Made by a program: the position numbers and the translations under genes
Notes under the pieces: generated by a model
Told to the model about the DNA's origin: nothing
Seen by the model: the letters and a program-made list of their open reading frames with translations, nothing else
Database searches by the model: none
Assembly: GCF_001685355.1 (NCBI RefSeq)
Contig: NZ_CP016438.1
Location: 9,486,001-9,550,000, forward strand
DNA: 64,000 nucleotides
From: Streptomyces lincolnensis
Lineage (GTDB): Bacteria; Actinomycetota; Actinomycetes; Streptomycetales; Streptomycetaceae
Direction of reading: 5' to 3'
Part shown: positions 1 through 64,000 of the stretch, piece after piece
Position numbering within the stretch: position 1 is the first letter of the stretch
How the letters are laid out: every line of letters starts with the position of its first letter

Positions 1-447
1 TGCGCGGACGTGACGGAGCTGGAGCACCGGCTGCGGGGAAGGCCGCCGTTCCGGACCGTGCTGTTCCTCGGCAACAACGTAGGGCTGCTCGGTTCCGTCA
101 CCCGCGGCACTGAGATCCTTCAGCAGGTGCACGCGGTCACCTCGGACGATGCACTGATCATTGCGGAGGGCAGGCGTCCCGTGGTCGGCACCGCGGAGAA
201 CCGCGCCTATGTCGAACGCAACCTCGCCCGGGGCAGGCTGCCGGGCGAGCTGCTGATGCGTCTGCGTTACGGCACGACGGCTACCCACTGGTTCCCGTAC
301 CTGTTCTGCGGGCCGGAGGAACTGGAGCGCATCGCGAAGGCCGCGGGCTGGAGCCTGTGCGACGTCCAGGACTTCCACTACCCGGGCGCTCCGTCCGACG
401 TGGCCCCGCTGTCGTACACGGCGGTGCTGGGCAAGCAGGACGGGTGA
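1..447 (+). CDS. Class I SAM methyltransferase, C-terminal part (5' end outside window)
   Basis: The frame is open from the first base, so the gene starts upstream. What remains is the last ~148 residues. It shows the second half of a Rossmann methyltransferase: a strand ending FLGNNVGLLGS (motif-III-like), an Arg-rich helix, then WFPYLFCGPEELERIAKAAGW, the usual closing strand and helix of class I methyltransferases. The SAM-binding glycine loop is not in the window, so the acceptor cannot be predicted. It lies next to the RiPP cluster and points in the opposite direction to the neighbouring operon. It may be a tailoring methyltransferase of that cluster, but this is inference from position only. 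Confidence 0.6.
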   Translation, partial: CADVTELEHRLRGRPPFRTVLFLGNNVGLLGSVTRGTEILQQVHAVTSDDALIIAEGRRPVVGTAENRAYVERNLARGRLPGELLMRLRYGTTATHWFPYLFCGPEELERIAKAAGWSLCDVQDFHYPGAPSDVAPLSYTAVLGKQDG

Positions 448-472
448 GACGGGTCAGCGCCGGGCACCGAGA

Positions 473-1245
473 TCATGCCCGAGGCCGGGTACCGGTGATG
501 GACACTGGTCGGCCGTGGCGCCCGTGGGGGAAGTGGTCCCAGACGGCGTGGTGCTGGACGCAGCGGTTGTCCCAGAACACCAGTGTGTTCGGCTGCCGGC
601 GGACCCGGCAGTGCAGCACGGGCGTGCGGGCGACGTGGGCTTACAGCATGTCGAGGACCGCCGTGCTCTCGGTCGTGGAGAGCTGCGTGATCGCGGACAT
701 GTGGGGCTTGTTGATGAAGAGCAGCTTGAGGCCGGTGTCCGGGTGCCGGATCACGAGCGGCTGTTCGGTGCGCGGGACGTCGTAGGTGAGATGCATGTTG
801 GCGAACAGGGTGTCACCGCCGCTGCCGACCTCCGCAACCTGTGTGACGTAGAGCATCGAACCGAGCGACGGCTCGGCGTCGGCGGTGCCGTTGACGTGGC
901 AGCCGTCGCGGCGCCCCAGCGGGACTTGTTGTTCGCACTGATCTCCAGGACGTGCGGGTCCGAGCCTGGGGTCGGCAGCGCCACCGGGTGGAGCGGGCCG
1001 AAGAGTCCGGCGAACCGCTTGTGCTCCTCCGGAGTGAGGTTCTGGTCGCGGAAGACGAGTACATGGTGGGTGAGGAAGGCGTGTTTGACCTCCTCGCTCT
1101 ATTGGGGCGACAGTTCCTTGGACAGGTTGAGGCCCGATATCTCGGCGCCGGGCAAGGGGGGCAGCGGTTCGACGACGATGCTGTCGTAGATATGCCGCGT
1201 CCGCGTGGTGATGTGCTCGATGGCGTCCAGTGCGAACTGCTCCAT
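473..1245 (-). pseudogene. Decayed TauD/TfdA-type alpha-ketoglutarate dioxygenase
   Basis: Pieces of one dioxygenase lie in order on the minus strand. The N-terminus starts at ATG 1245 (MEQFALDAIEH) and reaches an in-frame TAG near 1099. The same frame then continues with HHVLVFRDQNLTPEEH and VALPTPGSDPHVLEIS. A frameshift near 920-930 leads to the strand with SGGDTLFANMH, the region after it is shortened, and an in-frame TAA follows LDML near 641. The C-terminus (NTLVFWDNRCVQHHAVWDH) then runs to the TGA at 473-475. The C-terminal WDNRCVQHHAVWD block is the TauD Fe/2OG motif. With two stops, a frameshift and a deletion it should be inactive. The gene may once have been part of the neighbouring cluster. 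Confidence 0.75.
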
Positions 1246-1282
1246 GGGTCCTCCAGCAGGGGTGAACGGTCCAGTCGCGAGG

Positions 1283-2227
1283 TCAGTACCGTGGCGCGGA
1301 CGGCGCCGGAATCGCGTCCAGTGCCTCGACCTCGGCAGACGTGAGGGTGATGTCCGTCGCGGCGGCGTTCTCGGCCAAGTGCGTCCGCCGTCTGGTGCCG
1401 GCGATGGGCACGATGTGTTCACCCTTGGACAGGACCCAGGCCAACGCGGCCTGTCCCGGGGTGGCTCCGTGGCGCGCGGCCACGGCTTTGAGCGGTTCGA
1501 GGGCCCGCAGCTCCTCCCGCATGGCCGCTTCGGTGAAGCGGGGCAGCCGGAGGCGGCGGTCGTCCTCGGCGAACTGGCTGCGCGACCGGTGCGTACCCGT
1601 CAGGAAGCCACGGCCGAGGGGTGCGTAGGCGATGAAGCCGCAACCGTGAGTGGCGCACCACGGCACGATGTCCCGCAGGGCTTCGCGTGTCCACAGGGAC
1701 AGTTCACTCTGCACTGACGACACAGGGTGGATGGCATGGGCCCGCCGCAGTTCCCCGACACCAACCTCCGACAGGCCGATGTGCTTCACCAGGCCTTCGC
1801 CGACCAACTCGGCCAGGGCGCCCCACGACTCGTCCAGGGGGATCCTCGCGTCCACACGGTGCAGCTGGTAGAGGTCTAGGTAGTCCGTGCCCAGCCGCTG
1901 GAGCGAGGCCTTGGCCGCGGCTTTGAGGTGCTCGGGTCGGCCGTCCGATACGAGGCCTCCCCTCTCTCCCGCGACGAGGCCGCCCTTACTGGCCAGGAAC
2001 GCCTCGTGCCGACGGCCGCGCAGGGCCTGTCCGAGCAGGACTTCGTTGGAGTGCGGTCCGTACACGTCCGCTGTGTCGATGAGCGTCACCCCCAGATCGA
2101 GGGCGGTGCGCACGACATCCAGGGAAGCCGCGTCGTCCCAGCCCCCCGTCGTGTAGGCATAGCTCATACCCATGCAGCCGAGTCCCACCGAGCCGACAGG
2201 CGACCCGCCCAGTGTGCGCTGGCGCAC
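1283..2227 (-). CDS. Aldo/keto reductase
   Basis: This 314-residue TIM-barrel NADPH-dependent oxidoreductase has the family signatures in order: GLGCMGMS near the N-terminus, DTADVYG (catalytic Asp and Tyr), ASKGG (catalytic Lys) and LYQLHRVD (catalytic His). LAWVLSKG and the NADPH-binding region PIAGTRRRTHL are near the C-terminus. The length is normal for the YajO/AKR13-like group. The GTG start is supported by GGGAGGGG about 8 bases upstream. It lies 19 bp after the FkbH-like gene and so is probably the last gene of the leftward operon. Its substrate is unknown; it could reduce an aldehyde or ketone made by the cluster oxygenases. Confidence 0.85.
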   Translation of the reverse strand: MRQRTLGGSPVGSVGLGCMGMSYAYTTGGWDDAASLDVVRTALDLGVTLIDTADVYGPHSNEVLLGQALRGRRHEAFLASKGGLVAGERGGLVSDGRPEHLKAAAKASLQRLGTDYLDLYQLHRVDARIPLDESWGALAELVGEGLVKHIGLSEVGVGELRRAHAIHPVSSVQSELSLWTREALRDIVPWCATHGCGFIAYAPLGRGFLTGTHRSRSQFAEDDRRLRLPRFTEAAMREELRALEPLKAVAARHGATPGQAALAWVLSKGEHIVPIAGTRRRTHLAENAAATDITLTSAEVEALDAIPAPSAPRY

Positions 2228-2246
2228 GATGTCCCCTCCCTGGTGT

Positions 2247-4064
2247 TCAGGACGTCCGGGAGAGCCGGACCTCGACGAAGTTCTTGCCGCGGGCTTCGTC
2301 GACCGCGGGGTCGAACACCACGGTCACGGCCCCATCGGTCCGCGCCGCCGCTCTCGTCACGGTCGGGAATCCGTGCCCGCGCAGCGCCTCCAGGACCGTG
2401 TCGTTGCGGCCCGTCGGACACCATGTGACGTGAACAGGACGCCGAGACCTACCGATCAGCCAGTCGAACACGGCGGTCTCCAGCGTCCGGTTGAGGACCC
2501 GGCAGCTCATCGCGAACTCCCGCAGCCGCACCCGGTCCTTCGCGGTGTCGGTGACGATGACGGCGCAGATGCCGTGATCGCCGAACGTGTCGATGAGCCG
2601 GGCGGTGAAGACCTCCGTATCGGGGTCGTCGACAAGCCGCAGCCAGGACGCGTCGTCGAACCGGTGGCCGGTGAGGTGGAAGCGGTTGGCACGGTTGAGG
2701 AGCTGCAGACAGCGGTCCGTGGCGTGTCCGGGGCCGACCGGGGCGAGTTCGAGGCGCATGTCCAGCGAGGCGAGGAAGTCGTCGACGGACATGGCCTTCG
2801 CACGGGCGGCCTCCGACCGGTAGCGGAGCCCGTAGTAGTGGGCGCGCTCGCGGTCCTCACGGGTCAGCGGGCTGTCGCCCACGGCCGTGAGGTCCTGGAG
2901 TGTCCGACACAGCCGCGACCAGTCCTCACCAGGGCCCGGGAAACGGAGTGTGGTGATGTCCGGGTGCGTGGCGGCGACTTCGGCGAGTTCGACCGGGTTG
3001 TCGTCCACCAGGACGAACACGTCCGTGGGCAGATCCAACGCCTTCGCCATCGCGCCGAGCTGTTCGCTCTTGGGTGTCCAGCTGGTACTGACGGCGGCGA
3101 AGTCCGCGGGCGGGACGAGCAGTCCGACGTGCTCGCGCAGCGCGGCATCGGTGAACGCGTCCAGTGCGTTCGGGGAGTTCTTGCTGCACACGCCGATGAT
3201 GAAGCCCTGCCCCCGGGCACACAGCAGCATCCTCTGCCACCAGCGGTGCGCCGCGTCTTCCGCGACGGCGTGCGAGCGAACGCCCGCAGGGCCGTCCTCG
3301 GAGAGGATGCCGCGCCACAGCGTCCCGTCCAGGTCGCTCACCAGCACCTTGGGCTGCCAGGCCAGGCGTAGTCGCGTCACCAGATCGCGAGCGATGAGCG
3401 ACGCCGCCTCCTCCGACAGGACAGGACCGGGGGTTCGGGGCTCGATGCCGTCCGCCCAGGCGGCCCGAGGCAGTGTTTCCAGCGTTCGGTCGGTGTCGAG
3501 AACGGAACCGTGGGGGAGGCCGGCGAGGGTCTCCACCAGGGCATCGGTGATGCGCCCGGCCAGCCGGGCCAGTCGGAGCGCCAGCGAGCGCTCGGCCACG
3601 GGCAGGGGCAGGGGCGGGAGCACGGGCGGTACGATCACGTACCGAGTGGCGTGCCGGGCCAGTTGGTCGCGCAGGCGTGTCGCGAAGTCCGCGATACGGC
3701 GGTCGGAGCCGGCGAACAGCTCCTGCAGCGCCGCGGCATCCAGCGGTGCGGAGGACTCCCATCGGAGTTCGCCGAAGACATCCTCCACGCAGACCGCCGT
3801 CACCACCGGACCGGGTTCGCCCGCGAGGCTCCGCAACTCGGCGTCGAGTGCGCCGGCGGCCGGTGCGGGGACGGCCACGGGATGTCCGGTCGAAGCGGCG
3901 TACGCCCTGAAGAACAGAGCCAGTTGACCGGTCCAGGCCGTTCCGAGCAGCCGGACCTTTTCCGCGGACGCGGGTGAGAGGGAGGCACGTTCGGCGGCTT
4001 GGCGCAGGGAGAGCGGGGCCGGTGCGGCGGCGTGCGGGAGATGGTCGACTGCTCCGGCTGACAT
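2247..4064 (-). CDS. FkbH-like HAD-superfamily protein
   Basis: This 605-residue protein has an N-terminal SGNH-like region, a HAD domain with the nucleophile motif SDLDGTLWRG (about residue 240), GVCSKNSPNAL and VLVDDNPVE, and a C-terminal acetyltransferase-like half. This is the FkbH layout. Known FkbH proteins load a three-carbon glyceryl unit from 1,3-bisphosphoglycerate onto an acyl carrier protein. No carrier protein or polyketide synthase is visible here, so the acceptor is open; attachment to a peptide or to the MoaD-like partner is conceivable. The ATG start has GGAAAGGA upstream. It follows the MoaD-like gene by 43 bp in the leftward operon. Confidence 0.85.
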   Translation of the reverse strand: MSAGAVDHLPHAAAPAPLSLRQAAERASLSPASAEKVRLLGTAWTGQLALFFRAYAASTGHPVAVPAPAAGALDAELRSLAGEPGPVVTAVCVEDVFGELRWESSAPLDAAALQELFAGSDRRIADFATRLRDQLARHATRYVIVPPVLPPLPLPVAERSLALRLARLAGRITDALVETLAGLPHGSVLDTDRTLETLPRAAWADGIEPRTPGPVLSEEAASLIARDLVTRLRLAWQPKVLVSDLDGTLWRGILSEDGPAGVRSHAVAEDAAHRWWQRMLLCARGQGFIIGVCSKNSPNALDAFTDAALREHVGLLVPPADFAAVSTSWTPKSEQLGAMAKALDLPTDVFVLVDDNPVELAEVAATHPDITTLRFPGPGEDWSRLCRTLQDLTAVGDSPLTREDRERAHYYGLRYRSEAARAKAMSVDDFLASLDMRLELAPVGPGHATDRCLQLLNRANRFHLTGHRFDDASWLRLVDDPDTEVFTARLIDTFGDHGICAVIVTDTAKDRVRLREFAMSCRVLNRTLETAVFDWLIGRSRRPVHVTWCPTGRNDTVLEALRGHGFPTVTRAAARTDGAVTVVFDPAVDEARGKNFVEVRLSRTS

Positions 4065-4107
4065 GAAGCGGCGTCCTTTCCGGGAAGCGAGAGGGGACCG
4101 GCGGCGG

Positions 4108-4392
4108 TCAGCCGCCGGCGAACTGGAGCAAGAACTCGATCTGGTCCCCGTCGTCGAAGCTCAGGGCGCCGTACTCCGCCCGTGGGACCAGCTCTCCATT
4201 GCGTACGACGATTACGTTGCGGCGCACCGTGCCGTTCTCGTCCCACAGCTGTGCCGCGGTGGGGGAGTGACACAAGCTCAGGACCGTGCGTAACTGCCCG
4301 AGGTCGGCAACGCTCAGCCGTTCGCCGTGCCGGGAGAACGACTCGGCGCCGATGAGGAATTCAGGCACGATGACCTGCACGTCACGGGACAT
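4108..4392 (-). CDS. MoaD/ThiS-like ubiquitin-fold sulfur carrier ending in Gly-Gly
   Basis: This 94-residue beta-grasp protein ends in IEFLLQFAGG directly before the stop. That is the di-glycine tail that E1-like enzymes adenylate and convert to a thiocarboxylate in MoaD, ThiS and CysO. The preceding block VIVVRNGELV...LSFDDGDQIEF is the typical MoaD strand pattern. Its ATG overlaps the end of the SUMF1 gene by 11 bases, so the two are translationally coupled. The next genes are SUMF1 and JAMM, and JAMM proteases commonly pair with sulfur-carrier proteins. The inferred role is sulfur delivery to the cluster product. The activating E1 could be one of the ThiF-like cluster proteins or a housekeeping MoeZ. 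No JAMM-removable extension is present, since Gly-Gly is already terminal. Confidence 0.8.
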   Translation of the reverse strand: MSRDVQVIVPEFLIGAESFSRHGERLSVADLGQLRTVLSLCHSPTAAQLWDENGTVRRNVIVVRNGELVPRAEYGALSFDDGDQIEFLLQFAGG

Positions 4393-5293
4393 GGCGGGAC
4401 TGTCCTTTCGGGTCGGCCACCGATGGTGCGTCCATGGCGCAGCGGAAGCCCAGGTCCGGGGCCCAGTAGTCGACGGGCTCGTGGTAGCGCAGCGTGCTGC
4501 GGCACATGTCGTGGAAGCCGTGGAAACTGCCGCCCCGGCAGACGCGGTGCGCTCCCTCCGTCTCGTTGAGGGGATCATGCAGGGGGGAGACGGCGTAGAA
4601 GTCCGCGCTGTAGGCGTCCTGGCACCACTCCCACACGGATCCCTGCATGTCGTGCAGGCCGAATGCGTTCGGCAGCAGGCCCCCGACCGCGTGGAGCCGT
4701 CCGCCCGAGTTCTCGGCGTGCCACGCGTATCCGGCGAGGTCCGCCGGATCGGGATCGGTGGCGCTGCCGCCGCGCGCCGCGTACTCCCACTCGGCCTCCG
4801 TGGGCAGCCGTAGCCCCAGCCACCGGCCGAACATCACCGCGTCGTACCAGGTGACGCCGGTGACGGGCAGCTGCGGATCCGTGTCGGCGTCGTGCCCGGG
4901 ACTCCACTGCGCGTACTGCGCGTTGGTGACCGGGGTCCGGCCCAGCAGAAAACGTTTCAGCACTACCGGGTGCGCCGGTTCCTCGCCGTGGTACGTGTAG
5001 CCGTCCGCGGGGCGGCCGCCCATCTCGAAACGGGCCGGACCGACCGGTACGAGGTCCATGGCGGCCCGCCGTTCCTCCCGGCCGGCGTCGAAGCGGTCGT
5101 ACATCAGCTCCGCCTCGATGTCCGGCCCCCAGGCCCGGCACGCTCGCCAGGCGCGGTAGAGGACCTCGCTCCTGGTCTCCCGGGGCGTACCGTCGGGGTG
5201 GAGGGAAAGGACCGAGCGGACCTGTGCCAGCTTCTCCGGCCGCGGTCTCGTGAACCGCCGCGGCCGCACGTCGGCCTGCGGTGTCACGGACAT
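4382..5293 (-). CDS. SUMF1/formylglycine-generating-enzyme-like protein
   Basis: This 303-residue protein has a SUMF1/FGE-sulfatase fold from about residue 85: FEMGG, HPVVLKRFLLGRTPVTNAQYAQW, PVTGVTWYDAVMFGRWLG, RLPTEAEWEYAARGG, GLHDMQGSVWEWC and CRGGSFH. The family includes the copper formylglycine-generating enzyme, the EgtB/OvoA sulfoxide synthases and many regulators. No DinB-like domain is fused, so EgtB-like chemistry is not implied. Cys occurs in VWEWCQD, VCRGG and MCRST, but I cannot confirm the copper-binding cysteines. The start overlaps the stop of the JAMM gene by one base (TGATG), and its own end overlaps the MoaD-like gene. A role in Cys or sulfur oxidation during peptide maturation is inference. 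Confidence 0.85.
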   Translation of the reverse strand: MSVTPQADVRPRRFTRPRPEKLAQVRSVLSLHPDGTPRETRSEVLYRAWRACRAWGPDIEAELMYDRFDAGREERRAAMDLVPVGPARFEMGGRPADGYTYHGEEPAHPVVLKRFLLGRTPVTNAQYAQWSPGHDADTDPQLPVTGVTWYDAVMFGRWLGLRLPTEAEWEYAARGGSATDPDPADLAGYAWHAENSGGRLHAVGGLLPNAFGLHDMQGSVWEWCQDAYSADFYAVSPLHDPLNETEGAHRVCRGGSFHGFHDMCRSTLRYHEPVDYWAPDLGFRCAMDAPSVADPKGQSRHVP

Positions 5294-5802
5294 CACCGGG
5301 CCTCCTCGTACGTGATCATGTCGACCTCGCGGATGCGCTGCCCCGGTTCGACGCGGAACGCGCGCACCTGCGGGTAGCGGGGGTTGCGCAGCATCACGAT
5401 GAGGTGCCACAGGTCGGGGGAGGGGTGCAGATCGGCGTCCACGCTGGTGAGCAGCGCGGGGTGGCGCCGATGACTGTGGAAGACGCCCACCGCGTGGAGT
5501 CCCCGCTCACGGATGTAACGCTGGACGCGATAGGTCTCCTGCGGGCTGCCGACGAAACCGGCGTCGGCGTGGTCCTCGAAGTACCGTCCGTAGTGGGAGA
5601 AGCGGTCGCTCCAGGTGTCGCGGACGTTGTCGGCCATGAGTACGAACTCCACCGGCGCGCCTCCCGGGCGCGTGGCGAGGAAGTATCCGAACTGCTTGGC
5701 GGGAAAGGCCCGTTGGGTCGCCGTCATGAAACGGTGCAGCAGCGGGCGCGCCATGCGTACGTCTCCGGGAACGGCACGCCCGGGGAAGTCCTGCGCGGTC
5801 AT
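5293..5802 (-). CDS. JAMM/MPN metalloprotease-like protein
   Basis: This 169-residue single-domain protein carries a JAMM zinc motif with His109-Ser-His111 and Asp122 (GVFHSHRRHP...TSVD). The usual Ser before the Asp is Thr119. The upstream strand GYFLATRPGG...EFVLMADN fits the MPN fold. Bacterial JAMM proteins trim ubiquitin-like sulfur carriers (CysO/Mec, QbsE/QbsD) or remove them from conjugates. Its ATG overlaps the stop of the S9 hydrolase gene as ATGA, and its stop overlaps the SUMF1 start, so all three are coupled. With a mature Gly-Gly on the MoaD partner, cleavage of a carrier-product bond is more likely than precursor trimming; that is inference. Confidence 0.8.
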   Translation of the reverse strand: MTAQDFPGRAVPGDVRMARPLLHRFMTATQRAFPAKQFGYFLATRPGGAPVEFVLMADNVRDTWSDRFSHYGRYFEDHADAGFVGSPQETYRVQRYIRERGLHAVGVFHSHRRHPALLTSVDADLHPSPDLWHLIVMLRNPRYPQVRAFRVEPGQRIREVDMITYEEAR

Positions 5803-7739
5803 CCCGCACGCTCCGGGGCCGGGGCGCCCAGCTCTTCGAGACAGGCGGTCAGCGTCCAGCGGTACCAGGCCCGGACGTTGCGGGGACGAGCCAGCTGGTG
5901 GCCCTCGGTGCGGAAGAGCACCAGCTCGCTGCGGACGCCGTCGCGCAGCAGCGCCCGGTGCACGCGCAGGCTCTCGGTCGGAGGCACCCAGCCGTCGTGC
6001 AGTCCGTGGGAGAGCAGCACACGGGTGCCGGCGGGTACGGAGTGCGGCTGGAAGCTCTCCGCGGCGTACCGGGCGTGCTCGGTGTCCGGCGAGCCGAACT
6101 CGCCCGCCCACAGCCAGTTCCCGTCGCCGCCACCGACGATCTGGGCCTGGTCCATGGTGCCGCCGTAGGACACCACCAGCCGGGGGCGCAATTCCTGGGC
6201 GACGGACAGGGCCAGGAGTCCGCCGACGCACGGTCCGACCACCGCGAGAGGCGTGTCCGCCAGGCCGGTGTGGTCCCGTAGCTGGTCGATCTGACGGGCG
6301 GCGACGGCGGCGACACCGGTGCGCCAGCGTCGCCACCCGGTGCTCATGCTGGACGCGTAACCGAGCGACAAGGGGGGTTCCACGAGGATCACCGCGAAGC
6401 CCGAGGCGACGAACGGCCACGGATTCCAGCGCCAGTGCCACTCCGCCCAGTTGCGGACCGGCCCACCGTGCAGCAGGACGACTGTTCCGCGGGCGGGCCC
6501 GTCCTGGGGCACGCACAGCCATGAAGCGAGGTTTCCCGGTACGTCGGGCAGACGCTGGGGGTGGTGGCTCACTCGGCCCGCGGGCAGAGTGAGCCGGGTG
6601 GCGGTGACCGGTTCGACGGCTCCGGTCGACAGGTGGACGACCTCGACGGCCGGCGGGGTGGCGATCGCCGCCACGACGGCGGCCGCCCGCCCGTCGGCGA
6701 TCTGGGCATGCAGCACGGAGGCGGAGGCTTCGGTGCGTGTCCAGCTCGAGGTGCGGAGGTGGTAGGTGTTCAGCACGCTTCGCCGGCCCTCGGCGCCCCT
6801 GCACACAAGGCGGTCCGGGCCGTCCCAGCCGCAGGGCTGCTGCCAGGTGTCGTCCGGCGCCTTCAGGATCTGCGGTTCCCACGACGGGGCCGCCACCAGG
6901 GCCGCGTACTGGGCGGGTGCCTCGCCCTCGGCAGGCAGCGAGGCGGCCAGACAGGCCACCGTCAGCCCGTCGGGGCAGGACACGGGTGCCGTGATGTCGA
7001 ATCCGGTGGGTTGCAGGTGGCGGGCAGGCGATCCGTCGTACGCCACGACGAGCAGACCGAAGCGGCGGCTGCCGTCCGGCCGGTGTTCGCGCGTTCCGAG
7101 CACCACGGCCTCGGCCGTGCAGGCCGCCTCCCCGGTGAGGGCTGTGCCGGGCGGCAGTGTGAGGCCGACCTGCTGAGCGTCCCCCTCTGCGCCGAGGGGC
7201 ACCTGCCACAGCTGCCAGTCGCCCACCGGGCGGCGGGCACCTGCCAATGAGGCGTCGGGACCGTCCCACCACACGGCGTCGGAGTCCCGCAGGACGCCCT
7301 GCGGATGGTCACTCGGAGCCGAGGGCCCCTCCACCGTGTAGACGAGGGTGCCGGTCCCGGGCCGGAGCATGAGCGAGCCCACCATCCCGGGGCGGATGTC
7401 GAGGACGCGCTCCGGTGCGGTGTCGGATCCGGCGCCCGCGTCCGCGCGGAGGGCGATGAACTGGCGGCCGTCCTCACCGCGCCGGACGTACACCAGCCCC
7501 GCCGGGACCGGGAGCGCCTGGAACGCGCCGGGCACCCGCCAGACCGACCGCCATGTGCCCTCGGCGTCCCGCCGGTGACACACCAGCGAGGGGACGAGGT
7601 GGTCCTGGCCGTCGAGGGCGTCCACCCGCAGCGTCACGCGGTCGGGCGCGTAGGCCGCCACCGCCGTGATGCGTGCCTCGGCCTGCATCGCGTCGACGAA
7701 GCGTGTCGCGGTGTCGCCGACCACGACGTCAGGACGCAT
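5799..7739 (-). CDS. S9 (prolyl oligopeptidase-like) alpha/beta hydrolase with Cys nucleophile
   Basis: This 646-residue protein has an N-terminal beta-propeller-like region (about 1-390) followed by an alpha/beta-hydrolase domain starting VVLLHGGPVRNW. The nucleophile elbow reads VVGPCVGG, with Cys504 where S9 enzymes have Ser. Asp582 (LHDGW) and His614 (EGHQL) complete the triad. A Ser-to-Cys change usually favours acyl transfer or thioester chemistry over fast proteolysis, so a leader-peptide transpeptidase or macrocyclase role is worth considering; ordinary peptidase activity is the alternative. The gene overlaps the 2OG oxygenase gene by 11 bases and the JAMM gene by 4 bases in the same operon. 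Confidence 0.8.
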   Translation of the reverse strand: MRPDVVVGDTATRFVDAMQAEARITAVAAYAPDRVTLRVDALDGQDHLVPSLVCHRRDAEGTWRSVWRVPGAFQALPVPAGLVYVRRGEDGRQFIALRADAGAGSDTAPERVLDIRPGMVGSLMLRPGTGTLVYTVEGPSAPSDHPQGVLRDSDAVWWDGPDASLAGARRPVGDWQLWQVPLGAEGDAQQVGLTLPPGTALTGEAACTAEAVVLGTREHRPDGSRRFGLLVVAYDGSPARHLQPTGFDITAPVSCPDGLTVACLAASLPAEGEAPAQYAALVAAPSWEPQILKAPDDTWQQPCGWDGPDRLVCRGAEGRRSVLNTYHLRTSSWTRTEASASVLHAQIADGRAAAVVAAIATPPAVEVVHLSTGAVEPVTATRLTLPAGRVSHHPQRLPDVPGNLASWLCVPQDGPARGTVVLLHGGPVRNWAEWHWRWNPWPFVASGFAVILVEPPLSLGYASSMSTGWRRWRTGVAAVAARQIDQLRDHTGLADTPLAVVGPCVGGLLALSVAQELRPRLVVSYGGTMDQAQIVGGGDGNWLWAGEFGSPDTEHARYAAESFQPHSVPAGTRVLLSHGLHDGWVPPTESLRVHRALLRDGVRSELVLFRTEGHQLARPRNVRAWYRWTLTACLEELGAPAPERAG

Positions 7740-8421
7740 CGGTCCGGCACAGCCAGCCGTTGATGGCGAACCGGCTGTCCGCGTAGTGCCCGCTGGGGCA
7801 GCTGACGGGCCTGACCTCGTGCAGGGCGGAGGGCAGGAAGAAGACGACGCTGTTGTGGTCCGGGGCGTAGTCCCGGTACGTGCAGTCCTCGCGGCGCAGA
7901 CCGTCGTGCTCGGCGTTCAGCGGCAGGGCGGAGTCGTACATGCGCAGGTCCCCGCCTGTGAAGGGGGCCGGGGTGCGGTGGAGGTAGTACACGAAAGTCA
8001 CCACGCGCTTGGCGGCCCGTACGCCCTTGGCCACGTCGTGGGAGCTGACGTCCTGGTGGGCGCGGTAGAAGTCACCGTCGTTGTGCACGTTCAGCGTGAA
8101 GGCCGGCCGCGTTCCGGAGCAGGAGACCCCGAGAACGTTCTCGACCTGGCCGACCACGGCGTCGATCGCGGTGAGTAGTTCCGGAGCGGAGAAGCCGCGG
8201 TGGGCGAGGGAACTGCGCATGCGCGTGTCCAGCCGGTTGTCGCGCACGCGTGCGGGGAGCAGTTCGTCCTGTGCGGCCGATGCGGCGCGGCGCAGCAGTT
8301 CGTCGGCCGTCGGGGCGGGCAGAAAGTCCGTCACGCGGCAGACCTTTGTCGACGACTGCCATATCGCATGCGTACCCACCGGCGCTTCCAGTGCCGCTGT
8401 GGTGTCCACCGTCTCGGTCAT
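7729..8421 (-). CDS. 2OG-Fe(II) oxygenase (prolyl 4-hydroxylase-like)
   Basis: This 230-residue protein has a P4Hc-type double-stranded beta-helix. The metal triad is His122 and Asp124 (YRAHQD) plus His201 (SALHEVRPV), with an Arg in DSRFAINGWL suited to bind the 2-oxoglutarate carboxylate. Strands VVTFVYYLHR and FTGGDLRMYD are typical of this group. The ATG at 8421 is chosen because GGAGG lies 6-7 bases upstream; a longer reading frame begins at 8472 without such a site. It is the first gene of the leftward operon and directly faces the SARP-type elements. The likely role is hydroxylation of a residue in the RiPP or another cluster intermediate. Confidence 0.85.
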   Translation of the reverse strand: MTETVDTTAALEAPVGTHAIWQSSTKVCRVTDFLPAPTADELLRRAASAAQDELLPARVRDNRLDTRMRSSLAHRGFSAPELLTAIDAVVGQVENVLGVSCSGTRPAFTLNVHNDGDFYRAHQDVSSHDVAKGVRAAKRVVTFVYYLHRTPAPFTGGDLRMYDSALPLNAEHDGLRREDCTYRDYAPDHNSVVFFLPSALHEVRPVSCPSGHYADSRFAINGWLCRTDAS

Positions 8422-8532
8422 CGCATTCCTCCGCGCCGCTTCACATTCAGTTGGTCCGTACGTGCAGAACACAGCCGATGGGGGGCGAATTTAGTGAGGT
8501 TCCGGAAGGCGCGTCAATTGATTTCGGGGATG

Positions 8533-8611
8533 ACGTGCGGGGCGCGTATGTCGCTCGTACCCATCACTGACACGGCATTTACGTGCAGGGCGCGTATGTG
8601 CTTCGTACAAG
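8533..8611. promoter_or_regulatory. Paired 28-bp direct repeats with 11-bp-spaced heptamers (likely SARP operator)
   Basis: Two copies of a 28-bp element (8533-8560 and 8581-8608) match at 24 of 28 positions, 48 bp apart. Inside each, three heptamers recur every 11 bp: GTGCGGG-4-GTATGTC-4-GTACCCA in the first and GTGCAGG-4-GTATGTG-4-GTACAAG in the second. An 11-bp period of heptamers is how SARP regulators read DNA. The block lies between the divergent 2OG-oxygenase and phosphotransferase operons and could control both. The SARP encoded at 16329 is the obvious candidate. The second copy covers a possible GTG start at 8583, which argues for ATG 8631 as the true start. Confidence 0.6.
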
Positions 8612-8630
8612 CGACGGCAAGACTCGACAC

Positions 8631-9740
8631 ATGCTTCCGCCGAACGGTGTGAGAATTCCAGATCTCGCCATAGTCAACCCATTCCTCGAACGGCTGGGCC
8701 TGGGCAAGCTGTCGCCGGACCGGGTGGTCACGCATCCGGGGCGGCACCGGAAATGCTCGGGCGTCACCACCAGCGGGCGCGGAGTGTTCGTCAAGCAGCT
8801 GAACGAGTCGCTCGGTTGCCCGGCCCCGGGCGTCAGGAGGGCCAGGTCGTTCGAGGCACTGCGGACGCCGGAGTTGTCCGGGGCCGCGCTCCTGGGCGCG
8901 GACGACGACCGTAACCTGCTCGTCTTCGAGCTGATCGAGGATGCCGAGCCGGCCGACCTGCTGGCGCGTGAAGGCCGGTTCGATGCCGGGCTCGCCCGCT
9001 GCCTGGGCGAGATGACGGGCGCCCTGCACGAACTGCCGGTCGACCTGGAGAACGCCTCCATCGACACCTCTCCCTCGCGGTATCCGCCCCTGGGGTCGCT
9101 GGAAGGGCTGACCCTCACGCAGTACCAGGCCGCCAGTTCGGCCGTGCTTCAGGGATGGCGCTTGCTGCAGCAGGACGAGGAGGTCAAGGAGGCACTGCGC
9201 GCGTTGCGCCGCGACGAGGACACGGCGTCGAAGGTGCCCACACACGGCGACTTCCGGCTGGACCAGGTCCTCGTCGTCGGCGGACGGCGACACATCATCG
9301 ACTGGGAGGAGTTCCGCCTCGGTGACCCGGCCCACGACGTGGGCATGTTCGTGGGGGAGTGGCTCTACCTGGCGGCGGACCGGGCGGCCCGCGGGCTGCA
9401 CACGGGGCCCGTGGGCGATTCCGGGACCGTGCTCGGCGTCAGCCGCGAGGAGGTCATCGCCCGGACCACGGTCGAGCTGCGGGCGGTACAGCCCATGGTG
9501 GGGGAGTTCTGGTCCGGCTACCGGTCGGTGCGCACGACGACCGACCCCGATCTGCCGCGGCGGTCCGCCGCATTCGCCGGCTGGCACCTCTACGACCGGA
9601 TGTTCAGCGTCGTGGCCAAGATGATGGTGCTCAGCATGACCCAGTACGTGGCCAATGGAATCGGACGCAGAGCGCTGCTCAATCCCCATGAGATCGCCGG
9701 GATTCTGGAAATGGGGGAGATCGATGTCACAAGCAGGTGA
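8631..9740 (+). CDS. Aminoglycoside-phosphotransferase-like protein of RiPP dehydration systems
   Basis: This 369-residue protein has an APH/choline-kinase-like fold: an N-lobe with GVFVKQLNES (ATP-binding Lys), LVFELIEDAEPADLL, then the catalytic loop THGDFRLDQVLV and the metal motif HIIDWEEFRLGDPAHDVG. It sits immediately before a HopA1-like gene and overlaps it. This pair defines the Ser/Thr phosphorylation and elimination module of class V lanthipeptides (LxmK/LxmX) and thioamitides (TvaC/TvaD). The expected role is phosphorylation of Ser/Thr in the precursor encoded at 15934. The ATG start is preferred over GTG 8583 because that codon lies inside a regulatory repeat. First gene of the rightward biosynthetic operon. 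Confidence 0.8.
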   Translation: MLPPNGVRIPDLAIVNPFLERLGLGKLSPDRVVTHPGRHRKCSGVTTSGRGVFVKQLNESLGCPAPGVRRARSFEALRTPELSGAALLGADDDRNLLVFELIEDAEPADLLAREGRFDAGLARCLGEMTGALHELPVDLENASIDTSPSRYPPLGSLEGLTLTQYQAASSAVLQGWRLLQQDEEVKEALRALRRDEDTASKVPTHGDFRLDQVLVVGGRRHIIDWEEFRLGDPAHDVGMFVGEWLYLAADRAARGLHTGPVGDSGTVLGVSREEVIARTTVELRAVQPMVGEFWSGYRSVRTTTDPDLPRRSAAFAGWHLYDRMFSVVAKMMVLSMTQYVANGIGRRALLNPHEIAGILEMGEIDVTSR

Positions 9741-10713
9741 CCTGTTGCTGCCGGAACTCGAATGCGCCCTGGAAAAGATCGAGTTGCAGTCCGATGGGAT
9801 GGTCGCCCATGTCGACGGCCATAAACTGGAGGCGAACAGCCCGAGGCATCTTTCGGTACTGCTGCGATGGAGCCTCTACGATTTCCTGCATTCCGGGCGC
9901 GGGCCGGACACCTACAAATCGAAGGATGTCGCCAGAAACGCCGCCCTGGAAGCCGAACTCGCCCGGGTCATGCCGCACCAGGAGACGATCACGAGCGCTC
10001 GGGTGGACGGGCGCGGGGACGGCGAGTTGCTGGCCTCCATCGACGGCACCCGGATATGGGTGCCGGAGCACCGCAAGCTCGCCGACGCCCCGGGGGGCGG
10101 CGAGGTGGTCTACCTGTCGATGCCGGCCGCACGTCCCGCTCTCTCGCCCGGCTTCTTTCTCGCCGACGGCAGCCGTGGGCGCTCGGTGCGCAAACCGGTC
10201 CTGAGGGTGTACGCGCACGTGCGGAGCATCGACGCGGTGCCGGGTGTCTGGGCGGCGGCGTTGCGCTGTCTGGAGGACAAGGGCGTTCCCTACCGCGCCA
10301 AGGTGGCCTCCTCCCCGCTGCTGCTTCCGCGCCGGGACGCGTTGGTGGTCTTCCTGGGCCCGGACGGCTGGGACGCGGCCCCGGACATCGTGGACGCGCT
10401 CGACGGCCTGCCGGGGCTGGGGGACGAGGTGTCCGTGTTCGCGCGGCGGCTCGCGCCGGGTGTGTCGATGGCGTGGCATCCGTTCGCCCGTCGGTCGCGC
10501 GGTCCGTCCGGACTCAGCTTCGGCCAGCATCGGGCTACGGCCGTGGCGCAGGGGCTCGTCGACCATGCCATCGGGACCCATGGGGGATCCCGTGCCGAGG
10601 CGGTCGCGGACGCGATGCGGGAGGCGGGGATCGACCCTGCCGACCCCTTCCGCCATGACGACTCACCGGAACTGGACTTCGCCCGCACGGACCAGCGGTC
10701 CGCACTGGGCTGA
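9724..10713 (+). CDS. HopA1-like protein (phospho-Ser/Thr lyase candidate)
   Basis: This 329-residue protein resembles HopA1-family proteins. The N-terminal part has LLRWSLYDFLHSG, the middle has VYLSMPAARPALSPGFFLADG and PVLRVYAHVRS, and the C-terminal part has SGLSFGQHRATAVAQGLVD and ALGLxxxPADPF-like spacing. Relatives partner with the upstream kinase-like protein in class V lanthipeptide and thioamitide biosynthesis, where they eliminate phosphate from phospho-Ser/Thr. Its ATG overlaps the kinase gene by 17 bases, which implies equimolar synthesis and a complex. The predicted product is dehydroalanine or dehydrobutyrine in the core peptide. Confidence 0.75.
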   Translation: MSQAGDLLLPELECALEKIELQSDGMVAHVDGHKLEANSPRHLSVLLRWSLYDFLHSGRGPDTYKSKDVARNAALEAELARVMPHQETITSARVDGRGDGELLASIDGTRIWVPEHRKLADAPGGGEVVYLSMPAARPALSPGFFLADGSRGRSVRKPVLRVYAHVRSIDAVPGVWAAALRCLEDKGVPYRAKVASSPLLLPRRDALVVFLGPDGWDAAPDIVDALDGLPGLGDEVSVFARRLAPGVSMAWHPFARRSRGPSGLSFGQHRATAVAQGLVDHAIGTHGGSRAEAVADAMREAGIDPADPFRHDDSPELDFARTDQRSALG

Positions 10714-10747
10714 CCGACGGTCCGGACGTATCGCAGGAGGGAGGAAC

Positions 10748-12022
10748 GTGGGCGAGTTCTCATCGGAGTTGGCCGCGGGGATGCGCGCGCTCGTGTCTCC
10801 GTACGGCGTCGTCAGCGAGGTGCTGCCCGGAGCGCCGGTCCGGGGTCTGGCGGGGCTGTCCCTCGCCTCGGCCCGGGTGAACGGCGCGCCAGGCGTCGAA
10901 CGGCCCGAGGAGTTCGGCGGTGCGGGCCGCAGCCTGGCCGGTCCGGACGACGCGGAGCTGATCGCCGTCGCGGAGGCCGCCGAACGCTACTCGGGCGCGG
11001 ACTTTCCCGGCAGCGGCGAACGGTGGGCGACGGTCGCCGAACTGGACGGGCCGGTGCTGGACATGACGGCCGTGCCCCGTTGCTCGGAGACCGAGTACGC
11101 GAGTGGTCACTGCCCGGTCGTCCCCTTCCGGGCCGAGGAGCCCATCCGATGGCAGGGAGGGCTCGACATGGCGTCGGGGGAGGCGGTGTGGGTGCCGTCG
11201 GTCATGGCACGGCACGGAATACGCCGCCTCGCCCCCGCGGAACGGTTCTGGAACCGCATCTCCACGGGCTACGCGGTGCACTCCGACCCGACCGAGGCCC
11301 TGCTGCGTGGTCTGTGCGAGGTGTGCGAGCGGGACTCCGCCGCGCTCGTCTGGCTGCAGATGCTGCCCCTGCCGCGCCTCGGGTTCACACGTCCCACAGC
11401 GACGCTCTCCGCCCTGCTCGACCACTGCGCACGGCACTTCGTCACGACGCACTTCTATGACGCGACGACGGACATCGGAGTGCCTGCCGTCTACTGCGTG
11501 CAGGTCGCCGAGTACGACGACGCCTGCCGCCGCTCGGTCGGCTGCGCCGTCGGCCGCGACCTGACCGAGGCGGCGGAGAAGGCCCTGCTCGAAGCCGTTC
11601 CCGCGCGTGCCCTGTTCCACCGTGCCAATCCCGACAGCCATGCCCTGGTCATGGCCGGAGCGCAGTTCATGGGCAGGCCGGAGAGGCGGCACGCCTTCGA
11701 CTTCCTGCTGAAGCAGCGCCGTTCCCGCCGGGCGGAGGACGGTGCACGGCTGCCACGGGATGCCGGAAAGGCCCTGGCGCGGGTGGTCGGTGCCCTTGCG
11801 GAGCGGGGCATGCGGGCGGTGGCCGTGGACCGGACCACGCGCGAGCTGGCGGCGGCGGGACTGACGGCCGTATGCGTCGTCGTACCGGGGCTGCAGCCCC
11901 TGACGTTTCACCGATACGGGCAGTACCGGGCACATCCGCGCCTGTACTCGGCGCCCGTCGCCATGGGACACCCCAGCCGGCCGGAGAAGGAGTTGAATCC
12001 GTGGCCCCAGCCCTTCCAGTGA
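10748..12022 (+). CDS. YcaO-domain ATP-dependent cyclodehydratase
   Basis: This 424-residue protein has the three YcaO ATP-site blocks: IAVAEAAERYSG, HSDPTEALLRGLCEVCERD and GRDLTEAAEKALLEA. It ends in NPWPQPFQ, a Pro-rich tail like the PxPxP end of azoline-forming YcaO proteins. Such enzymes phosphorylate backbone amides during thiazoline and oxazoline formation, aided by an E1-like partner that binds the leader. Two such partners follow directly. No TfuA gene is seen, so azoline formation is favoured over thioamidation. The GTG start has GGAGGGAGGAAC upstream. The three Cys of the precursor core are the likely targets. Confidence 0.88.
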   Translation: MGEFSSELAAGMRALVSPYGVVSEVLPGAPVRGLAGLSLASARVNGAPGVERPEEFGGAGRSLAGPDDAELIAVAEAAERYSGADFPGSGERWATVAELDGPVLDMTAVPRCSETEYASGHCPVVPFRAEEPIRWQGGLDMASGEAVWVPSVMARHGIRRLAPAERFWNRISTGYAVHSDPTEALLRGLCEVCERDSAALVWLQMLPLPRLGFTRPTATLSALLDHCARHFVTTHFYDATTDIGVPAVYCVQVAEYDDACRRSVGCAVGRDLTEAAEKALLEAVPARALFHRANPDSHALVMAGAQFMGRPERRHAFDFLLKQRRSRRAEDGARLPRDAGKALARVVGALAERGMRAVAVDRTTRELAAAGLTAVCVVVPGLQPLTFHRYGQYRAHPRLYSAPVAMGHPSRPEKELNPWPQPFQ

Positions 12023-12642
12023 TCGCCACGGGAGCCTTCGGCGAGCGGGTCGGCCGGCTGCTGGCCGAGACCCGGCCCGGAACCAAGGTGCTCTCCGTGT
12101 CCCGACTCTCCTATGCGTTCAGCGAGTTCCGTGGTCCCGTCGTCCTGGCCTCTTGGCGGCCCGAGCTTGCTCTCTGTGAGGAGATCGACGCGCTGGCACA
12201 CGACACCGAACGGCCCTGGCTCCCGGTTGTCCTGGAGACGGCGGCCGTCCGGGTCGGTCCTCTGATCCGCCCCCCGTACGCCCCCTGTTTCCGCTGCTAC
12301 CGGCTCAGGCGCAGCCAGCATGACCTCCAGGCGCGGACGACCTCGCTCCTGACGGACCGTTACGACCGGGATCCGCACTGCGGCCCTGGTGGGTTTCTGC
12401 CCCACCACGCCAGGGCCGCCGCCGCCGTGGTCGCGGCCTACGCGGACGGCGCGCCCGGTACCGGTCCGGGGCGCGTGAGCACGGTTCGCCTCCGTCGGTG
12501 GGACGTCGAGGCACACCGCGTCGTGCCGTGTCACGGGTGCACGCGGTGCGGCGACCGCGGTGCCTCGGGCCCGGAGCTGAACCGCCTCGGAGCGGTTCTG
12601 CCAGCCCTGTCGCCGCGTCGCGACCCCTTGGAGGTGCGGTGA
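12001..12642 (+). CDS. Ocin-ThiF-like E1 partner protein (zinc-binding, short)
   Basis: This 213-residue protein resembles the C-terminal half of TOMM cyclodehydratase partner proteins: VVLETAAVRVGPLIRPPYAPCFRCYRLRR, then a distal CHGCTRC. The pairs CxxC and CxxCxxC suggest one structural zinc. No leader-binding domain is visible, so it may work with the larger fused protein that follows. It starts at GTG 12001 inside the end of the YcaO gene (22-base overlap) with GAAGGAG upstream. Its own end overlaps the next gene as GTGA. The split into two E1-like proteins is also seen in thiopeptide-type azole systems. Confidence 0.7.
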   Translation: MAPALPVIATGAFGERVGRLLAETRPGTKVLSVSRLSYAFSEFRGPVVLASWRPELALCEEIDALAHDTERPWLPVVLETAAVRVGPLIRPPYAPCFRCYRLRRSQHDLQARTTSLLTDRYDRDPHCGPGGFLPHHARAAAAVVAAYADGAPGTGPGRVSTVRLRRWDVEAHRVVPCHGCTRCGDRGASGPELNRLGAVLPALSPRRDPLEVR

Positions 12643-14288
12643 CGAGTCAAGGCACGTCGGCTTCGAGAGCCGTGCTGGACCGTGACCGGGCACGGCCTGC
12701 CCTGTGCCGTGGGCTGGTGCTCGTGGAAGTTCCCGGTGGGCTCGTGGTGGAAGGCGGCCCGCATCGGATGCTGTTGAGCGGCGAGGCGGCCTCCGGGTTC
12801 CTTCCGGCGCTGCTGCCGCTGCTGGACGGACGGCATGACATGGACGAACTGTGTTCCCTGCTAGCCGCCGATCCCGCCGACCTCACCCAGGCGCTGGAGC
12901 TGCTGGACGACTGGGGCGTACTGGAACCGGGCGGCCCCACGCAGGAAGAGCAGAAGGAGGGCGTGCCGGAAGACACCGTCGCGTACTACTCCCGTACGGC
13001 CGCCCTCACGGGTGGGCATGCGTCAGCCGAGTCGGTGCTGGACGAGCTCTCCCGGTCCCATGTCCTGCTGGTCGCCGAGCAGCCGCTGACCCGGATGCTG
13101 ATGGAGGACCTGACCGTCAGCGGGGTGGGCAGGGTGTCCACCGGAGGCGGCGGAGGCGGAGTTCCGCAGAACTGCGACCTTGTCGTGGTGGCCGACCGGC
13201 CCGGTGCTGCGGGGCGTCTGGCGGACTGGGTGGCCGCGGCCTGGGCGGACCGCGTCCCCGTCCTGCGGCTCGCGACCGAAGACGGCGCGGTTGAGGTGGG
13301 ACCGCTGTTCTGGCCGGGTGGGTCGGCATGCGTCGGCTGCTTCCGCCGGGGCGGCGGGCCCGTTGGCGCCGCGGGCGGCGATGAGGCGCTGCTGGCCTCG
13401 GCCGCAGCCATGGAAGTGCTGGCCGTCCTCGCCCGGACCACACCGGTGACGACCCTCGGCACCCGAGTGCGCACCGTGACCGGGGGCGACCGTACGGAGC
13501 GTCACCTCCTCACGCCCGACCCCTCGTGCACCGTATGCGGGGACGGCCGTGACGGGGCCGTCGACGACGCCCTGTGGCTCATCGAGGCGTATGAGTGGCA
13601 CCTGGCGCTCCCGCCCGGTCGGCTGACCCCCATGCCGCGCCTGCTCGCTCCCCAACGTCATCAGGTGCGCCAGGCGTCGCGGCGCCGCGTCCTGCCGTAC
13701 ACGTCGCCCGCGGTGCGACTGCCGGGCCCATCACGGTCCGACCGGCACGGTGGACATCCCGGCCCGGCCGGGCCGGTCATGGCACTCGCGGAGATCCTGC
13801 CGCACATGGCGGGTCCGACCGCCGCGTACGACGCCGGCCGCGGCCAGGACGAGAACGGCCCGGTCTCCGTCGATACGTACGTCCTGACGGATCTGCTCGG
13901 CCAGGAACTGCCCGGTCAGGTCTTCCGGTACGACGACGTCGACCACCGACTGTTGTCCCTGCGGGCCGACTCACCACCGTGGAGACGGGCCGTGCTGTCC
14001 TCCGGGCTGGATGTGGCCGACCTGGACGCGGTGATCGTTCTTGTCGCGGACGCCGGTCCGCTCGCCGCGGAGTTCGGTGACAGCGCCTGGCGGCTGGCAC
14101 ACCTGGACGCCGGTATCGCGGCGATGCGACTGGCCCACGCGGCACGGGAGGCTCAGATTCCGCTCGCCTGCGGACTTGGCTGGAGCGAGTACCTGCCGGC
14201 GGTCCTCGAACTCGACCCGACGAGAGAGAGCGTGGGCGCCGTGGCCGGACTGGTGGGCGGTTCGAGACCACAGGAGGTGCAGGGATGA
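12639..14288 (+). CDS. RRE-like / E1-like / nitroreductase-like fusion protein
   Basis: This 549-residue protein has three apparent parts. Residues ~15-95 look like a PqqD-type leader-recognition winged helix (LCRGLVLVEVPGG...MLLSGEAA...LLDGRHDMDEL). Residues ~120-330 are an Ocin-ThiF-like E1 domain with VEVGPLFWPGGSACVGC and a distal CTVCGDG (zinc Cys pairs). Residues ~370-549 resemble half of a SagB-type nitroreductase, with WRLAHLDAGIAAMRLAHAAREAQIPLA near the end. The expected role is leader binding and delivery to YcaO, plus a contribution to azoline oxidation. The GTG start overlaps the preceding stop, with GGAGG upstream. FMN-binding residues could not be confirmed by eye. Confidence 0.7.
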   Translation: MTSQGTSASRAVLDRDRARPALCRGLVLVEVPGGLVVEGGPHRMLLSGEAASGFLPALLPLLDGRHDMDELCSLLAADPADLTQALELLDDWGVLEPGGPTQEEQKEGVPEDTVAYYSRTAALTGGHASAESVLDELSRSHVLLVAEQPLTRMLMEDLTVSGVGRVSTGGGGGGVPQNCDLVVVADRPGAAGRLADWVAAAWADRVPVLRLATEDGAVEVGPLFWPGGSACVGCFRRGGGPVGAAGGDEALLASAAAMEVLAVLARTTPVTTLGTRVRTVTGGDRTERHLLTPDPSCTVCGDGRDGAVDDALWLIEAYEWHLALPPGRLTPMPRLLAPQRHQVRQASRRRVLPYTSPAVRLPGPSRSDRHGGHPGPAGPVMALAEILPHMAGPTAAYDAGRGQDENGPVSVDTYVLTDLLGQELPGQVFRYDDVDHRLLSLRADSPPWRRAVLSSGLDVADLDAVIVLVADAGPLAAEFGDSAWRLAHLDAGIAAMRLAHAAREAQIPLACGLGWSEYLPAVLELDPTRESVGAVAGLVGGSRPQEVQG

Positions 14289-14866
14289 CGCCTCCGTCGA
14301 TGGCCGACGCGGTCGCCGCGGTGGAACAAGCATGCCGTGGCGGCCGGTCCGCCCAGCGTGCGGAGCCGGAGCGTCGGCCCAGGGCGATGGAGGCCTCCGG
14401 CGTCGCGGGGGAGGTGGCGGCCGTGCTGGACATTGCGTTCCGGTCCCACCGGCTGGCCGTCCCGGACCAGACTCCGTACGGGATCCTCGCGGTGACGGGC
14501 CACTCCGGACCGGGTACGGCGCATGTCGTGTTCGCCAGGGCCGACACCGTGGTGCCGTTCGAGGCGGAGCCCTCCTGGACCGGCGTGCTCGCCGAGGCGC
14601 ACCCGGACGTGGGCCGGCTCTTCCTCGTCTGCGCCGATCTCGGGAGAGCAGCCAGGCCGTGGACCGGTGCGGCCTACCCGGAATCGCTGGTAGGGGCCGG
14701 AGCCCTCGCGCACAGTCTGCGGCTCGCGGCCTCCCGCCCATGGCCCGGTGCCCGGATCCACACCGGAAGCCACACCCCCGTGACCTCGGCCGTGCGACGA
14801 CGGCACCCGGGGATGCGCCACCTGGTCACCGTCTCCGCCGGCCCTCTCGATGGGAGCTCCACATGA
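14285..14866 (+). CDS. Nitroreductase-like (SagB-type) azoline dehydrogenase candidate
   Basis: This 193-residue protein starts at ATGA on the stop of the fused gene. It has YGILAVTGHSGPGTAHVVFARADT in the middle and YPESLVGAGALAHSLRLAASR and HLVTVSAG toward the end. These fit the strand and helix pattern of SagB/thiazole-forming nitroreductases, although the protein is shorter than a full one. It probably pairs with the nitroreductase-like tail of the upstream protein to give one FMN dehydrogenase that oxidises azolines to azoles. That pairing is inference from adjacency and complementary lengths. Its stop overlaps the sulfotransferase start. Confidence 0.5.
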   Translation: MTPPSMADAVAAVEQACRGGRSAQRAEPERRPRAMEASGVAGEVAAVLDIAFRSHRLAVPDQTPYGILAVTGHSGPGTAHVVFARADTVVPFEAEPSWTGVLAEAHPDVGRLFLVCADLGRAARPWTGAAYPESLVGAGALAHSLRLAASRPWPGARIHTGSHTPVTSAVRRRHPGMRHLVTVSAGPLDGSST

Positions 14867-15813
14867 CTGAGACAGTTTCCGCAGCCGGAGTGCCCCAGGG
14901 CGCCGAACCCGTCGGCGCCGGACACCCGGATCCCCTCTTCATCCTCTCCCCGCCCCGATCGTTCTCCACGATCACCCTGGCTCTCCTGGCCGGGCACCCG
15001 CGGATCTTCGGCTTTCCCGAGATGCTGGTCTTCGCCAACGACACGGTGGGCGATCTCGTCGGAGAGGACGGCACGGAGGCGGAGCGGTTTCCGCCGGCGT
15101 ACCGCAAGACCCGCCTGAGCGGGGTCTGCCGCGCCCTTGCCCAGGTCCACGAAGGAGAACAGACGGCGGATGCGATCGCCCGGGCCGAGGAGTGGCTGAG
15201 GGAGCGTCCCGACTGGCCGATGCCCAGGGTCCTGGATCACCTGCTGGAGCTGGTCAGTCCGCTGATCGGGGTTGAGAAGACGCCCGACACGGTGGCCACG
15301 GACGAGTCCCTCGACCAGTGCCTGCGCAGCTATCCGAACGCCCGCTACATCCACCTGACGCGGCACCCCGTGACGACTCAGCGCTCGATGCACAGCCAGA
15401 ACCAGCAGTACCTGACGCACCGGAAGGTGCGCGTGGTCGGAGCGGCCTCCTCCTGGTATCTGTCGCACCGGCGGATCATGCGGGCGCTCGGCGAACTCCC
15501 GCAACGGCAGTGGATGCGGATCCGCGGCGAGGACCTGGTCAACGAGCCCCGGTTGTGGCTGCGCCGGATCCTCGACTGGCTCGAACTGGACGATGACGAG
15601 GCGGTCCTCGACCGAATGGTGCACCCCGAGTCGTGGCCGTTCGCCAACAACGGCCCCGAGGGAGGGCTGTTCGGAGGCGACCACAAGTTCTTCACCGCGC
15701 CCGAGCTCAGGCCGGTCCCGGATCCCGGGCCGGTCGAATTCGACCCGGAATGGGACTTGCCGGACGAGATGTACAGGCGAATGGCAGCGTTGGCACGCGA
15801 ATTGGGCTACTGA
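14863..15813 (+). CDS. Sulfotransferase family protein
   Basis: This 316-residue protein has the PAPS 5'-phosphosulfate loop as FILSPPRSFSTIT (about residues 26-40), the 3'-phosphate region as YIHLTRHPVTTQRSMHSQ, and a long helical middle with VEKTPDTVA. These are the hallmarks of PAPS-dependent sulfotransferases. It overlaps the preceding dehydrogenase gene as ATGA and is the last enzyme gene before the precursor peptide. The likely function is O-sulfation of the modified peptide or of a group attached to it, possibly Tyr-free since the core has no Tyr. Sulfation in azole-containing RiPPs would be unusual. Confidence 0.85.
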   Translation: MTETVSAAGVPQGAEPVGAGHPDPLFILSPPRSFSTITLALLAGHPRIFGFPEMLVFANDTVGDLVGEDGTEAERFPPAYRKTRLSGVCRALAQVHEGEQTADAIARAEEWLRERPDWPMPRVLDHLLELVSPLIGVEKTPDTVATDESLDQCLRSYPNARYIHLTRHPVTTQRSMHSQNQQYLTHRKVRVVGAASSWYLSHRRIMRALGELPQRQWMRIRGEDLVNEPRLWLRRILDWLELDDDEAVLDRMVHPESWPFANNGPEGGLFGGDHKFFTAPELRPVPDPGPVEFDPEWDLPDEMYRRMAALARELGY

Positions 15814-15933
15814 GCCCGCTCGCCAGAGAAAGGAAATGCTGGATGAGGATCCGGTGCTCTTTGCCGGTCAGGTCTCCGCCCGGCGGCGGGATCAGGCCGG
15901 TCCGAGAAGAAAAGACTGGAAAGGGGAATTTCT

Positions 15934-16104
15934 GTGGGTAAGTTCACGATCCGTGATGTGTCCGAATCCGGCTGGGAGTCGCTCGTGGTGACCGCCCTGA
16001 TGGGCATCGAGGAGAGCCCGGGCTGGACCGACTGCTGGCCGACCGGTGGCACCAGCGGTGCGTGCTGCACGACGTCGCCGGCTGCGCCCGAGCCGGGCGT
16101 CTGA
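15934..16104 (+). CDS. RiPP precursor peptide (56 aa)
   Basis: This short gene at the end of the biosynthetic operon starts at GTG with AAGGGG 8-9 bases upstream. Residues 1-27 look like a leader: MGKFTIRDVSESGWESL, then VVTALMGIEE, mostly acidic and helical with no Cys. Residues 28-49 look like a core: SPGWTDCWPTGG followed by TSGACCTTSP, with Cys34, Cys44 and Cys45, seven Thr/Ser (Thr32, 37, 40, 46, 47; Ser41, 48), two Trp and several Gly/Pro. A Pro/Ala-rich tail (AAPEPGV) follows. Cys next to small residues suits thiazole formation, and the Thr/Ser suit dehydration. The leader/core boundary is a guess. I do not recognise the sequence. Confidence 0.85.
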   Translation: MGKFTIRDVSESGWESLVVTALMGIEESPGWTDCWPTGGTSGACCTTSPAAPEPGV

Positions 16105-16124
16105 GCGACCATGCACTGAATAGG

Positions 16125-16164
16125 GCGCGGTATTCCGGATTTCACGGGATCTGGGATACCGCGC
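16125..16164 (+). terminator. Hairpin after the precursor gene
   Basis: GCGCGGTATTCC (16125-16136) pairs with GGGATACCGCGC (16153-16164), a 12-bp stem with one G-T wobble and a 16-base loop, 20 bases after the precursor stop. No T-run follows. It may end or protect the biosynthetic transcript. The rest of 16165-16328 up to the SARP start shows no gene; a promoter for the SARP is expected there but no clear boxes were picked out. Confidence 0.5.
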
Positions 16165-16328
16165 TCCGCTGTCTGTTCACGGTGCCGTGGCAAGAGGGTG
16201 GCAAGCCGACGGCTAGAGCGTGCTGCCAGAATTGCGGCCGTTGGATTTCTTTTGCAAATCGGTGTGTTGGGCAGTTCGGAACGGCAGGACGAGCAGGGAG
16301 TCTTGCGAACAGCGGGGAGGTTTCTTCG

Positions 16329-17132
16329 GTGTCAAGGAACTTGACGTTCCAGATTCTTGGTGTGGTCGAGGCACGGATCGGCGCTGATTTCGTCCGGCTC
16401 AGCGGGAAACAGCGGTCTCTTCTGGCCGTGCTGTTGCTGCAGGCCAACTGTACGGTGACCAACACGCGCCTCATGGACGCCGTGTGGGGCAGACCGCTGC
16501 CTGTGGCCCCGGAGACCCGGGTGCGCACCCTCGTCTCCGAACTGCGGCGAGCACTGTCCCGTCACGGGTTCGACGGGATCCAGACCAAACCCTCGGGATA
16601 CGTGATCCGCGTCGAGGACGGCCAACTCGACCTGAGCGTCTTCCTCGCCAAGGTTCGGCAGGCGCGGGAGGAAGTGAGCAACGGGGCTCCGGGCGCCGCC
16701 CTCCACGCGTACGACGAGGCCCTGGCGCTGTGGCACGGTACCGCCCTCACCGGGGCGAGCGGTCCCTTCGTCGACGCCGAAACGGCACGTATGGAAGAAG
16801 TCCGGATGACCGTCATGGAAGAACGCTTCGGCGCTCTGCTCCAACTCGGGCGCCCCGCCGAGGTGGTGACCGACCTGAGCCGACTCGTCCTCCTCCACCC
16901 GTTGCGCGAGGGCCTGCATGCCCAGCTCATGACCGCCCTCTACCGCTGTGGACGCCGCAGCGAGGCGCTGGATCTGTACCGCTCGCTGCGCAGCCGGCTG
17001 GTGCGGGAACTGGGCATGGAGCCCCTCACCGAACTGCGCGACCTGCAACAGCACATGCTCAGCAGCGAACCGGTCCCGAACCCGGCACTGCACGACCAGC
17101 TCACCGGTCCGGTACACGCGCGGCGGCGCTGA
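16329..17132 (+). CDS. SARP-family transcriptional regulator
   Basis: This 267-residue protein has the small SARP layout: an OmpR-like winged helix (FQILGVVEARIG...SGKQRSLLAVLLLQANCTV, DAVWGRPLP, VRTLVSELRRAL, KPSGYVI) followed by a BTAD helical domain (LHAYDEALALWHG to MTALYRCGRRSEALDLYRSLR). SARPs activate antibiotic clusters by binding heptamer repeats 11 bp apart, which are seen at 8533 and 22141. The GTG start gives the family's normal N-terminus; the frame stays open further upstream without homology. It stands between the biosynthetic operon and the exporter genes and is the likely cluster activator. Confidence 0.9.
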   Translation: MSRNLTFQILGVVEARIGADFVRLSGKQRSLLAVLLLQANCTVTNTRLMDAVWGRPLPVAPETRVRTLVSELRRALSRHGFDGIQTKPSGYVIRVEDGQLDLSVFLAKVRQAREEVSNGAPGAALHAYDEALALWHGTALTGASGPFVDAETARMEEVRMTVMEERFGALLQLGRPAEVVTDLSRLVLLHPLREGLHAQLMTALYRCGRRSEALDLYRSLRSRLVRELGMEPLTELRDLQQHMLSSEPVPNPALHDQLTGPVHARRR

Positions 17133-17156
17133 AGGGGGAGAGGACGAAACAGCGCT

Positions 17157-18983
17157 GTGTTGACGAGCCTGTTGCACACCCATGTCCGCCGACGCCTCCC
17201 TTCGCTCGCTCTGATCCTGGCGTTCCAGCTGATCCAGACCACGGCCGCCCTATCGCTGCCGACCCTCAACGCCGACCTGCTCGACCGGGGTGTGGTGCCC
17301 GGCGACATCGGCCACGTCCTGCGCACCGGGGCCTGGATGGCCGCTGCCACCGTGCTGCAGCTGGCGGCTTCCGTCGGCGCCGCCTGGCTCGGCGCCCGTG
17401 CCGCCCTGGACATCGGCCGGGAGCTGCGCGCGGCCGTCTTCGGCCGGGCCCTGGCCGGTGCCGCGCACGAGGTGGGCCGCATCGGGGTGTCCTCCCTCGT
17501 CATGCGCACCACCAGCGACGTCCAGCAGGTGCAGATGTTCTGCCTCACCATGTGCACGGTCATGGTCACGGCACCCCTGATGTGCCTCGGCGGGATCGTG
17601 ATGGCGTTGCGGCAGGACGTGGCGTTGTCCGGGGTCGTCGCGGTGGTGGCACCGCTGCTGGCACTGGCGGTGGGGTGGGCCGTGCGCCGGACCCGGCCGC
17701 TCTTCCGGGACCTGCAGCACCGCCTCGACGTCACCCACCGCCTCCTGCGCGAGCAGATCACCGGCGTGCGGGTGATCCGGGCCTTCGTCCGGGAGGACCA
17801 CGAGCGCGCGAGATTCGACCGGGCCAACACCGGCCTGCTGGACGCGGCGCTGCGGACCGGACGTCTTATGGCGGTCCTGCTGCCCGTGGTCCTGCTCGTC
17901 GTCAACGCCTCCACGGTCGTCGTGGTCTGGGCCGGCGGACACCGCATAGCCGACGGCACCCTGCGGGTCGGCGCCCTGACCGCCTTCCTCACCTACCTCG
18001 CCCAGATCCTGGCCTCGGTGATGGCGGCGGGCTCCCTGTTCGTCCTGCTGCCCCGCGCCGAGGTCAGTGCGGAGCGGATCCGGGAGGTACTGGACCTGAC
18101 ACCAGGTCCGTCCCCGACCGCCGCACCCGGCGCACGGCTCCCGCGGATGGCACCGCGAGGGCCGGTTCCCCCTGCCGCGTCGGACCGCATACCCCCGTCC
18201 GGCGCCGGGCATCGCAAGGCGGGGGACCACCCGCCTACCGGGCGCACGACACAGGCTCTGGAGCTGAGCGGCGTCGAATTCCGCTATCCAGGTGCCGAGG
18301 AGTCGGTGCTCCGGGACGTCACGCTCACTGTGCGGCCCGGCGAGCTGGTCGCCGTCACCGGATCCGCCGGGGCCGGTAAATCCACGCTGCTCAACCTGAT
18401 GGTGCGCACGTTCGACCCGACGTCCGGCGCCGTCCGGCTCGGCGGCACGGACATCCGCGCGCTCGGCCGGGCCGAGTTGGCGGGCGCCATCGGCTACGCG
18501 CCGCAGCAGCCCCACCTCTTCTCGGGCACCGTCGCCTCGAACCTCCGGTACGCCAAGCCCGACGCCGGCGACGAGGAACTGTGGCGGGCGCTGCGCACGG
18601 CATGTGCCGACACCTTCGTGACCGGGCTCCAGGGCGGCCTCGACGCCCCGGTGCTCCAGGGCGGGAACAACTTCTCCGGAGGACAGCGGCAGCGGCTGGT
18701 CGTCGCCCGGGCGCTGGTGCACCGGCCCGCCGTCTGCCTCCTCGACGACCCCTTCTCGGCGCTCGACCAGGCCACGGAGGCGCGGCTGCGGACGGCCCTG
18801 GCCGGTGAAGCGATGACCGCGGTGGTCGTCACCCAGCGGGTCTCGGCCCTGTGTGCGGCCGACCGCGTCGCGGTGCTCGACGAGGGCCGGCTCATCGGCG
18901 TCGGCCCGCACGCCGACCTGCTCGACTCCTGCCCGACGTACCGGGAGATCGTGCTGGCCTCGACGAGCGGGGAGGCCGTCTGA
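17157..18983 (+). CDS. ABC exporter half-transporter with degenerate Walker B (subunit 1)
   Basis: This 608-residue fused permease/ATPase has an N-terminal six-helix domain (about 1-310) and a C-terminal ATPase with Walker A GSAGAGKST, signature NFSGGQRQRL and Walker B VCLLDDPFSALD. The residue after the Walker B Asp is Asp, not the catalytic Glu. That marks the non-hydrolytic site of heterodimeric exporters. The signature is canonical and would complete the active site of the partner. A Pro/Arg-rich insert of about 60 residues precedes the ATPase. The GTG start lies 24 bases after the SARP stop, and the stop overlaps the next start as TGATG. Likely role: export of the cluster peptide. Confidence 0.9.
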   Translation: MLTSLLHTHVRRRLPSLALILAFQLIQTTAALSLPTLNADLLDRGVVPGDIGHVLRTGAWMAAATVLQLAASVGAAWLGARAALDIGRELRAAVFGRALAGAAHEVGRIGVSSLVMRTTSDVQQVQMFCLTMCTVMVTAPLMCLGGIVMALRQDVALSGVVAVVAPLLALAVGWAVRRTRPLFRDLQHRLDVTHRLLREQITGVRVIRAFVREDHERARFDRANTGLLDAALRTGRLMAVLLPVVLLVVNASTVVVVWAGGHRIADGTLRVGALTAFLTYLAQILASVMAAGSLFVLLPRAEVSAERIREVLDLTPGPSPTAAPGARLPRMAPRGPVPPAASDRIPPSGAGHRKAGDHPPTGRTTQALELSGVEFRYPGAEESVLRDVTLTVRPGELVAVTGSAGAGKSTLLNLMVRTFDPTSGAVRLGGTDIRALGRAELAGAIGYAPQQPHLFSGTVASNLRYAKPDAGDEELWRALRTACADTFVTGLQGGLDAPVLQGGNNFSGGQRQRLVVARALVHRPAVCLLDDPFSALDQATEARLRTALAGEAMTAVVVTQRVSALCAADRVAVLDEGRLIGVGPHADLLDSCPTYREIVLASTSGEAV

Positions 18984-20824
18984 TGGCAGTCGGCGGCGAC
19001 GGTTCCCGCTCCGGGGCGGCGGGGCGGCCGTCTCCCACGTTCCGGCGGACCGCCATCCGCCTGCTCGGCCTGCTCGCGCCGCGGCGACGGCCGGTGCTGC
19101 TCGTGCTGGCCCTCGGTGCCGCCTCGGCCGGACTCACCGCGCTCGGACCGAGACTTCTCGGACATGCCACCGACCTCGTCGTCGACGGATCGTCCGGCGC
19201 CCAGGCCGACGCCGGTGTCCCGTTCGGGACAGTGGGCCAGATCCTGGGCTGGGCGCTCCTCGTCCATGCCGGTGCCGCGGTCTGCGCGCTGCTGCAGGCC
19301 CGGGTCGGCCTCCGAATCATCGGCCACCTCGTCCACGACCTGCGAGCCCGCGTCGAACGCAAGACGGCGCACCTGCCGCTGAGCCACCTCGACGGTCGGC
19401 CGCGCGGAGACACCCTCAGCCGGGCCACCCACGACGTCGACAACATCGCGCAATCCCTGCAGCAGACGTTCGGCCAGTTCGTCGGGTCCACGCTGACGGC
19501 GGTGGGCGTCGTCGTCGCGATGGCCTGGACATCGCCGTTGCTCACCCTCGTCGTCCTCGTCACGGTACCGCTCTCCGGGACCGTCGTGGCACGCCTGGCC
19601 CGGCGCGCTCAGCGGCAGTTCAAGGCTCAGCGCGCCGCCATGGGCGCGCTCACCGCATACGCCGAGGAGACGTACTCGGGACACGCTCTGGTCACCGTCT
19701 TCGACCGCCGGGAACAAGCCGAGCGGCGGTTCGCCCGGCACAACGCGGACTTCCACCGGGCCGGCCTGAAGGCCCAGTACGTGTCGGGTCTGATCCCGGT
19801 GGCCATGGCCGCGGTCGGGAGCCTCACCTTCGTCGCCGTCGCCGTGGTGGGCGGGCTGCGGGTGGCCGCCGGTGCCCTCACCATCGGCACGGTCCAGGCG
19901 TGCGTACAGTACGCCCGGCTGCTGGGTCAGCCGCTCGGCCAGTCCGCCGGCACGGCCAACCTCGTGCAGTCGGCGGTGGCCTCGGCCGAGCGGGTCTTCG
20001 AACTGCTCGACGCCGAGGAGGAGCTGCCCGACCCGCGGCCGGCGGCCCAGCCCCGGCAGCCCGTGCGCGGCCACGTGACCTTCGACCGCGTCAGCTTCTC
20101 CTACGACCCCGCACGGCCCCTCATCCAGGACCTCTCCCTCACCGCCGAACCGGGCACCACGACCGCACTGGTCGGGCCCACCGGATCGGGCAAGAGCACC
20201 CTGGTCGACCTGCTCCTGCGCTTCCACGAGGTGCACGGCGGGCGCATCCTTCTCGACGGGACGGACATCTCGCGAATGCCGCGCGGCGAACTGCGCGGGC
20301 ACATCTGCACGGTCCCGCAGGACACCTGGCTGTTCACCGGGACCGTCGCCGAGAACATCGCGTACGGCAGCCCGCGCGAGGTCACCCGGGGGCAGGTCGT
20401 CGCGGCGGCCCGCGCCGCGTGCCTGGACCGTCTCGTGCGCACCCTGCCGCACGGCTACGACACGCTGATCAGCGAGCAAGCCACACAGCTCAGCGCGGGG
20501 GAGAAACAGCTCATCACCATCGCCCGCGCCTTCCTCGCCGACGCCCCCGTGCTGGTCCTGGACGAGGCGACCAGCGCCCTTGACGCGCGCACCGAGGCGC
20601 TGGTCCAGGAGGCGATGCGGGAACTGCGCGCGGGACGCACCAGCCTGGTCGTCGCGCACCGCCTCGCCACGGTCCGCGACGCCGACACCGTCCTGGTGAT
20701 GACGGACGGCCGTATCGTGGAACGGGGCCGGCACGCCGACCTGCTGGCCGCGGGGGGCGCCTATGCGTGCCTGTACGAGGCCGGGTTCAGTTCTTCAGGA
20801 CACAGCGCACCGGAAAGAGCTTGA
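18983..20824 (+). CDS. ABC exporter half-transporter with canonical Walker B (subunit 2)
   Basis: This 613-residue partner of the preceding gene has six predicted membrane helices, then Walker A GPTGSGKST and Walker B VLVLDEATSALD with the catalytic Glu. Its signature is QLSAGEKQL, deviating from LSGGQ. The complementary defects of the two subunits (Asp at Walker B in one, LSAGE in the other) fit an asymmetric heterodimer such as TM287/288 or BmrCD. The start overlaps the preceding stop by one base, ensuring paired synthesis. The 3' end overlaps the convergent P450 gene by 38 bp. Confidence 0.92.
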   Translation: MAVGGDGSRSGAAGRPSPTFRRTAIRLLGLLAPRRRPVLLVLALGAASAGLTALGPRLLGHATDLVVDGSSGAQADAGVPFGTVGQILGWALLVHAGAAVCALLQARVGLRIIGHLVHDLRARVERKTAHLPLSHLDGRPRGDTLSRATHDVDNIAQSLQQTFGQFVGSTLTAVGVVVAMAWTSPLLTLVVLVTVPLSGTVVARLARRAQRQFKAQRAAMGALTAYAEETYSGHALVTVFDRREQAERRFARHNADFHRAGLKAQYVSGLIPVAMAAVGSLTFVAVAVVGGLRVAAGALTIGTVQACVQYARLLGQPLGQSAGTANLVQSAVASAERVFELLDAEEELPDPRPAAQPRQPVRGHVTFDRVSFSYDPARPLIQDLSLTAEPGTTTALVGPTGSGKSTLVDLLLRFHEVHGGRILLDGTDISRMPRGELRGHICTVPQDTWLFTGTVAENIAYGSPREVTRGQVVAAARAACLDRLVRTLPHGYDTLISEQATQLSAGEKQLITIARAFLADAPVLVLDEATSALDARTEALVQEAMRELRAGRTSLVVAHRLATVRDADTVLVMTDGRIVERGRHADLLAAGGAYACLYEAGFSSSGHSAPERA

Positions 20825-22013
20825 GCCCTCCGGAGAACGTCGTCGTCAGCTGTACCGGCGGGCCCGCGACGGTGGCCGACACCAGGCGGGGGAGCAGCGC
20901 GGCGAAGAACTCCTCGATCTCCAGCCGGGCCAGCGAGGCCCCGAGGCAGTGGTGTACGCCGTATCCGAAGGCGAGTTGCCGGTTCGACGTCCGGTGCACA
21001 TCGAACCGGTGGGGGTCGGGGAAGACCGACTCGTCACGGTTCGCGGACGGGTACGACAGCAGTACGGCCTCGCCCGCGCGGATCCGTACCCCGTGGAGGG
21101 CGTGATCCACGCGCGCGGTACGCATGATCGCCTTGACCGGGGTGACCCAGCGGATCATCTCCTCGACGGCGTCGGGCAGCCGGGCCGCACCGTCGCGCAG
21201 CGCACTCAGCTGGCCGGGGTGCTCGGTCAGGGCCAGCAGCCCGCCGGCGACGGTGACGCTCGCCGTGTCGTGCCCGGCCATGAGGAGGATGACGAACTGT
21301 GACAGCACCTCGTGGTCGTCGAGCAGCTGTCCGTCCACCCGTGCGTTGGCGATGACCGAGGCCAAATCGTCCCTGGGGCGCGCGCGCCGGTCCGCCGTCA
21401 GCGCCAGGAAGTAGGTGTAGAACTCCCGCATGGTCGCGGTGCGTTGCTCCGGTGCCATGGACCGGCGTGCCGCGGGGGTGAAGCGGCCCACCGTCGCTGC
21501 CTCGGAGTCGTCCAGCCCCAGCAGGAGGAGCAGCACGCCGAGCGCGTAGACGTCGGCGACCTCGCCGACGAACTCGCAGACCTCCCCCTGCCGCCCTGCC
21601 ATCCGGTCCACGGCCCCCCGGGCCAGGTCCCGGATCTGTGGCCGCAACGCGGCGACGGCCTGCGGGGTGAACCTGGACGCGGTGACCGCGCGCATCACGT
21701 GGTGCTCGGCACCGTCCAGGTGCGCCAACGGGCGCAGCAGCCCCTTCCGCCCGCCCCCGGTGCCGGATGCGACGGTTCGGGCCGGGGCCAGCATCGGCCG
21801 GGGCCCGCTCAGGAAGACGTCACTGCGCCGCTCCACCTCCCGGACATCGGCATGGCGGGTGACGGCCCAGAAGGGGTGGTAGCCGGGGGGCATCACCCAG
21901 TGGACCGGGGCCTCGCGACGCAGCAGGTCCAGGGCCCGGTGCAGACGGTCCTCGTCGGCATAAGCGGTCGGGTCGGCGAGGGTCACGCCGGCTTCGGCGA
22001 CGGACATCGGCAC
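20787..22013 (-). CDS. Cytochrome P450
   Basis: This 408-residue bacterial class P450 has the I-helix oxygen motif LLMAGHDTAS, the ExxR motif in VEEMIRW, the FPDPHRFDVHR region and the heme loop FGYGVHHCLGASLAR with the thiolate Cys. Length and motifs are complete. The GTG start has GGGGAG 8 bases upstream; ATG 22007 is an alternative. It converges on the exporter operon and diverges from the carbamoyltransferase gene, whose upstream region carries a SARP-type element. The likely role is hydroxylation or oxidative crosslinking of the cluster product; Trp in the core is one possible target, by inference only. Confidence 0.92.
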   Translation of the reverse strand: MPMSVAEAGVTLADPTAYADEDRLHRALDLLRREAPVHWVMPPGYHPFWAVTRHADVREVERRSDVFLSGPRPMLAPARTVASGTGGGRKGLLRPLAHLDGAEHHVMRAVTASRFTPQAVAALRPQIRDLARGAVDRMAGRQGEVCEFVGEVADVYALGVLLLLLGLDDSEAATVGRFTPAARRSMAPEQRTATMREFYTYFLALTADRRARPRDDLASVIANARVDGQLLDDHEVLSQFVILLMAGHDTASVTVAGGLLALTEHPGQLSALRDGAARLPDAVEEMIRWVTPVKAIMRTARVDHALHGVRIRAGEAVLLSYPSANRDESVFPDPHRFDVHRTSNRQLAFGYGVHHCLGASLARLEIEEFFAALLPRLVSATVAGPPVQLTTTFSGGLKLFPVRCVLKN

Positions 22014-22140
22014 CGGAATTCTCCCCTGAGCGTCGAGAAGCAGCGGCCCGGACTCCTGACGTACGGAATGCGCGGGCCATGACAGGCCACCGTATTATGT
22101 CAGGCCGGATGCGCCCCAGAAAGGGCAGCATTTCCTTTCG

Positions 22141-22169
22141 ATACCTCTTTCGTATGTGCCCCGTACCTC
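22141..22169 (+). promoter_or_regulatory. Heptamer triplet, 11-bp period (likely SARP element)
   Basis: ATACCTC (22141-22147), GTATGTG (22152-22158) and GTACCTC (22163-22169) recur with 4-base spacers. The last two match the GTATGT(C/G)...GTAC pair at 8546-8563 and 8594-8611. The element lies 58 bp before the carbamoyltransferase start and on the upstream side of the P450 gene. Shared elements would place this gene and the RiPP operons in one regulon. Confidence 0.5.
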
Positions 22170-22226
22170 GCGTGAAGAGAATGGTGGGGAACGTGCCGTC
22201 GGGGATCCGAGAGGGGGCGGAATTCA

Positions 22227-24011
22227 GTGATCGTGGTCGGCTACAACGGATTCACGCGGAGCGCGGAACTCTTCGCGAAGCTGTACGGAGCGACGGGAGT
22301 GGACCGCCACCAGCTGATCGGACACGACGCCTCCGCCGCCCTCGTGGTGGACGGCGAGGTGGTGGCGGCCGTCGAGGAGGAGCGGCTCAGCCGGGCCAAG
22401 AAGACCTCCGACTTCCCCGTCCACGCGATCCGCTGGTGTCTGAGGCAGGCCGGAATCGGCCTCGACGACGTCGACGTCTTCGCCTTCCCCTGGCGGTTCG
22501 CCCCGGAGGTCGTCGACCGGACGATCCGGGATATCGCGGACGGTGGAATGCCCGTCGTGGCCAAGTTCGACCAGCTCGGCCGGGCCGGGGAGCTCTACAC
22601 GGGGATGCTCGGCCGGGCCGCCGTGCACGCCGACTTCATGACGCGGATGGACTACCCGCTGGACCCGAACAGCCTCGCCCTGGTCCCGCACCACACGGCG
22701 CACCTGATGTGCGGCGCCTACGTGGCTGGCGTCCGCGACGCGGCCTTCCTGGTCAGCGACGGCCGGGCCGAGACCCACTCCGCGGTCATGGGCGAGCTGC
22801 GGGGTGGCGTCATGCGCGCCTTCGAACAGGGCTCCGTCGGCATGGACGACTCCCTCGCCATGGCCTACGGAAAAATCACCCGTTACCTGGGTTTCGTCCC
22901 CAACAACGACGAATACAAGGTGATGGGACTCGCGGCCTACGCGCCCCCGCCGACCCGCAATCCCCTCCTGGTGAACGCGGTACAACTGAACGAGGACGGC
23001 TCCTACCGAATATTCATCCCGGGGGAGAAGAAGGCGTACTATTCCTTCTTCGACGCCCTCTTCGAAGGTGACAGCGAAAAGCGCGAGGATTTCGAATTCC
23101 GGGTCAAGGTGGCCGGGCTCGCCCAGCACATGGTCGAGGCCGTGACGGCGCACCAGGTCAGGGTGCTCGGGGCGGCCACGGAGTTCGACACGCTGCTCTT
23201 CGAGGGCGGCCTCGCCCTCAACTGCGTCGCCGGCACGAAGATGCTGCAGAGATCGTCCTTCGCGGCGATGGAGGTCGGCTTCGGCGCCAGCGATCCGGGC
23301 GTGTCCATCGGCGCGGCGGTGCATGTGGCGGGCCTGCCGGAGCGTCCCGCGGCCACCCGCACCCCCTATCTCGGTCCCGCGTACGACGAAGCGGAGATGC
23401 TTTCCGCTCTGGCGGAGCACGAGGACGACGTCGAATGGGCCGAGCTGGACGCGGCGCAGCTGACCGCCCGGACAGTCGAACTGCTGACCGGAAAGAAGGT
23501 TGTGGCCTGGTTCCAGGGGCGCACGGAATACGGGCCCCGCGCGCTGGGCAACCGCAGCATCCTCGCCGACCCGCGGTTCCCCGACATCAAGGACGTCATC
23601 AACCTCAGGGTCAAGCACCGCGAGCCGTTCCGGCCCTTCGCTCCCGTCGTTCTCGCGTCCGAGGCCCCGCGCCTCTTCGACCTGGGCAAGAAGACCGTGT
23701 CCCCGTACATGACCTTCGTCTTCCCCGTACGGGCCGAGTACCGGGACCGTATCCCCGGCGCCTGCCACGTGGACGGCACCGCTCGCATCCAGACCGTCGA
23801 CGGCGCCGCCAACCCCGAACTCTCGGCCCTATTGCACGCCTTCTCTGCGAGCACCGGCGTGCCGTGTCTGCTCAACACGTCGTTCAACGTCGCCGGGGAG
23901 CCGATCGTCTGTTCTCCGCGGGACGCCCTGCGGTGCTTCCTGAAGACGGAGATCGACCAGCTGGTCATGGGCCGCTTCATGGTCGCAAAGAGGAGCGGCC
24001 GGGATGCCTGA
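22227..24011 (+). CDS. O-carbamoyltransferase (NodU/CmcH/TobZ family)
   Basis: This 594-residue protein has the two expected parts. The N-terminal Kae1-like domain starts GHDASAALVVDGEVVAAVEEERLSR and includes VPHHTAHLMCGAYV, and a later block has LLFEGGLALNCVAGTKM. The C-terminal YrdC-like carbamoyladenylate region has WFQGRTEYGPRALGNRSILADPR and KHREPFRPFAPVV. These enzymes transfer a carbamoyl group from carbamoyl phosphate, through carbamoyl-AMP, to a hydroxyl. The GTG start follows GAGGGGGCGG. A hydroxyl made by the cluster oxygenases or P450 could be the acceptor. Carbamoylation is more usual on sugars, polyketides and beta-lactams than on RiPPs. Confidence 0.92.
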   Translation: MIVVGYNGFTRSAELFAKLYGATGVDRHQLIGHDASAALVVDGEVVAAVEEERLSRAKKTSDFPVHAIRWCLRQAGIGLDDVDVFAFPWRFAPEVVDRTIRDIADGGMPVVAKFDQLGRAGELYTGMLGRAAVHADFMTRMDYPLDPNSLALVPHHTAHLMCGAYVAGVRDAAFLVSDGRAETHSAVMGELRGGVMRAFEQGSVGMDDSLAMAYGKITRYLGFVPNNDEYKVMGLAAYAPPPTRNPLLVNAVQLNEDGSYRIFIPGEKKAYYSFFDALFEGDSEKREDFEFRVKVAGLAQHMVEAVTAHQVRVLGAATEFDTLLFEGGLALNCVAGTKMLQRSSFAAMEVGFGASDPGVSIGAAVHVAGLPERPAATRTPYLGPAYDEAEMLSALAEHEDDVEWAELDAAQLTARTVELLTGKKVVAWFQGRTEYGPRALGNRSILADPRFPDIKDVINLRVKHREPFRPFAPVVLASEAPRLFDLGKKTVSPYMTFVFPVRAEYRDRIPGACHVDGTARIQTVDGAANPELSALLHAFSASTGVPCLLNTSFNVAGEPIVCSPRDALRCFLKTEIDQLVMGRFMVAKRSGRDA

Positions 24012-24398
24012 ACACCGCGATCCCTGGACCACGTTCGCCGGCTCCCGGCCCGGCCCGCGCCTGAGCAACGCGGCCGGCGAGACCACCTGGTTCAACTGGA
24101 CCCAGTATCCCGATCACGGGCCGGGCCCCGAACTCCTGGGTGAGCCCCGCACCGTGATCGACCTTGGCTGCGGCAGCGGACGCGACACCACGCACCTGGC
24201 GGTCCGCGGCGCCCGCGTGGACTTCTCCCCCGTCCTGATCGGCGAGGCCGTGAGCGCTGGGGCGGCGTACCGGGAGTGCGCTTTGTGGAGCTGGGTGCGG
24301 TGGACTTCCTGGCGGAGACCGACGAGCGCTTCGACGCCGATGAGCGCGGGCCTTGTCTCCTCGTTGGTACGGACCCGCATTGTCTACGCCCTCGCTGA
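24004..24398 (+). pseudogene. Truncated, frameshifted SAM methyltransferase
   Basis: ATG 24004 overlaps the carbamoyltransferase stop. The first ~75 codons read as a class I methyltransferase: WFNWTQYPDHGP, TVIDLGCGSGRDTTHLAVRGARV (SAM loop DLGCGSG) and DFSPVLIGEA. Three residues or so are missing before DFSP. Homology then moves to another frame (GVRFVELGAVDFLAETDERF) and ends at TGA 24396-24398 before the catalytic half. The original frame stays open to 24657 but carries nonsense. It is probably a lost tailoring gene. The stretch 24399-24653 has no other gene. Confidence 0.65.
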
Positions 24399-24653
24399 CG
24401 GCCTGCTCCTGCTCGCCCTGGTGGCTCCATTGCAGGGCCGAATCCGCCCATATGCCGGCATCCGATGCCGAGCGCGGCGTGACGGCGCCTTCCGCCGCGG
24501 TCCTACCCGCAGACTGATCCGCCGCCCCAAGGCCGCGGATCACGGCAGCCCTGACACCACAGACTCACCTGTGGCTCTGAAAGGCGCTGCGTGTACCACA
24601 GCACATCCCGCACCAATCTCTATCAATCAACCCACGAACAAGGGGAGTTTGGC

Positions 24654-24809
24654 ATGACGACTCTGGAAATGCGTCTGCAGATCCTGAACGAGGAACTGGC
24701 GAAGGCCGAGCCGAGCGCGATCCACCAGGGCATGGCGGTCACGGGCGGGGACATCTTGTCCGACGACAACCTGCCGGGCCTGTGGCAGATCCCGCCGGCC
24801 GCCTGCTGA
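24654..24809 (+). CDS. Candidate second RiPP precursor peptide (51 aa)
   Basis: ATG 24654 follows AAGGGGAG at 7-8 bases. The N-terminal part (MTTLEMRLQILNEELAK) is an amphipathic, Leu/Glu-rich helix typical of leaders. The middle (EPSAIHQGMAVTGGD) contains a Gly-Gly at 31-32, and the C-terminus (ILSDDNLPGLWQIPPAAC) ends in a unique Cys51 with one Trp and three Pro. A strong hairpin follows directly and then a peptidase-like gene. A small gene with leader-like helix, double Gly and terminal Cys next to processing genes suggests a RiPP precursor; it shows no similarity to the first precursor. I do not recognise the family. Confidence 0.6.
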   Translation: MTTLEMRLQILNEELAKAEPSAIHQGMAVTGGDILSDDNLPGLWQIPPAAC

Positions 24810-24821
24810 CGCAGCCGTACA

Positions 24822-24860
24822 CCCGGGGGGTGCCGGAGCAGAGCTCCGGCACCCCCCGGG
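24822..24860 (+). terminator. 18-bp perfect hairpin between peptide and M29-like gene
   Basis: CCCGGGGGGTGCCGGAGC (24822-24839) and its exact complement (24843-24860) flank a three-base loop. The hairpin starts 12 bases after the small peptide's stop and ends 35 bases before the next start. No T-run follows, so it is likely a partial terminator or a 3' stabiliser that raises peptide mRNA over the downstream gene, a common layout in RiPP operons. Confidence 0.75.
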
Positions 24861-24895
24861 GACCCACCACACACCCCGAGCCCACGGAGTCATGC

Positions 24896-26008
24896 GTGAC
24901 GACCGCACCTGTCGAGACAACCATCGACGCCAGCGTCTTGAGGGGCGTTGACACTCTGTTCGACGGCTACGCCCAGCTCACCCCCACCGACACCCTGCTG
25001 GTCATCTACACCCCGGACTGCCGGGAACAAGCGTCTCTTCTCATTCTCGCCGCCCGTGACCGAGGGGTGGCCGCCACGGCGCTCGGCATGGCCCCCATCG
25101 AGGACCCCGGCTTCCGCGAGCGCCTCAAGACCGCCCTGCCCTCCCGTGACAGCCTGACCGGCCGCCTGGTCATCATCACCATCGAACGCGACACCATGTC
25201 GCACGCCCCGATCCTGCGCCACGAGATCGACGTCTACAGCGACCAGGTCCTGCCAATCCGCATCATCAACGGCAGCTGGGACTTCTTCCGCCTCGCCCTT
25301 GGCCCCACCCCCGCGGAACTCAGCGCCATCAACGCCGGCTTGCTCCACCGCTTCCTCGCCGCCCAGCACCTCGCGGTTACCACCAGTTCCGGCAGCGAAC
25401 TCGAAATCACCCTGGACAACGACCGTTACCGCTGGTTGAGCAACCGCGGCGTCTGGCGACCCGGCCACTTCGTCATCCTTCCCGCCGGCGAGGTTGCCAC
25501 CTACCCGGCCTCGGTCACCGGCCGCCTCGTGGCCGACGGAGCATTCAACGTCAACAAGGCCGTCCAACTCGATGCACGCCTGGGGGAGAACCCGCTCACC
25601 GTCGACCTCAAGGACAGCAACGTCGTCTCCTACTCTTGCGCGGACGAGAAGATCGCCAAGCTCTTCGAACGCTGCATCCAGGTCGACCACGGAAACCACG
25701 TCGGTGAACTCGGTTTCGGCACGAACACCGGCATCGACGACTTCGTCGGCATGAATTCCCACATCAACGAGCGTCATCCCGGCATCCACCTCGGATTCGG
25801 TCAGCACGGCCAGCTCCTCGACGTCGTGGACTACTACACCGACATCCATATGGACCTCATCACCACTGACGTCACCATTCACATCGACGGCGACTCCATC
25901 CCCCTCACGTCCCGCGCGCTGGCGCCCAGCACCCTTCCGCACCCCACCAACGTCAGCGACGAGGACATCGACAGCAACTGCTGCGGTGCCCGGACCCCCC
26001 AGTTGTGA
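24896..26008 (+). CDS. M29-type aminopeptidase-like protein
   Basis: This 370-residue protein resembles thermophilic aminopeptidase (M29/AmpS) proteins. It has an N-terminal Rossmann-like half (TLLVIYTPDCREQASLL) and a C-terminal metal-binding half with HVGELGFGTNTGI, NERHPGIHLGFGQHG and DIHMDLITTDVTIHIDGD, where Glu, His and Asp could bind the two metals. The C-terminus ends NCCGARTPQL. I did not confirm every metal ligand, so it may be a non-peptidase relative. GTG 24896 has GGAG 8 bases upstream. Its position right after the small peptide gene suggests trimming or modification of that peptide. The 275 bases after it (26009-26282) show no gene. Confidence 0.7.
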   Translation: MTTAPVETTIDASVLRGVDTLFDGYAQLTPTDTLLVIYTPDCREQASLLILAARDRGVAATALGMAPIEDPGFRERLKTALPSRDSLTGRLVIITIERDTMSHAPILRHEIDVYSDQVLPIRIINGSWDFFRLALGPTPAELSAINAGLLHRFLAAQHLAVTTSSGSELEITLDNDRYRWLSNRGVWRPGHFVILPAGEVATYPASVTGRLVADGAFNVNKAVQLDARLGENPLTVDLKDSNVVSYSCADEKIAKLFERCIQVDHGNHVGELGFGTNTGIDDFVGMNSHINERHPGIHLGFGQHGQLLDVVDYYTDIHMDLITTDVTIHIDGDSIPLTSRALAPSTLPHPTNVSDEDIDSNCCGARTPQL

Positions 26009-26282
26009 GCTGCGCCCCAGCCGCTACGCCATCCACTGCGACAGCCGCCAACTGAGCGTTGGTCCTGTCTCCGTTGACTTGGTGTCGTTTCCGGAGCCCT
26101 GCAGCGCTGGGGTTGTAGGGCCTGCCGGGTCAGTCGACCCGCACGTGACACCTGGGAGCCGTTTCGTTCCGATTGCTCCTGTCTGCTCCTAACGCGCCCC
26201 CGAGCACCGCCTTTTGTCCGCTGACGGGGCCGGCCATGGGGGGCTGCTTCGCAAACACGCCCCCGCGACCCCTATCCCGGCG

Positions 26283-26490
26283 ACATGTCGGACGCGCGCT
26301 GGGAACTCGAGCCCGTCCTGACGGCTTGACGGGATCAGTGCCGCGCACGGGCGCTGCACATCGGTCGGCCTCCCGAGCGCGACCTGAGCCGCATCATGGA
26401 CGCCATCCGGCCTGCTGCGACGCCTGGTCCGCGAAGCCGAGGGCAGGGGCGCGGAGCCGTCGGCCTGCGTGCTGGACTCCCGAACCATCA
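26283..26490 (+). pseudogene. IS5-type transposase remnant
   Basis: Fragments in more than one frame match the start of IS5-family transposases: SDARWELEPVLTA then a stop, ALHIGRPPERDLSRIMDAI, and later LRRLVREAEGRGAEPSACVLDSRTI. A large middle piece is missing and the catalytic end is absent. It abuts the 3' end of the convergent regulator gene. It marks a past insertion at the right edge of the natural-product region. Confidence 0.6.
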
Positions 26491-26494
26491 CCCC

Positions 26495-28438
26495 TCAACC
26501 ATCGTCCGCCGCGCAGACTAGATGATTGATGTGCTTTTTCAGGCTGCACGGTCCGATGCCCGTGGCCGTGTGGGTGTCGTCCATGGCGAGGAGCCGCGCG
26601 TACTGCCAGGTCAGTTCGTCCAGGTGGAAGCGGCCCGCTCCGTCGACATGCACCAGGTGCTCCGCGAAGAGGAGGTCGAGCAGGTCCGACACCCGTGCCC
26701 GGGGCAGACCCGTCAGCCGCTCCAACGCCGACCGGTCGGCCACCGGGGCGGACAACAATCCGAGGGCGCGGAAGAACACCTGTGCCTCGTGCTCGAGTCG
26801 GCGAACGGACAGGGCGAGTGAGGACCCCACCGACGATCCCCGGTCACCGGTGATCGCCAGACATCCCAGGCGGTTGTCGGTCCGCAGCGCCTGGGCATGG
26901 TCCGCGATCCGGCACCGGGGGTGCATCACCATGTTGGCCGCCGCGATGCGCAGCGCGAGCGGGGAATGCCCGCACAGCGCGGCGAGCTCCGCCGTGGCCC
27001 GGGGCTCCGCCTCGGTACGGTCGGCACCGACGACGTGCCGGAGCAACTGGTGAGCGTCGTCGGGCGGCAGCGGGCCGAGTTGAATCATCCCCACGTCAGC
27101 TGTCACCAGTAGGTTGCTGAGCCGGTTGCGGCTCGTGACCAGGGCGAGGGAACCGGGAGCAGGGGGCAATAGGGCCAGCGCCTGCTGCGCGGAGACAGCG
27201 TTGTCGAGGACGAGCAGACTCGGACTGCCTGCCAGCTCGCTGTGGTAGAGCGATGTCAACTCGGCCATACCGTGGGGTATACGTTCGGGGGGTATCCCGC
27301 GCCGGGTCAGCAGGGTGCGCAGGACCTCGGCCGGGGAGAGGACGGGGCGGGCCGAGTAACCCTGCAGGTCGACGATCTCCAGCCCGCCCGGGTAGCGGCC
27401 CTGATGTCGGTGGGCCCACTCCAGGGCGAGTGCCGTCTTGCCATGGCCGGCGGCGCCCACGATCGCGACCGCGGAGACGGAGTGCCGTGCGCCTTGCGAC
27501 AGTTCCAGGATCCGGTGCAGTTCGGCTTCCCGGCCGGTGAACCCCGCGGCCGAGGGCGGGACGAACGGCACGGGCGGTGCCGCGCCGGCTGTCGTCCGGT
27601 GTGCGCTCCGCTCCGCTGACACGGTGACCGTCTCCCGCCACCGGGCACCGAACAGACCGCGCGGCCATTCCTCCGGCATCCCGTCTGCCAGCAGGATCAT
27701 CTCCTGCGCGCGCCGCAGGTCGGGACCGGGGTCCAGCCCGAGATCGGCGGCCAGCCGGGCTCTGGTCTCCTCGTAGACACTCAGCGCCTCGCTCCGCTGC
27801 CCGGAGCGGTACAGCACCCCCATGCGTAACAGGGCGATGCGCTCATGGTGCGGGTGTTCCTGCACCAGCTGGGCCAGTTCCTCCAGCAGGCTGCTGTGCT
27901 GACCGAGCGCCAGCCTTGCCTCCGCCCGCAGAGTGACCGCCGACAGATAGACGTCGTTCAGCCCGCTCCCCAGACGGTCCATCAGCTCCTGCGGCCCGTC
28001 GCCACCCAGGACGGGGCCCTGCCACTCGCCGAGGGCGCGGTCGAGGAGTGCGGTGCATTCCGCTGCGCTGGAAGCGAGGTCCGCACGGCGGGCGAGAGAT
28101 CGGAAACGGTGGACATCGACGCGTTGGGGATCACCGTGCAGCGCGTATCCGGCACCCTCGGATGCAATGATGGGTTCCTGGCTGTCAGCGACGATCCCTT
28201 GGAATAGTCCGCGCAGGCGTGAAACGTGTGCGTGCAGACTGGCCCGGGCGCTGGTCGGCACCACTTCACCGGTCCACAGCAGTTCGATTAGCCGACGCGC
28301 CGGGAAGGCGTGTCCCATGTCGAGGAGGAGCAGCCCGAGCAGCAATCGCTCCCGCCGCCGACCGATCTTGACTGGTACACCATCTATGCGGGCGTCTATC
28401 CGCCCCAGCAGTTTGAAGTCTCCCCCGCCATGCTCCAT
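26495..28438 (-). CDS. AfsR-like SARP regulator with NB-ARC domain
   Basis: This protein of about 647 residues has a winged helix (FKLLGRIDARIDG...IGRRRERLLLGLLLLD, ASLHAHVSRLRG), a BTAD domain to about residue 250 (LRMGVLYRSGQRSEALSVYEE), and an NB-ARC ATPase with P-loop GAAGHGKTALA and LVLDNAVSAQQAL. A winged-helix-like end (ALERLTGLPRARVSDLLD) follows. ATG 28438 is chosen because the homologous N-terminus begins there; the frame also allows ATG 28483. There are no TPR repeats, so it is shorter than AfsR. It is probably a second, nucleotide-gated activator for the cluster. Confidence 0.85.
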   Translation of the reverse strand: MEHGGGDFKLLGRIDARIDGVPVKIGRRRERLLLGLLLLDMGHAFPARRLIELLWTGEVVPTSARASLHAHVSRLRGLFQGIVADSQEPIIASEGAGYALHGDPQRVDVHRFRSLARRADLASSAAECTALLDRALGEWQGPVLGGDGPQELMDRLGSGLNDVYLSAVTLRAEARLALGQHSSLLEELAQLVQEHPHHERIALLRMGVLYRSGQRSEALSVYEETRARLAADLGLDPGPDLRRAQEMILLADGMPEEWPRGLFGARWRETVTVSAERSAHRTTAGAAPPVPFVPPSAAGFTGREAELHRILELSQGARHSVSAVAIVGAAGHGKTALALEWAHRHQGRYPGGLEIVDLQGYSARPVLSPAEVLRTLLTRRGIPPERIPHGMAELTSLYHSELAGSPSLLVLDNAVSAQQALALLPPAPGSLALVTSRNRLSNLLVTADVGMIQLGPLPPDDAHQLLRHVVGADRTEAEPRATAELAALCGHSPLALRIAAANMVMHPRCRIADHAQALRTDNRLGCLAITGDRGSSVGSSLALSVRRLEHEAQVFFRALGLLSAPVADRSALERLTGLPRARVSDLLDLLFAEHLVHVDGAGRFHLDELTWQYARLLAMDDTHTATGIGPCSLKKHINHLVCAADDG

Positions 28439-28483
28439 GCGGCGATCATCGCCCCGTCGAGTAAGCGTTCGCAAGGGCGGCAT

Positions 28484-28919
28484 ATGCGCGCTGGGTAATT
28501 TTGATCCGAAACTTTGAGGGTTCTATTCGAGGACGTAACGGATGTGCGGGCCACAGAAGTCGTTGCGGAGGATGTGCGGCTGACTCCGGCGGCGGAAGAA
28601 CCTGCGGATTTCGAAGGCGCGTCGGGCCTGGTCGCGGGCCCGTATGTGCATCGGAAGGCTGCGTTTGAGGGGGGGGAGCTGACCAGTTTTTCGGGGTTCG
28701 GCTCAGGCAAGTGCGACGGCAGGACGACAGCTCGACGCGGTCGCGGCGATCGGCGAGCCGGGCACGGGTCGTGCGGGCCCGGCGCGCGGAGTGACCGTCC
28801 GGGACGAGACACGCTTTGCGGGTGAAATGGCCCGCGAGCCGGTCCGGGAAGCGAGGGTGTCCCGCCGAGTGCAACACCGTTGCGTTACTGACCTTTCCGT
28901 TAGTTGTCGCGTTGGGCGA
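28484..28919. other. Unassigned stretch with degraded coding traces
   Basis: No intact gene. On the minus strand at about 28527-28680 one frame reads smoothly (MHIRARDQARRAFEIRRFF, then CGPHIRYVLE and a stop) and may be the end of a lost gene, but I cannot name it. The rest shows mixed frames next to the transposase remnants. Confidence 0.4.
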
Positions 28920-29165
28920 GAGGCCTGTTTCGGCAAGGCAACCCTCGACGAGGTCGGTGCGTCGTTGGATCCGGCGCAGGCCGTTGCGCACGGCTTGGAC
29001 AAGGTGGTCGCGGTCGCGAAAGACGACGTTGGCGGTGGTGTCGCACCGGAGCAACGACCAGACGCCCTCGACCGGATTGAGGTCGGGTGCATAGCTGGGC
29101 ATCTGGACGATGGTGAGCCAGTCATGGTCCGCCGCGTACTCACGCAAATCGACTTCAGCGATGAA
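28920..29165 (-). pseudogene. IS630-type transposase fragment (DDE_3 end)
   Basis: The minus strand encodes LREYAADHDWLTIVQMPSY followed by APDLNPVEGVWSLLR, the second catalytic block of IS630 DDE transposases, and ends near GCLAETGL, the usual C-terminus. The N-terminal two thirds are missing. The frame runs on past 28920 without homology. Confidence 0.75.
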
Positions 29166-29189
29166 CGTTCAAGATGCCCCTATGTTGCG

Positions 29190-30060
29190 TCAAGTGACAG
29201 TAGTTGCGGCGATAAAGGCAGTCATCGGTTGGATCTGCCGGTAGATCTCGCGGGCCACGTAGCGTTTGAGGCATCGGATGATCTCGCGTTTCGACATGCC
29301 CTGCTTCGTGCGTCGTTCGAGGTAGGTGCGCGTGCGGGTGTCACGGCGTAGGCGTGTCACGACGATGCGGTAGAGGGCGGCGTCGGCCTGACGGTTGCCG
29401 CCGCGGTTCGGCCGTCGCCGCCGGGTCTTTCCAGAGGGCTGCTCGACGGGGCTGACGCCGCACAGAGCAGCGAAGGCAGCCTCGTTGGCCAGCCTCTCCG
29501 GGTTGTCACCGGCGGCGATCAGCAGGGCAGCGGCACTGTCGGGCCCGATGCCGACGATGTCCAGGAGTCGCGGACGATGGGTGCGGACGTCTCGGCTGAC
29601 CCTGCGGGTGAGTTCCTCCACCTCGTCGGTCAGCTGCTGGACGCGGCGGGCCAGCAGCCGGAGCGTGAGCTTTGACGGCCGACTCCTTCGTCGGTCTCAG
29701 CACGCGCATGTCGGCGGCCGGGCCCTCGCTCGTCTTGGGTGTGACGGCCGCACTTCACGACAAGACCGCGCGGGCGGCGGCATCCGCGTCGACGGCATCG
29801 GTCTTGCCGCGCTTGCGGCCCGTGGCGCGATCGGGCTGGTTGACCTCGACGACCTGGATGTTCTCCCGGCCCAGGAACCGTGCCAGAGCAGCTCCGTATG
29901 AACCGGTGCACTCCACTCCCGCACGATGCAGGAGGCCGAAGGAGGGGCCCCAGGCCAGGAGTTGACGGCAGCCGGCGGCGGTCGCCGGGAACTCCTGATG
30001 GGCCAGGAGCGCGCCGAGCCCGTCGACCAGCGGCTCCAGCATGCCCACGGTTGTCGCCGC
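29190..30060 (-). pseudogene. IS110-family transposase, frameshifted
   Basis: Two frames cover one IS110 transposase. At 29755-30048 the DEDD domain part reads GVECTGSYGAALARFLG and QPDRATGRKRGKTDAVDADAAARAVLS. At 29190-29660 the C-terminal transposase_20 part reads LLDIVGIGPDSAAALLIAAG, LCGVSPVEQPSGKT and RRPNRGGNRQADAALYRIV. The linker between them (29630-29750) is shifted, and the first ~20 residues, including the first catalytic Asp, are missing. It should be inactive without a helper. Confidence 0.8.
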
Positions 30061-30069
30061 TCGGATCAG

Positions 30070-30480
30070 ACCCGGCGACGCGGGTGGCGGACACGGCGGA
30101 GACCTGCTCGGGGGTCAGGCCGAGCAGACCGGCCGGCAGGGACATCGTGGTCGTCCGAGTGTTCTCGGCGAACAGGGCAGTGCAGTCGCGGCCGGGGCCG
30201 ATCAGGGCGAGGTCGCCGGGAATCAGGTGCGCCTCCCGCCCGCCCTGACGCAGGGTCGTGGTCCCGGCGAGGGCCACGGCCACGGTCACTGGCGCGGCCG
30301 CGCGGCCACGCACGGGCCGGGAACGCAATGACGAGGTCCCCAAGGCCGAATGTGTGACCCGGAGCCGGTCGAGCTCGCCGACCGTGATCCGGCCGCGCAC
30401 CGTCTGCACACGGACGTCCTGGTGTTGCGCGCCCGATCCCTGAAGGCCGACAGCGGCCGGAGCGACGAGGCGATCGCCGG
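30070..30480 (-). pseudogene. AraC-type regulator N-terminus, interrupted
   Basis: The minus strand encodes an AraC-binding-like domain: RSRPVRGRAAAPVTVAVAL, LRQGGREAHLIPGDLALIGPG, SLPAGLLGLTPEQVSAVSATRVAG. Coding sense stops exactly where the IS110 remnant starts, and the DNA-binding half is not found on the far side. The truncated frame then runs on through IS110 DNA. The IS110 insertion, followed by deletion, is the simplest explanation. Confidence 0.6.
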
Positions 30481-30547
30481 GGAAGCGGACGAGCGTGCGT
30501 AGGGCAGTCGTTCGGCCGTGCCTGAGGGGTCCTTCTCAGCCGGCGAC

Positions 30548-30562
30548 GGGACCGATGGCCCC
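30548..30562. promoter_or_regulatory. DevR-type palindrome GGGACCGATGGCCCC
   Basis: A near-palindrome 69 bp before the PNPOx gene at 30631. It belongs to the repeated GGGNCCG-NN-CGGNCCC set found before stress genes in this window. Confidence 0.5.
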
Positions 30563-30630
30563 TCTCCGCCGTCCGCTTCCCGGCGCAGGCTGGGACGTGT
30601 ACCGCTTCACCAGGCGAAAGACGGTTGGCC

Positions 30631-31071
30631 ATGCATCCCAACGACGGTTTCCGCGAGCTCGACCGGCAGGAGTGCCTGCACCGACTGGCCAGGGCACCTC
30701 TTGGCCGTATCGTCTACACCCGCCAGGCCCTGCCCGCCGTACTGCCGGTGAACTTCAGTCTGGACGACGACGGCGCGGTGCTGCTGCGGACCGCGGCGGA
30801 CTCGGAGCTCACGCGAGCGATCGACGGCGTGGTCGTCGCCTTCGAGACGGACGAGGTCGACACCGGCACGCACTCCGGTTGGAGCGTCGTCGTCACCGGC
30901 ATGGCCACCGTCGTGACCGATCCGTCGGAGCACTCCCGGCTGTGCAGGGTGGGACCGCGTTCCTGGGCGCCCTCGCCCAGGGAAGTGTTCGTGCGCGTCC
31001 AGCCCGAACTGGTCACCGGCCGCGAACTCATGGGCGGACGCACGATGTACGGGACGGACCTCTCCGCCTGA
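30631..31071 (+). CDS. PNPOx-fold protein of the dormancy type
   Basis: This 146-residue pyridoxamine-5'-phosphate-oxidase-like split barrel reads ECLHRLARAPLGRIVYTRQALPAVLPVNF, VVVAFETDEVD, WSVVVTGMATVV. Such proteins bind FMN or F420 and several belong to DosR regulons. ATG 30631 is preferred to TTG 30625. A DevR-type palindrome lies 69 bp upstream. The gene at 46085 is a close paralog with the same order of motifs, on the other strand. The substrate is unknown. Confidence 0.85.
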   Translation: MHPNDGFRELDRQECLHRLARAPLGRIVYTRQALPAVLPVNFSLDDDGAVLLRTAADSELTRAIDGVVVAFETDEVDTGTHSGWSVVVTGMATVVTDPSEHSRLCRVGPRSWAPSPREVFVRVQPELVTGRELMGGRTMYGTDLSA

Positions 31072-31247
31072 GCGTCGGCCACGGGCCGACTGATGAGCGG
31101 CATCGCCCTGCGGCGCACAGGTCCGACGCGGCGTCCACGGCACTGGGCCGGATACCGGTCACCAGATGGGCGTAGCCCGTGACGACCGGCGAGGAAATGC
31201 CGGGCATCGTCCGAGGGCCGTGGCCGTTCGGTCCCGACTGGACGAAT

Positions 31248-31265
31248 CAGGGCCGACCGGCCCTG
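31248..31265. promoter_or_regulatory. DevR-type palindrome (CAGGGCCG-AC-CGGCCCTG)
   Basis: A perfect 8-bp inverted repeat around a 2-bp centre, 95 bp before the devR-like gene. A weaker relative, GGCCGTTCGGTCCC, lies just upstream at 31222-31235. The gap 31072-31359 holds no gene. Position suggests autoregulation by the DevR-like protein. Confidence 0.6.
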
Positions 31266-31359
31266 GCCTTCCGGCCCTGGAGCGAGAAGGATCTAGAGGG
31301 AGAGGCCCGTCCGTCCACGAGCGGACACCGGCGCGGAACGCGGAAACGAGGAGCATCTG

Positions 31360-32052
31360 ATGACGGTCGGCGAGCGGCCCGGTCCTGGCGATCCGATCCG
31401 GGTCTTCCTGCTGGACGACCATGAGGTGGTGCGGCGCGGGGTGCGGGATCTGTTGGACGACGAGCCGGACATCACGGTCGTCGGTGAGGCGGGCACGGTG
31501 GAGCAGGCGCTGGTGCGGGTCCCGGCCCTGCGTCCGCAGGTGGCGGTGCTCGACGTGCGGCTGCCGGACGGTGACGGGGTGAGCGTGTGCCGGGAACTGC
31601 GCTCCCGCATGCCCGACCTGACCTGTCTGATGCTGACGTCGTTCGACGACGAGGAGGCGCTGCTCGATTCGATCATGGCGGGCGCCTCCGGCTATGTGTT
31701 GAAGCAGATTCAGGGCTCGGACCTGGTGTCGGCCGTCCGCACGGTGGCCGCCGGCCAGTCACTGCTCGATCCGAGTGCCACCGCCCGGGTGATGGCCCGC
31801 CTGCGTCAAGGGCCGGAGGTGGCGGAGGAGCCCGGGGCGCTGCCGGGGCTGACCGATCGGGAGCGGGAGATCCTGGCGCTGATCGGTGAGGGGCTGACCA
31901 ACCGCCAGATCGGCCAGCGGCTCTATCTCGCCGAGAAGACGGTGAAGAACCACATCTCCCGCCTGCTGGCCAAGCTCGGCGTGGAGCGCCGTATCCAGGC
32001 CGCCGTCATCGCCACCCAGGCGCAGGACCGCCTCAAGCACGAAGGACACTGA
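31360..32052 (+). CDS. DevR/DosR-like NarL-family response regulator
   Basis: This 230-residue protein has a receiver domain with [15 protein letters not shown] (acidic pocket), phosphoacceptor Asp in [26 protein letters not shown] and the Lys in YVLKQI. A LuxR-type helix-turn-helix follows ([41 protein letters not shown]). The sequence pattern matches DevR/DosR/OsdR. ATG has GAGGAG upstream. A GAF histidine kinase lies at 33335 with GAPDH between. A paralog lies at 57972. Confidence 0.92.
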
Positions 32053-32063
32053 GCTTTTCCGCA

Positions 32064-32078
32064 GGGGCCGAACGTCCC
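32064..32078. promoter_or_regulatory. DevR-type palindrome GGGGCCGAACGTCCC
   Basis: An imperfect palindrome 101 bp before the GAPDH gene, in the short gap after the devR-like gene. Confidence 0.45.
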
Positions 32079-32178
32079 GCGTCTCGTCCCCGTGCGGCCC
32101 CTGTCCCGCCCGGCGCACCGGCCGCAGGCTGACAGCGAACCCGGACACCGCCGGGTACTGATCGGGAGGACGAGGGAC

Positions 32179-33207
32179 ATGAGTGTGCGTGTGGGCATCA
32201 ACGGTTTCGGCCGCATCGGGCGCAACTACCTGCGCCTGGTACTGGAACGTGCGGAGAGCGCCGCGGGCACACCGGTCGAGGTCGTGGCGGTCAACGACAT
32301 CACCTCGCCGGCGGCCCTTGCCCATCTGCTGGCGTACGACTCGACGTACGGCCGCATCGGGCGCCCCGTGGAGCACGACGACGACTCGATCACCGTCGAC
32401 GGACACCGTATCGCCGTGACCGCCGAACGCGACCCGGCCGCGCTGGCCTGGGGTGACCTCGGAGTGGATGTCGTCATCGAGTCCACCGGCCGTTTCCGTA
32501 CCCGTGAGCAGGCGGGCGCGCACCTGAAGGCGGGGGCGCGCAAGGTGTTGCTGTCCGTGCCCGGCAAGGACGTCGACGCCACTGTCGTGATGGGCGTCAA
32601 CGAGGGTACGTACGACCCGGACCGCGACCACGTGGTGTCCAACGCGTCCTGCACCACCAACTGCGTGGCGCCGATGGTGAAGGTCCTCGACGAGAACTTC
32701 GGCCTCGTCAAGGGCCTGATGACCACCATTCACGGTTACACCAACGACCAGGTGGTCCTGGACGGCCCGCACAAGGACCTGCGCCGTGGCCGCAGCGCCG
32801 CCGTGAACATGATCCCCACCTCCACCGGAGCCGCCCGCGCGGTCGGCCTGGTGCTGCCGCATCTGGCCGGGACCCTGGACGGGATCGCCGTACGCGTTCC
32901 GGTCGAGGACGGCTCGCTGACCGACCTGAGCGTGGTGCTGGAGCGTGCGGTGACCGCCGACGAGGTCGACACCGCCTTCCGGGAAGCCGCCGACGGCCCG
33001 TTGAAGGGCATCCTGCGGGTGTCCGACGCCCCGATCGTCTCCCGCGACATCGTCGGCGACCCCGCCTCCTGCGTCTTCGACGCCCCGCTCACCCAGGTAC
33101 ACGGGAACCTGGTGAAAGTCTTCGGCTGGTACGACAACGAATGGGGCTACACCAACCGGCTGCTCGACCTCACCGAATACGTCGCAGCCCGGCTGCCCCG
33201 GGCATGA
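32179..33207 (+). CDS. gap: Glyceraldehyde-3-phosphate dehydrogenase
   Basis: This 342-residue phosphorylating GAPDH has the NAD motif INGFGRIGRN at the N-terminus, the catalytic Cys in SNASCTTNC, the His in TIHGYTNDQ and WYDNEWGYTNR at the end. ATG 32179 is set by the family N-terminus (MSVRVGINGFG); the frame is open upstream. It sits between the response-regulator and kinase genes and behind a DevR-type palindrome, so it is probably an anaerobic or stress paralog rather than the main glycolytic enzyme. That is inference from context. Confidence 0.95.
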   Translation: MSVRVGINGFGRIGRNYLRLVLERAESAAGTPVEVVAVNDITSPAALAHLLAYDSTYGRIGRPVEHDDDSITVDGHRIAVTAERDPAALAWGDLGVDVVIESTGRFRTREQAGAHLKAGARKVLLSVPGKDVDATVVMGVNEGTYDPDRDHVVSNASCTTNCVAPMVKVLDENFGLVKGLMTTIHGYTNDQVVLDGPHKDLRRGRSAAVNMIPTSTGAARAVGLVLPHLAGTLDGIAVRVPVEDGSLTDLSVVLERAVTADEVDTAFREAADGPLKGILRVSDAPIVSRDIVGDPASCVFDAPLTQVHGNLVKVFGWYDNEWGYTNRLLDLTEYVAARLPRA

Positions 33208-33220
33208 CCGGCCGTCGTAG

Positions 33221-35059
<1,839 letters not shown>

Positions 35060-35107
35060 CCGTGCCGGCCGGGCTGGGCTGTGACGGCATCGACAACGCC
35101 GACGGCA

Positions 35108-37054
35108 TCACAGATTGAGCGTGAACCAGGTCGTCTTTCCCTCGTCGGTGGGCCGGACTCCCCAACTGTCGGCGAGGGTGCGGACGAGGAGCAGGCCACG
35201 CCCGGACTCCTCGTCCTGCGCCGCCAGCCGGGGCTGGGGGAGGTGCGGGCTGCGGTCGCTGACCTCGACGGTGAGTTCCGTGCTGGTACGGCTCAGGTGC
35301 AGGCCGATGGGCCCCTCCGCGTGCTGGACCGCGTTGGTGAGGATCTCGGAGAGCAGCAGGGGAGCCTCCTCCGCCGGGGGAACGCACTGCCAGGCGGTGA
35401 GGGCCTTGGTGAGGAAGGCGCGCCCCTCCGGGACGGAGGAGGGGAGGGCGGGCAGGTTGGTGGTGACCGCGGCGAGCGGGGCGGCCGGAAGCTGGGCCAG
35501 GAGCAGGGTGACGTCGTCGTCGTGGCTGTCGGCGTCGGGCAGCAGGCTGGTCAGTACGTGCTCGGCGGCGCTCTCCAGGCAGACGGCTCCGACGAAGAAC
35601 TTGTCGAGGACGGCGGTGAGTTCCCCGAGGCGCTCCTCGATGTCGCTGCCGGGCGTCTCGATCAGTCCGTCGGTGTACAGCACGAGGGCGGCACCGGGGG
35701 CTATCTCCGTACAGGACTGCTCGTAGAGGATGCCGCCGACGCCGAGCGGGGCGTTCACGGGTGTGTCGAGGGCGCGTACGCCGGAGTCCGGGTGGGCGAC
35801 CAGGATGGGCAGGTGACCGGCCGAACAGACGGTCGCGGTCCCGCTGTCCGGGGCGATGACCAGATAGCAGCAGGTGACGAGCTGGTCGGGGACGTCGAGG
35901 TCGGCGACACAGGTGTCCAGGGCCTGCATCAACTGGCGGGGCTGCATGCCGGTCTTGGCCAGGGCGTGCGCGGCGGAGCGCAACTGGCCCATGACGGCCG
36001 CGGCTTCCAGCCCACGGCCCATCACGTCGCCGATCAGGACCCCCACCCGACCGGCGCCCAGGAGGATCAGGTCGAACCAGTCGCCGCCCACGCCGGCGCC
36101 CTGGGTGGCGGGCCGGTAGCGGCTGGCCGTTGCCAGGCCGGGGATGGCGGGCGGGGTGCCCATGAGGCTGCGCTGGAGGGTGAGGGCGATGTGACGTTGT
36201 TGCTCGTAGAGGGTTTTGAGCTCGGCCTCCGCCCGTTTGCGGTCGCTGATGTCCCGGACGATCGCGCACGCGCCGACGACCGTACCGGCGGAGTCCCGGG
36301 TCGGCCACAGGGTGACGTCGACGTCCAGGAGTTCGTCCGTGCTGGTGACACGCAGCGTCTCGAAGTGCTCGACCCGCTCGCCCTGACGCAGCCGCTCCAG
36401 AAGCGCGGTGATCTCCCCTCGCCGCTCCGGCAGGGCCAGAACGGACACGTGCCGGCCGATGACCTCCTGGGCCTTGTAGCCGTACAGGCTCTGCGCGGCC
36501 GCGTTCCAGTAGGTGATGTATCCATCGAGGGTCTTGGCGAGGATCGCGTCCTGGGACGACTCGACGAGGGCGGCGAGTTCGTTGATCCGGGCCTCGGCGG
36601 CTTTGCGGTCGCTGACGTCTCGGACCGCGGCCGAGACCAGGAGTCCGTTCGCTGTCTCGAGCGGACTGAGGCTGATCTCGACCGGGAACTCGGTGCCGTT
36701 CTTGCGAAGGCCGTGCAGGTCGAGTCCGGCGCCCATCGGACGGACCTGGCGGTTGGCGGCGTACCCGTCACGGTGCCGGGTGTGGTGGGCGTGGAAACGA
36801 TGAGGAATCAGCAACTCGACCGGACGGCCCAGCAGATCCTCACGGCTGTAGCCGAAGAGGGCCTCTGTCTGGGCGTTGACCAGCCTGATCGTTCCGGTGC
36901 CGTCGACGATGACCATGGCGTCCGGAGCCGCCTCCAGCAGACCCCGGAACCGGTCCTCGTCCGCCGTGGGTTCACTTGACTGGATCTTTGTGCCGCAGCG
37001 GCATGGTCCGCGGTCCGTGCCGTCGGCCGATACCGGTTCAAGAAACGAGTCCAT
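35108..37054 (-). CDS. PAS-PAS-PP2C (SpoIIE-like) phosphatase with kinase-like C-terminus
   Basis: This 648-residue protein has two PAS domains (about 35-155 and 160-280), a PP2C/SpoIIE phosphatase (GVGGDWFDLILLG, LIGDVMGRGLEAAAVM, VLYTDGLIE, DDDVTLLLAQ) and an anti-sigma-like HATPase (LLLSEILTNAVQHAEG, EESGRGLLLVRTLADSWGV). Such proteins reverse anti-sigma-factor control in response to a signal. ATG 37054 is chosen by homology; the frame is open further upstream without homology. It converges on the kinase gene. A DevR-type palindrome lies 160 bp upstream. Confidence 0.9.
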   Translation of the reverse strand: MDSFLEPVSADGTDRGPCRCGTKIQSSEPTADEDRFRGLLEAAPDAMVIVDGTGTIRLVNAQTEALFGYSREDLLGRPVELLIPHRFHAHHTRHRDGYAANRQVRPMGAGLDLHGLRKNGTEFPVEISLSPLETANGLLVSAAVRDVSDRKAAEARINELAALVESSQDAILAKTLDGYITYWNAAAQSLYGYKAQEVIGRHVSVLALPERRGEITALLERLRQGERVEHFETLRVTSTDELLDVDVTLWPTRDSAGTVVGACAIVRDISDRKRAEAELKTLYEQQRHIALTLQRSLMGTPPAIPGLATASRYRPATQGAGVGGDWFDLILLGAGRVGVLIGDVMGRGLEAAAVMGQLRSAAHALAKTGMQPRQLMQALDTCVADLDVPDQLVTCCYLVIAPDSGTATVCSAGHLPILVAHPDSGVRALDTPVNAPLGVGGILYEQSCTEIAPGAALVLYTDGLIETPGSDIEERLGELTAVLDKFFVGAVCLESAAEHVLTSLLPDADSHDDDVTLLLAQLPAAPLAAVTTNLPALPSSVPEGRAFLTKALTAWQCVPPAEEAPLLLSEILTNAVQHAEGPIGLHLSRTSTELTVEVSDRSPHLPQPRLAAQDEESGRGLLLVRTLADSWGVRPTDEGKTTWFTLNL

Positions 37055-37214
37055 GTGTGCCCCAGCCCGCCGCGGGTGATGATTCGGGCTATTTGACTGT
37101 GTCAGGGCGGTGTTCCGGACGCTAAGTCGCCTAGTGCCCGCAGATAGGACGAACCTGTTCGCCGCTGACCGGATCGCTCCCTTCATCGGATGAGAGCCCA
37201 ACGGGGTCCAGGAC

Positions 37215-37230
37215 GGGGCCGTTCGGCCCA
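37215..37230. promoter_or_regulatory. DevR-type palindrome GGGGCCGTTCGGCCCA
   Basis: The core GGGCCG-TT-CGGCCC is a perfect palindrome. It lies in the divergent gap between the phosphatase gene and a decayed CRP-like gene, 76 bp before the latter's start codon. Confidence 0.55.
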
Positions 37231-37305
37231 TGCACGTGGCGGGCCCGTGACGGACGCTGAAGACGGACACCGTACGCGTCGGCCGACGCATGAGGAGGCG
37301 CCGCG

Positions 37306-37630
37306 ATGACCGTGACGACACCGCCCCGATCGAGCGCCACTCTCGCCGCCGAGCGTCGGGACAGGCTGATGGCCAGCGCGTGCGAGGCGATCCTCCCGCA
37401 GGGGAGCCGTCCTCCCGACAAGGGCGGACGACCGATCACTTCTCGCGCGACGGCGGTGTGCCCGGTCCACGCGTGAGAGTTCGACGCGGCAGCCGTACGA
37501 GCGATGTGCCGGACCGATCGGGCGATGGGGAAGGCGGTCGCCCTCCGGGGCGGCGGAGTGCTCGCCCACCGGCTGCACGCGACTCGCACCCGGCTGCTCG
37601 ACCTCAACGCCCCCTGCGGCAGCGGACCAC
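37306..37630 (+). pseudogene. Decayed cyclic-nucleotide-binding (CRP-like) protein
   Basis: ATG 37306 with GAGGAGG upstream starts MTVTTPPRSSATLAAERRD, RLM and ILPQGSRPPDKGGRP. This matches the first 35 residues of the intact protein at 56622 (MITTPTPSMLRALPAEHRH, TIPQGTRLFEEGGQ). The cNMP barrel is deleted and a stop follows. The C-terminus survives in another frame: FDAAAVRAMCRTDRAMG and VLAHRLHATRTRLLDLNAP, matching the end of the intact copy. It precedes a CBS-BON gene just as the intact copy does. Confidence 0.75.
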
Positions 37631-37688
37631 AGGGATGGGCGTGCTCGCTCGTCCCCTCGCCGACAACTGAGCAGTATCGGAGGACACC

Positions 37689-38411
37689 ATGCACGGCACC
37701 CCGCACATCGTGAGCGATGTGATGACCCGCACCGTCGTCGCCCTCGGCCGCGAGGCCACGTTCAAGGAGATCGTGAGGACCATGCAGCAGTGGAAGGTCA
37801 GCGCCCTTCCTGTCGTGGAGGCGGAGAGCCGGGTCGTCGGCGTCGTCTCGGAGGCCGACCTGCTGCCCAAGGAGGAGTTCCGCGACAGCGACCCCGACCG
37901 CCACACCCAGCTTCGGCGTCTGTCCGACCTGGCCAAGGCCGGGGCGGTGACCGCCGAGGAGCTGATGACCGCTCCCGCCGTCACCGTTCGCGCGAACGCC
38001 ACCCTCGCGCAGGCGGCGCGGGCGATGGCCCATCGGAAGATCAAACGACTGCCGGTGGTCGACGACCAGGGTGTGTTGCTGGGTATCGTCAGCCGATCCG
38101 ATCTGCTCAAGGTGTTCCTGCGCGCAGACGAGGAGATCGCCGAGGAGATCCGTCGCGAGGTCGTCGCCTATCTCTTCCCCGCACCGATCGAGCCGATCCG
38201 GGTGGCGGTGCACGACGGCGTGGTCACGCTCACCGGCCGTATCCGGGACACGACGCTCGTTCCCGTCGCCGCACGCCTGGTCCGGGCCGTCGAGGGGGTG
38301 GTGGACGTCGAGTGCGCGCTCATGGGTCCGCGCCGGCGACCGGACCTCGACCCGGACCTTCCGGACGGGACGGGAACGCCGCGGCCCACCGGAGCCTCGA
38401 ACGCCTCGTGA
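37689..38411 (+). CDS. CBS-pair plus BON domain protein
   Basis: This 240-residue protein has two CBS motifs (VSDVMTRTVVALG...VVGVVSEADLLPKEEF and ELMTAPAVTVRAN...GIVSRSDLLKVFL) followed by a BON domain (VRREVVAYLF-like, then VAVHDGVVTLTGRIRDTTLVPVAARLVRAVEGVVDVE). CBS pairs bind adenine nucleotides and such proteins occur in DosR-type regulons. The gene at 57096 is a close paralog. The original upstream partner, a CRP-like protein, is destroyed here. Confidence 0.9.
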   Translation: MHGTPHIVSDVMTRTVVALGREATFKEIVRTMQQWKVSALPVVEAESRVVGVVSEADLLPKEEFRDSDPDRHTQLRRLSDLAKAGAVTAEELMTAPAVTVRANATLAQAARAMAHRKIKRLPVVDDQGVLLGIVSRSDLLKVFLRADEEIAEEIRREVVAYLFPAPIEPIRVAVHDGVVTLTGRIRDTTLVPVAARLVRAVEGVVDVECALMGPRRRPDLDPDLPDGTGTPRPTGASNAS

Positions 38412-38489
38412 TGGGCGTCCGCAGGCGCAACGACCCGGCGCCCATGGGCTGTTGAACTGCCGCGAGCAGGGTGAAGGAGGTGCCGCCCG

Positions 38490-38948
38490 ATGACGAAGGG
38501 CCGTGCCGCGCAAGGGACGAAGCTGCGGTTCTGGCGGTGGCGACGCAACCCGCTCCGGCGGCGCAGTGACGTGACGGAGGCCTGGATCGTCCTCGCCGTC
38601 TGGGCGTTCACCCTGCTCGGCGGTTCGGTCGCCGGCCAGATCGCGGCGATGCCGCTGGAACGCGCCCTTGACGCACGGCGAGCCGAGATCCGGCCCATGT
38701 CGGCCGTGGTGACACAGGACGCGCCAGGGACCCCCGCCTCGGTGAGATTCGGGGGCACCGGCGACACGGTGTGGGTGGGGGTGCGCTGGACCACGGCCGA
38801 CGGGGCGACGCAGGTGGGCCGGACGAAGGCCGAACCGGGCACCGCCGAGGGCGATCGGGTCACCGTGTGGACCGACCGCACGGGAGCGCTCGCCTCCGAA
38901 GCAGCGAACAGCCGTACCGGAACCGTGAACCTGCCTGGCGCATCTTGA
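38490..38948 (+). CDS. Rv1733c-like membrane protein
   Basis: This 152-residue protein starts with a basic segment (WRWRRNPLRRRSDVTEAW), one membrane helix (IVLAVWAFTLLGGSVAGQI), then an extracytoplasmic region (VTQDAPG, VRWTTADG, GDRVTVWTDRTG). This is the layout of Rv1733c-family proteins of the DosR regulon, which normally carry a second helix near the C-terminus. Here the protein stops before that helix, so it may be truncated. It follows the CBS-BON gene by 78 bp. Confidence 0.75.
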   Translation: MTKGRAAQGTKLRFWRWRRNPLRRRSDVTEAWIVLAVWAFTLLGGSVAGQIAAMPLERALDARRAEIRPMSAVVTQDAPGTPASVRFGGTGDTVWVGVRWTTADGATQVGRTKAEPGTAEGDRVTVWTDRTGALASEAANSRTGTVNLPGAS

Positions 38949-39051
38949 TCATCGTCGCCCGTGCTGCTGCTTGGTGGCCGCCGAGTCCTGCCAAGGGGCG
39001 CCACAGGCCCCGCCGGCCTGCTGCCCCACGGTGGGTCACGTCATCGGTTCG

Positions 39052-40635
39052 TCACGCTCCGGGCTGACGACGGTGCATGGTCTCCAGAGCGGCGGCCAGA
39101 ACGTGGGGATCGTGATGGCCCTTGTGGACCGCGGGGGGCCGCCTGTCCAGGTTCAAGAGCTGCGCCACCGCCGTCCAGGCGGTGCGGACCGAGTACTCGA
39201 CGGTGAAGACGACGTCGTCGGGCACCTCGGCGAACTGCCCGATGAAGGCGAGGTTGACCGACCCCTCGGGTACGACGCCGGGCCGGTCGTCCCGGCGGCG
39301 GGCCAGGAACTGGCTGGTGATGTACGGCATCAGGCAGGGCATCACCGTGGAGGTCTCACGGACCCGCGCCGCCACCGCCTCGTCGAACGGCAGGTGGTGC
39401 AGGACCTCTTCGAGGATTTCCCGGCCGGAGCACATCGTCATCGGTTTGGGTGTGATGTCGCCCGCGCGGCCGGGGAACAACGCGTAACCCCACCAGACCG
39501 AGACGTCCTCGGGCTGGTCGCGGTACACGGGCTGGCGGGGCGCGACGACGGTGAGCAGCCAGTTGGAGTCGGTGAAGGTCATCAGGCCGCCCTTGCCGGT
39601 TGGGCGGCCGCCGAATTCCGCCAGCGCGTCGAGGAAGGCGGGATCCTTGGCGGTGACCGTGAAGGACTCCCAGCGGGACTCCTTGACGTGCTTGTCGAAG
39701 GCGTCCGGGTTGCCGAAGTCGTTCCGCCCGCATGCGAGCCGATGCCAGAGCAGCCAGGCGTCCGAGCGGTGGTGGGGCGGGCGCGGTGCGGCGGTGTGCG
39801 AGCCGAGACTGGAGGCGTCGGTCATGGAGCCGTTGGTGACCAGGACCAGGTCGTCGGGGGCCACGGCGATCTTCTCGTCCCGTCCGTTCCGGGAGACGTG
39901 GATGGTCTCGACCGTGGTGCGCCGGCGCCCGGGTGCGAGCTCGAGGTCGGTGACATGGCAGCCGGTGTGGACGGTGACACCGCGCTCGCGGAGCCAGGCC
40001 ATCAGGGGCCGCACGATGGAGTCGTACTGGTTGTAGCGGGTGCCGTAGATGCCCGACATGGAGGCGAACTCGGGGAGGAGATGGATGAAGCGCCGGAGGT
40101 AGCGGCGGAACTCGATGGCGCTGTGCCAGGGCTGGAAGGCGAAGGTGGTGCACCACAGGAACCAGAAGTTCGTGGTGAAGAAGTGCTCGCCGAAGCAGTC
40201 GGTGATCCGCTTGCCGTCCAGGTGTCCCTCGGGAGTGGCCAGGCAGCGGACCAGCTCCAGCCGGTCGCGCTCGGAGAACCCCATTGAGCGGGTGTCGACG
40301 ATCTTCCCGTCTCCGTCGACCAGGCGTGCGACGTCGTCCCAGGCGAAGTCCTTGTGACCGGCGAGGATCTCCTGCGTCACCGACACGGAGGGATCGTCGA
40401 GGGATGGAACGCCGGACAGGAGGTCGTACGTGCAACGGTATTCGGCCTCGAACATGCGGCCGCCGCGCATGGTGTAGCCGCCATTCGCCGTCCCGCCCGC
40501 GTCCAGGCTGCCGCCGATGGTCCGCTGCTCCTCGAAGAGTTGGATGTCCGAGCCGTCGAAACCGGCCTCGCGGATCAGGAACGTGGCCGCGGCCAGCGCC
40601 GCGATGCCGCTGCCCACCAGATACGCCTTCGCCAT
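39052..40635 (-). CDS. ohyA: Oleate hydratase (FAD-dependent, myosin-cross-reactive-antigen family)
   Basis: This 527-residue protein begins with the FAD-binding motif YLVGSGIAALAAATFLIRE and has FEEQRTIGGSLDAGG, then GGRMFEAEYRCTYDLL, FWFLWCTTFAFQPWHSA and GTRYNQYDSIVRPL. Oleate hydratases add water to the cis-9 double bond of oleate. The ATG start is set by GAGGAG about 8 bases upstream and the family N-terminus. It lies 87 bp downstream of the flavohemoprotein gene on the same strand and may be co-transcribed. No DevR-type palindrome was seen directly upstream. Confidence 0.92.
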   Translation of the reverse strand: MAKAYLVGSGIAALAAATFLIREAGFDGSDIQLFEEQRTIGGSLDAGGTANGGYTMRGGRMFEAEYRCTYDLLSGVPSLDDPSVSVTQEILAGHKDFAWDDVARLVDGDGKIVDTRSMGFSERDRLELVRCLATPEGHLDGKRITDCFGEHFFTTNFWFLWCTTFAFQPWHSAIEFRRYLRRFIHLLPEFASMSGIYGTRYNQYDSIVRPLMAWLRERGVTVHTGCHVTDLELAPGRRRTTVETIHVSRNGRDEKIAVAPDDLVLVTNGSMTDASSLGSHTAAPRPPHHRSDAWLLWHRLACGRNDFGNPDAFDKHVKESRWESFTVTAKDPAFLDALAEFGGRPTGKGGLMTFTDSNWLLTVVAPRQPVYRDQPEDVSVWWGYALFPGRAGDITPKPMTMCSGREILEEVLHHLPFDEAVAARVRETSTVMPCLMPYITSQFLARRRDDRPGVVPEGSVNLAFIGQFAEVPDDVVFTVEYSVRTAWTAVAQLLNLDRRPPAVHKGHHDPHVLAAALETMHRRQPGA

Positions 40636-40722
40636 CACGCAACTCCTCGTGCTCGTCGTGGCGAGGGAGGAAGTCAATACGGGTTCCTCCTCAGGACTCA
40701 GGCCGAAAGGGTTCGGCACGGT

Positions 40723-41937
40723 TCAGGCGGTGGTGTCGGGCAACCACAGGTCGGGGCCGAACACCTCGTAGCGGATGTGCTGTGCCGGAATCCCGGCGCG
40801 CAGCAGCTGGGCGCGGGCGTCGCGCATGAACGGCAGCGGGCCGCACAGGAACACCGTGGCGTTCTCGGGTATCTCGACTTCATGAAGGTCCATCAGGCCC
40901 TTGTGAGCGCGGGGTTCCTGCGGGCCGGGGTGCTCGTACCAGAAGATGGCGCGGGCGTTCGGCAGTTGTCGGACCAGTTCGCTCGTCTCGGTGCGCAGGG
41001 CGTGCTCGGCGGGGGAGCGGTCGGCGTGCAGGACCAGCACCGGGCGGGACGTGCCCAGCGCGGAGAGATGGGCCAGGATGCTGGTCATGGGGGTGCCGCC
41101 GATGCCCGCGGAGACCAGGACGACCGGAGCGGTGGCGTCGTCCGGGTCGTCGAGGAAGACGTCCCCGAAGGGTGCGGACAGGGTCAGTTCGTCTCCCTCG
41201 TGGATCTGGTCGTGCAGCAGGGTGGAGCCCTCGCCGTCCGGTGCGCCGACCGTGCCGGCGGCCCGTTTGACGGTGATCCGCCGGAGTTCCCCACCGGGGT
41301 CGGACGACAGGCTGTACTGGCGCAGCTGGTGCACGCCGTCGGCCATCAGCACCCGCACGCTCACGTACTGGCCGGCCCGCGCCCGTGGGGCCGGTTCGCC
41401 GTCGGCCGGACGGAGCACGAAGGACACCACGTCGGGGGTCTCGGAGCGGCGTTCGACGACTCTCCACCGTCTCCAGATCTGGCCGGGTTCGACGCCCGCG
41501 TCCTGGTACAGGCGGGCTTCACGGCCGATCAGGGCACCGGCCATCAGCCAGTACACCTCGTCCCAGGCGGCCGCCACCTCCGGGGTGACCGCATCGCCGA
41601 GCACTTCGGCTATCGCGCTGAACAGGTACTTGTGCACGATCGTGTACTGGTCGTCGGTGACTCCGACCGAGGCGTGCTTGTGCGCGATCCGGTCCAGCAA
41701 CGTGTCCGGGCGGGTGTCCGGCTCGTCGAGGAGTGCCGTGGCGAAACCGGCGATCGAGCCGGCCAGCGCGCGGCGCTGTGCCCCGCTGGCCTGGTTGCCG
41801 CGGTTGAACATCCCGTCGAGGAGTTCCGGCCGGTCGCGGAACATCGCGCCGTAGAAGCGTGTCGTGATCTCGTCCAGCGCGCCGGCCACGGCGGGCAGGG
41901 TGGCGCGGACGACGGCGGCGGATTCTGCGGACAGCAT
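40723..41937 (-). CDS. hmp: Flavohemoprotein (NO dioxygenase)
   Basis: This 404-residue protein has an N-terminal globin domain (about 1-140; proximal His in IAHKHASVGVTDDQY, distal region TTRFYGAMF), an FAD-binding domain (LRQYSLSSDPGG) and an NAD-binding domain (LVSAGIGGTPMTSIL, FLCGPLPFMRDARAQL). This is the complete Hmp architecture for oxidising NO to nitrate. ATG 41937 is chosen by homology. A perfect DevR-type palindrome lies 109 bp upstream, consistent with NO/hypoxia control. Confidence 0.93.
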   Translation of the reverse strand: MLSAESAAVVRATLPAVAGALDEITTRFYGAMFRDRPELLDGMFNRGNQASGAQRRALAGSIAGFATALLDEPDTRPDTLLDRIAHKHASVGVTDDQYTIVHKYLFSAIAEVLGDAVTPEVAAAWDEVYWLMAGALIGREARLYQDAGVEPGQIWRRWRVVERRSETPDVVSFVLRPADGEPAPRARAGQYVSVRVLMADGVHQLRQYSLSSDPGGELRRITVKRAAGTVGAPDGEGSTLLHDQIHEGDELTLSAPFGDVFLDDPDDATAPVVLVSAGIGGTPMTSILAHLSALGTSRPVLVLHADRSPAEHALRTETSELVRQLPNARAIFWYEHPGPQEPRAHKGLMDLHEVEIPENATVFLCGPLPFMRDARAQLLRAGIPAQHIRYEVFGPDLWLPDTTA

Positions 41938-42045
41938 GAAGACTCCCAGGCGGTGGGGTGGGGTGGGAAAGGCGCCGCGACCGAAAGGGCGACCGTCTTC
42001 TGTGTAGCAGGCACCGGACCGGGTTTCGGCTGCGCTGGGCGAACA

Positions 42046-42061
42046 GGGGCCGAACGGCCCC
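42046..42061. promoter_or_regulatory. DevR-type palindrome GGGGCCGAACGGCCCC
   Basis: A perfect palindrome apart from the AA centre, 109 bp before the flavohemoprotein gene. The divergent gap 41938-42358 holds no gene but contains this site and two more on the universal-stress-protein side. Confidence 0.6.
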
Positions 42062-42226
42062 ATCGATTCAGGCACAGCGGCCCCACGGGTCCCACCCGGG
42101 CCGGGGCCGGATGGGGCAGGGGCGACCACTCGTCGGCCCTGGCCGCTGCCGTCTCGGTCGCCGGAGGCGTTGGCGGGCGCTCCACAAGCAGCGTGTCCGA
42201 TCCACTGGGCCAACGAACCTGGTGAA

Positions 42227-42276
42227 GGGGCCCGTTGGCCCACCCCGTGTCACCGCCCACAGGGCCCACCGGCCCC
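42227..42276. promoter_or_regulatory. Two DevR-type sites before the stress-protein gene
   Basis: GGGGCCCGTTGGCCCA (42227-42242) and GGGCCCACCGGCCCC (42262-42276) lie about 117 and 83 bp before the universal stress protein start. Both fit the GGGNCC...GGCCC pattern less exactly than the site at 42046. Confidence 0.45.
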
Positions 42277-42358
42277 AGCCGGGGACTTGCGGCCCCTGCG
42301 TCACTGACTCCCCGCGGCCCGAGGCTGGGATCGAATCCCGTACGAGGAGGCAGAAACC

Positions 42359-43216
42359 ATGATCCGCAGTGTTGTCGTAGGTCTCGACGGCTCGGCCGAG
42401 AGCCGTGCCGCGGCAGAGTGGGCGGCCCGAGAGGCGAAGCGGCGCTTCCTGCCGCTCAGGCTGGTGCACGTCTGGGAGGCGGTCCCCGAGCCCATGGCCG
42501 TGGGTCAGTTCCTCGGCGCCGAGACGCGGCAGCGGTCGAGCGAGCTCATCCAGCGCGAGGTGGTCGAAGGGCTCAAGCAGCGTCACTCTGGATTGGACGT
42601 GTCCGTGGATCAGCTCCTCGGCCGTCCTGCCGAGGAGCTGACCCGGGCGGCGACGGATGCCGAGCTGGTGGTCCTCGGCTCCCGAGGGATGAGCGGCCTC
42701 GGGGGATTCCTCGTCGGCTCCGTGGGCCAGGCCGTCGTCGCGCACACCGAGCAGCCTGTGGTCCTGGTCCGTGCCGGTGAGCAGGCCACCGGCGGGCCCG
42801 TCGTCCTCGGGCTCGACACCGACCATCCCGACGACACGTTGCTCACCTTCGCTTTCGAGGCGGCCGCCCGCCGCGTCACACCCCTGCGGGTCGTCCACGC
42901 CTGGAACCCGCCGCCGTATTTCGCCTACGGCCTGCCCGCCGACCCCGAACTCGACGCCATGCTGGGCAAGCAGGACGCTGCCACGCTGGCCGAGGTGCTG
43001 CGCCGCTGGAAGGAGAAGTACCCGGCCGTCCAGGTCGTCGCGGAATCCCGTGCCGGGAGTCCCGCCGTCCACCTGACCGAAGCCTCTCGCGGGGCGTCCC
43101 TGGTCGTCGTCGGCCGTCGGATCCGACGCAGCCCGCTCGGCGCCCATATCGGCTCTGTCACTCACGCGGTACTGCACCACGCCGCCGCCCCTGTTGCCGT
43201 TGTCGCGCACGACTGA
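42359..43216 (+). CDS. Universal stress protein with two UspA domains
   Basis: This 285-residue tandem UspA protein has SVVVGLDGSAESRAAAEWAAREAK at the start, the ATP loop VLGSRGMSGLGGFLVGSV at about residue 105-120 and a second domain with VVLGLDTDHPDD and VVVGRRIRRSPLGAHIGSV. Mycobacterial two-domain Usps of this type are DosR-regulated ATP-binding proteins. The gene at 55221 is a paralog with near-identical motifs. DevR-type sites are upstream. Confidence 0.92.
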   Translation: MIRSVVVGLDGSAESRAAAEWAAREAKRRFLPLRLVHVWEAVPEPMAVGQFLGAETRQRSSELIQREVVEGLKQRHSGLDVSVDQLLGRPAEELTRAATDAELVVLGSRGMSGLGGFLVGSVGQAVVAHTEQPVVLVRAGEQATGGPVVLGLDTDHPDDTLLTFAFEAAARRVTPLRVVHAWNPPPYFAYGLPADPELDAMLGKQDAATLAEVLRRWKEKYPAVQVVAESRAGSPAVHLTEASRGASLVVVGRRIRRSPLGAHIGSVTHAVLHHAAAPVAVVAHD

Positions 43217-43287
43217 ACGCACCAGCACCCGCGGCGGTACATGTCTGCGTGAACCTGCTGGGTGAGCGGGGCGTCCAGGACGCAGTC

Positions 43288-43303
43288 GGGACCGATCGGC
43301 CCC
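43288..43303. promoter_or_regulatory. DevR-type palindrome GGGACCGATCGGCCCC
   Basis: One mismatch from a perfect palindrome, 102 bp before the alcohol dehydrogenase start. Confidence 0.55.
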
Positions 43304-43404
43304 ATTCCCGAGGACGTCCAGGACCTGCCGCCGTGCCGGGACGGAGCCAACGCTGGAATCGCACCGCACCGCACCGACAGAACAGAAACCTTGAGGAGCA
43401 TTCC

Positions 43405-44415
43405 ATGAAGGCAGCAGTCGTCCGGTCCTTCGGCGAGCCGCTGGTGATCGAGGAGCGGCCGGACCCGGAGCCCGGCCCCGGCCAGGTCCGCATCCGGCTG
43501 GAGGCGTCCGGACTGTGCCACACCGACATCCACGCCGCCCACGGCGACTGGCCGGTCAGGCCGACCCCGCCGTTCGTCCCCGGCCACGAGGGCGTCGGCA
43601 TCGTCGAGGCGCTCGGTGACGGCGTCACCCACCTGGAGGTCGGGCAGCGGGTGGCGGTGCCCTGGCTGGGCTGGGCCTGCGGGCGGTGCGAGCACTGCCT
43701 GTCGGGCTGGGAGACGCTGTGCGAGCAGCAGCAGAACACCGGTTACAGCGTGGACGGCGGCTACGCCGAGAAGATGCTCGCCACCGCGGACTTCGCCGCC
43801 CCGGTGCCCGAGGCCATCGACCCGCGCGACGCGGCCCCGCTGACCTGCGCCGGCGTCACCACGTACAAGGCGCTGAAGGTCGCGGGTGTGGCTCCGACCC
43901 AGCTGGTGGCGATCTCCGGCATCGGTGGCCTGGGCCACCTCGCCGTGCAGTACGCGAAGATCGCCGGAGCCACCGTCGCCGCGATCGACGTGACGGACGA
44001 CAAGCTGGAACTCGCCCGGGAACTCGGTGCCGACATCCTCATCGACGCCCGCAAGGAGGACCCGGCCGAGGTGCTCAAGGAGCACGGCGGCGCCCACGCG
44101 GCGATCGCGCTGGCCGTCAACGAGCAGGCGTTCGCCTCCGTCTACGGAGGGCTGCGGCGCGGCGGCAAGCTGGTCATGGTCGCCCTGCCCGCGGGCGGAA
44201 CCATCCAGGTGCCGATCTTCGACACCGTCCTGAACGGCACCTCCGTCATCGGCTCCATCGTCGGCACCCGACAGGACCTCGACGAGGTCTTCCAGTTGCA
44301 CGCCGCCGGACGCACCAAGGTCATCTACGAGACCCGCCCGCTGGCTACCGTCAACGAGTCCATCGCCGACGTCCTGGACGGGAGGATCAAGGCCCGCATC
44401 GTCTTCGAGATGTGA
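43405..44415 (+). CDS. adhP: Zinc-dependent alcohol dehydrogenase
   Basis: This 336-residue medium-chain dehydrogenase has catalytic-zinc residues in SGLCHTDIHAAHGDWP and PGHEGVG, the structural-zinc Cys cluster CGRCEHCLSGWETLC, and the NAD motif ISGIGGLGHLAVQYAK. The sequence is typical of AdhP, which interconverts ethanol and acetaldehyde. ATG 43405 has GAGGAGC upstream. A DevR-type palindrome at 43288 suggests hypoxic induction as a fermentative route. Confidence 0.93.
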   Translation: MKAAVVRSFGEPLVIEERPDPEPGPGQVRIRLEASGLCHTDIHAAHGDWPVRPTPPFVPGHEGVGIVEALGDGVTHLEVGQRVAVPWLGWACGRCEHCLSGWETLCEQQQNTGYSVDGGYAEKMLATADFAAPVPEAIDPRDAAPLTCAGVTTYKALKVAGVAPTQLVAISGIGGLGHLAVQYAKIAGATVAAIDVTDDKLELARELGADILIDARKEDPAEVLKEHGGAHAAIALAVNEQAFASVYGGLRRGGKLVMVALPAGGTIQVPIFDTVLNGTSVIGSIVGTRQDLDEVFQLHAAGRTKVIYETRPLATVNESIADVLDGRIKARIVFEM

Positions 44416-44457
44416 CCGGCGCCCACATGCCGGAAGCTGGACGGAAGACCACTCTCA

Positions 44458-44586
44458 CCGACGGTGGTCGTGGTGGCCGACCTGCTCGGCGGCAAGGGCG
44501 CCGACCTGGCCGAGATGGCCCGTATGGTCCTGCCGCTGCCGCCCGGCTCCACCGACGCCTGCCGCGCCTTCCTGACCTCGGCCTGA
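44458..44586 (+). pseudogene. Pyruvate phosphate dikinase N-terminal fragment
   Basis: A short frame reads VVVVADLLGGKGADLAEMARM, split here as VADLLGGKGAD and LAEMARM, then LPLPPGSTDACRAFL, ending in TGA. This matches the first ~45 residues of PPDK/PEP-synthase proteins, with the glycine loop LLGGKGA. The rest of the enzyme is absent. It lies in the 302-bp gap between adhP and the D-lactate-dehydrogenase-like gene. Confidence 0.65.
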
Positions 44587-44717
44587 TGGTGCCCGGGCTC
44601 GTCGCCACGCAGGTGCGGGCGATTCCCGAGGGCAGCCGGAGGGCTGCGACCTCCATCAGGCGGTGATGCCGGTCTACGGCGGAGAGGTGATCCCTCGCTC
44701 CGCAGGGAGGAGAGCAC

Positions 44718-45731
44718 ATGGAGATCGTCGCCTACGGCGTCCTCGCGGATGAGGAGCCACTGCTGACCGAGGCGTTCCGGCGGGCGTTCGACGCCGAGCA
44801 CGAGCTGCGCTGCCTGTCCTTGTTCCTGAACAAGGACACCTCCCCGACCGCCGCCGACCACGAGGTCGTGCTCAGCAGCGTCAACGACGTCCTGGACGCC
44901 GACGTGCTGCGCGCGCTCGCCGCGGGCGGCACGAGGATGATCGCCCAGCGGGCCACCGGCCACAACAACATAGACCTGGCCGCGGCGCAGGAGCTCGGGC
45001 TGACCGTGGCCCGGGTGTCGTCCTACTCGCCGTACTCGGTCGCCGAGTTCGCCTGGACGCTCGCCCTGGCCGTCAACCGCCGCATCGTGCGGACCGCACA
45101 CCGCACCCGCGAGTTCGACTTCCGGCTCGACGGACTGATGGGCCGCGACCTTCACGGCCGGACGGCCGGCGTGGTGGGCACCGGAAAGATCGGAGCCGTC
45201 TTCGCCCGCATCGCGCACGGCTTCGGCATGCGGCTGCTGGGCTGGGACATCGCCGAGAACCCCGACTGCCTCGCCCTCGGTATGGAGTACGTCGGGTGTG
45301 AGCGGCTGTTCGCCGAGGCGGACCTGGTCAGCCTGCACGTGCCGCTGCTGCCCGATACCCACCACCTGGTGGATGCCAAAGCCCTGGCGCTGATGAAGGA
45401 CGACACGATCCTGGTCAACTCCAGCCGCGGCGGCCTGGTCGACACCGACGCCCTGCTGGAGACCCTGCGGGCAGGGCGACTGAGCGGTGTGGGTCTGGAC
45501 GTGTACGAGGAGGAAGCCGGGGTGTTCTTCCTCGACAAGTCCCTGGAGGTGATGACCGACGAGCGCCTCGCCCGGCTGATGACCTTCAGCAACGTGCTGG
45601 TCAGCTCGCACCAGGCGTACTTCACACGGGATGCTGTGGGGCAGATCGCCGAGACGACCATGGCCAACATCGCGGACCACTTCGCCGGCCGGAGCAGTGA
45701 CAACACGCTCGTCCGGTCGGCCGCAGCCTGA
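44718..45731 (+). CDS. D-2-hydroxyacid dehydrogenase (LdhA-like)
   Basis: This 337-residue protein has the D-isomer dehydrogenase layout: ATGHNNIDLAAA, YSPYSVAEFAW, the NAD loop GVVGTGKIGAVFA, LVSLHVPLLPDTHHLV, ILVNSSRGGLVDTDAL and the catalytic His region VSSHQAYFT. It most resembles fermentative D-lactate dehydrogenases. ATG has GGAGGAGAGCAC upstream. No DevR-type palindrome was seen in the preceding gap, so it may be co-transcribed from adhP. Confidence 0.9.
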   Translation: MEIVAYGVLADEEPLLTEAFRRAFDAEHELRCLSLFLNKDTSPTAADHEVVLSSVNDVLDADVLRALAAGGTRMIAQRATGHNNIDLAAAQELGLTVARVSSYSPYSVAEFAWTLALAVNRRIVRTAHRTREFDFRLDGLMGRDLHGRTAGVVGTGKIGAVFARIAHGFGMRLLGWDIAENPDCLALGMEYVGCERLFAEADLVSLHVPLLPDTHHLVDAKALALMKDDTILVNSSRGGLVDTDALLETLRAGRLSGVGLDVYEEEAGVFFLDKSLEVMTDERLARLMTFSNVLVSSHQAYFTRDAVGQIAETTMANIADHFAGRSSDNTLVRSAAA

Positions 45732-45748
45732 GGCTCCGGGTCACGTGC

Positions 45749-46045
45749 GTGATCGCTCCGCTGCCCGGCGACGGAAAGGTGGCACTGCGGTTGACCTCCT
45801 GCGACCGTCGGGAAGACTGGCCGAGGGCGGGGCAGCCGTTGCGGCGGGTTCTGCTTTCGGCGGCACGGCGCGGGGTGTGTACCTCGATGCCGCACGGGGC
45901 GATGGAGATGGTGTGGACGGACCTGCGGGTGGCGATGGCCGGATCGAGGCGGCGGTGCCGGCCGCAGTCGTCGATCCGCTTCGGGTACGGCCCGGAGGGC
46001 GGCCGCAAAACCTCGCGCATCCGCGGATCCCGCACGGCCGGGACG
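45749..46045 (+). pseudogene. C-terminal fragment of an Acg-family nitroreductase-like protein
   Basis: The plus frame reads GDGKVALRLTSCDRREDWP, RAGQPLRRVLLSAARRGVC, MVWTDLRVA and IRFGYGPEGG. This is the closing quarter of Acg (Rv2032)-type FMN proteins of the DosR regulon. The N-terminal three quarters are missing and homology stops near 46045, although the frame stays open to 46354 over the antisense PNPOx gene. It fills most of the gap 45732-46084. Confidence 0.6.
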
Positions 46046-46084
46046 GTAGCCACCGGAAGCCGGCACCCGGCCGAGGAACGCGCG

Positions 46085-46510
46085 TCACTGCGGGACACGC
46101 GTTCCGCCGAGTTCGCGTCCGGTCACCATCTCGGAATCGATCCGTACGAAGACGGTCTCCCGCAATGGCATCCAAGAGGTTGGGCCGGACTGGGCGAGCC
46201 GCTCGTGCTCGGCGGGGTCGGTTACGACCGTTGCCCGTCCGGTGACGACGACGCTCCAGCCGGACCGGGTGGCCGCGTCGAACTCGTCCGCTTCGAATGC
46301 GACCACGACACCGGCGATGGCGCGCACGAGATCGGAGCCCGGAGAGGTGCGTAGCAGGACGGCGGAGTCCGTGCCCAGCGAGAAGTTGATGGGGAGGACC
46401 GCGGGCAGTGCATGCCGGGTATAGACCACGCGGCCGACCGGCACCTTGGCGAGCAGGCGCAGGCATTCCTGTCGGCCGAGTGCGCGAAAGGCGTTGTCGT
46501 TCTGGAACAT
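46085..46510 (-). CDS. PNPOx-fold protein of the dormancy type (paralog)
   Basis: This 141-residue split-barrel protein reads ECLRLLAKVPVGRVVYTRHALPAVLPINF, VVVAFEADEFD, WSVVVTGRATVV, ETVFVRIDSEMVTGREL. It matches the protein at 30631 block for block. The long perfect palindrome at 46541-46566 lies 30 bp upstream of its ATG, closer than at other genes. Likely an FMN- or F420-binding oxidoreductase of unknown substrate. Confidence 0.85.
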   Translation of the reverse strand: MFQNDNAFRALGRQECLRLLAKVPVGRVVYTRHALPAVLPINFSLGTDSAVLLRTSPGSDLVRAIAGVVVAFEADEFDAATRSGWSVVVTGRATVVTDPAEHERLAQSGPTSWMPLRETVFVRIDSEMVTGRELGGTRVPQ

Positions 46511-46540
46511 CAGTCCATCGTCACCCTGGTTTTCGTGTGG

Positions 46541-46566
46541 GGGTAGGGCCGACCGGCCCTACCCCG
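46541..46566. promoter_or_regulatory. Longest DevR-type palindrome, 12-bp perfect arms
   Basis: GGGGTAGGGCCG and CGGCCCTACCCC flank an AC centre. It includes the GGGCCG-NN-CGGCCC core of the other sites. It sits 30 bp before the PNPOx ATG, in the 46511-46940 gap, which otherwise holds a transposase remnant. Confidence 0.65.
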
Positions 46567-46684
46567 GGCAAGCCGGAGCACGGGGCCGAAGGAGGGACCG
46601 CCGGGTCCGAAGCCGGGGGGCCGTCTGCCCTCCGGTAGGGACTCATGACCCATGCCTTCGACGAGTCCTGATGCGGACAGTGGT

Positions 46685-46835
46685 TCAGGGATGCGGGGAG
46701 TGGTCGGCGAGCGCGGTCAGCCCTTCGTGGCGGTATCGGTAGGCCGTCGGGACGGAGAGCCGGTTGTCGCGGACGAGGTGAATCAGCCGTGTACCGTCCC
46801 GGCTGACATCGAGCACGCAGGTGCAGGTGATACTG
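46685..46835 (-). pseudogene. Transposase N-terminal fragment (IS5-like)
   Basis: The minus strand reads DVSRDGTRLIHLVRDNRLSV, then PTAYRYRHEGLTALADHSP and a stop. This resembles the helix-turn-helix start of IS5-family transposases in actinomycetes. The catalytic part is absent. Confidence 0.5.
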
Positions 46836-46941
46836 GTCAACTCTGACACCGGGTCAGGCTGGTCCCCATTCAGAAGGATCTCGGATCCGTCGGACGGGCG
46901 GCGGCATACTCTGAAACCCGTCCGTACTACCTGGGGGAGTC

Positions 46942-47337
46942 ATGGCAAGTAGGTTTACCGAGTTGACCGTTGACTGCCATGATCCGGAGAGACTCGCGGC
47001 CTTCTGGTGCGCGGTCCTGGACTTCAAGGTGATCGACCGGAGCGAGGGCAAGGTCGAGATCGGCTCCTGGGTGCCGACCGTCGAGGATATTCGGGCCCGC
47101 CAGATGCCGCCCACCCTGCAGTTCATCCAGGTGCCCGAGGGCAAGACCGTGAAGAACCGGCTGCATCTCGACGTCAGCCCGATCGACGGCAGCACCGAGG
47201 ACGAGGTGACCAGATTGCTCGGCCTCGGCGCCACCACGACGGACGTGGGCCAGGGCTCAGATCGAAACTGGGTGGTCATGGCCGACCCCGAGGGCAACGA
47301 GTTCGACGTCCTACGCACCCTGGCGCCGCAGAACTAG
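46942..47337 (+). CDS. VOC-family (glyoxalase-like) protein
   Basis: This 131-residue single-domain VOC protein has the paired beta-alpha-beta pattern: FTELTVDCHDPERLAAFWCAVL, LQFIQVPEG, RLHLDVSPIDG, VMADPEGNEFDVLR. The glyoxalase_6-type end DPEGNEF is clear. Substrate unknown; some relatives confer bleomycin-type resistance, but nothing here supports that. Confidence 0.85.
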   Translation: MASRFTELTVDCHDPERLAAFWCAVLDFKVIDRSEGKVEIGSWVPTVEDIRARQMPPTLQFIQVPEGKTVKNRLHLDVSPIDGSTEDEVTRLLGLGATTTDVGQGSDRNWVVMADPEGNEFDVLRTLAPQN

Positions 47338-47669
47338 GTCACGAGCGAGCCCCGCATCCCGTCGCGCCGCGTCACCGCGCGGCAATGTGCGGCGGATTCA
47401 CTCCGTGGACGAAAACCATCGGCTCAGTGCCCCCTCGCCCCCGAGCGAATGGTAAGGACCGAAGCGTCCGTCGGGACGTCTTCCCGACGGAGTTCGGCGG
47501 ACACGAACAGGGGCGATGCCCATCGACATGTGCGGCGGTGACGGCCAGGCGCGCGGGCACGCCCCAGCGTCGTCGCGGGCGGCCGGGCGCTCAACTCGAA
47601 GGCGCTGAAACGGGAGGTGAGCTCCAAGCCCTGCCTGACGAACTCGGCCGAAGCCGGTCGTGGCTGCGG
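47338..47669. other. Gap without recognisable gene
   Basis: No frame on either strand of this 332-bp stretch gives recognisable homology, a plausible ribosome site or clear repeats. Confidence 0.5.
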
Positions 47670-48515
47670 TCAGAGGCCGAGGTCGGCCAGCCACTGGCCC
47701 GTGGTGCGGGGGGTGATGTCCAGCAGCTTCTGGGCGGAGTCCTCCGGTGCGATCGAGCGGTCGGGCAGCGTGCTCATGGCCTGGTAGAGGCCGGCGACGT
47801 CGACGGCGGGACCCTCGCCGATCACGGGCGCGACGGAGACGCGCATCTGCTCGACGGTGATCGGCTCGAAGACCACATCCTTGCCGAAGTGGGCGCCGAA
47901 GGCCTGGGCCAGGTCCGGTCCGGTGATCGCCGGGTACTGGCCGACGGAGACCAGGCCGGTGACGTCGTGGCGGTCGAACAGGGCGACGGCGACGTCGGCG
48001 ATGTCCAGGTGGGACGCCCAGGAGACGGGGAAGTCGGCGCGGATCGGGTAGGGCAGCACGCCCCGCTCGCGGACCGTGTCGAGGACGTACGGCATGAGCA
48101 GGTTCTCCAGGTACAGCGTGGGCGCGATCACCGCGTACGGCACCCCGCTGTCCGCCAGGCCGCCGGCCAGGATCGCGGCCGCGCCGCCGGTGTCGGGATC
48201 GGTCGGGGCACCGCTGGTGGAGAACACCACGCGGGCCGGGCGGGCCGCGCGGACCGCGGCGACGATGTTGCGCGCATAGGTCCGGCGGTCCTCTTCGGAG
48301 ACCACCGGCAGGTGGACGAACACCCCGTCGGCGCCGCGGTACGCCTCGGTCAGCTCCGCGATGGAGTCGTAGCCGGCGGCCACGACGCGCTGCGCGCCGT
48401 CCACGACGGCGTCGGCGTTGCGGGTCAGAGCGGTCACGGACTTGCCCGCGGCGGCGAGAACGGCGACGACGGGGGCACCCTGGGCGCCGGTGGCGCCGTG
48501 AATCACGTAGGTCAT
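47670..48515 (-). CDS. NmrA-like NAD(P)-binding protein
   Basis: This 281-residue atypical short-chain dehydrogenase begins with the dinucleotide loop YVIHGATGAQGAPVV and has GVFVHLPVVSEEDRRTYA, VVFSTSGAP and HLDIADVAVALF. These match NmrA/YcfY-like proteins that bind NADP and act as redox sensors or quinone reductases. It is divergent from an HxlR regulator gene, with an operator in the 65-bp gap, so it is probably the regulator's target. Confidence 0.88.
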   Translation of the reverse strand: MTYVIHGATGAQGAPVVAVLAAAGKSVTALTRNADAVVDGAQRVVAAGYDSIAELTEAYRGADGVFVHLPVVSEEDRRTYARNIVAAVRAARPARVVFSTSGAPTDPDTGGAAAILAGGLADSGVPYAVIAPTLYLENLLMPYVLDTVRERGVLPYPIRADFPVSWASHLDIADVAVALFDRHDVTGLVSVGQYPAITGPDLAQAFGAHFGKDVVFEPITVEQMRVSVAPVIGEGPAVDVAGLYQAMSTLPDRSIAPEDSAQKLLDITPRTTGQWLADLGL

Positions 48516-48522
48516 GGCGCTA

Positions 48523-48561
48523 TTAGTGCATGCGATGCACCAGTTACATCAACTGCACTAA
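48523..48561. promoter_or_regulatory. HxlR operator: palindrome plus distal half-site
   Basis: GTGCAT-GCG-ATGCAC (48526-48540) is a perfect 6-bp palindrome. TTAGTGCA (48523-48530) also pairs exactly with TGCACTAA (48554-48561). Both lie between the divergent NmrA-like and HxlR starts and probably bind the HxlR protein at one or two sites. Confidence 0.65.
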
Positions 48562-48580
48562 TGGGGTACGGTCAAAAACT

Positions 48581-48916
48581 GTGACCGATCCCTGTCTCCC
48601 CGAGTGCGGCGTCGCCCGCTTCCTCACGCTGCTCAACGGCCCGTGGGCCACCCTGATCGTGCGCGAACTGCTGCACGGGCCTCACCGCTTCACCCAGCTG
48701 CGCGACGCACTGCCCGGCATCAGCCCGCACACCCTGACCAGCCGGCTGCGCCAGTTCGAGCGGCACGGCATCGTCACCCGCACCACCTACGCGGAGATCC
48801 CGCCGCGCGTCGAGTACGCGCTGACCCCTCTCGGCGAGGGGTTGCGCGACGTCCTGGAAGCCATGGGTGACTGGGCCATGGCGGTACCGGATCCCGGGGC
48901 CGACGTCACCGTCTGA
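48581..48916 (+). CDS. HxlR-family transcriptional regulator
   Basis: This 111-residue winged-helix protein has CGVARFLTLLNGPWATLIVRELLHGPHRFTQLRDALPGISPHTLTSRLRQFERHGIV in pieces: PWATLIVRELLHGP, FTQLRDALPGIS, HTLTSRLRQFERHG and VEYALTPLGEGL. An N-terminal Cys pair (DPCLPECG) could sense thiols or electrophiles, as in several HxlR proteins. GTG 48581 is set by the homologous N-terminus. Divergent from the NmrA-like gene. Confidence 0.88.
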   Translation: MTDPCLPECGVARFLTLLNGPWATLIVRELLHGPHRFTQLRDALPGISPHTLTSRLRQFERHGIVTRTTYAEIPPRVEYALTPLGEGLRDVLEAMGDWAMAVPDPGADVTV

Positions 48917-48969
48917 CGTACGCCTCCGTCATCGTCTGACGTACGCCCCGCCCCGGCTACGGCAGAGGC

Positions 48970-49851
48970 TCATGCCGAGGACGCGAGCCTCCCCCGCAGG
49001 GAGTCGTTGTCGTCGTGGTGAACGACCTCCTCGAAGCGCAGCCGCAGGCCGTGCTTGTCCAGCAACTGGGCCACGATCGCGTCGAGTTGGTCGCGATGCT
49101 CCTTCGTCCGCGCCTGGAGGTACGCCTCGCGGACATCCTCGGGCTCGTCGGCGAGGACCTGGTCCATGCGCTCGAGGATGTACCGCTTGAGATTGATGTG
49201 CTCCATGAACACTTCGCTCACCCCCGCGTCGACGAGTCGGCCGAAGAGGTCGTCCAGGAGCTCGGGCCGAGTGGCGAAGTGAGGCAGGAGCGGGCCGACG
49301 AAGGCGTAGGTGGGGATGCCCGCCTCGGTGAGTTCGGCCAGGGTGCGCAGGCGGCGGGAGGCGAGTGGGGCGCGTACCTCCAGCCAGCGGCTGACCTTGT
49401 CGTCGGTGGTGGTCACGGTCATGCCGACCTCGGCGCGGGGCAGGGCGGAGAGTATGTCGATGTCACGGGTGACGACAGGTGACTTGGTGAGGATGCGGAC
49501 CAGGCCCGGGTACTGCACCGCCTCCAGCTCGCGCAGGATGCCGCGGGTGAGCCGGTACTTCGTCTCGTGGCCCTGGTAGGGGTCGGTGACCGAGCTGAGC
49601 AGCATGGTGCCCCGCTGCTTGTCCTGCGGCATCTTCGCCAGTTCCTTGCGGGCGAGTTCGACCGCGTTCTTCTTCACGTACAGGTAGTCGCCCCATTCCT
49701 TCACCGACCGGCCGAACTGCCGTCCGGCGAAGCTGGCGAAGCAGTAGGCGCACCCCAGTACGCAGCCGGTGTACGGGTTGATGACGTAGTCGTTCGACGG
49801 GGTCTTCGACTCCTGGATCAGGGTCTTCGCCTCGATCTCGACCGGTTCCAT
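48970..49851 (-). CDS. Radical SAM protein (Rv2578c/SplB-like)
   Basis: This 293-residue radical SAM enzyme has the cluster motif CVLGCAYC after NPYTGC, then MLLSSVTDPYQGHETKY and VRILTKSPVVTRDIDIL. The pattern matches the Rv2578c family related to spore photoproduct lyase. ATG 49851 is chosen by homology and because GGAAAC lies just upstream; a longer frame exists. The reaction of this family is not known to me. No partner gene is evident nearby. Confidence 0.88.
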   Translation of the reverse strand: MEPVEIEAKTLIQESKTPSNDYVINPYTGCVLGCAYCFASFAGRQFGRSVKEWGDYLYVKKNAVELARKELAKMPQDKQRGTMLLSSVTDPYQGHETKYRLTRGILRELEAVQYPGLVRILTKSPVVTRDIDILSALPRAEVGMTVTTTDDKVSRWLEVRAPLASRRLRTLAELTEAGIPTYAFVGPLLPHFATRPELLDDLFGRLVDAGVSEVFMEHINLKRYILERMDQVLADEPEDVREAYLQARTKEHRDQLDAIVAQLLDKHGLRLRFEEVVHHDDNDSLRGRLASSA

Positions 49852-50081
49852 GACCGTTTCCTTCCTGTCGGCCCGACCGTCCGCGTCCGAGACGCCGGGT
49901 TTCTGTGCCGTCCGTGGGCCGGACGGCCGAAGGCCACCGGAACCACGCCCATGGAACAATAATCGATGGAAGTTGCTTCCATGGAATGTAAATGGTTTGC
50001 TGGACACCGGGCCGGTTCAGGGCCCCCGCCTTGTCGCAGAGAGGCGCATCTCTCCCCTGTGGGGCTTAAGGAGTGAGTGTC

Positions 50082-50462
50082 ATGACCGTTCCCGCCTTCA
50101 ACTCGGTCGCCTGGTTCGAGTTCGGCACCGACCGGCCGGAGAAGGTCAAGGAGTTCTACGGCGAGCTCTTCGACTGGAAGTACGTGCTCAACACCAACAC
50201 CCCGGGGGTCACCTATCACTCGGTGATGCCGCCGGGCGCCCAGCAGCCGGCGGGCGGTGTGTGGGAATCGGAGGGCGGCTTCCCCAATTACGCGATCTTC
50301 TACGTCTTCGTCCAGGACGTCGCCGCGACCGTCGAGCGCGCCGAGAAGCTGGGCGCCGAGGTGCTCATGGCACCGGTCTCCGACGCCGCGGGCTTCACCT
50401 TCGCCCGGCTCCAGGACACGGCGGGCAACCACTTCGGCGTGTTCTCTACGCCCGCCCCCTGA
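50082..50462 (+). CDS. VOC-family protein
   Basis: This 126-residue glyoxalase-fold protein reads SVAWFEFGTDRPEKVKEFYG, LFDWKY, YAIFYVFVQDVAATVERAE, FTFARLQDTAGNHFGVF. ATG 50082 is preferred to GTG 50073 because AAGGAG lies 8 bases before it. Four small genes follow on the same strand (metallo-beta-lactamase fold, SnoaL-like, PNPOx-like), suggesting an operon. Confidence 0.87.
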   Translation: MTVPAFNSVAWFEFGTDRPEKVKEFYGELFDWKYVLNTNTPGVTYHSVMPPGAQQPAGGVWESEGGFPNYAIFYVFVQDVAATVERAEKLGAEVLMAPVSDAAGFTFARLQDTAGNHFGVFSTPAP

Positions 50463-50515
50463 CCGGCTGCCGAGGCCGACGTCTTCCCCCCCCGTTCTCC
50501 GTCTGGAGGTTCCCG

Positions 50516-51298
50516 ATGCCCGGTACCAGCGCCACCGGCGAAAAGATCCCCGTCCGCGTCTACGGCGGACCGACCGCCACGATCGAATACGGCGGGCTCC
50601 GGTTCGTCACCGACCCCACCTTCGACCCGCCCGGCGAGTACCCCATGCCCCTTCCCGGCGACCACAAGCTCGTCAAGACCGAGCCGTCACCGGTCACCGC
50701 CGCCGACCTGGGGCGCGTCGACGCCGTCCTGCTCTCCCACGACGAGCACGACGACAACCTGGACAACGCCGGCCGCGCCTTCCTGCCCGGGGCGCCGGTC
50801 GTTTTCACCACGGTCAGCGGTGCCGGTCGTCTGGGCGGCAACGCGCACGGGCTGGCCTTCTGGGAGACCGCCGAGCTCTGGAGGCCCGACGGCGGCACCA
50901 TGACCGTCACGGGCGTACCCGCCCGGCACGGCCCCGTCGGCTGTGAACCGGTCACCGGCGATGTCATCGGCTTCGTGCTCACCTCCGACGACCTGCCCTC
51001 CGTCTACGTCAGCGGCGACAACGCCGCCCTGGAGCACGTCGAGGAGATCGCCGGGAAGTTCGCTCCCGTCGACACCGCGGTCCTCTTCCTCGGCGGCGCC
51101 CGCATGCCCTTCGCCTTCGAAGGCGCTCTGCTCACCCTCGACAGCGCCCAGGGCGCCCGGGCCGCGCAGATGCTCGGCGCCCGCCGGGTCGTCCCGGCCC
51201 ACTTCGACAGCTGGGCCCACTTCCAGGAAGGCCGAGACGAGATCGAGGCCGCGTTCACCGGCGCCGGCCTCGCCGATCGCCTCGACTTCGCCGGATGA
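50516..51298 (+). CDS. Metallo-beta-lactamase-fold hydrolase
   Basis: This 260-residue protein has ATIEYGGLRFVTDPTF, the metal motif LLSHDEHDDNLDN (in place of the usual HxHxDH), ARHGP, YVSGDNAA and VPAHFDSW. This matches the UlaG/YhfI-like subset. The motif HDEHDDN keeps two His and two Asp. It lies in the small operon starting at 50082. Substrate unknown. Confidence 0.87.
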   Translation: MPGTSATGEKIPVRVYGGPTATIEYGGLRFVTDPTFDPPGEYPMPLPGDHKLVKTEPSPVTAADLGRVDAVLLSHDEHDDNLDNAGRAFLPGAPVVFTTVSGAGRLGGNAHGLAFWETAELWRPDGGTMTVTGVPARHGPVGCEPVTGDVIGFVLTSDDLPSVYVSGDNAALEHVEEIAGKFAPVDTAVLFLGGARMPFAFEGALLTLDSAQGARAAQMLGARRVVPAHFDSWAHFQEGRDEIEAAFTGAGLADRLDFAG

Positions 51299-51335
51299 CC
51301 ACCACCCCCGTACAAGAACCCAAGGGACACACGAC

Positions 51336-51728
51336 ATGACCAGCACGAACATCGATATCGCCCGCACCTACTTCCAGGCCGTCCATAGCGGCGACATGGC
51401 TGCGCTCGGCGAACTCCTCGACGTCGACATCGTCTGGCACCAGCCCGGCGCCAACCGGTTCTCCGGCGAGCACAAGGGCCAGGGCGCCGTCTTCCAGATG
51501 CTCGGCGGCATGATGGAGGCCAGCCAGGGCACCTTCGCCATCGACAAGATCCACACCCTCATGGGCAACGGGGACCTGGTCGCCGCCACGATTCACTTCA
51601 CCGGCCGCCGCGGCGACGCGTCGATGGGCATGGACGGCGTCGACGTCCTGCGCATCGAGGACGGCAGGATCACCGAGATGTGGCTCTTCTCCGCCGATCC
51701 GGCCGCCGAGGACACCTTCTGGGGCTAG
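51336..51728 (+). CDS. SnoaL-like (NTF2-fold) protein
   Basis: This 130-residue protein has the SnoaL/NTF2 pattern: IARTYFQAVHSGDMAALGELLDVDIVWHQPG in pieces ARTYFQAVHSGD and DIVWHQPG, GDLVAATIHFTG, GVDVLRIEDGRITEMW. Such proteins can be cyclases, isomerases or stress proteins. It follows the metallo-beta-lactamase-fold gene by 37 bp. Confidence 0.87.
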   Translation: MTSTNIDIARTYFQAVHSGDMAALGELLDVDIVWHQPGANRFSGEHKGQGAVFQMLGGMMEASQGTFAIDKIHTLMGNGDLVAATIHFTGRRGDASMGMDGVDVLRIEDGRITEMWLFSADPAAEDTFWG

Positions 51729-51804
51729 AACCGCGGTGCCCGAGGCCGGCTCGGTCTCGGGCACCCACAAGTCGTCGTCCGTAACCACACGAAAGGCGTC
51801 CGAC

Positions 51805-52230
51805 ATGCGGAAGATGACCGAGCAGCAGTGGCGAGCGTTCGTCACGCACGGCACCCGTACCGGCAAGCTCTCCATCGTCCGCGCCGACGGCAGTCCCCAC
51901 GTGACACCGGTCTGGTTCCTCCTCGACGGTGACGACATCGTCCTCACCACCGAGAAGAACGGCGTCAAGGGCCGCAACCTCGCCCGCGACGGACGGTTCG
52001 CCCTCTGCGTGGACGAGGACCGGCCGCCGTACGCCTTCGTCCTGTTCCAAGGACGCGCCGAGATCTCCGAGGACCCCGACGACATGCTCCACTGGGGCGG
52101 CCTCCTCGGCGCCCGCTACATGGGCGACGACCGCGTCCAGGAGTACGCCGCGCGCAACGGCGGTCCCGGCAACATCCTCGTGCGGGGTCGTATCGACAAA
52201 GTCATCGCCTTCGACGGCATCGCCGACTGA
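51805..52230 (+). CDS. PPOX-class F420/FMN-dependent enzyme
   Basis: This 141-residue split barrel reads GTRTGKLSIVRADGSPHVTPVWFLLDG, LTTEKNGVKGRNLARDGRFALCVD and FVLFQGRAEI. The TEKNxxKGRNL block is typical of Rv1155-like F420-binding proteins. ATG 51805 is set by family N-terminus. Last gene of the small operon. Confidence 0.87.
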   Translation: MRKMTEQQWRAFVTHGTRTGKLSIVRADGSPHVTPVWFLLDGDDIVLTTEKNGVKGRNLARDGRFALCVDEDRPPYAFVLFQGRAEISEDPDDMLHWGGLLGARYMGDDRVQEYAARNGGPGNILVRGRIDKVIAFDGIAD

Positions 52231-52255
52231 CCCGTGGGCTGATGGGCGTCGCGGC

Positions 52256-52765
52256 TCACGACGCCGGTCGGCCGGGCTGTTTCGACGCCCGCACGCCCGG
52301 TGCCGGTGTCTGCCCGGCGGCCTTCCGCTCCACGTCCAGGGCCCGTCCGGCTGCCCGCAGTGTGCTGAGGACCGCCGTCACCTCGCGCACGGACTGCTCG
52401 GGAATCACCGACCCGATCCGCAGTTCCAGCTCGTCCTCGAAGACCTTCAGCGCTCCGTCCACCAGTTTCCGTCCCTCGGGTGTCAACTCGACGATCGAGG
52501 AACGGCGGTCGTTCGGATTGGCGCGCCGCGCACACAGGCCCGCCGCCTCCAGACGGTCGACCACCTTGCTCGTGCCGCCCACGGTGATGGAGAACTCCTC
52601 CGCGATGTCCTGGATCCGCGACCCGGGCCGGCGCAGCAACAGATGCAGCACCTCGAACGAGGTCAGCGGCAGGTCGTACTCGGCCCGCAGCCGCCCCTCG
52701 ATGCCCGCCCACAGCTCGATCTCCAGCGAGACCAGTTCCCGGTACAGCCGCTTCAGGTCAGCCAT
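52256..52765 (-). CDS. MarR-family transcriptional regulator
   Basis: This 169-residue protein has the MarR winged helix: LTSFEVLHLLLRRPGSRIQDIAEEF, VGGTSKVVDRLEAAGL, RRSSIVELTPEGRKLV. A Lys/Arg-rich tail follows. It converges on the small operon 50082-52230 and may control it from the opposite end, though no palindrome was picked out for it. Confidence 0.9.
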   Translation of the reverse strand: MADLKRLYRELVSLEIELWAGIEGRLRAEYDLPLTSFEVLHLLLRRPGSRIQDIAEEFSITVGGTSKVVDRLEAAGLCARRANPNDRRSSIVELTPEGRKLVDGALKVFEDELELRIGSVIPEQSVREVTAVLSTLRAAGRALDVERKAAGQTPAPGVRASKQPGRPAS

Positions 52766-52879
52766 TGCCCATCTTCCGAAGAATTATCTTCCATGGATGG
52801 TTAATTGTAGGTCATCGGCGGCGGAAGCCCCGGCAGACGCCGGCCACCATCTGCTGCCGGCTGGGACGGAGCCCTTGCG

Positions 52880-52895
52880 TTGAAGCGCGCTTCAA
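52880..52895. promoter_or_regulatory. MerR operator, perfect 16-bp palindrome TTGAAGCGCGCTTCAA
   Basis: This perfect palindrome lies 16 bp before the MerR gene start. MerR proteins typically bind such sites between spaced promoter boxes, so autoregulation is likely. Confidence 0.65.
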
Positions 52896-52911
52896 CTCCT
52901 ACGGTCGTCGT

Positions 52912-53322
52912 GTGACGACCGAACGGATCGACGGGACTCTGACCATTGCCGAGACATCCGAGCTGACCGGACTCACCCCTTCCACGCTCCGCTACTACGA
53001 ACGCATCGGGCTGATCGACAGCGTGGAGCGCGGGCCGGACGGACGGCGCCGATATCAGGCGGCGGATCTGGCCTGGATGGCGTTCCTTCTGCGGCTGCGG
53101 ACGACCGGGATGCCCATCCAGGGGATGGTGGCGTTCGCGGAGCTGCGCCGGGGCGGGGACGCCACCGTGCGGGAGCGGCTGGAGCTGTTGGAGAAACACC
53201 AGGCACAGGTCAGGGCGAGGTACGAGGCCGTCATGCGCAGCCTCGACGCGATCGACAACAAGATCGCGCACTACGAGCGACTGGTGGAGGAACACGATGG
53301 GGACAGCGGGCGAGAGGCGTGA
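52912..53322 (+). CDS. MerR-family transcriptional regulator
   Basis: This 136-residue protein has the MerR DNA-binding start (TIAETSELTGLTPSTLRYYERIGLI in pieces TPSTLRYYERIGLI and RRRYQAADLAWMAFL) and a coiled-coil (LELLEKHQAQVRARYEAV). No Cys-based metal site is visible. GTG 52912 begins 16 bp after the palindrome. It overlaps the next gene by 26 bp. Short-chain stress regulators of the YhdM/AdhR type are similar. Confidence 0.88.
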   Translation: MTTERIDGTLTIAETSELTGLTPSTLRYYERIGLIDSVERGPDGRRRYQAADLAWMAFLLRLRTTGMPIQGMVAFAELRRGGDATVRERLELLEKHQAQVRARYEAVMRSLDAIDNKIAHYERLVEEHDGDSGREA

Positions 53323-54238
53323 CGCACGGGGGAAGGACGAGGCGGGCCGGGGCAGACGGGCCCTCCTGCGGTACGGAGCCGTCGGCGGGGTCGGCGCGAT
53401 GGCGGCCCCGTTGACGAGGCCGGGCGTGGCGGTGGCCGACAGTACGGATCGTGGGCCGTCCCAGCGGTATGTGCGGGGCGCCGCCCGTATGAAGCAGATC
53501 GCCGGCGAGGATGCCCTCGCCACGGTGGAGGCGCTGGAGGACATCGCCCCGGATCTGGGCCGCTTCGTGGTCGAGTTCGCGTACGGGGACGTGCACGCAC
53601 GGCCCGGACTCGACGTGCGGCAACGGCAGTTGGTGACCATCGGCGCACTGGCCGCCGCCGGGGACACCGCCCCGCAGTTACGGTTCCACATCGGCGCGGC
53701 CCTGCATGTCGGACTGGACGCGGCGCAGGTGGTGGAGGCGCTGATCCACCTGGTTCCCTTCACGGGGTTCCCGCGGACGCTCAACGCGCTGGCCGCCGCC
53801 CGCACCGTGTTCGAGGAGCGAGGGGTACGCGTCGAGCCGGTCGAGGTGGAGCCCGGCGGCGACCGTTACGCACGGGGCGAGGACAAACTGCGGGAGGTAG
53901 ATGGCGAGCACGGCATCGAGGTGATCGAGTCCCTGAACGACGTGGCGCCGGATCTCGGCCGGTACATCGTCGAGTTCGCCTTCGGGGACGTCTACTCGCG
54001 ACCGGGGCTCGACCTGCGGCAACGGCAGCTTGTCACGCTCGGCGGACTGATCGCCCTCGGTGACACGGCACCCCAGCAGAAGGTGCACTTCAACGCCGCG
54101 CTCAGGGTGGGACTCTCCCCGCGGCAGGTGATCGAGACGGTTATCCAGGCCGTCCCGTACACGGGATTCCCCCGCGCGCTCAATGCCGTCGGTGTCGTGC
54201 GCGAGGTGTTCAAGGAGCGCGGGATCCGCCCTGCTTGA
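53297..54238 (+). CDS. Two-domain carboxymuconolactone decarboxylase-like protein
   Basis: This 313-residue protein has a Tat-like start (GRRALLRYGAVGGVGAMAA) and two related AhpD/CMD domains. Each has PDLGRFVVEFAYGDVHARPGL or PDLGRYIVEFAFGDVYSRPGL in pieces, DLRQRQLVT, and VPFTGFPR or VPYTGFPR. The domains have no CxxC peroxidase motif, so decarboxylase or hydrolase-type chemistry is more likely. Coupled to the MerR gene by overlap. Confidence 0.85.
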   Translation: MGTAGERRDARGKDEAGRGRRALLRYGAVGGVGAMAAPLTRPGVAVADSTDRGPSQRYVRGAARMKQIAGEDALATVEALEDIAPDLGRFVVEFAYGDVHARPGLDVRQRQLVTIGALAAAGDTAPQLRFHIGAALHVGLDAAQVVEALIHLVPFTGFPRTLNALAAARTVFEERGVRVEPVEVEPGGDRYARGEDKLREVDGEHGIEVIESLNDVAPDLGRYIVEFAFGDVYSRPGLDLRQRQLVTLGGLIALGDTAPQQKVHFNAALRVGLSPRQVIETVIQAVPYTGFPRALNAVGVVREVFKERGIRPA

Positions 54239-54244
54239 ACAGCG

Positions 54245-54350
54245 GCGCGCTCCCCTGACGTCCTGCCACCAGGTAGTCGGGGACCCGCCAGCGGGCGTCC
54301 AGGGTGCGCAGTCCGTCGTCGGAAAGTACGGTGGCGTTCTGATGTTCGAC
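54245..54350 (-). pseudogene. Phosphoketolase N-terminal fragment
   Basis: The minus strand reads TVLSDDGLRTLDARWRVPDY then LVAGRQG. This resembles the first residues of xylulose-5-phosphate phosphoketolase (LSDxxLxxLDAxWRAANYLxVGQ). The rest is absent. Short and somewhat diverged, so the call is tentative. Confidence 0.4.
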
Positions 54351-54400
54351 CTTGGACAGGGGATGGCTCCGGAAGTGGGTCATCGGGTGGTGGAGGCGGC

Positions 54401-55204
54401 ATGGCCGGCAAGGGTGCGGCGCGGCTGCCGCGCAAGGTGTACGAGCAGGAACTGCTCCGTCTCCAGACGGAGTTGGTGAAGTTGCAGGAATGGGTGCGGG
54501 CGGAGGGCGTCCGGCTGGTCGTGGTCTTCGAGGGCCGGGACGCGGCGGGCAAGGGCGGCACGATCAAGCGGGTCGCCGAGCACCTCAACCCCCGCGTCGC
54601 CCGGATCGCGGCCCTGCCGAAGCCGACCGAGCGCGAGCGTACCCAGTGGTACTTCCAGCGATACGTCGAGCACCTGCCGGCCGCCGGGGAGATCGTGCTG
54701 TTCGACCGGTCCTGGTACAACCGGGCCGGCGTCGAGCACGTGATGGGCTTCTGCACGCAGGAGGAGTACCGGCTCTTCCTGCGTCAGTGCCCGATCTTCG
54801 AGCGGATGCTGGTCGAGGACGGGATCATGCTGCGCAAGTACTGGTTCTCGGTGAGCGACACCGAGCAGCAGGAGCGGTTTCGCAGGCGCCTTCAGGATCC
54901 GTTGCGCCGCTGGAAGCTCTCGCCGATGGATCTGGAGTCGCTCACCCGCTGGGAGGCGTACTCCCGGGCCAAGGACGAGATGCTGGTGCACACCGACGTC
55001 TCGGAGGCCCCGTGGTACGTCGTGGAGAGCGACGACAAGCGGCGGGCACGGCTGAACATGATCGCCCACCTCCTCGGCTCCCTCCCGTACCGCGAGGTCC
55101 CGCCGCCGGTCCTGGAGCTGCCCGCGCGCCCACCGTCGACCGGCTACCAGCGCCCGCCGCGTGATCTTCAGACCTACGTCCCCGATCACGCGGCGAGTCT
55201 CTGA
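54401..55204 (+). CDS. ppk2: Polyphosphate kinase 2
   Basis: This 267-residue protein has Walker A EGRDAAGKGGTIKR, the lid and Walker B region LPAAGEIVLFDRSWYNRAGVEHVMGF, and LRKYWFSVSDTEQQERF, the full set for a one-domain PPK2. Such enzymes move phosphate between polyphosphate and nucleoside diphosphates. It is divergent from no gene and convergent on the second universal stress protein. No DevR-type palindrome was seen upstream. Confidence 0.94.
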   Translation: MAGKGAARLPRKVYEQELLRLQTELVKLQEWVRAEGVRLVVVFEGRDAAGKGGTIKRVAEHLNPRVARIAALPKPTERERTQWYFQRYVEHLPAAGEIVLFDRSWYNRAGVEHVMGFCTQEEYRLFLRQCPIFERMLVEDGIMLRKYWFSVSDTEQQERFRRRLQDPLRRWKLSPMDLESLTRWEAYSRAKDEMLVHTDVSEAPWYVVESDDKRRARLNMIAHLLGSLPYREVPPPVLELPARPPSTGYQRPPRDLQTYVPDHAASL

Positions 55205-55220
55205 GCACGATTGCGGCTCC

Positions 55221-56126
55221 TCAGAGGTGGGGGACCACGGCGACGGGTGCGGTGGAGTGGTGCAGGACGGCGTGCGTGACGGGCCCGATGCGGGCGCGAA
55301 GCGGGCTGCGGCGGATCCGTCGGCCCACGACGACCAGGGATGCCTCGCGGGAGGCATCGGCGAGATGGTTGCCGGGGCTGCCGTAGGAGGACTCCTCGGC
55401 CACCTCGACGTCCGGGAACTTGTTGCGCCACGGGGCCAGGATCTCGGTCAGGGCGGTGGCTTCGCGCCGCGTCAGCGCCCCGTGGAGTTCGAGGTCCACG
55501 CTCAGGCCGTAGGCGTAGTACGGGGGCGGGTTCCAGCCGTGGACGACCCGCAAGGACGTGCCGCGGCGGACGGCGGCGGCGAACGCGAAGCCGATCGGCT
55601 CCTCGTCCGGGCTGTCGACGTCGAGGCCGAGGACCACGGGGCGGAACGCGGTCGCGGCGGACGGGATGCCGGCCGGGTCCATCTCGTGTTCGTCGGCGGC
55701 CTGTTCACCGGCCCGGACCATCACGACCGGCCGTTCGGCGTGCGCCACGACCGCCAGGCCCACGGAACCGACCAGGAATCCGCCGATTCCGCTCAGCCCG
55801 CGCGAGCCGAGGACCAGTAGCTCGGCCTCCGCAGCCGCGCCGGCCAGCACCTCGGCGGGCCCACCGGAGAACCGCTCGGTGATCACGTCCAGGCCGGGGT
55901 GACGCAGTCGCAGGCCATCCGCCGTCTCGCGCGGAATCCGCTCGGTCCAGTGCTGCTGTGTCTCGACGCCGAGCAACGGCGCCTGCGCCATGGGTGCCGG
56001 TACGGCCTCCCAGACCTGGACCAGCTTCAGCGGCAGGCCGAGCAGCTGCGCCTCGCGGGCCGCCCACTCGGCCGCGGCGCGGCTCTCGGGCGAGCCGTCG
56101 AGGCCGACGGTGACGGTTCGGGTCAT
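55221..56126 (-). CDS. Universal stress protein with two UspA domains (paralog)
   Basis: This 301-residue protein reads VTVGLDGSPESRAAAEWAAREAQ, VLGSRGLSGIGGFLVGSV and VVVGRRIRRSPLRARIGPV, matching the protein at 42359. An insert of about 20 residues sits between the two domains. ATG 56126 is preferred over GTG 56135 because AGGAGG lies 8 bases before it. A DevR-type palindrome lies 106 bp upstream. Confidence 0.92.
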   Translation of the reverse strand: MTRTVTVGLDGSPESRAAAEWAAREAQLLGLPLKLVQVWEAVPAPMAQAPLLGVETQQHWTERIPRETADGLRLRHPGLDVITERFSGGPAEVLAGAAAEAELLVLGSRGLSGIGGFLVGSVGLAVVAHAERPVVMVRAGEQAADEHEMDPAGIPSAATAFRPVVLGLDVDSPDEEPIGFAFAAAVRRGTSLRVVHGWNPPPYYAYGLSVDLELHGALTRREATALTEILAPWRNKFPDVEVAEESSYGSPGNHLADASREASLVVVGRRIRRSPLRARIGPVTHAVLHHSTAPVAVVPHL

Positions 56127-56224
56127 GGTCTCCACCTCCTGAATCGCGGGTCCCGACGCCTGAACCGGGGGCCCCGATACGAGCGTCGTCCTTCGACGAG
56201 CCTTCCGGCAGGGGCCGTGTGTCC

Positions 56225-56425
56225 CTGCCGGGGGCCGACCGGCCCAGGCCGAGCGTGTCGCCGGCCAAGGCGGCGGCCAGGGCGATCAGGACGACGGCGT
56301 AGACGACGTGGTACTCGGCGAACGGATTCGTCGACATGCTCGGCGAGCCGTCGCAGAGGTGTTGGGCGGGCGGCCACTCGGCGACCCACAACAGCGCCGG
56401 CATCACCTGGTGGAAGGTCGACTCC
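56225..56425 (-). pseudogene. DoxX-like membrane protein, C-terminal fragment
   Basis: The minus strand reads MPALLWVAEWPPAQHLCDGS, STNPFAEYHVVYAVVLIALAAALAGDTLGLGRS in pieces (NPFAEYHVVYAVVLIALA, AGDTLGLGRS). This matches the last membrane helix of DoxX/quinol-oxidase-like proteins of actinomycetes. The N-terminal helices are missing. It lies between the stress-protein and CRP-like genes. Confidence 0.5.
56232..56245. promoter_or_regulatory. DevR-type palindrome GGGCCGACCGGCCC
   Basis: A perfect palindrome apart from the AC centre, 106 bp before the universal stress protein start at 56126. It overlaps the end of the DoxX fragment. Confidence 0.55.
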
Positions 56426-56621
56426 ACCGGTCCGGCGGCCACCCCACCGAGGGAACGGCGCCGCCCGGCACCGGGAGCAGCCGCCCTCCCCGGCCACCGG
56501 CGTACTCGGCCGACACAGCGGAGCCGAGTGGCCCAGCCGATGGACCGAGTGGCCCATGGGCCTGCGCCGGTGAGGGGCACAGCCTGGGACTTGTAGTTCC
56601 CACACCCGCCGGAGGCACGCC

Positions 56622-57086
56622 ATGATCACGACTCCCACGCCCAGCATGCTGCGCGCCCTGCCCGCCGAGCACCGCCACCGCCTCATGCGTGTGGCTCGTG
56701 AGGTGACGATCCCGCAGGGGACGCGGCTGTTCGAAGAAGGCGGCCAGGCCGACCGGTTCTGGATCATCCGTACGGGAACCGTCGAGCTGGACATGCACGT
56801 GCCCGGTCGCCGCGCGGCCGTCATCGAGACCCTGCGGCACAACGAACTGGTCGGCTGGTCCTGGCTGTTCGCACCGCACGCCTACCACCTGGGTGCCGAG
56901 GCGACGACCCCGGTGCGGGCCTACGAGTTCGACGCGACGGCCGTCCGCCTGATGTGCCAGGACGACCCGGCCATGGGCCACGCCTTGGCCCAGTGGGTCG
57001 GTGACGTGCTCGCCCACCGCCTCCGCTCCGCCCGGATCCGCTTGCTGGACCTGTACGCGCCGTACGGCTCCGGCAGCGGCCTCTGA
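56622..57086 (+). CDS. Cyclic-nucleotide-binding-domain protein (CRP-like, no HTH)
   Basis: This 154-residue protein has one cNMP barrel: VTIPQGTRLFEEGGQADRFW, IIRTGTVELDMH, LRHNELVGWSWLFAPHAYHLG. A C-terminal helix (VLAHRLRSARIRLLDLYAP) is where CRP has its hinge, but no DNA-binding domain follows. It could sense cAMP and act through the CBS-BON protein encoded 10 bp downstream. The decayed copy at 37306 also precedes a CBS-BON gene. Confidence 0.85.
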   Translation: MITTPTPSMLRALPAEHRHRLMRVAREVTIPQGTRLFEEGGQADRFWIIRTGTVELDMHVPGRRAAVIETLRHNELVGWSWLFAPHAYHLGAEATTPVRAYEFDATAVRLMCQDDPAMGHALAQWVGDVLAHRLRSARIRLLDLYAPYGSGSGL

Positions 57087-57095
57087 ACACGAGGA

Positions 57096-57839
57096 GTGAT
57101 CATGCACGGCACCCCGCACATCGTCAGCGACGTCATGACCCACACGGTCGCCGCCGTCGGCCGCAGGGCGACCTTCAAGGAGATCGTGCGGCTGATGCAG
57201 GACTGGAAGGTGGGCGCCCTGCCCGTCCTCGAAGGCGAGGGCCGGGTCGTCGGCGTCGTCTCCGAGGCCGATCTGCTGCCCAAGGAGGAGTTCCGCGACA
57301 GCGACCCCGACCGGGACACCCAGCTGCGCCGCCTCTCCGACCTGGCGAAGGCCGGCGCGGTCACCGCGGAGGAGCTGATGACCTCCCCGGCGCTCACCGT
57401 CCGCCCGGACGCCACCCTCGCCCGAGCCGCCCGCACCATGGCGCACTCCAAGGTCAAGCGGCTGCCGGTGGTGAACGAGCTGGGCATGCTGGAAGGCATA
57501 GTCAGCCGGTCCGACCTGCTCAAGGTGTTCCTCCGCGGTGACGAGGAGATCGCCGAAGAGGTCCGCCGCGAAGTGGTGTCCTACCTGTTCCCCGCCCCTG
57601 CGTCGGCGATCCGCGTCGACGTACACGACGGAGTCGTGAACCTCGCCGGCCGGGTCCGCGACAGGTCACTGGTCCCCGTGGCCGCCCGCCTGGCACGCGC
57701 CGTCGAGGGTGTGGTGGACGTGGACTTCGAGCTGGAGCGGCGGGAGGACTCCGGCGGCTCCATCCCCGTCCGCGGTACGGGCACGCGCCCGTCCGACCAG
57801 CCCGGCCGATCACCCGGTACGAGGGCCGTCGGCCCGTGA
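57096..57839 (+). CDS. CBS-pair plus BON domain protein (paralog)
   Basis: This 247-residue protein has VSDVMTHTVAAVG, VVGVVSEADLLPKEEFRDSD, ELMTSPALTVRPD, GIVSRSDLLKVFL and a BON end (VDVHDGVVNLAGRVRDRSLVPVAARLARAVEGVVDVD in pieces DVHDGVVNLAGRVRD and RAVEGVVDVD). It matches the protein at 37689 over its full length. It starts 10 bp after the CRP-like gene and is probably co-translated with it. Confidence 0.92.
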   Translation: MIMHGTPHIVSDVMTHTVAAVGRRATFKEIVRLMQDWKVGALPVLEGEGRVVGVVSEADLLPKEEFRDSDPDRDTQLRRLSDLAKAGAVTAEELMTSPALTVRPDATLARAARTMAHSKVKRLPVVNELGMLEGIVSRSDLLKVFLRGDEEIAEEVRREVVSYLFPAPASAIRVDVHDGVVNLAGRVRDRSLVPVAARLARAVEGVVDVDFELERREDSGGSIPVRGTGTRPSDQPGRSPGTRAVGP

Positions 57840-57875
57840 GCGTCGGTCCCGTGAGGGTGCGTCTCGGGGCCGAAT

Positions 57876-57890
57876 GGGGCCGGTCGGCCC
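57876..57890. promoter_or_regulatory. DevR-type palindrome GGGGCCGGTCGGCCC
   Basis: Core GGGCCG-GT-CGGCCC is perfect. It lies 82 bp before the chosen start of the second DevR-like gene; a weaker half GGGGCCGAATGG lies just upstream. Confidence 0.55.
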
Positions 57891-57971
57891 TGGTACAAGC
57901 TGGCCCGGCGAGCGATGATCGTCGTCAAGGACAGCTCGCAGTCCGACCGCCACCGGGGACGAGGGACCGTC

Positions 57972-58673
57972 ATGACCGGGACACGCACCTTCACGGAGCA
58001 GAATCCGATCCGTGTCTTCCTGCTCGACGACCACGAGGTCGTACGACGCGGTATCACCGACCTGCTCGACGCCGAACCCGACATCTCGGTGGTCGGCGAT
58101 GCGGACACCGTCGAGCACGCCCTGGTCCGAGGACCGGCTCTGCGGCCGCACGTCGCCGTACTCGACGTACGCCTCCCGGACGGTGACGGCATCACCGTCT
58201 GCCGTGAGCTGCGCAGCCGGATGCCGGAGCTGGCTTGCCTGATGCTGACCTCGTTCGATGAGGAAGAGGCCCTGCTGGACGCCATCATGGCCGGTGCCTC
58301 GGGCTACGTCCTGAAGCAGATCAGGGGATCGGACCTGGTCTCGGCGGTCCGCACGGTCGCCTCGGGCCAGTCCCTGCTGGACGCCGCGACCACGACCCGC
58401 CTGATGCGCTCGCTGCGCGCCGATCCCGCCGAGACGGCGACCATCGCGCCCGAACTGGAGGGCCTGTCACCCCGTGAGCGGGACATCCTCGCGCTGATCG
58501 GCGACGGCCTCACCAACCGCGAGATCGGAAAGAAACTCTACCTGTCGGAGAAGACCGTCAAGAACCACATCTCCCGCCTGCTGGCCAAACTCGGGGTCCA
58601 GCGCCGTGTCCAGGCCGCGGTCCTGGCCTCCCAACTGGAGCAGTCGGAGCCCGGCGACCGCCCCGCACGGTGA
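57972..58673 (+). CDS. DevR/DosR-like response regulator (paralog)
   Basis: This 233-residue protein has the receiver ([40 protein letters not shown]) and LuxR helix-turn-helix ([41 protein letters not shown]). It is closely related to the protein at 31360. ATG 57972 is chosen; the frame is open to 57915, but that start would lie close to the palindrome. No histidine kinase gene is adjacent, so it may share the one at 33335. Confidence 0.92.
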   Translation: MTGTRTFTEQNPIRVFLLDDHEVVRRGITDLLDAEPDISVVGDADTVEHALVRGPALRPHVAVLDVRLPDGDGITVCRELRSRMPELACLMLTSFDEEEALLDAIMAGASGYVLKQIRGSDLVSAVRTVASGQSLLDAATTTRLMRSLRADPAETATIAPELEGLSPRERDILALIGDGLTNREIGKKLYLSEKTVKNHISRLLAKLGVQRRVQAAVLASQLEQSEPGDRPAR

Positions 58674-58870
58674 GTTCCGACCGGGCCGTGCGGAGTTCCT
58701 CGTCGATCCACAGGAGTCGGCCTGGCGTTTCCGCTTTCCGACCCCCGGTTGTGCCCAGAGGACCCTCCGCAGCATCGGCGGACACCTGGACGACAAGAGG
58801 GCACGCCCCCCGGGCCTGGTCAAGGGCAGTAGGCTCCGTCTGATCTGTGCACCGACCGGGGACGTGGCCC

Positions 58871-59434
58871 GTGGACCAGCAAGTCGCGACGGCTTTGATC
58901 GCCGCTGCCGCCGCCGTCGCGGGCAGCGCGGTGACAGGCACACTCACCTGGGCGGCGGCCAGGCGTCAGGCGGATGCCGCGTGGGCGGCCGGGCAGCGTC
59001 AGGCCGACGCGGCCTGGGCCGCGGGGAAGAGCCAGGCGGACGCCGCGTGGGCGGCCGGGCAGCGCCAGGCCGACGCTCAACTCGACGTCAGCCGGCAGAC
59101 CCTGGCCGAACAGGCACGAGCCGTCGAGCGAGACGTACGCCGCACCGCGTACGTGGCCCTTCTCGGCAAGGCCGAAGCCGCGTACCAGGCCAGGACCGCT
59201 CACCGGTCCGCGCTGGGTACGCCCACCGCTGCGGTCCGGCGGCAGGAGTACGAGGCGGCTGTGGACGCTGTCGACGAGGCGCTGAACGTCGTGCGCCTGG
59301 AAGGTCCTGATCCCGTTGTCACGGCCGCGGAGGACCTTGCCGCCGCGCTGATCCAGACCGCGCCGCCGCTGGACTACACCACTGCCCGCAGCGCGTTCCT
59401 CACCTCCGCGCGGGCCGCCGTCACCGCCCCTTGA
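58871..59434 (+). CDS. Hypothetical membrane-anchored protein with Ala-rich 11-residue repeats
   Basis: This 187-residue protein has an N-terminal membrane helix (VATALIAAAAAVAGSAVTG), then three repeats of QADAAWAAG(Q/K)(R/S) ending in QADAQLDVSRQ, and a C-terminal helical region with VERDVRRTAYVALLGKAE. The repeats predict a single coiled coil beneath the membrane. No enzymatic motif is seen. Similar unnamed proteins are common in Streptomyces. GTG start chosen because it opens the helix. Confidence 0.7.
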   Translation: MDQQVATALIAAAAAVAGSAVTGTLTWAAARRQADAAWAAGQRQADAAWAAGKSQADAAWAAGQRQADAQLDVSRQTLAEQARAVERDVRRTAYVALLGKAEAAYQARTAHRSALGTPTAAVRRQEYEAAVDAVDEALNVVRLEGPDPVVTAAEDLAAALIQTAPPLDYTTARSAFLTSARAAVTAP

Positions 59435-59470
59435 CGGCATGGCGCGGCCGCTCGACCTGCGGGGGCGCGG

Positions 59471-62230
59471 TCAGGTGGGCGGCGGTGCGTCCCAGGCGGC
59501 GGCGGTGGAACCGTCCGGCTCCCATCCGTACCGTCGTAGCTGCTCCGACTCCCCTTCCTTGCCCTGCCGGTGAAGGACGTCGGCGGCCAGGCTCACGCAG
59601 GGACTCCACCCGCGTGTGGCGAGTTGCCACAGCCAGTCAAGGGCTTCTTCGCTGCGCTGCCGTGTTTCGTACAGGTCGACGGTGGTCCACAGAAGGTCCA
59701 CGTCACCGGCTTCCACGGCGCGCCGGAACCATCGCAGGGCTTCCTCGGTCCGGCCCGCTTCCTGTAGGGCCTCGCCCCCAGCTCTGTACGCCGTGTAGCG
59801 GGAGTCGGTGTCGCGCGCGCTCCGCTCCCACCACCGCAGAGCCAGGTCCAGTTCGCCCGCTGCGGCGTACAGTTCGGCGATTTCCCCGCAGGCCTGGTCA
59901 TGTCCGCGTTCCGCCAGGGCGAGGGTCCAGTCCAGGGCCTCGCTCTCGCGCCCCGCGTCGCACAGTCTGCGGACGGCGTACCACATTGCGCTGCGATGAC
60001 CGCGATCGGTCAGATCGAACAGCCAGGCCAGGGTCTCGTCGAGCGGTGCGTTCCATCGCCGTAGGGGCTTTCCCAGGAAGTGGGTCGTGGCCGCATAGGT
60101 GAGCCGCCATCGCGTCAGGTCTTCCTCGGTTCTGCCGTTCGCGGCCAGCAGTTCGGCATCCCACGGCTGGACGGATTCGACCGTGCGGCGCTCGCCGGAC
60201 TCCACGGCACGCCGGTACCACGTGAGGGCCTCGGAGAACTCCTCGTTCCTGGCGAGCGATCGCGCGTACTGAAGACCGACCCAGGAGCCGGGTTGGTCCA
60301 CCGCGGCCGCCCGACGCCACCAGGGGAGGCTTTCCGCATGCCGCCCGGCCTCATCGAGCATCTGGGCGGCGACGATCAGCGCATGGCCGTCCCTGTCGGC
60401 GACACGCTCCAAGATCTCGAAGGCCACGTCGTCCCGCCCCGCACCCGCCAACAGGCGAGCGGCCCGTTCCCAGGTGGACCACGAGGTGCTCCGGCCGGCC
60501 CGGCGCAGTCGATCGACCGCGTTCTGCTTCTGGCCGTCTTCCAGGAGCAGTTCACCCAGTTTCAGATGGGCGTCGAAGTCGTCCTCGTCACAGGCCGCCA
60601 GAAGGGATGTCGCCTCGCCGTCGCGCCCCAACTCGATGAGCAGGTCCGCGGCTTTACGGCGGTGGAACGGGTTGCCCGAAGCCCGCTGCCAGTACCAGGT
60701 CAGCGCCGCATCGGCACCGCCGGTCCTTCGAAGGTGGTCGATAAGTACCTGTTCGGCTTGGACATGGCCCTCTTCTGCGGCTCTGCGCCACCACAGCAGG
60801 GCCTTGGCATCGTCCACCGGCCCCAGGCGTTGGATGAGGGTGGTCAGGACGCTGCCTTGCGAGGCGTCCTTGGGCACCTCGTCCCACCACCACTGCAGGA
60901 ATTGCTCGGCTTCCTGTGGTGTGCCGTCGGGCGCCGTCGCCACCACGTCGTACAGAGCAGAGCCTCCGCCCTCTTCTGTCGCACGACGGACCCACCAGGC
61001 GTGGGCCTCGTCCCGCCGTCCGCAGGAGTCCAGGAGCCGTGCCATCCTCTCGGCCCCAGCCTCCGCCCGCGTGTAGAACCGCGCCGCCACCCGCAGCAGG
61101 CCCCGGTCCTCCGCGGCCTGCCCCAGGGCGACGAACCCGGCCCTGTCCCCATGCGTCAGCAATGCCTCCCACAGCGCGGCGGGTACGGCGTCGTCCTGCC
61201 GTGTGTGCCGGCCGTGCTGGTCGAGATAGTCGGCGAGACGGTAGTGCGGCAGATCGCCCGGGACGGCGCCACCTGGCGTACGACGGTCACGTGGACGCCT
61301 TCGCACCAGCGCTCCGCGTACTCCGGCGACCGGCGCGGCGGCGTATGCCATGGCCGTCTCCAGCCAGTCGTCGGCGAGGGAGTCCCACTCCTCGTCCGTC
61401 AGGTAGCCCTCGGCACCCTCGGTGAGCAACCCGTAGGACAGCGAGGGTCCATGGCCCAACCGCTGGGCATCCATGGCGGCGGTCATGAGGCTCCGCGCCC
61501 CGACAGGTGCCGACTCGTAACGGGACAGCAGCGCGGGTGCCCCCGCGAGGTACTGGACGACCTGTCCCTCGTTCGCCTTCTCGACGGCCAGCATCAGACG
61601 TGGATCGGTCCGGCCGGCACGGCGTGCCGCTGCTACGTCGACGGGTGCGAACCTGCGTGCCACCTGGACATCTCGGCCGCTGAGCAAGGCCCGTGCCTCG
61701 CTGAACGGGTCGTCGTGACTTCCGTCCCGGGGCAGTGCCGTCAGCTCGTGCCAGTAACCCGGCCACATCGTCGCCATCACCAGTACCGGTGCCCGGTGCG
61801 GATCGCTCAGCAACTCCCTGAGCCCAGCGGCCAGTTCTGCCCCGACCCCGCCTGCGGGGGTCAGCAGAAAGAGCTGAGCCTCGTTGAGCCAGACCACGGT
61901 TCTCGGGGTGAGCGACGCCAGCCCGTCGCGCAGCGCCTGCGCTCGGCCCGGTGCCACCGGCTGCCACAATGTCCAGCCGTCCGGCAGCTTTCGCACCGCC
62001 TCCCAGCACGCCCGTGTCTTGCCCGTGGAGGACTCGCCCACCACACACACCAACCGGCTGTGCCCCGTGACCGCGCCGGCCACTGCCTCGTCGAGCACCT
62101 CGTCGTGCTCCCGCCGCACGTAGGCAGGCAAGGACGGCAAAGACCCCGCACCGGCCGTCGCCACCTCGACCGAGCGATGGATCTCCAGCACGAACGGATC
62201 ACTGATCTCACTGATCGACCACTCGGGCAT
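59471..62230 (-). CDS. P-loop NTPase with C-terminal TPR/Sel1-like repeats
   Basis: This protein of about 919 residues starts with a P-loop domain: Walker A VVGESSTGKTRACWEA near residue 65, Walker-B-like TVVWLNEAQLFLL, and LVMATMWPGYW. From about residue 390 it is a helical repeat array with repeated units such as LGRDGEATSLLAACD, EEALRWFRRAVEAGDVD and SEALDWTLALAERGHDQA. The layout recalls STAND or signal-responsive ATPases. ATG 62230 has GAGGTGG upstream; starts further upstream are possible. The function is unknown; no restriction or toxin genes are next to it. Confidence 0.8.
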   Translation of the reverse strand: MPEWSISEISDPFVLEIHRSVEVATAGAGSLPSLPAYVRREHDEVLDEAVAGAVTGHSRLVCVVGESSTGKTRACWEAVRKLPDGWTLWQPVAPGRAQALRDGLASLTPRTVVWLNEAQLFLLTPAGGVGAELAAGLRELLSDPHRAPVLVMATMWPGYWHELTALPRDGSHDDPFSEARALLSGRDVQVARRFAPVDVAAARRAGRTDPRLMLAVEKANEGQVVQYLAGAPALLSRYESAPVGARSLMTAAMDAQRLGHGPSLSYGLLTEGAEGYLTDEEWDSLADDWLETAMAYAAAPVAGVRGALVRRRPRDRRTPGGAVPGDLPHYRLADYLDQHGRHTRQDDAVPAALWEALLTHGDRAGFVALGQAAEDRGLLRVAARFYTRAEAGAERMARLLDSCGRRDEAHAWWVRRATEEGGGSALYDVVATAPDGTPQEAEQFLQWWWDEVPKDASQGSVLTTLIQRLGPVDDAKALLWWRRAAEEGHVQAEQVLIDHLRRTGGADAALTWYWQRASGNPFHRRKAADLLIELGRDGEATSLLAACDEDDFDAHLKLGELLLEDGQKQNAVDRLRRAGRSTSWSTWERAARLLAGAGRDDVAFEILERVADRDGHALIVAAQMLDEAGRHAESLPWWRRAAAVDQPGSWVGLQYARSLARNEEFSEALTWYRRAVESGERRTVESVQPWDAELLAANGRTEEDLTRWRLTYAATTHFLGKPLRRWNAPLDETLAWLFDLTDRGHRSAMWYAVRRLCDAGRESEALDWTLALAERGHDQACGEIAELYAAAGELDLALRWWERSARDTDSRYTAYRAGGEALQEAGRTEEALRWFRRAVEAGDVDLLWTTVDLYETRQRSEEALDWLWQLATRGWSPCVSLAADVLHRQGKEGESEQLRRYGWEPDGSTAAAWDAPPPT

Positions 62231-62372
62231 GGGAAGCGGGCCACCTCGCATTCGAACGGACCGGGCGGGGATCCCTGTCCGCCCCGTCCGGCCCCAAGTC
62301 TTCCTCACGACAGCCCGTCCACGAGAGCGAACCCCCAGGCCGCCGAGCGGTGACAGGAGCACCCGACCGGCG

Positions 62373-62558
62373 TCAGCCGGCGTCCCCCTGTGCGCAGGCG
62401 GTGTGTACCGTCTCGGCGGCGGAACGGTCGGGCTGGTCGGCCGAGGCAATGGCCACCCTGACTCCGAGGGCCATGGTCGCCAGATACCCGCCGCCGATGA
62501 CGCTCAGGGGACTCGGCGCCGCGGACTGGTGGTGGTCGCGTTGGCTGGGCCTGCTCAT
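62373..62558 (-). CDS. Small hypothetical membrane protein
   Basis: ATG 62558 has GAGGAG 7-8 bases upstream and opens a 61-residue frame: MSRPSQRDHHQS, then one hydrophobic stretch (PLSVIGGGYLATMALGVRVAIA) written here as VIGGGYLATMALGVRVA, and an acidic tail. No homology recognised. The good ribosome site and the helix support a real gene, but its size keeps confidence low. Confidence 0.4.
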   Translation of the reverse strand: MSRPSQRDHHQSAAPSPLSVIGGGYLATMALGVRVAIASADQPDRSAAETVHTACAQGDAG

Positions 62559-62965
62559 GTCCGACTCCTCGTGTTCTGCGACCGCCACTCCGGGCTGGTG
62601 GCGAGGGGCCAGGCTTGCCGGTTCGACGGCCTGCGTGAAGCTGGTTGGTCGTCCCGTCAACCTCTCGTAAGAATTGGGCCGCACCTTCGCGCTCCGCGGG
62701 CGGCGTCAACCAGCGCTTTCGAACTCATGGGCCGGTGCGGCGAGTTCTTACGAGAACCTGACGTGGCGACCCGATTCCCCCGTCGCGGCAGTCCCACGGG
62801 CAACTCTGGTCCCAGAACGAAGGGTTCGGCGGCTCGGACGACGACCGGCCGGCCCTTCGTCGGCAACGGGCCCCTGAGCGGGGCCGACAGGCAGGACGTC
62901 ACTTCCTTCTGGTGCGGCTCACCTCGTGAAGTGGTGTGCCACCCGGAAGAGTTCGGAGGAAATCC
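62559..62965. other. Gap before the DUF1996 gene
   Basis: No gene recognised in 407 bp. The sequence is less GC-rich in places (for example around 62740), and it should contain the promoter of the downstream secreted-protein gene and of the small gene at 62558. Confidence 0.5.
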
Positions 62966-64000
62966 ATGGGGCGCAACACGCGCAAACGGTCGAAGACCAC
63001 GGGCGGCAAGGTCATGGCCGCCGCCGCGGCTCTCACCCTCGGAGCAGGCGGGCTGGTGGTCGTGAATGTGTACGCCTCCGCCCACGAGAGCTCGGGCGGA
63101 AACGCCGTCAAACGATCGTCCCAAGGCTCGTCTCAAGGCGGGACCGGGCAAGCCGCGGCCTCGGAGGCCTCTACCATCGACTGCCCCGACGTCGGCAACG
63201 GGTTGCGGCAGGTGCCGGACCAGGCCAGGGCGGAGGTCGACAAGCAGCTTGCTCTGCTGGACACCCAGATCTCCGAGGCCTATCAGAGGCTACGGAGCTC
63301 GACCCGGGCCCTACAGCAGGACGGCAACTTCGCCAACAACGCGATCATGGGTCCGCTGAAGGACAAGCGGGTCGCGACGATCGACCGGATCGCCACAGCG
63401 ATGGGCAGGGCAGGGGACAGGCCGCAGGGCCTTGAGTCGCTGGCCGCCTGTACGCTGCGCGCCTCCGGCAACCAGAGCGACACCGGTGGCAACCAGAGCG
63501 ACACCGGCGACGATCAGAACGGCGGCCAGGCGGGCAACGGGCCTGTCGCCGCCGACTTCGTCGACATCACCACGGTCCAACCCAATGTGACCGCACCCCG
63601 CATGTCGCAGGAGGCATCCCGGGGGACCTTCGCCACCCAGTGCGGGGTGAACGAGAACAAGCTGTACAACAGCGACAACGTCATCGTCGCGCCCGGTGTG
63701 GACAACGGCGCCCATCACACGCACGACTACATCGGCAACCAGGCGAACGACGCGTTCGCCTCCAACGACGACTTCGCGGCCGGCGAGACGTCGTGCCAGA
63801 ACCAGGGCGACAAGTCCTCCTACTACTGGCCGGTCCTGCGGTTGCAGGACGGCACCGAGGAATTCGACGCCCAGCAACAGGGCGGCGGCGCCGAGGGCAA
63901 CACCGGCAGGATCCTCACCGCGTCCGAGGTGACCCTGGAGTACGTGGGCAACCCCGGCGGCAAGGTCGTGGCCATGCCCAAGTTCCTGCGGATCATCACC
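62966..64000 (+). CDS. Secreted DUF1996 domain protein (3' end outside window)
   Basis: ATG 62966 with GGAGGA 5-6 bases upstream opens a frame that runs to the window edge (345 codons seen). Residues 1-40 form a signal: basic [13 protein letters not shown] then hydrophobic [22 protein letters not shown] Ser/Gln/Gly-rich linker, a helical region ([15 protein letters not shown]) and two copies of [16 protein letters not shown] follow. The DUF1996 domain begins at about residue 195: [46 protein letters not shown]. The conserved HHTHDY is thought to be catalytic or metal-binding. It is likely a cell-surface protein. Confidence 0.85.

Follow-up and report, generated by a model that had tools for sequence, protein, structure and literature searches.

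A Streptomyces lincolnensis gene cluster that probably applies class V kinase/HopA1-lyase dehydration and YcaO azoline formation to one precursor peptide

The stretch analysed here (the window) comprises 64,000 nucleotides of Streptomyces lincolnensis DNA, and Table 1 lists the features near its left end. A sequence-only reading had proposed that a kinase/HopA1 pair, a YcaO, two E1-like proteins, a sulfotransferase and a precursor lie in one rightward operon. Profile matches bear this out, with one of the E1-like proteins below its cut-off, and most of the other assignments were likewise recovered. Three were not. The supposed Cys-hydrolase is a Peptidase_S9. Of the proteins called nitroreductase-like, the product of 14285-14866 is only a diverged partner lacking a Pfam match of its own. 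Finally, the cluster was thought to end at 16104, but the region continues, and the shared island adds the P450 and the carbamoyltransferase. A leader peptidase conserved in all three clusters described below was not found, and an Rfam search of the window gave no match.

Table 1. Features of the hybrid cluster and its flanks, in window coordinates
Feature	Position	Strand	Evidence and remarks
Optional cassette, six genes	1273..7721	-	present in S. corallincola; absent at the same place in S. bluensis
AKR	1283-2227	-	cassette gene
FkbH	2247-4064	-	cassette gene; best match in S. bluensis genome 34% identical
ThiS	~4108-4392	-	cassette gene
FGE/SUMF1-like	~4382-5296	-	cassette gene
JAB/JAMM (Prok-JAB)	~5293-5802	-	alone 23.7 bits, just under cut-off 25
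Peptidase_S9, prolyl-oligopeptidase type	5799-7739	-	profile search
2OG-Fe(II) oxygenase	7729..8421	-	PF13640 62 bits; kept in all three hybrid clusters, 87-97% identity
LxmK-type Ser/Thr kinase of class V lanthipeptides (APH/LxmK)	8583..9740	+	NF038156 389 bits, cut-off 315
HopA1-type phospho-Ser/Thr lyase	9724..10713	+	PF17914 147 bits; PDB 9dk1_B lyase E 2.6e-45
YcaO cyclodehydratase, SagD/azoline-forming type	~10748..12022	+	TIGR03604 247 bits, cut-off 219; C-terminus NPWPQPFQ; start is first fitting codon after HopA1
E1-like partner, CxxC...CxxC	12019..12642	+	TIGR03882 58.7 bits, cut-off 36.9
RRE-like (leader-binding) + E1-like + SagB-like dehydrogenase domains	12639..14288	+	TIGR03882 25 bits, below cut-off; C-terminus weakly SagB-like, 20.5 bits
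Diverged nitroreductase-like partner	14285..14866	+	alignment with L023/L002/L024 relatives; FMN-phosphate motif RRSxR unrecognisable
PAPS-type sulfotransferase	14863..15813	+	PF13469 92 bits
Precursor	15934..16104	+	56 aa, GTG start; predicted leader ~1-30, core ~31-56
SARP-type regulator, start approximate	16331..17132	+	PF03704, PF00486; conserved in L029 and L030
Two ABC exporter half-transporters	17157-18983, ~18860-20824	+	PF00664, PF00005; no peptidase domain matched
Cytochrome P450	20787..22013	-	PF00067 95 bits; conserved in all three hybrids
NodU-like carbamoyltransferase, within shared island	22227..24011	+	PF02543, PF16861; NF041651 139 bits, far below cut-off 1000

The hybrid cluster is present in three genomes: that of the window, S. 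corallincola, where the gene set is collinear at 96.7% DNA identity, and S. bluensis, where it is collinear at 86-90% identity except that the 1273-7721 stretch is missing. Sequence common to the three begins some 0.5 kb beyond the left edge of the window and continues to about 28.8 kb. Since six genes are missing at the S. bluensis site, the divergent cassette is optional. The 2OG oxygenase, SUMF1, ThiS, FkbH and AKR assignments on the divergent strand stand, as does Prok-JAB just under its cut-off, but the integral role proposed for the FkbH, ThiS, SUMF1 and JAMM genes is not supported. Among 150 genomes of the genus the JAB protein was found only in its own genome, with no strong relative; 34 of 296 class genomes matched, all but its own weakly (E 3e-6 or worse), and plasmid records gave no match.

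The kinase/lyase and ring-forming YcaO modules are separate in the other loci examined, and one might therefore suppose that two adjoining clusters with a common stretch, each modifying a different peptide, are present here. This is very improbable, and we reject it on synteny, tight gene spacing and the single precursor. YcaO starts 34 bases after HopA1, the genes that follow abut or overlap up to the sulfotransferase, and gene order is kept in the three genomes. One conserved precursor ORF accompanies the hybrid clusters, and a look for ORFs resembling class V precursors at these loci gave none.

The kinase and lyase together form the pair that characterizes class V lanthipeptides. The kinase retains 49 of 56 conserved columns, with its leader-contact motif RAAAGIGR changed to YVANGIGR. 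At the residue matched to CaoK R354, a leader contact, all three hybrids have Tyr, compared with Arg in 22 of 24 other kinases (among which the row of L044 is partial and L059 has Lys). In the lyase, H55, R160, K192 and R202 are retained and residue 209 is Phe (counted from codon 9727, so that each number is one lower than with the ATG at 9724 as start); equivalents of CaoY R187, K219 and R229 are thus kept at identical spacing (32 and 10), as probably is that of H57. The roles of these CaoK and CaoY residues follow parts of PMC9486802. Residue 209 is Tyr in 24/24 other lyases, so that elimination might be impaired in the window.

These comparisons draw on 40 HopA1 loci, which are all the places found minus the window's own, with 20 kb taken around each where the contig allowed (5.9 kb for L070, 17.3 kb for L058). 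A kinase at E < 1e-80 defines the 24 LxmK loci, and the 24 lyases come from nearly the same loci, L037 replacing L067. The class V GYxxY leader motif with a C-terminal Cys occurs in 17/24 LxmK loci, 0/19 azole loci and 0/3 hybrids; the 16 HopA1 loci outside this count are L037, which has no kinase match, and 15 others whose kinase is divergent or absent. The precursor of the window has neither a type-A leader with a conserved Tyr (it contains no Tyr at all) nor a C-terminal Cys in its core. Kinase and leader therefore appear to have changed together.

The probable core, WTDCWPTGGTSGACCTTSPAAPEPGV, contains the three Cys and seven Ser/Thr that had been counted in it. The S. bluensis and S. corallincola precursors share 52/56 and 54/56 residues with that of the window, differing at residues 2, 43, 55 and 56 and at residues 3 and 23, respectively. 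The core of S. bluensis thus has A43V and two changes at its C-terminal end, whereas both S. corallincola changes fall in the leader and leave a core of the same mass as in the window. If the core begins at W31, the mass calculated for the window sequence is 2497.01 with three azolines and no dehydration and 2370.94 with three azolines and seven dehydrations; a sulfate would add 79.96. Between the window and S. bluensis there are 9 synonymous and 4 non-synonymous codon changes (dN/dS 0.15). The segment GWESL could be a worn form of the class V GYETY. A leader motif, D.[STD]..W..L, is common to hybrid and azole precursors, having been derived post hoc from four sequences. It was tried as a general azole-leader motif on 12 further loci, in most of which precursors were unfound, and did not generalise: the two matches were both leaders near-identical to one of the motif-building sequences, and we treat it as a hint only. 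The alignment of the window leader with that of azole cluster L024 is by itself not significant (342/5000 shuffles).

Could the product nevertheless be a class V lanthipeptide with thioethers, YcaO cyclising only Ser/Thr or some of the Cys while other thiols add to dehydro residues? The kinase score above its class V cut-off, the numbers of Cys and Ser/Thr in the core and the resemblance of GWESL to a class V leader segment are all consistent with this. However, the class V leader Tyr and C-terminal Cys are missing, no LanD-type flavoprotein, other decarboxylase or second APH of the CaoX kind was matched in the Pfam-scanned operon and right flank, and Cys is the usual preferred substrate of YcaO enzymes. 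We consider this reading improbable; thioether rings, which had been suggested, and AviCys rings are an unlikely end point.

Judged by its model scores, the window YcaO is of the ring-forming type and not the thioamide type: it reaches 247 bits with TIGR03604 (ring-forming) against 44 bits with TIGR03266 (thioamidation). For all four YcaOs detected among the 40 other HopA1 loci the thioamidation model is the better fit (270-279 bits with TIGR03266 versus 133-141 with TIGR03604), and these enzymes lack the C-terminal PxPxP found in the window enzyme. At the other hybrid loci YcaO (10742-12022) is 98% (L030) and 88% (L029) identical, and in S. corallincola its C-terminus reads LWPQPF, the first Pro of the motif being gone. 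A thioamitide-like pathway, in which YcaO would thioamidate the backbone and the ThiS/JAMM cassette would supply sulfur in place of TfuA, draws on the adjoining ThiS and JAB genes, on the occurrence of kinase/HopA1 pairs in thioamitides and on an archaeal TfuA that, according to part of PMC8153245, hydrolyses thiocarboxylated ThiS for its YcaO. We reject it as highly unlikely on the model scores and C-terminus; in addition, the YcaO has E1-like partners, no TfuA was matched in the profile-searched genes, and S. bluensis retains the operon without ThiS or JAB.

A SagD-type YcaO with an E1-like leader-binding partner is the combination characteristic of linear azol(in)e-containing peptides (TOMMs), and the window possesses it. 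A family profile of the RRE-like fusion protein matches PbtF, MusD/TruD/LynD and 3eo7/ThcOx. A tblastn search with this protein found no match in plasmids, a weak negative because a 27% identical relative sits in a plasmid record, L002. The TIGR03882 profile matched 295/295 genomes of the genus and had no power to pick out relatives.

A functional azoline dehydrogenase is optional within the TOMM class. In the SagB-like domain of the window the catalytic Lys-Tyr pair has become E478 F479. The pair is present in 0/3 hybrid clusters and in 17/17 related azole clusters, which are partly non-independent (L027/L028, L090/L091 and L095/L096 are close relatives); this count omits eight short duplicate loci (L001, L003-L009), and the region is missing from L075 and L076. 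The SGGN loop, whose region is also missing from L076, is lost in 3/3 hybrids. These losses make thiazolines (-18 each) likelier than azoles (-20), and the oxidised azoles originally envisaged are not supported. The domain is not simply junk, its dN/dS being 0.55. The nitroreductase-like partner was missed by the nitroreductase-partner profile. RRSxR or RQSxR occurs in 9/16 recognisable partners (16/19 non-hybrid azole loci have one, in stop-to-stop frames), and in BmdC an Arg-Arg-Ser contacts FMN and a Tyr lies in the active site (PMC8795117, in part). AlphaFold models, three sequences each, reached mean pLDDT values of 34 for the fusion protein and 40 for the partner. Fully oxidised azoles might still be made, whether by the P450 or by the altered SagB-like domain together with its partner. 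The retention of both genes in three genomes (dN/dS ~0.5) and the conservation of the P450 leave this a possibility, compatible with the explanation we prefer, but the lost Lys-Tyr pair and SGGN loop and the partner without a recognisable RRSxR make it a doubtful one.

Azole cluster L024 contains the same ring-forming module and a sulfotransferase 48% identical to that of the window, adjoining an APS kinase, so that the sulfate predicted earlier is plausible. Among plasmids the window sulfotransferase has only four matches, all distant. L024 also encodes a LanB (PF04738 513 bits), which as a query matched L024 alone among the loci searched, window included. The pairing of the same ring module with LanB suggests that dehydratase types have been exchanged.

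Together with three-genome synteny, catalytic residues that are mostly intact and conservation of the precursor, these findings favor the idea that one precursor is modified both by the class V kinase/HopA1-lyase pair and by the azoline-forming YcaO module; we assign this a probability of roughly 0.6. In the order we propose, the RRE-like domain would present the leader, and YcaO with the E1-like protein would form thiazolines from the Cys of WTDCWPTGGTSGACCTTSP, perhaps also cyclising some of its Ser/Thr. As the oxidase domain is without its catalytic signature, the rings would mostly remain azolines. LxmK would then phosphorylate Ser/Thr and HopA1 eliminate the phosphate to give Dha/Dhb. Sulfation, and perhaps carbamoylation, may take place at remaining hydroxyls or at one introduced by the 2OG oxygenase or P450. 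The ABC pair would serve to export the product.

The sequence-only reading knew of no described family of this kind, and as far as our search went this holds in detail: the literature searched contains no characterised cluster of identical content. Both homologous clusters retain the peptide gene. YcaO-like proteins and sulfotransferases were, however, already noted by decRiPPter among contexts of the kinase/HopA1 (sprPT/sprH3) pair; the text of section 9 of PMC7794033 describes no cluster of the window's kind. Class V lanthipeptides (cacaoidin, lexapeptide, pristinin) have the same LxmK/CaoK-type kinase and HopA1/CaoY-type lyase, most of whose catalytic residues the window keeps, but differ in the leader, C-terminal Cys, decarboxylase and kinase leader-contact motif, and the window adds a YcaO module. 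Dehydrazoles (carnazolamide) also unite ATP-dependent dehydration and YcaO heterocycles in one RiPP; as described in part of PMC10676384, dehydration there relies on a LanM-like (LanMbC) enzyme, accompanied by a YcaO/dehydrogenase pair and a long leader, whereas the window has the class V pair and a degenerate dehydrogenase, with no LanMbC (DUF4135) match in the profile-searched genes. Goadsporin and thiopeptide systems, like L024, combine YcaO rings with dehydration by a glutamyl-tRNA-dependent LanB, in contrast to the kinase/lyase here. Thioamitides (thioviridamide, thiostreptamide) pair YcaO with the phosphotransferase and HopA1, but in them YcaO works with TfuA to install thioamides, in contrast to the ring-forming type with E1-like partners in the window.

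Dehydration competes with heterocyclisation for Ser, Thr and Cys. The known pairings employ LanB (thiopeptides, goadsporin) or a LanM-like enzyme (dehydrazoles), and joining kinase/lyase to azoline formation would add another solution, independent of these. The apparent combination of two usually separate modification systems would represent a novel route to such peptides. A more speculative extension, which we regard as tentative, is a RiPP chassis with interchangeable dehydratases, in which a LanB-associated ring-forming and sulfating module took over a class V kinase/lyase, the leader-binding site of the kinase/lyase was rebuilt to suit a new leader and the azoline oxidase fell into decay. 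Such a system would yield a dehydro-azoline peptide that is both sulfated and carbamoylated, with a further sulfur-dependent change from the ThiS/JAMM/SUMF1/FkbH cassette in two of the three genomes. The altered leader-contact motif provides a testable case of a RiPP enzyme retargeted to a foreign leader, and comparison of S. corallincola and the window with S. bluensis isolates the contribution of that cassette to a near-identical peptide.

The window (G000:C1:9486001-9550000) belongs to a 10.3-Mb single-contig genome. The genes of its rightward operon, whose starts were checked, are collected in the table; 3' of the precursor gene lie a SARP regulator and then two ABC half-transporters. Profile searches upheld the gene list of the sequence-only reading with one clear error, namely that 5799-7739, there called a Cys-hydrolase, is a Peptidase_S9. 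The larger claim of that reading, a hybrid RiPP cluster, is supported: the cluster is real, conserved and rare, and is kept in three genomes. We assign a probability of roughly 0.6 to the reading that one peptide bears both azolines and dehydro residues.

Genes of the rightward operon (window positions) and the comparison cluster in L024
Feature	Coordinates	Location or status
LxmK	8583-9740	rightward operon
HopA1	9724-10713	rightward operon
YcaO	about 10748-12022	rightward operon
E1-like protein	12019-12642	rightward operon
RRE/E1-like/SagB-like protein	12639-14288	rightward operon
Diverged nitroreductase-like ORF	14285-14866	rightward operon
Sulfotransferase	14863-15813	rightward operon
Precursor, 56 aa	15934-16104	rightward operon
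L024 azole cluster	3052-15246	uncharacterised

HopA1 matches occur in 22 of 150 genomes of the genus and in 20 of 296 class genomes, the window's own genome being in both counts. Within the fetched stretches a YcaO is present in 4 of 40 other HopA1 loci, all four with a divergent kinase, and these YcaOs score 270-279 bits with the thioamidation model TIGR03266 and 133-141 bits with the ring-forming model TIGR03604. The corresponding scores of the window YcaO are 44 and 247 bits (TIGR03604 cut-off 219). A PxPxP C-terminus is a mark of azoline-forming YcaOs; it ends the window YcaO, has lost its first Pro in S. corallincola, and is missing from the YcaOs of all four of those HopA1 loci. Among the loci sampled, the combination of kinase/lyase and ring module is therefore a rare one, seen in three clusters of a single lineage: the E1-like, second E1-like and sulfotransferase genes are absent from all 40 other HopA1 loci (at E 1e-5) and a kinase or lyase from all 16 azole-type loci tested. 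A literature search, with most subscription journals outside its reach, found no cluster joining a class V kinase/lyase to azolines. The decRiPPter paper mentions YcaO-like proteins and sulfotransferases in the neighbourhood of the kinase/HopA1 pair (PMC7794033). We regard the hybrid as a variation on RiPP logic already known.

Lys-Tyr is catalytic in McbC-type enzymes. At this site the SagB-like domain has Glu-Phe (E478 F479) in all three hybrids and Lys-Tyr in 17/17 other azole-type clusters with the region, and the loop after the Trp (SGGN, SAGN and similar) is lost in the hybrids and present in 18/18 others, these comparison clusters being partly non-independent. With both features gone, the oxidation of rings to azoles that had been proposed from the sequence is doubtful. 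The family profile of this protein matches PbtF, MusD, TruD and LynD (leader-binding and E1-like folds) N-terminally, and 3eo7 and ThcOx (FMN nitroreductase) C-terminally. Its nitroreductase-like partner was unmatched by a profile built from two relatives. Such a partner is recognisable in 16 non-hybrid azole loci, and in 9 of these it shows RRSxR or RQSxR. In BmdC, according to PMC8795117, Arg-Arg-Ser contacts the FMN phosphate and there is an active-site Tyr. Both hybrid genes are retained (dN/dS about 0.5), and domain and partner are perhaps kept as a scaffold.

The spacing of R187-K219-R229-Y236 in CaoY, the lyase of the class V lanthipeptide cacaoidin, equals that of R160-K192-R202-F209 in the window HopA1 (numbered from codon 9727). 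The three basic residues are kept, whereas Tyr is Phe in 3/3 hybrids as against Tyr in 24/24 other lyases. In CaoY, K219A is reported to abolish elimination, R187A nearly to do so and R229Q to make dehydration inefficient; the same source gives R354, A357 and G358 of the kinase CaoK as predicted leader contacts (PMC9486802). Most class V kinases compared have RAAAGIGR, and the hybrids YVANGIGR at the matching place, a segment that we take as the putative leader-contact site from an alignment without CaoK's own sequence. Since this change coincides with a precursor that lacks Tyr altogether, and with it the GYxxY motif, as well as a C-terminal Cys, it reads as a joint change of enzyme and leader. 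An ORF with a GYxxY leader and C-terminal Cys, a pattern derived from the same LxmK loci and in agreement with the published Tyr-17, occurs in 17/24 LxmK loci, 0/19 azole loci and 0/3 hybrids. Elsewhere in the window's genome (G000:C1:6911001-6931000) lies another class V lanthipeptide locus, of the ordinary kind; its ORF 10396-10563 has a GYETY leader of typical form and a Cys at the C-terminus.

The window precursor differs from that of S. corallincola at residues 3 and 23 and from that of S. bluensis at residues 2, 43, 55 and 56. In the S. bluensis comparison 9 of the codon changes are synonymous and 4 are not, and the dN/dS of 0.15 is the lowest among ten genes measured. The pattern D.[STD].{2,3}W[EDTS].L, built on the leaders themselves, is common to the hybrid leader and to those upstream of YcaO in three azole-type loci (L002, L023, L024). 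It has one unrelated match in 8,028 small ORFs (overlapping loci counted twice) and two in 12 further loci, both near-copies of the L002 leader. Taken by itself, the window/L024 leader alignment falls short of significance (342 of 5000 shuffles), and the leader link is a weak hint.

L024 lies in a genome belonging to the same order and shares the window's YcaO/E1/E1-SagB/nitroreductase module, with YcaO and sulfotransferase each 48% identical to those of the window, and a Gly/Cys-rich precursor with core QACGGCGSSACSGASFSITCF. It also encodes an APS kinase, a NodA-like acyltransferase and a full-length LanB, which had no match in the other loci searched. Because L024 pairs the same ring module with LanB, predicted dehydration and ring formation occur on one chassis with two different dehydratases. 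The predicted decorations in both are reminiscent of Nod factors, with a NodU-like carbamoyltransferase (22227-24011) and the sulfotransferase in the window, the NodA-like protein (7796-8410) and a sulfotransferase in L024. Two further azole-type loci (L095, L096) are near-identical clusters from two genomes; in each, two thiopeptide-like precursor ORFs lie side by side and a very long open frame spans YcaO.

A scan of genome contigs with YcaO found two close relatives, both named Streptomyces. S. corallincola J2-1 is collinear with window positions 1250-22032 (96.7% DNA identity); S. bluensis JCM 4729 keeps window positions 7722-21609 at about 86-90%. The common block begins about 0.5 kb left of the window; with S. 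corallincola it ends at 28,842, and with S. bluensis, whose version is without 24,339-26,538, at 28,479. Flanks beyond it had no match, on the left over 16 kb outside the window compared with both relatives, and on the right over the relatives' sequence. This suggests that the block, about 29 kb long, is a mobile island; it also encodes a P450 and the NodU-like carbamoyltransferase. At 440-1272 the window has a TauD dioxygenase gene broken by a stop and a frameshift; S. bluensis keeps it whole (6301-7179 of its locus), and in S. corallincola it is absent.

In S. bluensis the sequence matching position 1272 is followed, after about 30 unmatched bases, by that matching 7722. At this place S. bluensis lacks the six-gene cassette AKR-FkbH-ThiS-SUMF1-JAB-S9, and because the best FkbH match in that whole genome is just 34% identical, the cassette is optional, by gain or by loss. 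Within 4108-5802, the ThiS-like protein has a GG terminus as encoded and therefore does not need the JAMM protein to mature; the pair may be a sulfur-transfer or deconjugation system. The FGE/SUMF1-like protein (4382-5296) also has a sequence match to CalU17 of the calicheamicin pathway.
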